NCBI GenBank assembly: GCA_028284955.1
Contig: JANQQS010000202.1
Location: forward strand, 1-36,449
Length of the DNA: 36,449 nucleotides
Direction of reading: 5' to 3'
Origin: Myxococcota bacterium
GTDB taxonomy: Bacteria; Myxococcota_A; Polyangia; Polyangiales; Houyiibacteriaceae
Positions 1 to 36,449 of the stretch are shown here, in pieces (position 1 is the stretch's first letter; each line of letters starts with the position of its first letter). Both the position numbers and the translations under genes were made by a program. The notes below the pieces were generated by a model that was not told the origin of the DNA, did no database searches, and saw only the letters and a program-made list of their open reading frames with translations.

Positions 1-1
1 A

Positions 2-88
2 CAAATCGACCTCGCACGCAGACGATTCCAGTACTCCGACTTCATCGGATGGTTCAAAAAGGCTGGCTATGGCAATCAACCCATCTGA
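2..88 (+). CDS. C-terminal tail of an unidentified protein (5' end outside window)
   Basis: Reading from base 2, a frame runs for 28 codons to a TGA at 86-88 and ends in FKKAGYGNQPI. The residue mix is ordinary for a protein and the frame stays open to the window edge, so this is probably the end of a plus-strand gene. It would be convergent with greA, whose stop codon lies 12 bp further on. Only 28 residues are visible, too few to name a family. It could also be a chance open frame. Confidence 0.4.
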   Translation, partial: QIDLARRRFQYSDFIGWFKKAGYGNQPI

Positions 89-100
89 TCACTGCTCTAG

Positions 101-571
101 CTAGGGCCAGCGCACGGCTACGATCTCATAACTCCGCAAACCTGCCGGCGCGCGTACTTTGACCTCGTCTCCCACTTCGCGCGAAATCAATGCTTTGGCC
201 ACTGGGGAGGTCACCGAAATGAATCCCTGTTTCACGTCGGACTCTTCTGGGCCGACGATTCGGTAGGTGACTTGATTGCCGTTATCGAGATCTTCGAGCT
301 CGACGATCGCGCCGAACTTTACCCGGTCGCCGCTTAGTTGCGTTGGATCAATCACCTCGGCGCGGGAAAGCTTGTCTTCGATTTCTTTGATGCGCGCTTC
401 GCAAAGCCCCTGCTTCTCTTTCGCAGCGTGGTACTCCGCGTTTTCTTTCAAATCACCATGCTCTCGCGCCACCCCGATCTCCTGAGAAATCTTAGGCCGC
501 TCAGCTTTGAGACGGGCAAGCTCGTCCTTGAGGGACTGATGCCCCGTCGGGGTCATGGGCACACGTTCCAT
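101..571 (-). CDS. greA: Transcription elongation factor GreA
   Basis: GreA binds the RNA polymerase secondary channel and stimulates cleavage of backtracked RNA so that stalled complexes can resume. The product is 156 residues, against 158 in E. coli. The N-terminal coiled coil covers about residues 5-75. Its tip carries the conserved HGDLKENAEY loop with the acidic pair D40 and E43. The C-terminal FKBP-like domain holds the YRIVGPEE and SPVAKALI stretches. The first ATG matches the E. coli start, which also has a second Met at residue 6, so I keep it. The gene lies 121 bp downstream of carB on the same strand. carAB-greA is a familiar order in Proteobacteria, so co-transcription with carB is likely. 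Confidence 0.97.
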   Translation of the reverse strand: MERVPMTPTGHQSLKDELARLKAERPKISQEIGVAREHGDLKENAEYHAAKEKQGLCEARIKEIEDKLSRAEVIDPTQLSGDRVKFGAIVELEDLDNGNQVTYRIVGPEESDVKQGFISVTSPVAKALISREVGDEVKVRAPAGLRSYEIVAVRWP

Positions 572-635
572 AGACCGTCATAAGTAGACGGCGAAATCGC
601 CGGGCGCAAGCGCCGAATGGAGACGAACCAATACC

Positions 636-676
636 CAGCGACTACTGTTATTCAGCGACTACTGTTACTCAGCGAC
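636..676. repeat. 17-bp tandem repeat, about 2.4 copies, between carB and greA
   Basis: Two copies of a 17-bp unit (cagcgactactgttatt at 636-652 and cagcgactactgttact at 653-669) differ at one base. They are followed by the first 7 bases of a third copy (670-676). The array sits between the carB stop codon and the greA start. It may be simple slippage. In a short intergenic spacer it could also affect mRNA structure or processing between the two cistrons. No function is shown. Confidence 0.8.
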
Positions 677-692
677 GGCCGATACCAAACAA

Positions 693-4094
<3,402 letters not shown>

Positions 4095-4164
4095 CGGGTT
4101 CGAGCGCGTGTACCAGACCGCTCTATGGGGCGCAACTGGACCAAGGGGCGCGACAGACCCTCAA

Positions 4165-4689
4165 TTATCCAATTCGATCGGCACTCGTGATGTGGAACCC
4201 GTCGACCTGACCCTTGAACTGGCCCGCATCGAAACCTTTGAGCTCGATGTACCGCCGGGTGGCGGTCGAATCGGCGTCTGGGAGAAAACTCAGCGCGACA
4301 GACCGTGAATCTGGAAAATACTCCAGAAATCGTTCTCCCCATTCCACCACCAGGATCGGTTCAATCTGGGGTGATGTCGCAGAGCCCAACCCACATTGCG
4401 GTTCGTCGAGCCCCAGCTCCAGCAGCTCGGCGGCGTCACGAAGTCGGTACACATCCGCATGAACGAGCGGAGGAGTGGCCTCGGGGTATTCATGAACGAG
4501 CGCGAACGTCGGGCTGCTCACCGGCACATCGTCCGGCACCCCAAGAGCCCGCGCCATCGCCTCGACGAAGAGCGTTTTTCCTGCCGCGAGCGGACCACTC
4601 AACACCAAAACATCGCCCGGCCGCATGCTGCGGGCTACCGCGCGGGCCACGGCACGCGTTTCGTCCTCGCTCTGTACATCAATGATCAT
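4165..4689 (-). CDS. tsaE: tRNA threonylcarbamoyladenosine biosynthesis ATPase TsaE
   Basis: TsaE is the small ATPase that works with TsaB and TsaD to place threonylcarbamoyl on A37 of ANN-decoding tRNAs. The frame is open back to 4857. I place the start at the ATG at 4687-4689 because the family fold begins just after it. This gives 174 residues, near the usual 150-170, and leaves the 19-bp repeat array outside the gene. The Walker A motif GPLAAGKT is at residues 32-39. Further family landmarks are SSPTFALVHEY, HADVYRL and the LVVEWGERF stretch. It lies 70 bp upstream of carB on the same strand, so a tsaE-carB-greA operon is plausible. The upstream frame extension has low-complexity, repeat-derived sequence and no family resemblance. 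Confidence 0.93.
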   Translation of the reverse strand: MIIDVQSEDETRAVARAVARSMRPGDVLVLSGPLAAGKTLFVEAMARALGVPDDVPVSSPTFALVHEYPEATPPLVHADVYRLRDAAELLELGLDEPQCGLGSATSPQIEPILVVEWGERFLEYFPDSRSVALSFLPDADSTATRRYIELKGFDAGQFKGQVDGFHITSADRIG

Positions 4690-4711
4690 CGGGTCGGTCT
4701 GTCTCTCAGAC

Positions 4712-4787
4712 GCGCAGTATTCCACACCAAGCGCAGTGCTCCACACCGAGCGCAGTGTTCCACAACGAGTGAGTTGTTCCACATCGT
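4712..4787. repeat. 19-bp degenerate tandem repeat, four copies, in the tsaE/peptidase divergent region
   Basis: Four abutting 19-bp units lie at 4712-4730, 4731-4749, 4750-4768 and 4769-4787. Unit 2 is gcgcagtgctccacaccga and unit 3 is gcgcagtgttccacaacga. Units 1-3 are close to each other and unit 4 has drifted. On the minus strand each unit carries a core like TGTGGAACACTGCGC. The array fills the space between the divergent starts of tsaE and the metallopeptidase gene. It could be a set of binding sites for a regulator or a neutral minisatellite. Confidence 0.85.
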
Positions 4788-4803
4788 CGAATGTCGGACT
4801 GCG

Positions 4804-4832
4804 TTGTTGCGTCCCGCGCCGCTCGATAGACT
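4804..4832 (+). promoter_or_regulatory. Candidate promoter for the M1-type metallopeptidase gene
   Basis: A TTGTTG hexamer (4804-4809) is followed after 17 bp by TAGACT (4827-4832), and the ATG comes 9 nt later at 4842. No Shine-Dalgarno sequence lies in between. A start site at the usual distance from this -10 would give an almost leaderless mRNA. The -35 match is weak. The -10 match and its distance to the ATG are shared with two other plus-strand genes in the window. Confidence 0.35.
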
Positions 4833-4841
4833 TCTGCGCCC

Positions 4842-6716
4842 ATGTGGATCGCTCCATTCAACCCCTCGGACAGGTTCGCCGCCCTCTTGGTGGCGTTCGT
4901 GGGTTCGATGTTTTTCCTGTGCCCACCCTCCCAAGCGCAGACCACCCCCGCTCCCTGCACGCATCGCTATCGCATTCAAGCTTCGTTTGATCCAGAGCGC
5001 CACGTCGTCGAAGGAACGGCGACGATCGATTGGTGCAACCGCAGCAGCACGCCTGTCTCCGAGCTGTGGCTTCACCTTTATCTCAACGCGTTCGCCCACT
5101 CGGACACGGTGTTCATGCAGGAAACCAGCGGCGCGCTACGCGGCGTTCGCGCGCATGGAGCCGGAAGCATGACGCTGACCCGCCTGCGAACGCGTCGCCC
5201 CGAAGCGAGCGCACGTTTCGAGACAGCGCGCGCCGAATTCGTGAAGCTGCACGACCGCGCCTCCCGCGACCAAACTCAGGCGCGCGTGCCGGTGCCGCAG
5301 CCGGTGGCGCCGCAGGGCGCGCTCCAACTCGACATCGGTTTCCGTGCCCGCCTCCCTCCGCTCTTCGCGCGCGCGGGGTTCGCGGGCGACTTCCACGTCA
5401 TCGCACAGTGGTTTCCAAAGCTCGCGCGGCTCCAAAAGGATGGCTCCTGGGCGACGTTTCCGTACCACGGAAACGGAGAGTTTTTCGCTGACTTCGCCAA
5501 CTATGAAGTGACGCTCATCGCCCCGAAGGCGTTTCGCATCGCCGCGACAGGCAAGGAGGTATCCGTTCGTTCACGCGGACAAACGGTCGAGCGACGATTC
5601 GAAGCTCGGCGGGTGCATGACTTCGCGATCGTAGCTGCTCCCTGGTTTCAAAAACGAGCTGCTCATGCGAAAAATACGTCGCTCATGCTCTACTACCCGC
5701 CCGGATATCGACCCGCCGCGGAGCGCCATCGCCGCATCACCACAGCTGCCCTCGAATATTTCGAGCGCCTGTACGGCGCGTACCCGTACGAAACGCTCAC
5801 CGTGGTCGTGCCGCCCCGAGGCGCCGAGGGCGGCGCGGCGATGGAATACCCGACGCTCTTTCTTACCGCCGGCCCGTGGTTCCCGCTTCGTGGCGTGCAC
5901 CTTGGAATGCACGACGACGTGACGGTCCACGAACTTGCGCATCAATGGTTTCAGGGCCTCATTGCGACCCACGAAGTGGAGTGGCCCATGCTCGACGAAG
6001 GTCTGACCACATGGGCGGCCATGGATTTTCTCAGGGCGCGCTACGGCCGCGACCGTTCCGGAATCGGTATGCCCGGGGTCGCTCTAGACGCCTTCGAACT
6101 CGCACGGGTGTACGCCCTTCGCGCCGACACACCTCCACCTGGCCGCCCGGCCTACGCGTTTACGGCAAACGAATACGGGCGCAGCGTCTACGCCCGCACC
6201 GCCCTGGTCCTCGAAACGGTTGCGCGCACGTGGGGACGCCAGCGCATGCACCGTATGCTTGGGCGCTACGCTCGCGCGCATCGGTTTTCGCATCCCTCGC
6301 CAGACGATTTGTTTCGCGCCGCCGACGCCGAATACGGCCACGGGTTCGCACGACGTATTCTTCGCCCGGCATTGCTCGATGGCGAGACAGCATCCATGTC
6401 GATCAAACTCACCGGACCGCGCCGCGCTATCGCCAAACGCACAGGGAAGCTCCCTCTTCCCACCCGAGTGCGCGTCCGCTTCGTCGACGGAAGCCGTTCC
6501 GACCGAGCGTGGCCTGGCTCGCAGCCGCGTTTGACGATCACCAGCAAGCGACCCATTCGGTCGGTGTTGGTCGATCCCCATCGGCACAATCTGCTCGATC
6601 GATCACGCGTAGATAACGGCGCGCGACGCAAGCCGGCGGCTCTTGGCACGCGTCAGAGTTGGTGGGCCCATGCGCTGTCGCTCTTTCAGGTCGCGTTCGG
6701 AGCCTTCGGGCCATGA
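4842..6716 (+). CDS. Exported M1-family zinc metallopeptidase (aminopeptidase-like)
   Basis: This looks like a gluzincin of the M1 aminopeptidase type, exported to the periplasm or outside. The 624 residues start with a basic and hydrophobic signal peptide ending near PPSQAQ. The zinc site is HELAHQWF with H363, E364 and H367. The third ligand E386 lies in the LDEGLTTW stretch, exactly 18 residues after H367, as in M1 enzymes. The exopeptidase GAMEN-like motif appears as GGAAMEYPT, upstream of the zinc site. The N-terminal half has the beta-rich layout of the M1 N-domain, with HRYRIQASFDPERHVVEGTA. The C-terminal part after about residue 500 is shorter than in PepN. The stop overlaps the start of the next gene by 4 bp, so the two are probably translationally coupled. 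The substrate is unknown. Confidence 0.9.
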   Translation: MWIAPFNPSDRFAALLVAFVGSMFFLCPPSQAQTTPAPCTHRYRIQASFDPERHVVEGTATIDWCNRSSTPVSELWLHLYLNAFAHSDTVFMQETSGALRGVRAHGAGSMTLTRLRTRRPEASARFETARAEFVKLHDRASRDQTQARVPVPQPVAPQGALQLDIGFRARLPPLFARAGFAGDFHVIAQWFPKLARLQKDGSWATFPYHGNGEFFADFANYEVTLIAPKAFRIAATGKEVSVRSRGQTVERRFEARRVHDFAIVAAPWFQKRAAHAKNTSLMLYYPPGYRPAAERHRRITTAALEYFERLYGAYPYETLTVVVPPRGAEGGAAMEYPTLFLTAGPWFPLRGVHLGMHDDVTVHELAHQWFQGLIATHEVEWPMLDEGLTTWAAMDFLRARYGRDRSGIGMPGVALDAFELARVYALRADTPPPGRPAYAFTANEYGRSVYARTALVLETVARTWGRQRMHRMLGRYARAHRFSHPSPDDLFRAADAEYGHGFARRILRPALLDGETASMSIKLTGPRRAIAKRTGKLPLPTRVRVRFVDGSRSDRAWPGSQPRLTITSKRPIRSVLVDPHRHNLLDRSRVDNGARRKPAALGTRQSWWAHALSLFQVAFGAFGP

Positions 6717-7564
6717 CGATGGTTTTACGCGCGCCCACCATGACGTTGTTCATCTACGTGGTGGAGCTCGTGTTTGCGTTGGTGCCGGCCGGGATGGTGG
6801 CGAACGCAGTCGAAGGATTGGTCGGCGCGCATCCGAGCAGCGCGCGCGGATTGCTGCAGAATGGCGGGCCGCTCGCGCTGGAAACCGCGTTTCATCTCGC
6901 GCGTTATCGCACGACCATCGGCTTCACGGGGCTCGGAATCGCGGTGGCGATGCTCATCCTCCATCCGTGGCTCTTGATGAGCTGGCTCCATGCGCTCCGA
7001 AGCGCGCACCAGCCCCGCGCATCCATCATTGAATCGCTAGCCAGAGGTGCGCTGCAATACGGAAAGGCAGTCGCCGTTTCTCTGCTGTGGCTCGCGTTTT
7101 TGGCGACCGGCTTCGGGCTCGTAGCGGGGTTTGGTTGGGCGGTGGAACAAGCGTCCACCGCCGCACCCAACGCCCAGCAGCACGATGTCGTGCGAGGGTG
7201 CCTCGCGATTGCGGCGGTGGTTTGGATCACCCTCTGGGGAACAGGTCGCGACCTTGCGTACGCGTCGCTCAGCTCCGGGCAATGCTCCCCGTGGCAGGCG
7301 TGTACGCGCGCGTGGTCGCGCTTGAGCGCAGGGGCTGCTCTCGAATACGGAGGATGGCTGTTCGCGGGGTTGATGCTCGCCGGAGCAGCCCACGTTGTCA
7401 TCGCGGCCATGGTCAATCGAGACGGGCTCAGCGCAGGTTTGATCTTCGTCGGCGCGCAGCTGCTGATGTTTGGCCGAAGCGCGATCCGGGCGCACTGGCT
7501 CGACCGCGCAATCGCCCGTACGGACAGCCCGCAGCACGTGGCCGGCCCCTATCAAACACGCTAA
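6713..7564 (+). CDS. Predicted six-helix inner-membrane protein, unknown function
   Basis: I do not recognise a family. The frame is open from 6659, but the ATG at 6713 forms an ATGA overlap with the peptidase stop, so I take it as the start (283 residues). Six hydrophobic segments can be seen: one near the N-terminus (FIYVVELVFALVPAGMV), then around IGFTGLGIAVAMLIL, AVSLLWLAFLATGFGLV, CLAIAAVVWITLW, GGWLFAGLMLAGAAHVV and AGLIFVGAQLLMF. No catalytic motif stands out. The stop codon TAA is inside the putative -10 of the next gene. The overlap with the peptidase gene suggests a shared role at the envelope, but that is inference only. Confidence 0.82.
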   Translation: MTMVLRAPTMTLFIYVVELVFALVPAGMVANAVEGLVGAHPSSARGLLQNGGPLALETAFHLARYRTTIGFTGLGIAVAMLILHPWLLMSWLHALRSAHQPRASIIESLARGALQYGKAVAVSLLWLAFLATGFGLVAGFGWAVEQASTAAPNAQQHDVVRGCLAIAAVVWITLWGTGRDLAYASLSSGQCSPWQACTRAWSRLSAGAALEYGGWLFAGLMLAGAAHVVIAAMVNRDGLSAGLIFVGAQLLMFGRSAIRAHWLDRAIARTDSPQHVAGPYQTR

Positions 7565-7567
7565 ACT
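7562..7567 (+). promoter_or_regulatory. Candidate -10 element (TAAACT) for the lipoprotein gene at 7575
   Basis: TAAACT lies 7 nt before the ATG at 7575 and includes the stop codon of the upstream gene. No Shine-Dalgarno sequence is present between it and the ATG. The context, TAAACTtcgcgctATG, resembles those before the genes at 4842 and 11495. No convincing -35 hexamer is seen, so this rests on the shared pattern. Confidence 0.3.
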
Positions 7568-7574
7568 TCGCGCT

Positions 7575-8174
7575 ATGCTTAGATTCCGAACCGCCATCCA
7601 TCAGATTGTCATCCGTCAAGTCGCGCTCCATCAAGTAGTGAGAGCCACCATCGCGCTCGGCGCGATGGTCATCCTCGCATCGTGCGGCGCGCAGCGTTAT
7701 CAAATCGACAGCCAAAAACAGCTATTCACGCTCACCAATCTGCACCCCGACGAGCAACGCTCGCTGCTCTACTCGGTGAACTACCAGATGCCCGCGCTGA
7801 TTCCGGTATGCACCCCGGTCGATGTCGCGGTCATCTCTTCGAAAAAGATGATCTTCACGGTCCCCAGCACGGGCAAGAAATACCAATACGTTTTTCATCG
7901 CCGCTCGATGACCGAAGGCGTTGAAGCTCATGTCGCGAAGTACTTCGGAGAAAAGTGCCCCGACTTGAACAGCATGCCGCCCACCGACCAAGCAGGCATT
8001 CAAAAAGGAATTGCTCTGCAAGGCATGACCAAGCAAGGCGTGCTCGTCGCCATCGGATACCCCCCCACGCACCAAACGCCGACGCTCGACAGCGACAACT
8101 GGCGGTACTGGCGCAACAAGTTCGCTCAGTTTGAGGTGGTGTTTACAAACGGCGTAGTCTCCGCCATTCGCTAG
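7575..8174 (+). CDS. Lipoprotein with a BamE/SmpA-like C-terminal region
   Basis: The product is a probable outer-membrane lipoprotein of 199 residues. The frame is open from 7470, but the ATG at 7575 starts directly at the signal peptide. The signal is hydrophobic and ends in the lipobox LASC, with the lipidated Cys at residue 37. This is a rather long n-region for a lipoprotein. The last 45 residues (GVLVAIGYPPTHQTPTLDS, then a WRYWRNKF stretch and FTNGVVSAIR) have the G-x-P, W-x-Y and F-x-x-G-x-V spacing seen in BamE/SmpA-type domains. The middle (about residues 45-140) is not recognised. Family membership is inferred from this pattern alone. The gene follows the membrane protein by 10 bp and may have its own leaderless promoter. 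Confidence 0.8.
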   Translation: MLRFRTAIHQIVIRQVALHQVVRATIALGAMVILASCGAQRYQIDSQKQLFTLTNLHPDEQRSLLYSVNYQMPALIPVCTPVDVAVISSKKMIFTVPSTGKKYQYVFHRRSMTEGVEAHVAKYFGEKCPDLNSMPPTDQAGIQKGIALQGMTKQGVLVAIGYPPTHQTPTLDSDNWRYWRNKFAQFEVVFTNGVVSAIR

Positions 8175-8177
8175 TTA

Positions 8178-9208
8178 CTAGGATACTGCTGCGGGCGGAC
8201 CACCTTTGCAAAACTTCTGCACGCCTAGGTGCGCTACCGCAGCAACGAGTACGGCGGCGGCGTGGCGCATTGGGTCCCCGATGGAAGTGTGGCGCGCTTT
8301 GGTGACCGCCCTGGACCTTTTGTGGCGCATCAACTTGCACACGTCATCATCGTCGCCGTTAAATCCGTCTTTGACGAGCTGCGTGAGAAAGCCACGCAGT
8401 TCGCGTTCGACTCGTGAGTGTCTTGCCTTCAAAATGTCTACCGCGTCGCCGGCGACCTGACCTCGAGTCTTGGACCGGATTCTGCTTTCGAATACCGTCG
8501 CAAAATCTTCCACGACGTTCGTCCACTGTCTCATGAGCCCTGGCTTTCGCCCAACGAGGCGAAGTGCATCGACTCCGAGGATATTCAGGTACTCCCCAGC
8601 CGCGTCGTCGCGCCCGGGAAGCGAGCGAACGAGCATGCGAAGTACGTCGCAGTGTCGCGCGCCCATTTCATCGTATTGAGGGGCAGATATGCGACTGGGT
8701 AAGCAGGCTTGGCCGGCGAGCCTTCCGTGACGCTGCGTGCATCCGGTATGCAGGGCGTGGCGCACGAAGGAGGGTGCGGCGTCGAGGCCGCGGCCGGGAG
8801 GTATCGGTGAAGGAAACCAGAATGTGCTAGTGCCGAGCGATGATACGTAGCAGTGGAGCTCAGCCGAAAGAGGAATCCGCGCGACGTACGAGTGGACCAG
8901 CTGGGCGTAGATGCTGTCGAGCGCCCGGCTCCAGCTCTTTTGCGTGGCATTGGGGAGCGGAGGCGCAAGTACGGCGCCCGCCAACACGAAACCAACGAAC
9001 CCGACCGACGCGCATGTCCCGAGCGCGGCAGGGCTCGACGCGCAGAAAAAAGCCGCCTGACGACCCGCCTCTTGGACCAGGTAGGCGCTGCCGCGTTCTT
9101 TTCTGTTCCCGGGTCGGGTTCATGCACCGATGCGGCGCATCCTTGCTGAAGAATCATCAACGCGGCGACGAGCGCTGCCGCGCCCGCGCCACACTTCGCG
9201 TGTGTCAT
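8178..9208 (-). pseudogene. Frameshifted lipoprotein-like gene downstream of opgH
   Basis: An ATG at 9206-9208, only 10 bp after the opgH stop, begins a clear lipoprotein signal: a hydrophobic stretch ALVAALMILQQGC with Cys at residue 24. That frame then turns into arginine- and serine-rich sequence typical of a shadow frame. A second frame, open from 9119 down to the stop at 8178-8180, reads as a normal protein from about 8960 (PLPNATQKSWSRALDSIYAQ, then ELHCYV) with a hydrophilic C-terminal half. The two frames differ by one position and overlap around 9095-9119. The simplest reading is one gene with an indel there, giving a product of about 340 residues. It could be a true pseudogene or a sequencing or assembly error. 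I do not recognise the family. The 8178-8700 part is weaker, because the plus strand also has short open frames there. Confidence 0.45.
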
Positions 9209-9218
9209 GCCTCTACCG

Positions 9219-11123
9219 CTATGCCGCGGTGCGGATGCGGGTGAATCTTCGGAGCACGCGGGGAGGTTCGGTCTCCGTGGGAACGAGGAGGAGACCCGCG
9301 TTGCGCGCGCGTCCGCCCCAGCGGGGTTGGTTGGAAAGCGCGACCAAGGGGATCGCGAAAACCAGCGAACCAACCACGGGGAGCATCCACCACACGAGCG
9401 ATGGCGTCAGGAACCAGAGCGCGACGGATGCGGCGATGCCGAGGAGGGTGGCTCGCCAGTAGCGACGCCACGCGTGGCGCCATGCTCCTTCGCTCTGGGT
9501 TTCACGCTGCTGCGGCTTCCAGCCCACGGCGCGTCCGGAGATGATTCCCACGATGTGCTGCGTATGCGCGAGCATCATGATCGGGGCCATGACGATCGAT
9601 ACGCCGGTTTCGAAGAGCACGCTCGCGATGGCGCACAGCGCCCCCCCGTGGGCGTCGACTCGTCGCGGATTCCCGAGCAATAGAAGGAGCCCGTAGATTT
9701 TCGGGATAAACAAGAGACACAAAGAAAGCGCGAGTAGCGATCTATTTTGCCCGGCCCAGGCGTATGCGTAGGAATGAGCTTCGCTCATCGCGATTCCCGT
9801 GACGAGAAACAGCAGCCACAGCGGCGCCGCGAGATACGACAGCGCACCCGACGCGAAGTGAACTCGGCTCATCGGTCGCAAGCCGTTGGCAAAGAGCAAA
9901 CGCAAGTGCTGGAGGTTGCCTTGGCACCAGCGTCGGTCGCGGTCGAGAAAATCGCTGAGGGTTGGCGGCGCCTCCTCGAAGCTGCCGTCCAAGTCGTCCG
10001 CCATTCGCACTTCCCATCCGCCGCGACGCATCAGCGCTGCCTCGACAAAATCATGGCTGAGGATTTCGCCGCCGAAAGGGGGTTTTCCCGGAAGTTCCGG
10101 CAACCCGCAGTGCTCGATGAATGGCGCCATGCGGATCACCGCGTTGTGGCCGTAGTAGTTGTCGTCGGCGCCGCACCAAATCCGCTGCCCGGTTGCAAAC
10201 ACCGGCCCATATACGCTCGACGCGAACTGCTGCAGACGCGCAAACAGGCTCGCCCCGCCGGCAAGCGTATTGGGCGCTTGCAGAATGCCGAGCTTTGGTT
10301 CGCGCTCCATGCGCCGCACCAGAGCAACGAGCGCGTGCGCCGTCAGTACGCTGTCAGCATCGACAACGGCAAGGTAGGTGTAGCGATGTCCCCATCGCTC
10401 GCAAAAATCTGCGATGTTTCCCGCTTTGCGGCGGAGATTCTTGATACGGCGCCGATAAAAAATGCGGCCGCCGTAGGCCGGATTGCGGCGAATCTCTTGG
10501 TAGAGCTCTTCTTCGCGCGCGTGCACATCAGGACGTTGGGTATCGCTGAGGATGAACAACTCGAAGCTTTCTCCATGCACCGTGTTTTCAAGCGATTCCG
10601 CCATCGATTCGATCGCAGCGAATACGCGACACGGGTCTTCGTTGTAGATCGGCATGGCGATGGCCGTCTTCGGCAACGCGCTGCCGTCGTCGGTCACATC
10701 CTCCGATGCTCCGGTACGCGTGACGCGCGCGAAGAAACCGAACGTAGCTTTGGCGAAACCAAATAGAATCCACCCAAACAACACCGCGAAAAGGCCGGTC
10801 CACACGTAGGCCAGCCACGACCCGTCGGCCGACACCCCGTGATAAAAAGACCGCGCTGCGAGCGCAGTGATCGCGGCAATAGGTAAGAGAAGGAGCACTC
10901 CGCGAGATGGAGACGGAGTGGATAGCGGTTGTTCCACGAACGAACGACGCTCACGATCCGGCGGAGCATATTCGCCCGGCAGCGCGCCCGGTTCGGGTCG
11001 AACCTTCCGAGCGGGCGTTTGCACGGTTCGAATGTGCGAGGACGGGGATTGAGGATAAGCGTGAACACGGGAGCGCCGAGCGTGGCGAATCGCGCCCGTA
11101 TCATCAGCGGACTGCAACCTCAT
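9219..11123 (-). CDS. opgH: Glucans biosynthesis glucosyltransferase H (OpgH/MdoH)
   Basis: OpgH is the inner-membrane family 2 glycosyltransferase that builds the beta-glucan backbone of osmoregulated periplasmic glucans from UDP-glucose. The product is 634 residues from the ATG at 11121-11123, which has a GGAAGG Shine-Dalgarno 5 nt upstream. The frame extends further up, but without a better start. The cytoplasmic GT domain has AIAMPIYNEDP (about 155-164), the metal-binding VDADS (D255 and D257), an LSHDFVEAAL acceptor motif (about 355-364) and RDRRWCQGN (about 395-403). Two transmembrane helices come before it (LLLLPIAAITALA and the AVLFGWILFGF region) and several after it. E. coli OpgH is about 850 residues, so this is a short version. 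Its partner opgD is divergent rather than in the same operon. Confidence 0.95.
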   Translation of the reverse strand: MRLQSADDTGAIRHARRSRVHAYPQSPSSHIRTVQTPARKVRPEPGALPGEYAPPDRERRSFVEQPLSTPSPSRGVLLLLPIAAITALAARSFYHGVSADGSWLAYVWTGLFAVLFGWILFGFAKATFGFFARVTRTGASEDVTDDGSALPKTAIAMPIYNEDPCRVFAAIESMAESLENTVHGESFELFILSDTQRPDVHAREEELYQEIRRNPAYGGRIFYRRRIKNLRRKAGNIADFCERWGHRYTYLAVVDADSVLTAHALVALVRRMEREPKLGILQAPNTLAGGASLFARLQQFASSVYGPVFATGQRIWCGADDNYYGHNAVIRMAPFIEHCGLPELPGKPPFGGEILSHDFVEAALMRRGGWEVRMADDLDGSFEEAPPTLSDFLDRDRRWCQGNLQHLRLLFANGLRPMSRVHFASGALSYLAAPLWLLFLVTGIAMSEAHSYAYAWAGQNRSLLALSLCLLFIPKIYGLLLLLGNPRRVDAHGGALCAIASVLFETGVSIVMAPIMMLAHTQHIVGIISGRAVGWKPQQRETQSEGAWRHAWRRYWRATLLGIAASVALWFLTPSLVWWMLPVVGSLVFAIPLVALSNQPRWGGRARNAGLLLVPTETEPPRVLRRFTRIRTAA

Positions 11124-11494
11124 GAAGACCTTCCGTTCTTGAGCAAACTTGACCTGTGAGTGTACTGCTTTCGAAAACCCAACCCGGTCCGCTTCGAAAG
11201 AACATCCGGAGCGAGCGCATGAAGCGTCTCGCATCGAAAGATGCCCTCAAAATGAACGCCAGATGTGGCAAGCGCAAACCGCTGACGCCTACTTTCTCAA
11301 TTTTATTCCGTGCTTTTTTTCTCATGGAGCGCTTCGGCCACCTCGGCGCACACACTCAATGAATTTTTTCCAACTCTCGGAATGAATGCGCCGATCTCGA
11401 TACAAAAAACGACAATTTGAAATTGACCCCGAAAAATTGGCGACCCCACAAATTGACCAAGAATCGAACGGTTCACCTGCTAGGCTTTGCGCCC
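11124..11494. other. Divergent intergenic region between opgH and opgD
   Basis: These 371 bp hold no convincing gene. The opgH side carries its Shine-Dalgarno (11129-11134 on the minus strand). The opgD side is AT-rich from about 11295 to 11460, unlike the rest of the window. AAATTGACC occurs twice within it (11421-11429 and 11450-11458), flanking a related aaaattggcgacc. This AT-rich stretch with direct repeats is a plausible site for promoters and a regulator of glucan synthesis. I see no clear sigma-54 or heat-shock type element. Confidence 0.55.
11481..11486 (+). promoter_or_regulatory. Candidate -10 element (TAGGCT) for opgD
   Basis: TAGGCT lies 8 nt before the ATG at 11495, and no Shine-Dalgarno sequence intervenes. 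The stretch TAGGCTttgcgcccATG is nearly the same as TAGACTtctgcgcccATG before the metallopeptidase gene. A TTGACC hexamer at 11453-11458 is 22 bp upstream, too far for a classical -35. Confidence 0.35.
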
Positions 11495-13075
11495 ATGCAG
11501 CGAAGACGCTTTTTGTCGGCGTGTGCAGCGGCCTCGGTCTCAGCATCGCTTAAGTTCCCAAGCCACGCGCGCGCGCACGACGCCTTGGGGCTCCACCTAG
11601 GCACCCCCGAAGAGTTCAGCTTCGCGCGTCTATGTGATCAGGCACGCGCACGCGCACGCCAACCCTACCGGAAGCCCTCCCCTACCGCGCCGGAGAGCAC
11701 GCTCCAAGAAATTGACTACGACGCGTATCAGAAGATCCAGTATCGACCTGAGCGCGAGCTTTGGCACCGGGATCGCAACCGTTTTCCGGTGCGCTTGTTC
11801 CATCTCGGTCGAGCATTTCAACTTCCGGTGCAGGTACACATCGTGGCGCATGGCCGCGCGCGAGCCGTCACGTACTCGTCCGAACTCTTCGAATACGGCG
11901 ACGCCGGGCTCGCACGCCGCTTGCCTCCAAACCTGGGCTTCGCAGGCTTTCGCGTGATGAACGGCGGAGGCGACGAACGAGACTGGCTCGCATTCGCGGG
12001 CGCAAGCTACTTTCGCAGCTCCGGCGCGCTGGACCAATACGGGCTTTCCGCCCGCGGCATCGCCATCGACACGGCCATGCCCCATCCCGAGGAGTTCCCT
12101 CGCTTCACGAGCTACTGGATCGATCAGTCACGAGGCAATCAGCACATCGTCGTCTACGCGCTTCTTGACGGACCCAGCGTGACGGGCGCGTATCGTTTTG
12201 ATTGCAGCCGTCGCCGTGGTCCTACGATGGATGTGAAGGCGCGCGTGTTCGTACGCAAAAACGTTTCGCGACTCGGCATCGCTCCGCTCACCAGTATGTT
12301 TTGGTTTGCAGAAAATAATCGTCATCAAGCAACCGATTGGCGACCGGAAGTGCATGACAGCGATGGCCTCGCGATTTGGAACGGGAGAGACGAACGCCTC
12401 TGGCGCCCCCTCAACAACCCCGGCGGTGTCCGCACCAGCACGTTCGAAGATGAACACCCAAAGGGGTTTGGTCTGATGCAACGCGACCGAAACTTCCAAA
12501 ACTACGAAGACGACGGCGTCTTTTATGATCGCCGACCAAGCGTATGGGTCGAGCCGCGGGGAAAATGGGGAGCAGGCGCCGTCCAGCTCGTAGAGATACC
12601 CACCGACGATGAAGTGTTCGACAACATCGTGGCATATTGGGTCCCCAAACGAGCCGCCAGCGCCAAGAGCGAATTTCGCTTCGACTACCGTCTCCACTGG
12701 AAACGCCATGCCCCATTCATGCCCCGGTCGCTCGCACGCGTCTGGCATACGCGAATCGGTCGCGGCGGGGTCCCGGGCCAACCGCGACCGAAGGGCGTCA
12801 TCAAGTTTGCCATCGACTTCGGCGGAGGGGCGCTCGCCAAACTCGACACCAGCAAACACGTGCGCCCTGTTGTGACCACCTCACGCGGCCGAATCATCAA
12901 CCCCTATGCGCTGAAGGTTGTGGGCACAAAAAAGTGGCGCGCGGTGTTCGATCTTCGCGCGCCTGGATCGGAGCCGGCTGAGCTCCGTTGCTTTTTGCAA
13001 CGCGGTCGCGAAACCATGTCCGAGACATGGCTCTATCAACACCTCCCGTTCGAATTCGATCCCTCTAGCGGCTAG
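11495..13075 (+). CDS. opgD: Glucan biosynthesis protein D (OpgD, MdoG family), Tat-exported
   Basis: OpgG and OpgD proteins are periplasmic and act on the glucan backbone made by OpgH. The 526 residues have an N-terminal MQRRRFLSACAAASVSAS, a twin-arginine (Tat) signal. This favours OpgD over the Sec-exported OpgG. The mature protein begins around the ARAHD stretch. The MdoG domain covers almost the whole chain, with family-like segments such as YDAYQKIQYRPERELW, LFHLGRAFQLPVQVHIV, PHPEEFPRFTSYWIDQ and APLTSMFWFAEN. I chose the ATG at 11495 because it starts at the Tat signal. The frame is open upstream from 11417 but that part has no signal-like character. The gene is divergent from opgH, and its 3' end overlaps the methyltransferase 3' end by 11 bp. 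Confidence 0.95.
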   Translation: MQRRRFLSACAAASVSASLKFPSHARAHDALGLHLGTPEEFSFARLCDQARARARQPYRKPSPTAPESTLQEIDYDAYQKIQYRPERELWHRDRNRFPVRLFHLGRAFQLPVQVHIVAHGRARAVTYSSELFEYGDAGLARRLPPNLGFAGFRVMNGGGDERDWLAFAGASYFRSSGALDQYGLSARGIAIDTAMPHPEEFPRFTSYWIDQSRGNQHIVVYALLDGPSVTGAYRFDCSRRRGPTMDVKARVFVRKNVSRLGIAPLTSMFWFAENNRHQATDWRPEVHDSDGLAIWNGRDERLWRPLNNPGGVRTSTFEDEHPKGFGLMQRDRNFQNYEDDGVFYDRRPSVWVEPRGKWGAGAVQLVEIPTDDEVFDNIVAYWVPKRAASAKSEFRFDYRLHWKRHAPFMPRSLARVWHTRIGRGGVPGQPRPKGVIKFAIDFGGGALAKLDTSKHVRPVVTTSRGRIINPYALKVVGTKKWRAVFDLRAPGSEPAELRCFLQRGRETMSETWLYQHLPFEFDPSSG

Positions 13076-14267
13076 CGAGCGCGATGAGATGTTCTTCTCT
13101 CGCTTCCCCGCTGGTCCAATCGGGACGAGTTTGCGATGCGCTCGCCATCACTTTGAGACCTGTTCGAGAAGCGAGCCGGTCAAGCTGCGTGTCAGCCGGT
13201 ACTCGACGGTCGCCCAGCTGGCCATCGCCGATCAATATCAGGACGAGTCCCTCGGGCGAAAGCACTGCGGCGATGCTTTGAAGCGCCTCAGAAAGCTGCG
13301 CATCCCATTGGGGAAGTTTGTTGGCTCGATTGAGGTCTCGACGCGCGCCGATTTCGGACGATTGAAAGCGAGCGGTATCGAGCCCGAGCCACGCGCAACG
13401 CAAACGGTGTTGGTCGACATAGTCATAGGTGCCGCCGTAGGGAGGCGATGTGAGAACAAGATCGACTGTTTGGTTGGACAGTAGGCTCGCCAGCTTGCGA
13501 ACGTCTCCTTCGATGAATCGAGCGGTCGGGGCGTTCTCAGGCATCGCGCGACGTAGCGCCCTCCAACGGTCGGCCAGTTCGTTCCCTCGGCGCTCGAAAA
13601 ATTCCGTAGGGAGACCTTTGCGAATGCGCCTCGGCACTCGCCGCTCCGAGGTATCTGCATTCTTGTGGCTAAACTTGACGGAAATCGCGCTGAGCAACAC
13701 GAGCATTGCCCGCTGGTCGGATTCGTCGGTCACGCAGAGGATTTCCTTGTACAGACCGCCAAGCTCCTTGACGACGTGACCGGAATACCAGCTCGCGGCC
13801 TCGCGCGATATTGGCGCACGTACCGGAACTCGTGCGCGCACTCGTTCTTCGCTGCGCTGCGAAACTGCGCGCAGACTCTTCAAGAACGCACGAACGGATC
13901 GCTCGGAACGACGCTCCGACTTTACCTCGCCAATGCGTACCGCAAGCGGGTTGAGGTCAACCCCAATCGCCGCACGGCCGTGCACCCGGGATTCAATGAC
14001 TACAGTTCCGCTCCCGCAAAACGGATCGAGCACGCTACCTCCTTCACGGCATAGCGGAATCAGCGTGCGCGCAATGGCAGGATGCATGCGCGCGGGATAG
14101 GCATGGAAACCATGAGTCAGCGAATCTGGGGGCTCCTCTTGTGACGCGCGAATCGCAGTTGCGAGCTGGCGCGCCAGCTCTGGATCTCCAGCCGACCGAA
14201 TCGCTCCGCCTGGTTGACTCAGCGGTTCGCGAGACCGGCGCGATGGCCGGCGCTCTCTGGTGGTCAT
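13065..14267 (-). CDS. SAM-dependent nucleic-acid methyltransferase (TRM11/N4-N6 amino-MTase type)
   Basis: The 400 residues contain the two signature motifs of amino-methyltransferases. The SAM-binding motif DPFCGSGTVV is at 81-90, followed by GVDLNPLA at 102-109. The catalytic SPPY is at 274-277, in TSPPYGGTYDYVDQH. An N-terminal THGFHAYPARMHPAIAR (51-67) precedes motif I, as in a group annotated as site-specific DNA or TRM11-like RNA methyltransferases. The motif order (FxGxG before SPPY) and the long linker between them leave the substrate, DNA or RNA, open. No restriction endonuclease lies nearby. The ATG at 14265-14267 overlaps the stop of the giant TPR gene as ATGA, so it is probably translated with that gene. 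This makes it an unexpected last member of the gliding-type operon. Its 3' end overlaps opgD by 11 bp on the other strand. Confidence 0.9.
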   Translation of the reverse strand: MTTRERRPSRRSREPLSQPGGAIRSAGDPELARQLATAIRASQEEPPDSLTHGFHAYPARMHPAIARTLIPLCREGGSVLDPFCGSGTVVIESRVHGRAAIGVDLNPLAVRIGEVKSERRSERSVRAFLKSLRAVSQRSEERVRARVPVRAPISREAASWYSGHVVKELGGLYKEILCVTDESDQRAMLVLLSAISVKFSHKNADTSERRVPRRIRKGLPTEFFERRGNELADRWRALRRAMPENAPTARFIEGDVRKLASLLSNQTVDLVLTSPPYGGTYDYVDQHRLRCAWLGLDTARFQSSEIGARRDLNRANKLPQWDAQLSEALQSIAAVLSPEGLVLILIGDGQLGDRRVPADTQLDRLASRTGLKVMASASQTRPDWTSGEAREEHLIALASR

Positions 14268-17200
14268 ACCTGGATTTGAATCCCGAGCTTTTCGCGCAAC
14301 CGGAAGTAGTTTTCCGATACGGAAAACAAGACGAGCTCTTTCACTTTTTCCTTAGGCGTGAGATCAGTGCTGCCTTCGGGAGGCAAGGCCTGAATCATGC
14401 GCGTCGCGGTATCGAGATCGTTGCAGACCAAGAAGCCTGCGCGAATCCCCGTAACCTCAACGACCTGCATCCAGCGCTTGATATCCGCCTGACCGCCGCT
14501 CTCCATCAACTTGCGGCATACCTGACGCAGACCATCAAGCTGCGCCGGCTGCACATGAGGTGCGAGCTGCTGCACCCAGGCCTCCACCTGCGGATCCGCC
14601 GGGCTCACTCCCGCCATCCGCATGCCCGCGAGGAGCACCATGCGAAGTTCGGTGTGCGACGTGAGCAGTGTGCGAACGAAATGCTCGTGTTTGTAGTAGT
14701 TGAGGAAGCGACCGAGCACGAACGCCAGGTCCTGTGGGCTGTAGCCGCTAAGCAACGTCGCGCCCGCAACCACCGTCGGCGGATTGCTTCCCGGCATATG
14801 CGCGAGCCCGCCTTGGCTTTGCTGTTCGAGAAAGAGCCGCGGCGCAATGGGTATGTCGAGCACCTGAAGCACGAACCCAAACGTTCTCACGAAGGTCACC
14901 GTGGAGCTCGCGATATCCACCGGCTTCTTCCGGGCGAGCCCCAGCGATTTGTCGGTGGTCGATTTGACGGCGTGCACCGCGGGTGCGAGCAGCTCCATGA
15001 TCTTGCTCACGTACCGATCTTCATCAGGATGGAAGAGGTCGTTGAACCATGCATTGCGATCCACACGCGACTGCGGGCGAATCATTCCCTGGCTGCGGTA
15101 CTGAGCATAGAACTGTTGCTGCTCGGCGTCGGCCTTTTTGAGAAAGCTCAGAGTCGCTGAAAGACACCATGCTTTGTCGTAGGCTCGCGCATCGAAGTAG
15201 AGCTTGTAGAGCGCTCGGTACGACTCCACGCGATAGGGATCCTGGCGGAGCAACCACTGGTGCTCATTGATCGCCTCACCAACGCGCTCGGGCATCATGG
15301 TGTAGATCTCAGCGAGAATCTGGTGCTGCTGCGCGACTTCGGGCTTGAGCTGCGAGGACATCTGAAACGCCTCGGCCGCAGCATCGAAGTTCTTCTGGCG
15401 ATCTCGGTAGACGATGCCGAGCGTATGCCAAAGATTGAACTCGAGGTCGGTCTTGCCCTGTCCAATCACTCGGTGAAGCATCTTTCGATACGCGCGTTCG
15501 AGCCCTTTCCAGTCTTTCTTTGCAGTGAAGATCTTGTTGATGGCTTCAAACGGCTTGAGCTGATCCGCATCCATGTCCAGGGCAGAGTTGAACTTAGCCA
15601 CCGCTGCGTCGTGGTCTTTCAACTCGTCGCGCAAAATAACACCGACCGTATAGGCGTACTTCGCTTTCGCAGCCGGCCGCTCATCAAGGTCGGCAATGCG
15701 GTCGATCACCGATACGGCGTTCTCCCATTGCTTGGTGGTCTGGTACGCACCGAGCAACTTGTGGAGTACGACGTGATTCTTCGGCTTGAGGTCCGCCGCG
15801 TCGGCGTAGTTTTGAATCGCCCGCTGCATATTCGCCAAGCGTTCGCTCCAAAGGTCGCCAATCTCGTCGTAGAGCGAGAAACACTCGTCTTCGTCGGTCG
15901 CGACTTCAAGAATCGTCTTCTTGAAATGGATCACCTGCTCCCATTCGTTCTGCGACGAATAGAGATCGACCATGGCCTCCAACGTGGGACGATGGTGCGA
16001 ATCTTCCTCAAGCGCCTTGTCGAACATGTTGAGCGCCTTGCGCCGCTCTCCCTGCTCGCGTTTGATCACGCCCAGGCAGTGAAAAATGCCTGTGATCTCT
16101 TCCCGCCCGAGTGAATCGCGATGATGCACGAGCAGCATTTGATAGTACTTGAACGCCTTGTCCCACTGCTGCGCTCGATAGTGCGCAGCCGCCAAGCCAA
16201 TGAGCGAAGGCAAGTGCGTTGAGTTCAACTGGTAAGCACGGGTCAGGGCCTTGATGGCTTCTTCGTCTTGCCCGAGTTCGGAAGCGGTTTCGCCCAGCAT
16301 GAATGCCAGCCGATGTTGTTCTTCAGGCTCGCGTTTGCTTGACCGTTTGACGAGCATCTGAAGCAGCGGGAATGCTGCATCCGGCTTGCCGTGCGAGACG
16401 TATTCTTCGACGAGAGGAAGCGCCGCGTCTTCGTTGTCCGAGTCGCGCTCATACGCCGATTCAAACATTTCGATGCCGTGGTCGTGCTCGTCGAGTTGCT
16501 CATCGTAAATGCGACCGAGCTCGACCAGTAGTTTCGATACGACGCGTGGGTTTTCCGTATGCGCGGCCTCTTGTTCCAACACACGCGCCGCTGCGATCCA
16601 ATCACCCGAATCGCAATGAATCTTGCGCATCGCTTCGAGCGACGGAAGGTGACCTGGCTCGAGGTCGACCGCTGTTTGGTAGTGCTCAAGCGCGGAAACG
16701 CGGTCTCCAAGCTCATCGTCAAGAATACGACCCATGCGGTATTTCAGGTCGACCTGCTGGGTGGGTTCGCTCAGCAATCTCGCGAGTTGCTCCATCATCT
16801 CCAGCGCGGAAGAATGCTCTCCTCGCTTGTCGTACAGCCGGGTCAGCGCGTCGAGCGCCTCCGCGTCGTCCGCGTTCATGTTCAGAACGTTCAGGTACGA
16901 ATCGATCGCGCGATCATCGTCGCTGAGTTCGTTGGCGTAAACCTCTCCCACCGCTTTGAAGATTCGTATCTTCTCCGCGCGATCCGGCGTCGCTGAGACA
17001 TGACGTTCGTAGGTTCCGATCAGATCGTCCCAACGCTGCATTCCGTGGTACAGTCGCGCCAGCCCGTTCAAGGCTTCGTCGTGGGTCGGATCAATATCCA
17101 GCACGAGCTCGAGTCTCTCGGCGGCGTGGTCAGGACGAAGGAACTCGCTTTCTTCCATCGCGGCCAAGCGCGTGAGAATCGATACCCGCTCCTTCTCGGT

Positions 17201-20200
17201 GGTGACGACTTCGTACTGAGACTGCAATACCTCAAGCAAAGACGGCCATTGCTCAGTATGCGTGTACAGGCGCTCAAGTCCACGCAGCGCGCTCAGGTTG
17301 CGGTCATCGGCCGAAAGAACATCTCGATAGATTTCGATCGCCGCCTGAACATCGCCAATGCGCGTTTCATATGCCTCCGCGATATTCAGCTTCGCTTCGA
17401 GCACTGCATCCGGCTCCTCGAGCGCGTCCGCCTTTCGTTTGAGCACATCGAGCAACTCATTCCAGCGACCTTTTTCGCGATAAATACGCTCGAGGGCCTC
17501 GAGCGCGGGAACGTTCTGCGCCTCTTCGGAGAGCGCACGCTGAAAGTAGCCCTCGGCCTGCTCGGGAAGGCCCAGGTTTTCCTGGGCCAGCTCGCCCATC
17601 TGAACGAACGTCTCTGCGCGGACCACGTTGTCGTCAGTCATCTCGACCAGCCGACCGAGCACCTGCGCGAGCGTTTCCCACTGCTGGGTGGTGCGGTAGA
17701 GCTCGGCCATTTGACGCATCGCGGGAACGTTGCCGGGGTCGAGCGCCAAGATTTGCTGGTAATAAGGAATCGCGTATTCAGGGTGGCCCAGATGCTGGCC
17801 GTACCAACGGGCGCAGTGAAGACAGATCGCAATTTTGGTCGGCGGATCTTCAACCTGGCGAAGCGCTTCGTTGGCGCTGTTGAGCAATTCGTTCCACCGG
17901 TTGGTGGCACCCGTTACGCGCTCGAGCTCTGCCGAGGTTACGTTGTCTGAAAAGTTGATGCTCCAAGCAAGCTGGAGCGCCTCGAACGCTTGTTCCTTGT
18001 CGTCGAGTTGCTCCTCGTAGACTTCGGCCACGTTCCGCAACAGCCCAACTTGCTCGTCTCCATCCTCGGTGGCATCGGCGCGACCAAGGTACATCTCGAT
18101 CAGGTCCTCCCAGCGACCGGCCTCTTTGTGCAGCTGCTCGAGTCGCTCGAAGGCCAGTTCGTGCATCGGCTCGGTTTCGAGAATCCTCTGATACGCTGAT
18201 GTCCCACGATCCGGATCGCCGACCGATTCCGCCCACATATTCGCGATTTCGATAAGCTGCTCGATCTTTCGCTCGGCAGGCTCAAGCACCTGGGCCCGGC
18301 GCTCCATCACCCGAATCGCGTCTTCGGACATTCCCTCGTCGCGGTGGATTCGCTCTAGCTCGTCCATCGCTTCGAAGTTGTGCGCGTTCAGGTCGAATAC
18401 ATGATTGTACGCCTCGACCGCATCCATCGGCTGCTGCAACTCGGAACTGTAGAGGCGACCGAGCTGCATATAGACGCTCTCCAGCGTCGAGTCGTCGAGC
18501 GTCGCTGCGCCCACCTCGATGATGCGATGCTGAAGGGTGTCGGCGAGCTCATGCCATTGACTGCTCGCGCGATAAATCTCCGCGATCTGAAAGAGTGCGT
18601 CGAGATTCGCGGGATCGATATCGAGCACGCGCTCCCAATTCTGAAGCGCGTTGCCCTCCCGTTCGAGCTTCTCGTACCAAATCCGGGCCAAATCGGCGTA
18701 GATCGCCATGCGCAGTTCATCGCTCTCCGCCACCGATACTTCGCGCTCGAGCACGTCGACGAGATCCGCCCAGTTGCTTTGGGTCGCGTAGATATTCCCT
18801 AGTGCGTTGAGCGATTCAGGGTCTTCGCCGCGCAAATCGAGAACCTGCCGCCACAGGTCGATCGACTTGTCGGGTTCGGTGAGCTGGTCAAAGCCCAAGC
18901 GGGCCATGCGCGCGAGAATGTCGGCGCGCGCGGTATCGCCCACCACCACATCCAGCTCTTTCTCAAACGTGTTGAACAGGTTCTGCCAATCTTGCAGTCG
19001 CGTGTAGATGTCTTCGAGCGCGCGAATCGATTCGGCATGCTCCGGCTCGAGCTCTTGCAGGATGTGCTGGTACGTTTGAATCGCTTCGTCGGTCTGGCCA
19101 AGGTCGTTCTCGAGGAGTTGTCCGAGCCGATAGTGAAGCTCGACCTGTTCGAGCCCTCGGTCCGAAGATGCAATCCGTTTTCTGAGCACATCCGCGAGCG
19201 CAACGTGTGCCCCGTGTTCTACGTAGATCCGGTCGAGTGCAACCAGCGTGTCTTCATCGTCGGGCTGCACCTTGAGCACATACCGGTACGTCTCCTCGGC
19301 TCGTGAGACGTCGCCAACTTCTTCCTCGTACACCCTCGCAAGACGTTTGCCGAGCAGCACTTGTTGTTCTTGGTTGGCGCTTGACTCGAGCGTATCGACG
19401 TACGTGCTGGCGAGTTGATGCCAACCATCGAGAATGCTTCCCAATCGCTCAACTTCCGCAATCGAGTGGTCGTGCGACGGGTCTTCCAAAAGCGCGCGCT
19501 GCATCCACACGAACGCGCGTTGATGATCCCCCGCGCGATCTTCGGCGATTTCCGCAATGCGGTGCATCATCGCGACTCGTTCACCAACATCTTCGTGGTG
19601 GGTAAGCTGAACCTCGTGCACGGTTACCAGCTGATCCCATGCTCCCTGCATACGGTAGAGCGGTTCGAGCACTTCACCGATCGCCACCGGCCGGACGCCT
19701 TGTTCAAAGAGCCGCTCGAGAGAATGCATCGCGGCAGTGTGTTCGGGGGCTGCCGCCAAAATTTCCTGATAGCGCTCGATCGCCTTGTCGACGTCGCCGA
19801 GATGGTTCTCGTACACCTGACCCAACCGAAACTGCAGCCCGAGAATATCGTCCGGCGTCGAAGCGACACTGATTTCTTTATCCAGAATGTCGGCGAGGTC
19901 AGCCCATCGTCCGGCGCTCTCGTAGAGTCGGTCGAGCGCTTCGATCGCCTGCAAATGCCCAGGGTCACCGTCGATGACGAGTCGATAGCGGTCCACCGCG
20001 GCGTCCACATCGCCAACCTGCACTTCGTAAATCTGCGCAGTGCGAAGCGCCATGTCCACAACGTCCTCCGGAGCCCCTTCGCGCAAGGAAGAAATCTCGA
20101 GATCGTAAAGCCGAGTTACTTCGCCCCAGCCGTTGATCTGTTCCGCCAGACGCTCGAGCGAGCTCAACGTATGTTCGTTTCGACTGTCCAAAGGAAGCGC

Positions 20201-23200
20201 TCGGGCATACGCCTCAAACGCCTGGGAAGGCTGGTCGACTTGGAACTCGCGAAGCTCGGCTACTTGGTGCAACAACTCAACCGCACGCAGCGGATCTTGT
20301 TCATGACGAATCTGCACTTCGTGCACGTCGATCAGCTTCGCCCACTCGCCAATCTGCCGATATACAGGCTCGAGAACCCCCGCTGCCGCGACCGGCTCCA
20401 TTCCCTCCGACACCATCGATTCTAACGCTTGCAGAGTAGGCTCGTGATCCGACACGACGTCGAGAATCTCTCGATAGATATCGACGGCGCGCAGCGCGTC
20501 TCCCAACTTGTGGTGCCACAAGTCGGCAATGCGGTAGCGATAGCTGATCACTTCACCCGGATCGACGGCCAGGTCGGCTTCCCGCTCCAGAACGCTCAGC
20601 AACTCTTCCCAGTTTGAAGTCGCCTGATAGAGCGCGTCGAGACGTCCAATGGCGGTGAGATCGTCTGGATCAATTTCGAGAATGCGCTGGTATGCGTCAA
20701 TGGCCTTCGCGCTATTTCCAAGCTCCCGTTCGTATACCGCGCCTACTTCGACGAAGAGACGCTTCTTTTCTTCCGGGTCCCCAACGATATCTGCTTTGCG
20801 GGTGTATACCCCAAGCAGATCTTCCCACTTTTCGAGCCTCAGATAGAGCTCGATAAGCTTGTCCATCGCGTGCTCGTCTTCGACGTCGATCTCGAGCACC
20901 GCATCAAAAACCTGAATCGCGTCCTGCGGTCGCTCGAGAATCTCCTCGTAGATGGAGGCCGCACGAAAGAGATAGTCTTTTTGCTCGTCCGGCATCTGCA
21001 GCATGCGAGACTTCGTAAGGTAGATTTGCGCCAGCTCGTCGTACCGCTCGTTCAGTTGGAACAGACGTTCGAGTGCAGTCGCCGCGCCAAGGTGTTGGTC
21101 GTCGAGCTGAAGCACGCGCTGGTAGTGTTCGATAGCGCCCGCATAATCCCCGAGCTGCTCTTCGCGAATCTCGGCCGCTTTGACGTGCAAGGTGGCAGCG
21201 AGCAACGGGTCCTCGACGCCCCTGACCTGGGTCTCGTAGACTTCCGCCAAATGTTGCGCGCCTCCAGTGAGGCGATTGAGCCGTTCTAATTGCTCCTGGG
21301 TCGCCTCGTTGGCAGGGTCCTCCGCCAGCGCGCGCGCAAAGCACTGAAAGGCTGACCCCGGGTCGTCCAGCGCGACTTCGTAGAGCTCCGCCATACGGTG
21401 CAGCAACTCGGCTCGTCGTTCCGGCGCGTTGGCATGGCGGGCCTGAATCTCGTGCACGCCAATCAGCTTTTGAAACTCGCTCTGGGACTGATAGATCGGC
21501 TCGAGGATCTCCGCGACGCCAACTTGGTGTTCCGGCTCCTGAATCAGGCGTTCGAGCGCCCCCAAAGCGATCTCGTTGTCCGGATGCTGCTCAAGAATTT
21601 CTCGATAGATCTCCACCGCGGCATCCACTGCATGCATGCGCTGCTCTCGCAGTTCGGCGAGCCGCAACATGAGGCGGACTTGAGCGTCAGGATCCGTCGA
21701 CATACTGAGTTGGCGATCCACATTGTCCGCCAAGTCGCTCCACAACTCCTGTCGCGCGTAAAGGTCGTCGAGCGCGGCCAACGCCCGCGTGCTTGTCGGA
21801 TCAAGCTCTAGAATCTCCTTGTAGATTCCGATGGCATGGTCCGGCTGCTGCAAAAACTCATCATGAATCGCGGCCATCTGCGCCAGCAGCTCTTCTTTTT
21901 CTGTCGGATCCGTGGATTGCTCGGCCCGCCGCCGAAGCACTGCACCGAGATCTCCCCAACGTTCAGTCCGCCTATAAAGCTCGTCGAGCGCGTTGAGCAC
22001 GCCGAGGTCTGAGGGATCAAGATCGAGCACGCGCCGATACGCGGATACCGCGCCATCGACGTCATTCAGCTGCAAGTCGGAGATTTCCGCTGCGCGAATC
22101 CACAGCGTCCGCGCGAGATCACCATTGTCGGTCGCGGCTGCGAGGCGCGATACAAGTTCGACGAGCTGGGGGAATTTCTCCTGCTCCACAGCAAGAACTT
22201 CCAAACGAGACAAGGTCTCTGCGCTTTCCGGCGCTTCCGACAAACCTTCGCTGAATGCCTCGAACGCGCGCCCCTGATCACCGAGCCGCGACCCGAACAC
22301 CTCGCCGATTTTCGTAAGCAAGCGAAGACGTTCGTCGCGATCCCCAGAGCCACGATGCAACACGCGAAGGGCTCGAATGAGCGGTTCCCAACTCTCTTGC
22401 ATTTCGTAGATCGGCGACAAAATGCCGGCTGCCTGATGTCCTACCGACTCATCATCCAGCAGCGACTCGAGCGCGTCGCGTGCACCGTCGTGTTCTGGAA
22501 GAATCGTGAGCACCTCGCGATAAAGATCTACCGCGCGAGCTTTTTCGGCTAGGTGAGCCTCGAGCACTCGACCGAGTCGAAACTTTAGTGCGGCCAGCTC
22601 CTCATCTCCATCGGGACCAAGGTCGATCTGGCGTTCGAGAATTTCTGCAAGCTCAGCCCACTTGGATTCCTGCTCGTACAAACGATCGAGTGCACGGAAC
22701 GCATCGACTTCCTCATCCCCATAGTCGGACAGGATCGCTTGGTAGGCAGCCACGGCTTGCTGAGAATCCGCGAGCTCTCGTTCCCAAAGCGATGCTCGCT
22801 CGTAGGCGATTTTTCGCCTTAGCTCTGGATCGGCTTCAAGCTCGAGCCGGCGTTCGTAGATACCGAGGAGATCCTGATATTGGGAGGTTTGACGATATAG
22901 CTCGCCGAGCGCTTCGATGGCCTCATTGTGATCGCCCCGGGCATCGTACACAGCTCGGTACTGGCTGATCGCTTCTTCCACCCGGCCGACACGCGCCAGC
23001 ACACGCGCACAGCTCATGCGCAACTCGATGCCGTCATCTTCCGAAGGGGCGGCTTCAACCGCGGATTGATACACCGCGAGAAGGCGATCCCATCCACCTT
23101 CCACGCGTTCCGCTAGTCGCTCCACATCCTCGCGGATCACGTCTAGGCTGGGCGCGAGACTGAATGCTTCAACGAACTTGTCGAACGCGGTATCCGGCGC

Positions 23201-24334
23201 ACGAAGTCGTTCCTCGTAGAGGAGGCCGGTTTCTCGCAACAACGCAATACGAACATCCGGATCTTCAATATGTCGAAGTCGAACTTCGTATACTGCAGCA
23301 AGCTTTTTCGCATCTCGCGCCGATTCGTAGATGGGCGAAAGCGCTTCCGCGGCTTGAAGGTGGTCCGAATCGGTTTCGAGAATCTTTTCGTAGGCTCGCG
23401 CCGCCCGCTCGGGCTTCTGTTTTTGCTCTTCCCACAGTCGAGCCACTCGGAACAGCAGCGCGATGCGCTCTTCCTTAGCGATATCCTGAGAGTCGGCTTC
23501 CCGTTCGAGGATACGAATCAACTCGTCCCATCGTTCTTGCGCGGCGTAGAAATCGGCAAGCTCGTCCCACGCCTTGAGCGCAATGTACCGACGCTTGAGC
23601 TGCTCCTGAGCACGTCGATCGCTCGGGTCGAGCGTCAGCAGTTTTCGAAACGCACGCACCGCGCCAGCATCATCGCCGAGCTTGTCAGCGTAAATCATCC
23701 CGAGCTTCTGAAGCTGCTTGGCATCGCTCGAGCTGTCCGTGATGCGCTCGAGCACCTCCGCGAGCGGCTGCCAATCACGAGCGCGTTCGTAGAGCGTGGC
23801 TAGGTTTGAAAGAGCATCCGGGTTTTCAGGATCCCACTCCAACACCTTGCGCCAGAGGCCAATGCACACGTCGGGTTTGCGAATACGCGCCGTCGCGAGC
23901 TCGGCCATTTCAAGATAGCGCAGCGGTTGGTCGTCCTCGTCCAGCAGCGAAGCTTCGCGCTCCATGATGCGAATGAGTTTCTCCCAGTCGCGCCGTTTTT
24001 CGTACATCTCCTTAAGGCGGGAAATCGCCTCAAGGTCTTGTGGCTCAGCCTCCAGCAACCGCTCGAAGCATTTGATCGCCTCGGCCTGGTTGCTCGATCG
24101 TTCGATATAGAGATTGCCGGCTTCGCGCAGTAGATCGACCCGCTCCGCGGGTTCCGCAACGAGTTCCGCCTTCGCGAGAATGGTGCGAATAACATCGGAC
24201 CATCGTTTTTGGCCTTCAAACTTTGCGCGAGCTGCGTCCAGCTCGGCCAGCTTTGCTCTATCTTCTTCGGTCAACTCGCGGGGCGCTTGGGCTGCCTCCA
24301 CTGCATCGTTTCCGTCATCGCTCGATTCCGACAT
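14264..24334 (-). CDS. gltI: Giant TPR protein, GltI/AgmK-like (adventurous gliding motility)
   Basis: At 3356 residues this resembles M. xanthus GltI/AgmK, a cytoplasmic TPR scaffold of roughly 3800 residues in the Glt machinery. There is no signal peptide, which fits a cytoplasmic place. From about residue 20 to 2900 the chain is almost all TPR-like helices in blocks of about 100-110 residues, with a recurring W..L..VLE then LGD..AI..Y..IL..DP....AL..L..LY pattern. I estimate at least 20 such blocks. A higher-order unit carrying LEPxY....W..L..VHE recurs near residues 331, 637, 942, 1316 and 1554. The last 330 or so residues are different and not TPR. The start is ATG with GGAG upstream. 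It follows the TPR gene at 24396 by 61 bp and overlaps the methyltransferase by 4 bp. The GltI call rests on size, repeats and neighbours. Confidence 0.9.
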   Translation of the reverse strand: MSESSDDGNDAVEAAQAPRELTEEDRAKLAELDAARAKFEGQKRWSDVIRTILAKAELVAEPAERVDLLREAGNLYIERSSNQAEAIKCFERLLEAEPQDLEAISRLKEMYEKRRDWEKLIRIMEREASLLDEDDQPLRYLEMAELATARIRKPDVCIGLWRKVLEWDPENPDALSNLATLYERARDWQPLAEVLERITDSSSDAKQLQKLGMIYADKLGDDAGAVRAFRKLLTLDPSDRRAQEQLKRRYIALKAWDELADFYAAQERWDELIRILEREADSQDIAKEERIALLFRVARLWEEQKQKPERAARAYEKILETDSDHLQAAEALSPIYESARDAKKLAAVYEVRLRHIEDPDVRIALLRETGLLYEERLRAPDTAFDKFVEAFSLAPSLDVIREDVERLAERVEGGWDRLLAVYQSAVEAAPSEDDGIELRMSCARVLARVGRVEEAISQYRAVYDARGDHNEAIEALGELYRQTSQYQDLLGIYERRLELEADPELRRKIAYERASLWERELADSQQAVAAYQAILSDYGDEEVDAFRALDRLYEQESKWAELAEILERQIDLGPDGDEELAALKFRLGRVLEAHLAEKARAVDLYREVLTILPEHDGARDALESLLDDESVGHQAAGILSPIYEMQESWEPLIRALRVLHRGSGDRDERLRLLTKIGEVFGSRLGDQGRAFEAFSEGLSEAPESAETLSRLEVLAVEQEKFPQLVELVSRLAAATDNGDLARTLWIRAAEISDLQLNDVDGAVSAYRRVLDLDPSDLGVLNALDELYRRTERWGDLGAVLRRRAEQSTDPTEKEELLAQMAAIHDEFLQQPDHAIGIYKEILELDPTSTRALAALDDLYARQELWSDLADNVDRQLSMSTDPDAQVRLMLRLAELREQRMHAVDAAVEIYREILEQHPDNEIALGALERLIQEPEHQVGVAEILEPIYQSQSEFQKLIGVHEIQARHANAPERRAELLHRMAELYEVALDDPGSAFQCFARALAEDPANEATQEQLERLNRLTGGAQHLAEVYETQVRGVEDPLLAATLHVKAAEIREEQLGDYAGAIEHYQRVLQLDDQHLGAATALERLFQLNERYDELAQIYLTKSRMLQMPDEQKDYLFRAASIYEEILERPQDAIQVFDAVLEIDVEDEHAMDKLIELYLRLEKWEDLLGVYTRKADIVGDPEEKKRLFVEVGAVYERELGNSAKAIDAYQRILEIDPDDLTAIGRLDALYQATSNWEELLSVLEREADLAVDPGEVISYRYRIADLWHHKLGDALRAVDIYREILDVVSDHEPTLQALESMVSEGMEPVAAAGVLEPVYRQIGEWAKLIDVHEVQIRHEQDPLRAVELLHQVAELREFQVDQPSQAFEAYARALPLDSRNEHTLSSLERLAEQINGWGEVTRLYDLEISSLREGAPEDVVDMALRTAQIYEVQVGDVDAAVDRYRLVIDGDPGHLQAIEALDRLYESAGRWADLADILDKEISVASTPDDILGLQFRLGQVYENHLGDVDKAIERYQEILAAAPEHTAAMHSLERLFEQGVRPVAIGEVLEPLYRMQGAWDQLVTVHEVQLTHHEDVGERVAMMHRIAEIAEDRAGDHQRAFVWMQRALLEDPSHDHSIAEVERLGSILDGWHQLASTYVDTLESSANQEQQVLLGKRLARVYEEEVGDVSRAEETYRYVLKVQPDDEDTLVALDRIYVEHGAHVALADVLRKRIASSDRGLEQVELHYRLGQLLENDLGQTDEAIQTYQHILQELEPEHAESIRALEDIYTRLQDWQNLFNTFEKELDVVVGDTARADILARMARLGFDQLTEPDKSIDLWRQVLDLRGEDPESLNALGNIYATQSNWADLVDVLEREVSVAESDELRMAIYADLARIWYEKLEREGNALQNWERVLDIDPANLDALFQIAEIYRASSQWHELADTLQHRIIEVGAATLDDSTLESVYMQLGRLYSSELQQPMDAVEAYNHVFDLNAHNFEAMDELERIHRDEGMSEDAIRVMERRAQVLEPAERKIEQLIEIANMWAESVGDPDRGTSAYQRILETEPMHELAFERLEQLHKEAGRWEDLIEMYLGRADATEDGDEQVGLLRNVAEVYEEQLDDKEQAFEALQLAWSINFSDNVTSAELERVTGATNRWNELLNSANEALRQVEDPPTKIAICLHCARWYGQHLGHPEYAIPYYQQILALDPGNVPAMRQMAELYRTTQQWETLAQVLGRLVEMTDDNVVRAETFVQMGELAQENLGLPEQAEGYFQRALSEEAQNVPALEALERIYREKGRWNELLDVLKRKADALEEPDAVLEAKLNIAEAYETRIGDVQAAIEIYRDVLSADDRNLSALRGLERLYTHTEQWPSLLEVLQSQYEVVTTEKERVSILTRLAAMEESEFLRPDHAAERLELVLDIDPTHDEALNGLARLYHGMQRWDDLIGTYERHVSATPDRAEKIRIFKAVGEVYANELSDDDRAIDSYLNVLNMNADDAEALDALTRLYDKRGEHSSALEMMEQLARLLSEPTQQVDLKYRMGRILDDELGDRVSALEHYQTAVDLEPGHLPSLEAMRKIHCDSGDWIAAARVLEQEAAHTENPRVVSKLLVELGRIYDEQLDEHDHGIEMFESAYERDSDNEDAALPLVEEYVSHGKPDAAFPLLQMLVKRSSKREPEEQHRLAFMLGETASELGQDEEAIKALTRAYQLNSTHLPSLIGLAAAHYRAQQWDKAFKYYQMLLVHHRDSLGREEITGIFHCLGVIKREQGERRKALNMFDKALEEDSHHRPTLEAMVDLYSSQNEWEQVIHFKKTILEVATDEDECFSLYDEIGDLWSERLANMQRAIQNYADAADLKPKNHVVLHKLLGAYQTTKQWENAVSVIDRIADLDERPAAKAKYAYTVGVILRDELKDHDAAVAKFNSALDMDADQLKPFEAINKIFTAKKDWKGLERAYRKMLHRVIGQGKTDLEFNLWHTLGIVYRDRQKNFDAAAEAFQMSSQLKPEVAQQHQILAEIYTMMPERVGEAINEHQWLLRQDPYRVESYRALYKLYFDARAYDKAWCLSATLSFLKKADAEQQQFYAQYRSQGMIRPQSRVDRNAWFNDLFHPDEDRYVSKIMELLAPAVHAVKSTTDKSLGLARKKPVDIASSTVTFVRTFGFVLQVLDIPIAPRLFLEQQSQGGLAHMPGSNPPTVVAGATLLSGYSPQDLAFVLGRFLNYYKHEHFVRTLLTSHTELRMVLLAGMRMAGVSPADPQVEAWVQQLAPHVQPAQLDGLRQVCRKLMESGGQADIKRWMQVVEVTGIRAGFLVCNDLDTATRMIQALPPEGSTDLTPKEKVKELVLFSVSENYFRLREKLGIQIQV

Positions 24335-24395
24335 CGTCTCTCCGGCACGAAAGGTTTGAAACTGTCAGACATATTTCTTAAGTGAGTCGCTGACT

Positions 24396-25268
24396 CTAAG
24401 GCGTACCTCCGAGTTCGCCGAGCCGGTCGCGGGCTGCCTTGAGATAGTGCGCCGGCGCTTCAGCTCCGGCGATATCGACGAACTTCTTCAGATAGCGGCG
24501 CGCTTCTTCGGTATTTTTTTGCTCGGCATAGGTCCAACCTAAGGAAAAAAGTGCGTCAGTCATGCCGGGCACGATCTTGAGCGCCGAGCGAAACGCTCGG
24601 ATAGCAAGCTCATGTTTGCTTTGCTGTTGGTACGCCGTGCCGAGCAGGTGATGGAGATTGGCTTCTTCTTCAGTATTGGGCATGGCAACTTTCAAGCCGC
24701 TCTGCAGAACCTGGACCGAATGGTCGAGGTAACCAAGGTCTGCGTAGAGCGCGCCCAGGGCCGCGTACGCTTCGAGGAAGCGCGGGCCCTTCTGAATCGC
24801 CTCGGTGTAACGATGAAGCGCGCCTTGCTGGTCGTCGAGCTCTTCAAGAACTTGGGCGAGCTTGTAGTACGCCTTGAAGAGCGTCTCGTCTTTCTCGATG
24901 GCGTTTTCGAAGGCCTCTTTGGCGCCGTTCCAATCGCCCAGCTCGATCAACACGGTCCCCAGTTTTTCGTGGTAACCGGCTACCTCAGGGTTGACTTTGA
25001 GGGCGCGAGACAAATCCTGTTTCGCGCGATCGAACTTCCGAAGCTCGACGTGCACAAGCGCGAGATTGTAGAGTGCTTGGTCGTTCGTCGGGTCGACGGC
25101 CGTGGCACGCTCCAAACTCTTGACCGCGTCGACGTAGCGCTTCTGCTGCGCGTAGACGACTCCTTCGTTCATGTGGTTCATCGATTCCACGCGAGCGCGA
25201 GAGCAGTTGCCGCCCGTGAGCAACCCGATGATCCATATTCCCAACAGCCAGCGTTCGACCCTGCGCAT
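24396..25268 (-). CDS. TPR protein with lipoprotein-like N-terminus in the Glt-like operon
   Basis: The 290 residues begin with a short hydrophobic signal, MRRVERWLLGIWIIGLLTGG, followed by NC. The Cys at 22 could be lipidated, but the -1 residue is Asn instead of Gly, Ala or Ser, so the lipobox is not canonical. The rest is about seven TPRs, for example AVKSLERATAVDPTNDQALY and KEAFENAIEKDETLFKAYYK. The ATG at 25268 is supported by GGAGG 4 nt upstream. It sits between gltG and gltI. TPR proteins with this fold act as periplasmic or outer-membrane assembly factors such as PilW/Tgl, but nothing here picks out one function. A dedicated helper for the Glt complex is a reasonable guess. Confidence 0.88.
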   Translation of the reverse strand: MRRVERWLLGIWIIGLLTGGNCSRARVESMNHMNEGVVYAQQKRYVDAVKSLERATAVDPTNDQALYNLALVHVELRKFDRAKQDLSRALKVNPEVAGYHEKLGTVLIELGDWNGAKEAFENAIEKDETLFKAYYKLAQVLEELDDQQGALHRYTEAIQKGPRFLEAYAALGALYADLGYLDHSVQVLQSGLKVAMPNTEEEANLHHLLGTAYQQQSKHELAIRAFRSALKIVPGMTDALFSLGWTYAEQKNTEEARRYLKKFVDIAGAEAPAHYLKAARDRLGELGGTP

Positions 25269-25388
25269 GACGCCTCCGGAAGCTTATGTTGCTGATTCTA
25301 AAAAAGATTTACCACGCACCACAACTGTTAAGTTTCGCGCTGGTTGACCGCGCTGGCTGATCTGCGCAAGCCGTATCACGACTGCATC

Positions 25389-25438
25389 GCGAGTCTCGAC
25401 TCGCTACGCGCAGCTGACCACATCCGATCGCTCGGATG
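25389..25438. other. Two adjacent stem-loops between gltG and the TPR gene
   Basis: The first stem has 6-bp arms gcgagt and actcgc (25389-25404) with a 4-nt loop. The second has 7-bp arms catccga and tcggatg (25421-25438) with a 4-nt loop. Both are perfect. They lie in the longest spacer inside the operon (202 bp). Neither is followed by a T-run on either strand, so a classical intrinsic terminator is not supported. They could be a processing site, an attenuator or a weak terminator. Confidence 0.4.
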
Positions 25439-25470
25439 ACCCAGACCGAACCTCGGCGCCGAAGAGGCGA

Positions 25471-27537
25471 TCAACCGCCCGCTGCTTGCAGCATGAACGG
25501 ATAGTTCACGATCACCACCCCACCCCCGTCGGGCGCTGGGAACGTCCAGCGACGTACCGATTGCGCGATGCAGCTCTCCACCCGTTGGTTTCGGATGGTC
25601 GTACCGGCAACCATCGAAGTCTGAACCGAACCGGTTGGGGTGATGATGAATCTCACCGTAACCCGGCCCTCGAGATCCGGTCGCTGGTTTAGCTCCTGCT
25701 CGTAGCAGAACCGAACCTCATTGAGGTGTCGACGTACCACGCGCCGAATCACCTCTTTCGATAGCGAACCGCGTACATCGGCAGATCCCGACCGAATTTT
25801 AGGCACTCGCGCGCTTCGCCCGCGAAACCCGCCGGCTCCTCGCCCGTAACCGCTTCCGTCGCCCGTGCCTCCGCCGTGACCGATGGTACCGAAGTTGCCG
25901 AGACCGATCGTGCCCTCACCAGTGCCACCGCCACCGCGGCCGGTGCCCCGCAGCCCGAGGCCACCGAATCCGAAGTTTTCGCCAATTTGGTCGCCCATCA
26001 AAGCCCCCAGCGCGCTCATCGGATCATTGCCCAGAGCCGTGTCTTGTCCGTAGGGCGAAGTGGGCGAGTTCCACGATCCGCTCATCGCGCGCAACGTCCC
26101 TAGAATACCGGCGTTCCGCGCCTGCTCACGAGCTTCCTCCCGCGCCATGTGGGGATCTTCGTTATCTTCTGGCCCTTCGATGCCGTATTTGTTGGTGGTC
26201 TTCTTGGACTCCTCTTTGCCCATCTGACCTTCTTCGTCTTTGTGACGCTTGCCCTGCCCGCCTTCGTTGTCGTCGTCGGCGTTTTGTAGCCACTCTGGCT
26301 CTTCTTCCTCCTCGGTCGCAGGAGGCTCCATGAGATATTGAACGAGGCGAGAATCCGCGTTGAGCAAATCCAAGGAGAGTGAAGCGGGGCTCGGGGGCAG
26401 GAAGTAAAACGTGAGCAGGAGAATGACGCTAAATAGCAACGATCCCCCGATGTACATGATAGGCCGCCAGTCTGGCGCAAATCCCGCGGCAATCCGCTTT
26501 CCTGCGTTCACGGGCTTGACCGCGAACGTAAAGCCTCGGTACGCAACGCGCGCAGTGGCCCCCTCAGCAAGCGGGAACTGCATGGCTCCCGGAAGCTCGG
26601 GACATGGAGCGAGCTGTCCTTCGGCGCGAAGCTGGTCTACTGTCCGCATTTGACCGTTGGCTGCGGTGACCTCCCCGGTCGCGCCTTCGGGAACGACCAC
26701 CGCTACGCCCGCGCCAGACTCCACGCACACGGGCATGCGATCAGTCCCCAGCACCTCGCTACCCATCAGGTAGTCCACTTCGAGTTTGCCGGAAGGCTCG
26801 CCGACGTAGAACGCGCGAGCGGGCGAGAGGTGCTCCACATGCAGGACGCTCTTGTCGCCCCACATGACGATGACCTCAACGGCGCGCTCTGCCGATTCTA
26901 CCTCGTCCGCCGACACCGGCGGACCGCTCGCCGCGATTCCGTACTCCACGTTCTCGTTGGCCCCAGGAGCGTCTTGCGCTCCGGCGGCCGCGCCTACTGG
27001 CGCAGCGAACGGATTGGCCATCGGCGACGCCGCGGCAACCACCGGATCCGGAGCAGCAAAGGGATCCGGAACTGGGGGGGGCGTCGATGAAACACGCGGC
27101 GGGGTTGGCAGAGGCTTCGGCGCGGCGGGCGCGGCTTCTTCGATCGCAGCATCGCTCAGCGAGAGCTCTCCTTCACCTTCAGGTGCCTGGGGAGCTCGAA
27201 CAACGGTATCCGCTCCGTCGAGTTCGGAGGGGAGTACTTCCACGGTAACGCGGGTGTTTCCAAGCTTGATTTCGTCGCCATTCTTCAGCTTGCACTTATT
27301 AACCTTCTTGCCGTTGACGATCGTTCCCGTCGCCGATCCGAGATCGATGATAAAGATCTCGTCTGGGCCGGTGACTTCAACGACGGCATGCATACGCGAG
27401 ACGTGTTCATCATCGATCCGCAGATGGCTCGACGAAAGCTTGCCTACTTTGATGATTTCCTGCGCCAACCGTTCAGTACGAACCAGCTGGTCGCCTTCGT
27501 ACACATGGAACAGAATGGGAATCTTAGGATCGCTCAC
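25471..27537 (-). CDS. gltG: FHA-transmembrane-TonB-like gliding protein, GltG/PglI-like
   Basis: In M. xanthus, GltG spans the inner membrane and is thought to pass force from the cytoplasmic motor side to periplasmic Glt proteins. The 688 residues show an FHA domain (about 9-100, with VSRMH at 46-50 and SATGTIVNG at 68-76) and a Pro/Ala-rich linker. A second cytoplasmic segment covers about 216-345, and one transmembrane helix about 359-380. After that come an acidic, charged periplasmic region, a Gly-rich linker (about 530-585) and a C-terminal TonB-like 'AgmX/PglI' domain of about 100 residues. The segment NKYGIEGPEDNEDPHMAREE resembles GltG/GltJ proteins. The start is GTG at 27535-27537, supported by GGAGG 4 nt upstream. 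It is 49 bp after the gltF-like gene. I exclude GltJ because the N-terminus is FHA, not the response-regulator/zinc type. Confidence 0.93.
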   Translation of the reverse strand: MSDPKIPILFHVYEGDQLVRTERLAQEIIKVGKLSSSHLRIDDEHVSRMHAVVEVTGPDEIFIIDLGSATGTIVNGKKVNKCKLKNGDEIKLGNTRVTVEVLPSELDGADTVVRAPQAPEGEGELSLSDAAIEEAAPAAPKPLPTPPRVSSTPPPVPDPFAAPDPVVAAASPMANPFAAPVGAAAGAQDAPGANENVEYGIAASGPPVSADEVESAERAVEVIVMWGDKSVLHVEHLSPARAFYVGEPSGKLEVDYLMGSEVLGTDRMPVCVESGAGVAVVVPEGATGEVTAANGQMRTVDQLRAEGQLAPCPELPGAMQFPLAEGATARVAYRGFTFAVKPVNAGKRIAAGFAPDWRPIMYIGGSLLFSVILLLTFYFLPPSPASLSLDLLNADSRLVQYLMEPPATEEEEEPEWLQNADDDNEGGQGKRHKDEEGQMGKEESKKTTNKYGIEGPEDNEDPHMAREEAREQARNAGILGTLRAMSGSWNSPTSPYGQDTALGNDPMSALGALMGDQIGENFGFGGLGLRGTGRGGGGTGEGTIGLGNFGTIGHGGGTGDGSGYGRGAGGFRGRSARVPKIRSGSADVRGSLSKEVIRRVVRRHLNEVRFCYEQELNQRPDLEGRVTVRFIITPTGSVQTSMVAGTTIRNQRVESCIAQSVRRWTFPAPDGGGVVIVNYPFMLQAAGG

Positions 27538-27586
27538 GTCGCCTCCGCGCTCGCCTAGGGATCAACACCCTGGCTGCACTTGAATA

Positions 27587-27889
27587 CTACAAATCTTCTA
27601 CCGACTTCAGCATTTCGTTAATGAAGTGCTCCTTGACCCGAATGAGCGACGACCGCTGTCCGCGCCGACGCACATTCAGAAGCTCGCCATCCGGACGAAC
27701 CAAATCGCCGTCCACGATGTCGTCTTCGAAATCGTATGTTGTCGCCTCGGCTCCGCCGGAGTCTCCTCCACCAGCCGGCGCAGGCGCCTCTGCCTCTTGG
27801 GCAACCGCTACGTCAGCCGCCAACACGCCCGTTGCCGCAAACCCAGCCGCCGCCAGAACCACTACCCACAACGCTCGAACCCTGTTCAT
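27587..27889 (-). CDS. Small exported protein, GltF/CglF-like
   Basis: The 100 residues start with a Sec-type signal (MNRVRALWVVVLAAAGFAAT), cleaved near AVAQ. A low-complexity Ala/Pro/Gly stretch follows, then a conserved-looking core DFEDDIVDGDLVRPDGELL and a basic tail that ends HFINEMLKSVEDL. Its size, signal, core and position between gltE and gltG match the small gliding protein named GltF or CglF in myxobacteria. The identification is from memory and position. It would act in the periplasm or at the inner membrane. CAGTGAGGG occurs twice in the 35 bp before its ATG, on the minus strand. Expression is likely with the rest of the operon. Confidence 0.85.
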   Translation of the reverse strand: MNRVRALWVVVLAAAGFAATGVLAADVAVAQEAEAPAPAGGGDSGGAEATTYDFEDDIVDGDLVRPDGELLNVRRRGQRSSLIRVKEHFINEMLKSVEDL

Positions 27890-27983
27890 CTTGCTACCCT
27901 CACTGTGTTCGCCCTCACTGGAGGCTCACCTTGACCTGTGCTGCCTGTTGACACTCGTGAAATCATAGCTCGCTCGACGATTA

Positions 27984-27997
27984 GGGGCTAGAGCCCC
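27984..27997. other. Small GC-rich hairpin in the gltE-gltF spacer
   Basis: The arms ggggc and gcccc surround a 4-nt loop at 27984-27997, inside the 202-bp spacer 27890-28091 between gltF and gltE. A T-run is lacking on the downstream side of the minus-strand transcript. It may slow or end some transcripts between the two genes. The rest of the spacer shows no gene. Confidence 0.35.
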
Positions 27998-28091
27998 CAA
28001 CCTCATGCAGTGGTTCGTTTGTTCAGACAACAGGCGATGCGAAACGTTCCCGTCTATACCGCGATTATCTTTTTTGTTCTCTGAGCGCCGT

Positions 28092-29432
28092 TCATTTCTG
28101 CTGCCCGGCCTCTCGCTGCATACGCTCGGCTTCCCGCTGCATGGCCTCGCCTTCACGAATGGCCGCAATCGCGGTGTCGATATTTTGGATCCGACCAGGA
28201 CGACAATCGGACCGCCGCCGCCGCCGTTTCTTTCCGCGCCGTCGCGAGCTCTGGTTCTGACATCGCGCCCGCACGGACTTTACAGCGTCTGAAAACTGCT
28301 TGCCCCCACCCGCCCTCGAGAGGAACTGTTCGTAGAATCGTTTTGCCTTCTGCAGGTCGCCAACCGTGCCTCCCATGTAGTCTTGGAACAGCAGGCCGAG
28401 ATTGAAGTAGGCCTCCGGGCGCCTTCGATCGAGTTCCATCGCTCGTTCATATTGCGTTTTTGCTTCCGGAAATCGTTCCAGACCACGCAGCGCCGCGCCC
28501 AAACCAATCACCGCTTCGTAGCTACCGTTCTTGAGCTCCGAGGCGCGCACGAACGCCTTCCGCGCATCCTCGTATCCGCGAAATGAGAGCGTGATTTGCC
28601 CGAAATTCATTTGCGCTTCGTACATGTTGGCATCTAGCTTGATAGCTCGCTCGAAGTAACGAAGCGCCTCGATCACATCGCCCTTACGAATCTTGACCAG
28701 GCCCCAGGTATTGTAGATCGGCGCATAGGTTCTATCGATCAGCTGCGCCTGACGACAGACCACTTCCGCCAGGTCAAGGGACGCCTTGTTGTCAGACACG
28801 AGGCCACGATTGTAGTAGAGCAGAGCCATCTGGTTGAATGCAGGCAGATAGTCCGACTCGATGGCGAGCGCGCGGCGAAGATTTCTGAGCGCTTCCTTCT
28901 CCTGAGCTCCGCCCGCTTCTCGCTGCATAATCGCCATATTGACGTATCCAGACGTGCATTGAGGGTCGTCTCGAATCGAACGCTGAAAAGCTGATCGAGC
29001 CGCCGACGAGTTGCCGGATTCGAGATCAAGAAGGCCGACCGCGACACGCGCTTTGCAGAATGACTGATTGGATTCCAGCGCACGATTGTAGGCCCGACGT
29101 GCCCCCCGAGCGTCTCCGCATCGAGATTTCACGAGCCCTACCATGTAGATCGCTTCCGTAAACGCTCCACCCTGGGCAGAAATCGCATCTTCGAATTTCT
29201 TCTCGGCCTCGCCGCAGCGTCGATCGTTCCAACCTTCACGCTCGTAGCGTTGAAACAGTTCCACCCCCACCGTCCACTTGTCGTGGGCTTCACGGGTGAC
29301 GGCCTGTCCGCTGGCTGTTCGAATCGCGTCCCCACCGGTGGTTTTCGCGAGTGATCCGTCGCCCGATTTGCCACCGCATCCACCCGCGATGAGCGCGCTG
29401 GCGAAGATTCCGCACCAGACTTTCCTACTCAC
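28092..29432 (-). CDS. gltE: TPR lipoprotein, GltE/AglT-like
   Basis: GltE (AglT) is a TPR lipoprotein needed for adventurous gliding in M. xanthus and is thought to act in the periplasm with GltD and GltC. This product has 446 residues, close to that protein. The signal MSRKVWCGIFASALIAGG ends in the lipobox AGGC with Cys19. TPRs fill about residues 50-390, for example ALRYFERAIKLDANMYEAQM and YERAMELDRRRPEAYFNLG. The C-terminus is very basic (KKRRRRRS), followed by a helical tail rich in Glu, Arg and Gln. The start is GTG at 29430-29432, overlapping the gltD stop codon (GTGA), so the two are translationally coupled. No ATG precedes the signal. The identification rests on architecture and gene order. 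Confidence 0.9.
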   Translation of the reverse strand: MSRKVWCGIFASALIAGGCGGKSGDGSLAKTTGGDAIRTASGQAVTREAHDKWTVGVELFQRYEREGWNDRRCGEAEKKFEDAISAQGGAFTEAIYMVGLVKSRCGDARGARRAYNRALESNQSFCKARVAVGLLDLESGNSSAARSAFQRSIRDDPQCTSGYVNMAIMQREAGGAQEKEALRNLRRALAIESDYLPAFNQMALLYYNRGLVSDNKASLDLAEVVCRQAQLIDRTYAPIYNTWGLVKIRKGDVIEALRYFERAIKLDANMYEAQMNFGQITLSFRGYEDARKAFVRASELKNGSYEAVIGLGAALRGLERFPEAKTQYERAMELDRRRPEAYFNLGLLFQDYMGGTVGDLQKAKRFYEQFLSRAGGGKQFSDAVKSVRARCQNQSSRRRGKKRRRRRSDCRPGRIQNIDTAIAAIREGEAMQREAERMQREAGQQK

Positions 29433-32400
29433 GAACCACCTCCCGCGGCGTTTCCGCTCTTCGAACCACCACTTCCGCCGCCCAACTTCACCGCCCCGGG
29501 TCGCCCCACGGTGCCATGTACGTAACTCGCGTTGCCACGAAGCTCCGCGGCCAGTGGGTAGCGGCGGGGGTTGAGGCCGTTGAGTTCTTGCTCACAGGTG
29601 CGCGACCAGTCGTTGAACCAACGCACGTTGGTGGCCGTTGTCAGACAGAATTCAAACTTAGAAATCGCTTGCTTTTGTAGCGGCTCCGATTGCTCATCAA
29701 GAGCGCCTACGTAGACGTCGAAGAGATCTGGATCGTTTTCGATCTCTGTCGGAATCGGCGCATCGCGGAATGCGTCCACGAAACTCCGGTACATCTGGCC
29801 GATACGAGCCGCTGACGCGATTTGCCAGGGGGGTGATTCGAGCGGTGGAAGCCCTTCTCGCACGACTACTTTGACCTCGGCGATCTTGTTGTACTCGGTT
29901 TCTGCCGAGCGCAATGCGGCCATCTTCTGATTGACCCACTTGGCAAAATCGCCCTTCGCCCATTTGTTGACGCGATCGAGACTTCGCCCCCCCCGATAGG
30001 TGGGGAATCGAACCGCCTTGAACTCTTCGTAGCGATACTCCGCGAGATAAAACAGCGCCTCTGCAGCGGAATCCAATGCCTCTTTCAGTTGAGTAATCCG
30101 ATCGGCATCGGATACGTCTGCCTGTCCGAGAATTCGAGATGCCGCCCCACGTTGCCAGGTAGACACCGCAGCCTTGAAAAAGCCTTGCGCCTTGCGCTTG
30201 TCGTTCGTGTTCCAATACGCCTTGGCGAGCATCACGTTCGCCCGAATAATCTGATGCGGAAGCGCGATTCGCCGATAGTCCTTCAAGAACTTCTTGTAGT
30301 GACGCGCAACCTCCTGCCAGTTCTCGGAGCGCTCGTAGATCGTGCCAATCGAGAACACGACCTGCGACGTTTCTTGGGGCCGCTTTCGGCGATAGTTTTT
30401 GGCAAAGAGCCGAGCGTTCGCCTCGGCAGCCTCAGTTTCCCCGAGGCCGATTCGGAAAAACACGGCGTTTTGAAGCGCCTCGTGCGCCACCGGACATACA
30501 CCGGCCTCTTTGTCCTCTTCACTACATTTACTACCGTCTTCGCCAGGAAACTGTTTGGCGAAGCGTTCGTAGTAGCTCGCCGCCTGCTCATAAAACGCAA
30601 GCGCGTGAAAGTTTGCGCCCACGAGGTAGACCGATCGCTTGGCCCACTGGCTGTCTTCAAAGCGTTCGATAAGAACATTTCGAACTTGGATCGCGCGCCC
30701 CAAGAGCCGGGCTGCCTCGAAGTTGATCGCAGCATTGTAGAGCACTTCGTCGAGCTTCCCGCATTCTCGGTATCGTCGAAAAATGCGAACGTAAGTCGCC
30801 GCCGCCTCTTTGTGCTTCTTCGATTTCTCGAAACTTTCTGCCTTCTTTCGCAGAACGTCGCACTGAAGTTGACCCAACACCCCACAAAGATCGCTGTGCT
30901 CTTCGCGAGCTGACTCTGTCTTGCAGTAGAAATCCGAAAGCGGGTCGATAGCGTCTCCTAACTCGTCGACGCATTCCGTACGAACCGGTTCCGTCTTTGT
31001 GCCCAGGATATTGAGCGAATCGAGGTAAAGGTTGGCCGCATACTCCGCCAAATCGCTTTCACGGTGGTTCCAAGCGATATCTCGAAACACCACCGCGGCT
31101 TCTTCGTAGTGATTCGCTTCGTAGAATATGCGTGCGCGTCGGTACTTGACCTGCGCCAGGTCGTCGCTCTTGTTCACGAAACAAACGTAGCGAGAAAACG
31201 CCCGCAGCATCCCCTGCTCTAGCTGAGTGAAGGGGCGCTTTTTGTACTTGTCCTCTTCGCTCTGCTCGGGCTCGTCTCGTTTCCGGCGACCGCGCCGACG
31301 CGTCTTTTCCGCCGTCCGCACTTCGCGCTCTCTTCCCTGGTACTGCTGCTGGTAGAGGTTGTTGTAGCAGAGCACCGCGGCATACGCGGCGTCGCTGGTG
31401 AACTCGCCGCGAGGATTGAGCTCGACGACCTTGTCGAACGCAGGCCCGCATTGAGCCCATTCCTCCATCTTCCAGAGCAGCTCCGCGTGGTAGTACGCAA
31501 CCTTGTACGCCGTCGGCCAATCTCTCCGGTCGATATTGGGAAATTTGATGTCATCCATGTTGGGAAACTTCTCGACCAGCAATCGATAGAGTCGCGCCGA
31601 CAGGCCCATCGTTTTCTTGTCGTTCGTCCCTGGCTGGGTGTCCGTTCCCACCGTCTCGCGGTGCCACGAAGTGGCGAGCCAAGCGAGAATGCCCGCCGTC
31701 TCGTTCTTACATTGGGCGAGCGCCTCAGCCGGACGACGACGACTGGAAAACGAATCGTACACGTCGACCATGCGCTCGAGCTCACGAACCTGGTCCGCCT
31801 TCGGCTTGGACGAAATAATCGCGTTGGTCACCCGGCTCTGCCAGTAGCAGAGCTTGTTTCCCCGAGGACGTTCGGCGATGAGTTTGTGGTACACAGAAAT
31901 CGTGGCTGGCCACTTACCAGTGTCGAAGTAGAGCTCACCCAAGTTCTCAAACGTGCCCAGGGCTTGATCCTCATCCTTCGAGTACCGGCGAAAGAACTCG
32001 AGCGCCCGGTCCGGCGTACCGACCTGCGCATAGGGAAGCACCATCTCTCGACGCGCCTGGCGCGCTAGATTGGACGCGTCGGGAGAGTTCGGATGCTGTG
32101 TCGCAAACTCAACCGTTTCCACGAACTTCTGCAGCGCCGCACGATAGTCTTCGCGGTTGTAGTGAGCCCACGCCGATTTATACACGGCGTACCCGTACAC
32201 GCGGTTTCTAGACGGCGGGAATTCGATCACCTTGTTGTAGAACTGAAGCGCGGCGCGCATATCCCCATCGTTGAAGAAGAACTCGGCGAACGAGAGATAC
32301 GCGTGCGGAATGAAGCGGCTCTGGGGGTAGTTTTTGATCAAGCGGTGATAAACTTGTCGCGCTCGATCGTGCTGACGCAGCTCCTCGAGACCAAACGCGA

Positions 32401-33109
32401 GAGAGAACATCACCTCATCCATCCTTCGAAAGTTCGGATGGTCTTGAATGAGCATCGCGTACGTACGAATCGCGTCTTGGCGAGCCGATTTAAGCCGCGC
32501 CGTCGCTTGTTTTTGGCGATTCCTTGCCTGGCTGCATTTGGCGCGATTTTTTTGCTTGCGACAGGCGCGGAAGATCGGGTCGTCAAACGATCGCACCTGC
32601 GCCGTAAGCGCCTGCTGCATCTCAAAATATGTTTCGGCAAGTCGGAGGAGGATGTCGGGGCGCTGCGCGTTGGTTTTCGGCGTATTCTGAACCAGACGCT
32701 TGAGCACCCGCACCTCGCGCTGAAGAAGCTGCCAGGCGCGTGCGCGGATTTTCTGGCGCCCCCGCGCAGTGGCCGCGTCGATCTGAACCGAAGGCCCAGT
32801 GGGACCCATCTTCTTCGCGCTGGCCTTTGCTCGGGCCGCAGTTCGCAGACGCGAGCGCGGCGTGGCTCCTCGCGGAGGACGGCCGCGATTTGGGGTTCCC
32901 CCGGGGCATTGATCGACCGCCTGCCGAGCCGACGCCGGAATGCACTGACCGCCGCCGCTTGAAGAACGCGATGCGATCTGTTGGTTGCCGCTTTGAGCGT
33001 GCAGCGGCAACGCAAAACCGAGCGCCCCGGCGATCGCTAGCCCTGCGAACATGCCCTGCGGCGGCGCGATTCGCTTGCAGAATTCTATACTATCCAATCG
33101 ACCCTTCAT
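29429..33109 (-). CDS. gltD: Large TPR periplasmic protein, GltD/AgmU-like
   Basis: GltD (AgmU) in M. xanthus is a TPR protein of about 1200 residues in the periplasm that moves in helical paths with the gliding complex. Here 1226 residues start at the ATG at 33107-33109, 5 bp after the stop of the upstream gene. The open frame continues to 33193, but that would overlap the upstream gene and delay the signal peptide. The signal ends at LPLHAQ. A low-complexity basic region follows (about 25-90), then TPRs along most of the chain, including YAMLIQDHPNFRRMDEVMF and YHRLIKNYPQSRFIPHAYLS. A basic insert (KTRRRGRRKRDEPEQSEEDK) lies near the middle. The tail is Gly/Ser-rich. The stop overlaps the gltE start. 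Several Cys pairs may form disulfides. Confidence 0.93.
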   Translation of the reverse strand: MKGRLDSIEFCKRIAPPQGMFAGLAIAGALGFALPLHAQSGNQQIASRSSSGGGQCIPASARQAVDQCPGGTPNRGRPPRGATPRSRLRTAARAKASAKKMGPTGPSVQIDAATARGRQKIRARAWQLLQREVRVLKRLVQNTPKTNAQRPDILLRLAETYFEMQQALTAQVRSFDDPIFRACRKQKNRAKCSQARNRQKQATARLKSARQDAIRTYAMLIQDHPNFRRMDEVMFSLAFGLEELRQHDRARQVYHRLIKNYPQSRFIPHAYLSFAEFFFNDGDMRAALQFYNKVIEFPPSRNRVYGYAVYKSAWAHYNREDYRAALQKFVETVEFATQHPNSPDASNLARQARREMVLPYAQVGTPDRALEFFRRYSKDEDQALGTFENLGELYFDTGKWPATISVYHKLIAERPRGNKLCYWQSRVTNAIISSKPKADQVRELERMVDVYDSFSSRRRPAEALAQCKNETAGILAWLATSWHRETVGTDTQPGTNDKKTMGLSARLYRLLVEKFPNMDDIKFPNIDRRDWPTAYKVAYYHAELLWKMEEWAQCGPAFDKVVELNPRGEFTSDAAYAAVLCYNNLYQQQYQGREREVRTAEKTRRRGRRKRDEPEQSEEDKYKKRPFTQLEQGMLRAFSRYVCFVNKSDDLAQVKYRRARIFYEANHYEEAAVVFRDIAWNHRESDLAEYAANLYLDSLNILGTKTEPVRTECVDELGDAIDPLSDFYCKTESAREEHSDLCGVLGQLQCDVLRKKAESFEKSKKHKEAAATYVRIFRRYRECGKLDEVLYNAAINFEAARLLGRAIQVRNVLIERFEDSQWAKRSVYLVGANFHALAFYEQAASYYERFAKQFPGEDGSKCSEEDKEAGVCPVAHEALQNAVFFRIGLGETEAAEANARLFAKNYRRKRPQETSQVVFSIGTIYERSENWQEVARHYKKFLKDYRRIALPHQIIRANVMLAKAYWNTNDKRKAQGFFKAAVSTWQRGAASRILGQADVSDADRITQLKEALDSAAEALFYLAEYRYEEFKAVRFPTYRGGRSLDRVNKWAKGDFAKWVNQKMAALRSAETEYNKIAEVKVVVREGLPPLESPPWQIASAARIGQMYRSFVDAFRDAPIPTEIENDPDLFDVYVGALDEQSEPLQKQAISKFEFCLTTATNVRWFNDWSRTCEQELNGLNPRRYPLAAELRGNASYVHGTVGRPGAVKLGGGSGGSKSGNAAGGGS

Positions 33110-33114
33110 GAGCC

Positions 33115-34896
33115 CTACCTTCCACACCGATTGGTCACTTGCTGACGATAAAACCCAAGTTCGTCGCGCCAGTATTCGCCGTTGAACGGCCAAAGCTGAT
33201 GTTCTTCGTCGACCTCGACGTCGCCGCGACCAGCTCGCTGCGCCGCCACCATCTGCTGTTGAACTTCTTGGTCCAGTTGCCCGCGGCGGAACGTGGCGAG
33301 CTCAAGCTCGACGGCGTCCATCTGGTTCTGCAGGTCCTGAAGTTCTCGAATCAAACGCGCGTATCGGTTCCGCGCGAGATCGCCAGCCTGGTCCACGGCG
33401 AAAGATTTTGCCACCGCGACATCCTGAAGAATCCGCGCGCCAATCGACGAGTTCTGAAACTCGGGTGGCGCTTCGGACAGCCTCTTCTCTTCCGCTTCGA
33501 GCACCTTTACGTACTCCACATGCCCAAGGAGTGTGCGATCGGATAGCGCGGTCGACACGATGCCGCGAATCCTCTCGCTCATATCGGCTTCCCCGGCGCG
33601 CACCTGCTGAAGAAATCGGAAGAACTGGGTGTTGTCCGAAAACCGTGCAAGAACTTGCTCGAGCTCCCGCTTGACCGGTCCGTAGCGAGAGTGGAACTGG
33701 GCCAGAACCGCTTCCGTGTTCTCAAGCTGACAGTTCACAAAAAACGTGACCGCTTTGATCACCAACGCTTCGGGATAGTACGAAGACTCGAAGTAGGGCG
33801 AAAAAAGAGTATGGATATTGCCCAGGGCCCGGGAGTATTCGTCGGCGAGGAAAAACGCCCAGGACGATTCGAACACCGCGTCGAGCCAGTACTCGCTCGA
33901 TTGAGTGACCTGGTTCCACGCTTCCACGGCTTGCCCGAGCAACCGACCGTCGGGAGGCAACCGCTCGCCGGTCTCTCGGTCGGTACGATTCGCCGCGGTG
34001 TAGTAGATGCGCGCGAGCGAAATCCACGCGAGATCCTGCATGCGATTTTCGTCGGTCACCCCTTTCGCATCGCCATCGTCGATGGCACGCAGGATTTCCC
34101 GAAACGCCGCGATCGCAGGTCGCGCGCGCTGCAAGCGAATCGCCGTGATGCCTTCAAAAAATTTTGCCTTTACGTAGTAGGGAGAGTCGCTCGCAACCTG
34201 CTGAAAAATATCCGTAGCCTCTCCAAACTCGCCTTGGCCGTACTTAAATCGCCCCATGAGATAGAGGAGATGGCTGTACAGGCCGCGGCTCTCCGCAGTG
34301 TCGAACTCTGAAAGCTGCTCGACTCCATACTGCCCAACCTTCTCCACGAAGCCCGCCGACTCCGGTAGCTGGGTCGCAAGCTGAGCAAGCCACTGCAGCG
34401 TCTGACCAAAGTAAAGATGCGCCCGACCCTGCTGGACGATCTCGTCAAAGATCGCGAGCGCCGATTGATAGTAACGCAAATGGTACAAGCACTTTCCGAG
34501 GAAAAACTTGGCCTTCTGCAAGTTCGCGGGGGCATCTTGGCTCTCTCCATCGACGATCCGCTGAAATTGGACCGAGGCCTCGGCGTACCGCTGGTTCTGG
34601 TACAGACGCAGTGCGTTCGCGAGCACCTCCGATGGAGGCCCATCCGCCGGTGGAGGCGGTGGCTGGGTCGATTCGGGTGCAGCTTCCTCTTGCGCGGCTC
34701 CCTCGCCTTCGGACTCGGTTCCGACCTCCTCCTCGGTGAACGTCATGCCCTGCGCGCTCGCCGTTGAAGGTGTTCCCAAAACACCTCCGCCAACGATCGC
34801 GACGGCCCCAACGACCGCCGCGACGTGAACCATCACGAAGGTCGTGACGATCGCGCTGGCCGCCGTGATGCACCGAAATAGACCGCTACGCCTCAT
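33115..34896 (-). CDS. Exported TPR protein, GltC-like, first gene of the Glt-like operon
   Basis: The 593 residues start with a signal peptide (MRRSGLFRCITAASAIVTTF onward, cleaved near TASAQG) and an acidic, Pro-rich linker. TPR-like helices cover about residues 95-330, for example RYAEASVQFQRIVDGES and YQSALAIFDEIVQQG. The C-terminal half is helical and ends with EHQLWPFNGEYWRDELGFYR, which I recall from GltC-type proteins. In M. xanthus gltC lies in a separate cluster (gltABC), so a GltC here would be a fusion of the two loci. The name is therefore a suggestion and I leave the symbol empty. The ATG at 34894-34896 has GAGGAG 6 nt upstream. No gene lies upstream on the same strand, so this is the likely operon start. 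Confidence 0.92.
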   Translation of the reverse strand: MRRSGLFRCITAASAIVTTFVMVHVAAVVGAVAIVGGGVLGTPSTASAQGMTFTEEEVGTESEGEGAAQEEAAPESTQPPPPPADGPPSEVLANALRLYQNQRYAEASVQFQRIVDGESQDAPANLQKAKFFLGKCLYHLRYYQSALAIFDEIVQQGRAHLYFGQTLQWLAQLATQLPESAGFVEKVGQYGVEQLSEFDTAESRGLYSHLLYLMGRFKYGQGEFGEATDIFQQVASDSPYYVKAKFFEGITAIRLQRARPAIAAFREILRAIDDGDAKGVTDENRMQDLAWISLARIYYTAANRTDRETGERLPPDGRLLGQAVEAWNQVTQSSEYWLDAVFESSWAFFLADEYSRALGNIHTLFSPYFESSYYPEALVIKAVTFFVNCQLENTEAVLAQFHSRYGPVKRELEQVLARFSDNTQFFRFLQQVRAGEADMSERIRGIVSTALSDRTLLGHVEYVKVLEAEEKRLSEAPPEFQNSSIGARILQDVAVAKSFAVDQAGDLARNRYARLIRELQDLQNQMDAVELELATFRRGQLDQEVQQQMVAAQRAGRGDVEVDEEHQLWPFNGEYWRDELGFYRQQVTNRCGR

Positions 34897-35317
34897 TGAA
34901 CACTCCTCGTTCGCTCAGCAGCTGAACCTGATCGTATGCCCGCAATAAGTCTAGCCTGAACCGTGCGCGAAGATGACAAAAACGGTCGCAAAATCAGCAG
35001 CTTGCATAGACTCGGGACGTCATGATAGGGACGCCACGAACGCAATGTCAAGGAGAATGGCAGCGGGGAATCTTGGAACGGCGGCAGACCCGCCCCTGCG
35101 CAGAGCGTCATCATGGACTGCACTCTTGAAGGAATCGACATCTCTGAGGCAAGCATTCATTGCGCACTACGTATACTCGCGCGCGGGCTCCTTGACACGT
35201 CTGTTCTTTCGCCGGTAGCGTGCCTGTTGTTAGGCGAACTCTCACAGCAATCGTTTATTGACTGACACGCCTGAAGCGCGAGAATTGGGATCGTCGTATT
35301 CTTTACACGGAGTGTGC
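34897..35317. promoter_or_regulatory. Divergent promoter region between the Glt-like operon and the Cys-rich lipoprotein
   Basis: These 421 bp hold no convincing gene. The minus-strand side carries the GAGGAG site of the first operon gene (34903-34908). On the plus-strand side, TTGACT (35258-35263) followed after 16 bp by GAGAAT (35280-35285) is a candidate promoter. A GGAG Shine-Dalgarno (35309-35312) lies 5 nt before the lipoprotein ATG. A second TTGACA is at 35192-35197 without a good -10. I could not find a clear promoter for the minus-strand operon. Confidence 0.45.
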
Positions 35318-35815
35318 ATGAATCGAGACGTCAATGTCGGTCGGTTGGTCCGTCCGGTAGGTCTGCATGTCGGCCTGACGACGCTTATGGGGGTGTTGCT
35401 GGTGGGGAGCGTGCTCACGGGCTGCAAAAGCAGCGCAGTGGGAGACCCTTGCGACCCTGAAGCGATCCCTGAAGGAGGCTTTAACGCCACGGAAGCGTTC
35501 CTCGAGACGAGCTCTGTACAGTGCCGCACTCGGGTTTGCCTCGTCTACAAGCTTTCCGGCGACCCGTCGCAAAGCCTCGAAGACTGCGAAGCGATGGGGG
35601 GAGGCGACTGCGACACCAGACCTCCCCAATCTGAAATCGACCAGCGCGTCTATTGCTCATGCCGCTGCAGTAGCCCACCAGGCTCCAGCACGCCGACCTG
35701 CAGTTGTCCGGGCGGCTTTACTTGCGTAGACGTTCTAGAGCTCGGCGGACCAGGCATCGAAGGAGGCTACTGCGTTCGCGAAGACACGCCGGGCCTTGAG
35801 GAAGAACTTCAATAA
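35318..35815 (+). CDS. Cysteine-rich lipoprotein, unknown function
   Basis: The 165 residues start with a signal peptide ending in the lipobox LTGC, so Cys36 is probably lipidated. The mature part has 12 further cysteines, grouped as QCRTRVC, EDC...GDC, YCSCRC and TCSCPGGFTC, which suggests up to six disulfides in an oxidising compartment. I do not recognise the family. Small Cys-rich lipoproteins of this look are common in Myxococcota-type genomes. The frame is open from 35258, but the ATG at 35318 has a good Shine-Dalgarno and starts at the signal. The 3' end overlaps the next gene by about 20 bp. It is divergent from the Glt-like operon and shares its control region, but a link is not shown. 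Confidence 0.88.
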   Translation: MNRDVNVGRLVRPVGLHVGLTTLMGVLLVGSVLTGCKSSAVGDPCDPEAIPEGGFNATEAFLETSSVQCRTRVCLVYKLSGDPSQSLEDCEAMGGGDCDTRPPQSEIDQRVYCSCRCSSPPGSSTPTCSCPGGFTCVDVLELGGPGIEGGYCVREDTPGLEEELQ

Positions 35816-36179
35816 GAGCGATCGCCTCGCGCATGCTCGTCTTGGGGAAGAACTGATCGCCCAGGAGCTCGTTTCACGCGGCTTTCAGATCGTAGGTCGT
35901 AACGTCAGAGTCGGTCGGTTGGAGATCGATGTGATCGCACGACGAGGCTCGCAGCTCGTATTCTGCGAAGTGCGCACCCGTTCGACAGATCAGATCGTCC
36001 ACCCCGCCGAAACGATCACCCGGGCCAAACAACAGCGAATTCGCCGCGCCGCAGCTCGTTGGATGGCGTCACAAAAGCAACGGCTCGACGCGCACCCTCA
36101 ATTCGACGCCGCCTCGGTAATCCTGCATCCCGACGACGGTGGTGGGCCGCAGATCGAGTACTACGAAAACGCATTCTAG
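35796..36179 (+). CDS. YraN family (UPF0102) nuclease-like protein
   Basis: YraN proteins have a PD-(D/E)XK nuclease-like fold; their role is not settled. The 127 residues match in length and motifs: LGEELIAQELVSRGFQIVGRN, then LEIDVIA (43-49; E43 and D45) and LVFCEVRTR (54-62; E58). The usual GEID is LEID here, and EVK is EVR, a conservative change at the catalytic Lys position. The only visible start is TTG at 35796-35798, inside the lipoprotein gene, because no ATG or GTG comes before the conserved GEEL. The overlap suggests translational coupling. The C-terminus (QFDAASVILHPD...YENAF) also fits the family. Confidence 0.88.
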   Translation: MRKNFNKSDRLAHARLGEELIAQELVSRGFQIVGRNVRVGRLEIDVIARRGSQLVFCEVRTRSTDQIVHPAETITRAKQQRIRRAAARWMASQKQRLDAHPQFDAASVILHPDDGGGPQIEYYENAF

Positions 36180-36242
36180 TGTAGAGCAGTGGCCTTTTGC
36201 CCTGATCGCGGCTTACCTCCCCTGCACGGCCAGCCGAAGTAC

Positions 36243-36256
36243 CCGACGTACGTCGG
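36243..36256. other. 14-bp perfect palindrome downstream of the yraN-like gene
   Basis: ccgacgtacgtcgg reads the same on both strands at 36243-36256. It lies 64 bp after the stop codon, in a 270-bp stretch without a convincing gene. It could be an operator or simply chance. No flanking gene start is visible to show what it would control. Confidence 0.45.
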
Positions 36257-36407
36257 ATGGCCTGCGCTGCCGGGGCGCTCGCGCTCAGACCAAAATCTCA
36301 GCACTCTATGGGACGCGACTCGAGTTGACGATCAACAGGAAGACATCCGACGAACTCCCCGGCAACCATGTCACGTGCCTCCTGGCGGGGGAGTTTGGGT
36401 GAATCGG

Positions 36408-36449
36408 CGGGGTCGTACCCCGACGAGAGGGTCTGGGTGCCAGACCCTC
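36408..36449. repeat. Two stacked hairpins at the window end, REP-like
   Basis: The first hairpin has 6-bp arms cggggt and accccg (36408-36422). The second has 10-bp perfect arms gagggtctgg and ccagaccctc (36427-36449) around a 3-nt loop and touches the last base of the window. The second resembles GGGTCTGG-type palindromes that occur in many copies in other soil bacteria. A bidirectional terminator is the alternative. The full extent is cut off by the window edge. Confidence 0.55.

Follow-up and report, generated by a model that had tools for sequence, protein, structure and literature searches.

A probable Glt transducer operon in a Polyangiales myxobacterium keeps a gene order common to the Polyangia

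One of the closest described relatives of the locus presented here is the Glt machinery of Myxococcus xanthus, which is encoded by a gltD-J cluster (G1), a gltK-B-A-C cluster (G2), and the motor genes aglRQS (M1) (PMC3169522). Glt homologues have also been reported in Sorangium, Haliangium, and Plesiocystis, and in Anaeromyxobacter G1 and G2 are joined (Luciano 2011, PMC3169522). M. xanthus carries in addition a close paralogue, Nfs (nfsA-H), which consists of paralogous A-H components without GltI, GltJ, or GltK and uses the same AglRQS motor for spore-coat assembly (PMC3858216). Among the outer parts of the gliding machine, GltA and GltB, two paralogous barrels, bind GltC (PMC4488436). The initial annotation of our locus compared it to an M. 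xanthus "G5" locus; the correct names are G1 for gltD-J and G2 for gltK/B/A/C (Luciano 2011, PMC3169522).

The window, i.e., the whole stretch of 36,449 nucleotides that was analyzed, spans all of contig C85 in a draft genome of 6.07 Mb (97% complete, 223 contigs). Eight tightly spaced genes run along its minus strand from 34896 to 13065, and their open frames bear out the initially annotated order of gltC-gltD-gltE-gltF-gltG-TPR-gltI followed by a methyltransferase gene. Spacing within the row is small: the C/D, D/E, and I/methyltransferase pairs overlap or abut, and the other gaps are 49 to 202 bp. The features are as follows.

33115..34896, minus strand: gltC, a 593-aa TPR protein with an N-terminal signal-like hydrophobic stretch (NF033756 gliding_GltC, 279 bits, E 8.8e-83)
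29429..~33109, minus strand: putative gltD, a large TPR protein of ~1226 aa with a signal-like N-terminus, matching TPR families; the ATG at 33109 is a more likely start than the upstream TTG
28092..29432, minus strand: gltE, a 446-aa TPR lipoprotein with the N-terminus SALIAGGC (NF033758, 95 bits, E 3.2e-27)
27587..27889, minus strand: gltF (cglF; GltF is CglF in NCBI naming), 100 aa with a signal peptide-like N-terminus (NF033764 gliding_CglF, 73.8 bits, E 8.3e-21)
25471..27537, minus strand: gltG, with an FHA domain at 30-93 (PF00498), one hydrophobic segment near 357, and an AgmX/PglI-type TonB-like C-terminus (NF033760, 440 bits, E 2e-131; NF033768 domain above cut-off)
24396..25268, minus strand: an unnamed TPR protein of 290 aa with a signal-like N-terminus, matching TPR profiles
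14264..24334, minus strand: putative gltI, a 3356-aa TPR protein matching TPR profiles, with no signal peptide
13065..14267, minus strand: a methyltransferase gene of the TIGR01177/Trm14-like kind, tRNA-methyltransferase-like, with a 4-bp overlap with gltI
35258..35815, plus strand: a gene for a Cys-rich lipoprotein-like protein, transcribed divergently from gltC
35796..36179, plus strand: yraN (UPF0102; NF009154 above cut-off, PF02021), probably a conserved housekeeping neighbor
36373..36449, no strand: a 77-bp dispersed repeat at the contig end, with the same sequence as the opening 77 bp of contig C153

Profile searches recovered Glt similarity for GltC, GltE, GltF, and GltG, and the core set of GltC, GltD, GltE, and GltG lies entirely within the window, with C, E, and G recognized by profile and D by architecture and homologues. 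Because no model matches GltD or GltI, these two were assigned without a profile, on the basis of TPR content, length, position, homologues, and whether a signal-like N-terminus is present (GltD) or lacking (GltI); GltI contains no hydrophobic segment above 1.6 along its 3356 aa and was read as cytosolic. In a GltD tree, the window falls within a Sandaracinaceae-type clade, and the closest named GltD loci include those of Sandaracinus and Sandaracinaceae MAGs. Two later-recruited parts are also in the window, GltF (by the CglF profile) and GltI, and a GltJ candidate is found on contig C76. No GltK/CglC was recognized at the locus, for which the Cys-rich lipoprotein-like gene that diverges from gltC is a candidate by position only.

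The matches stay below the NCBIfam equivalog cut-offs for GltC (279/450 bits), GltE (95/225 bits), GltF (74/90 bits), and GltG (440/650 bits), and since no matched protein reaches its cut-off, the profiles alone do not prove orthology to the gliding copy as opposed to a paralogous one. Sorangium cellulosum also falls under the cut-offs (GltC 276, GltE 69, and GltG 324 bits), and its GltF has no match to the NCBI model; the cut-offs therefore appear tuned to organisms more closely related to M. xanthus, and an equivalog cut-off is a naming rule, not a biological feature of the machine. Because the scores in the window are at least as high as those of Sorangium (279 versus 276 bits for GltC, 440 versus 324 bits for GltG), by this measure its GltC and GltG are no further from the NCBI models than those of a named, cultured Polyangia strain.

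The locus shares with M. xanthus Glt the components GltC, D, E, F, G, and I, the D-E-F-G order, a GltG with an FHA domain and a TonB-like tail (see PMC3169522 for the M. xanthus architecture), and a GltI that is a giant TPR protein without a signal peptide, while candidates for further parts (a barrel pair, a GltJ candidate, motor triplets, and MglA/B) are found elsewhere in the same genome. The main difference in order is that gltC, correctly recognized in the initial annotation, heads the D-I row, whereas in M. xanthus it sits with gltK-B-A at the second locus. In addition, gltH is absent, a conserved TPR gene lies between gltG and gltI, gltJ is elsewhere, and the barrel pair, as placed by synteny, is a few genes off on the divergent side beyond ftsY and not co-directional with gltC.

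To place this arrangement in context, we read 20 regions of genomes belonging to the same order or class, together with 79 named loci. The C-D-E-F-G-TPR-I row is collinear in 58 of the 59 loci in which a single stretch carries C, D, E, G, and I, and the lone exception (L140) may be an ORF-calling artefact; once duplicates were removed, 52 distinct complete loci remained, all of which contain gltF as well as the TPR gene between gltG and gltI. GltC orthologues, 41 to 75% identical, head the clusters of relatives, and GltI orthologues come after the TPR gene. The collinear loci include those of Sorangium cellulosum So ceGT47 and Polyangium fumosum (L160 and L161), where the same row is accompanied by the divergent lipoprotein and yraN and, in Polyangium, by an upstream B1 barrel as inferred for the window, although GltD is only ~34% identical to that of the window and no methyltransferase linkage is shown. 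A genome of another class (L089/L193) has a similar C-D-E-F-G-TPR-GltI order, in which the TPR gene again separates gltG from gltI and a barrel gene immediately precedes gltC.

The initial annotation regarded the order as rearranged, a description that the comparison does not support: judging from these loci, C-D-E-F-G-TPR-I is the rule in Polyangia, with a similar order in another class. Because the intact row spans the Polyangiales and, in similar form, one other-class genome, the two-locus split of M. xanthus may be the derived state. Variation is seen in a minority clade (L152, L154, and L155), in which C-D-E-F-G is followed by two other genes and not by the TPR gene or gltI; the first gene beyond gltG in L152 encodes a histidine-tRNA ligase. 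Five further regions (L129, L136, L147, L151, and L157) encode GltD homologues with 35 to 43% identity to the window GltD, and no gltC, gltE, or gltG was recognized in the surrounding DNA examined. In the other-class genome, a gene with a weak MIDAS-adhesin/CglD-like match occurs with the barrel gene directly upstream of gltC (L089:6094-8642).

Neither a barrel nor GltJ is present in the window, as first noted, but the window is an entire contig, so "not in the window" cannot mean absent, and candidates for both are in the genome. The 77-bp repeat at its end gave 47 genome matches, frequently at the ends of contigs, and probably caused the contig break; with more than 40 copies, its exact overlap with C153 alone is no proof that the two contigs are adjacent. 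The head of C153 encodes proteins of 207 aa, 290 aa (HEAT repeat), and 600 aa, then FtsY and two adjacent paralogous TIGR04565 barrels (B1 and B2), and these genes match in order and orientation those that relatives carry past yraN, on the divergent flank of the glt cluster. In 28 named loci, B1 could be seen upstream of gltC within the 10 kb of flank examined. Since synteny in relatives puts the C153 head genes there, the barrels most likely begin ~5 kb past the edge of the window, and the pair are candidates for GltA/GltB. The contig-end and synteny analysis speaks against a real absence of the barrel.

The GltJ candidate on C76 is a 559-aa protein with a zinc ribbon, a GYF domain, and a tail (122 bits), and it matches 7z3c and 7zok, the structures determined for the zinc ribbon and the GYF domain of the M. 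xanthus protein. It adjoins a gene with PilB N-terminal-like and receiver domains (L085, 1786-5059), a pairing that recurs in L071, L072, and L076. Elsewhere, two frames after gltI in L193 show matches to the GltJ model, in its N-terminal and its C-terminal part. A 547-aa GltJ candidate downstream of gltI in L182 proved to be a sigma-54 regulator, and NF033763, considered as a possible Glt outer-membrane part, is TraB. MglA is encoded on C101, with a strong match to solved MglA sequences, and mglB adjoins it.

Four MotA-ExbD-ExbD triplets are present in the genome (one on C158, two on C30, and one on C182), a count equal to that of the Glt-like clusters found (C85, C88, C183, and C182). Only on C182 is a triplet linked to a Glt-like cluster; the motor for the C85 cluster is unlinked. 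The two triplets on C30 are divergent and lie side by side (L066, 8583-12749). On C182 (L060, ~764-11438), GltD-, GltC-, barrel-, and GltG-like genes are linked to their own MotA+ExbD+ExbD triplet, and C88 (L058, 569-10639) encodes a barrel, a 283-aa protein, GltC-, GltD-, and GltE-like proteins, a 151-aa protein, and a GltG-like protein without FHA, a set that resembles nfsA-G.

The gene content, the domains, the conserved order, and the other parts observed in the same genome make it very probable that the locus represents the Glt transducer operon of a Polyangiales myxobacterium of the Sandaracinaceae type, comprising the same set as M. xanthus gltC plus gltD-I. From the roles described for Glt parts (PMC3169522, PMC3858216, and PMC4488436), we infer the likely interactions, motor partner, and gliding function. 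GltG would span the inner membrane, with its FHA domain in the cytosol and its TonB-like tail in the periplasm, and would couple to a proton-driven MotA/ExbD-type motor of the AglRQS type. Force could then pass via periplasmic GltC, D, E, and F to the outer-membrane barrel pair on C153 (GltA/GltB-like) and on to the substrate, while on the cytosolic side GltI and GltJ would connect the complex to MglA. As a result, the complex would be moved directionally over the cell surface, producing gliding.

The alternative that survives best, although we regard it as improbable, is that the cluster encodes an Agl-driven surface transporter that is paralogous and carries a different cargo, such as an Nfs-like spore-coat machine, and not a copy of the motility apparatus. 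The presence of at least three further Glt-like clusters in the genome (C88, C183, and C182) lends this some plausibility, as does the precedent of M. xanthus Nfs, a close paralogue that shares its motor with gliding (PMC3858216). However, the Nfs complex is an A-H set without GltI, J, and K (PMC3858216), and gltI belongs to the cluster in the window. Moreover, this cluster scores highest of the four for GltC and GltG (279/440 bits versus 100/193 bits for C88), and C88, with a single barrel-?-C-D-E-?-G row, no gltI, and a GltG without FHA, is the more Nfs-like.

The initial annotation raised the possibility of a divergent envelope-spanning machine, in which the TPR protein stands in for GltH, the methyltransferase is a new part, and there is no outer-membrane barrel, and not a copy of the Myxococcus motor; this reading is largely refuted and we consider it very unlikely. 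Several observations speak for it. No gltH lies between gltG and gltI (at this locus, 202 bp separate gltG from the TPR gene), the TPR gene does occupy that slot, no barrel is in the window, and the methyltransferase gene is the last of the row and overlaps gltI by 4 bp. A TPR gene found in every distinct complete cluster is not a local replacement, however, and the lack of gltH here fits the proposal that gltH, like gltK, is a recent acquisition (PMC3169522); because Bdellovibrio is a glider without GltH (PMC3169522), GltH is not required of all Glt members. The barrel pair is next door by synteny, candidates for the missing parts are in the genome, and the scores match or exceed those of Sorangium.

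The methyltransferase is unlinked to gltI in the relatives examined despite its overlap here, and it was rejected as a member of the unit. Homologues are present in all 16 relatives tested, but the gene follows gltI in none of 17, and in the 10 relatives whose flanks were read none has gltI beside a methyltransferase homologue. On the Sorangium chromosome, it lies at 8.46 Mb and gltD near 3.42 Mb, ~5 Mb apart. No second genome with the gltI pairing was found, and we therefore treat the gene as what it appears from these comparisons to be, an unrelated neighbor only. Least probable of all, to the point of being negligible, is chance similarity among unrelated TPR proteins, whose repeats do yield many spurious cross-matches, since the matches of GltC, GltF, and GltG to specific models extend over most of each protein and the seven-gene row is kept across tens of genomes.

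With the Glt transducer operon as the preferred reading, the constant companions of the row deserve attention. The N-terminal motif of the TPR protein, GGNCSRARVES, recurs in relatives. The Cys-rich lipoprotein-like protein has no Pfam or NCBIfam match, and its fold, predicted with confidence (mean pLDDT 84), did not match any PDB entry significantly; it is found at the same place in 58 named Polyangia loci with invariant cysteines, and 77 of 78 loci have the lipoprotein and/or YraN divergent from gltC. These two proteins could be true structural Glt parts, the lipoprotein perhaps in the place of GltK/CglC, although we lean slightly against this, and conserved position alone is weak evidence for a machine part because yraN and ftsY are also conserved as neighbors.

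The apparent oddity of the locus is thus the normal layout of a whole group, an intact row found across the Polyangiales and in similar form in another class. The short list of constant, unnamed companions provides candidates for machine parts, and if the TPR protein and the Cys-rich lipoprotein are indeed structural, the Glt machine outside the Myxococcaceae would have components beyond the M. xanthus parts list.
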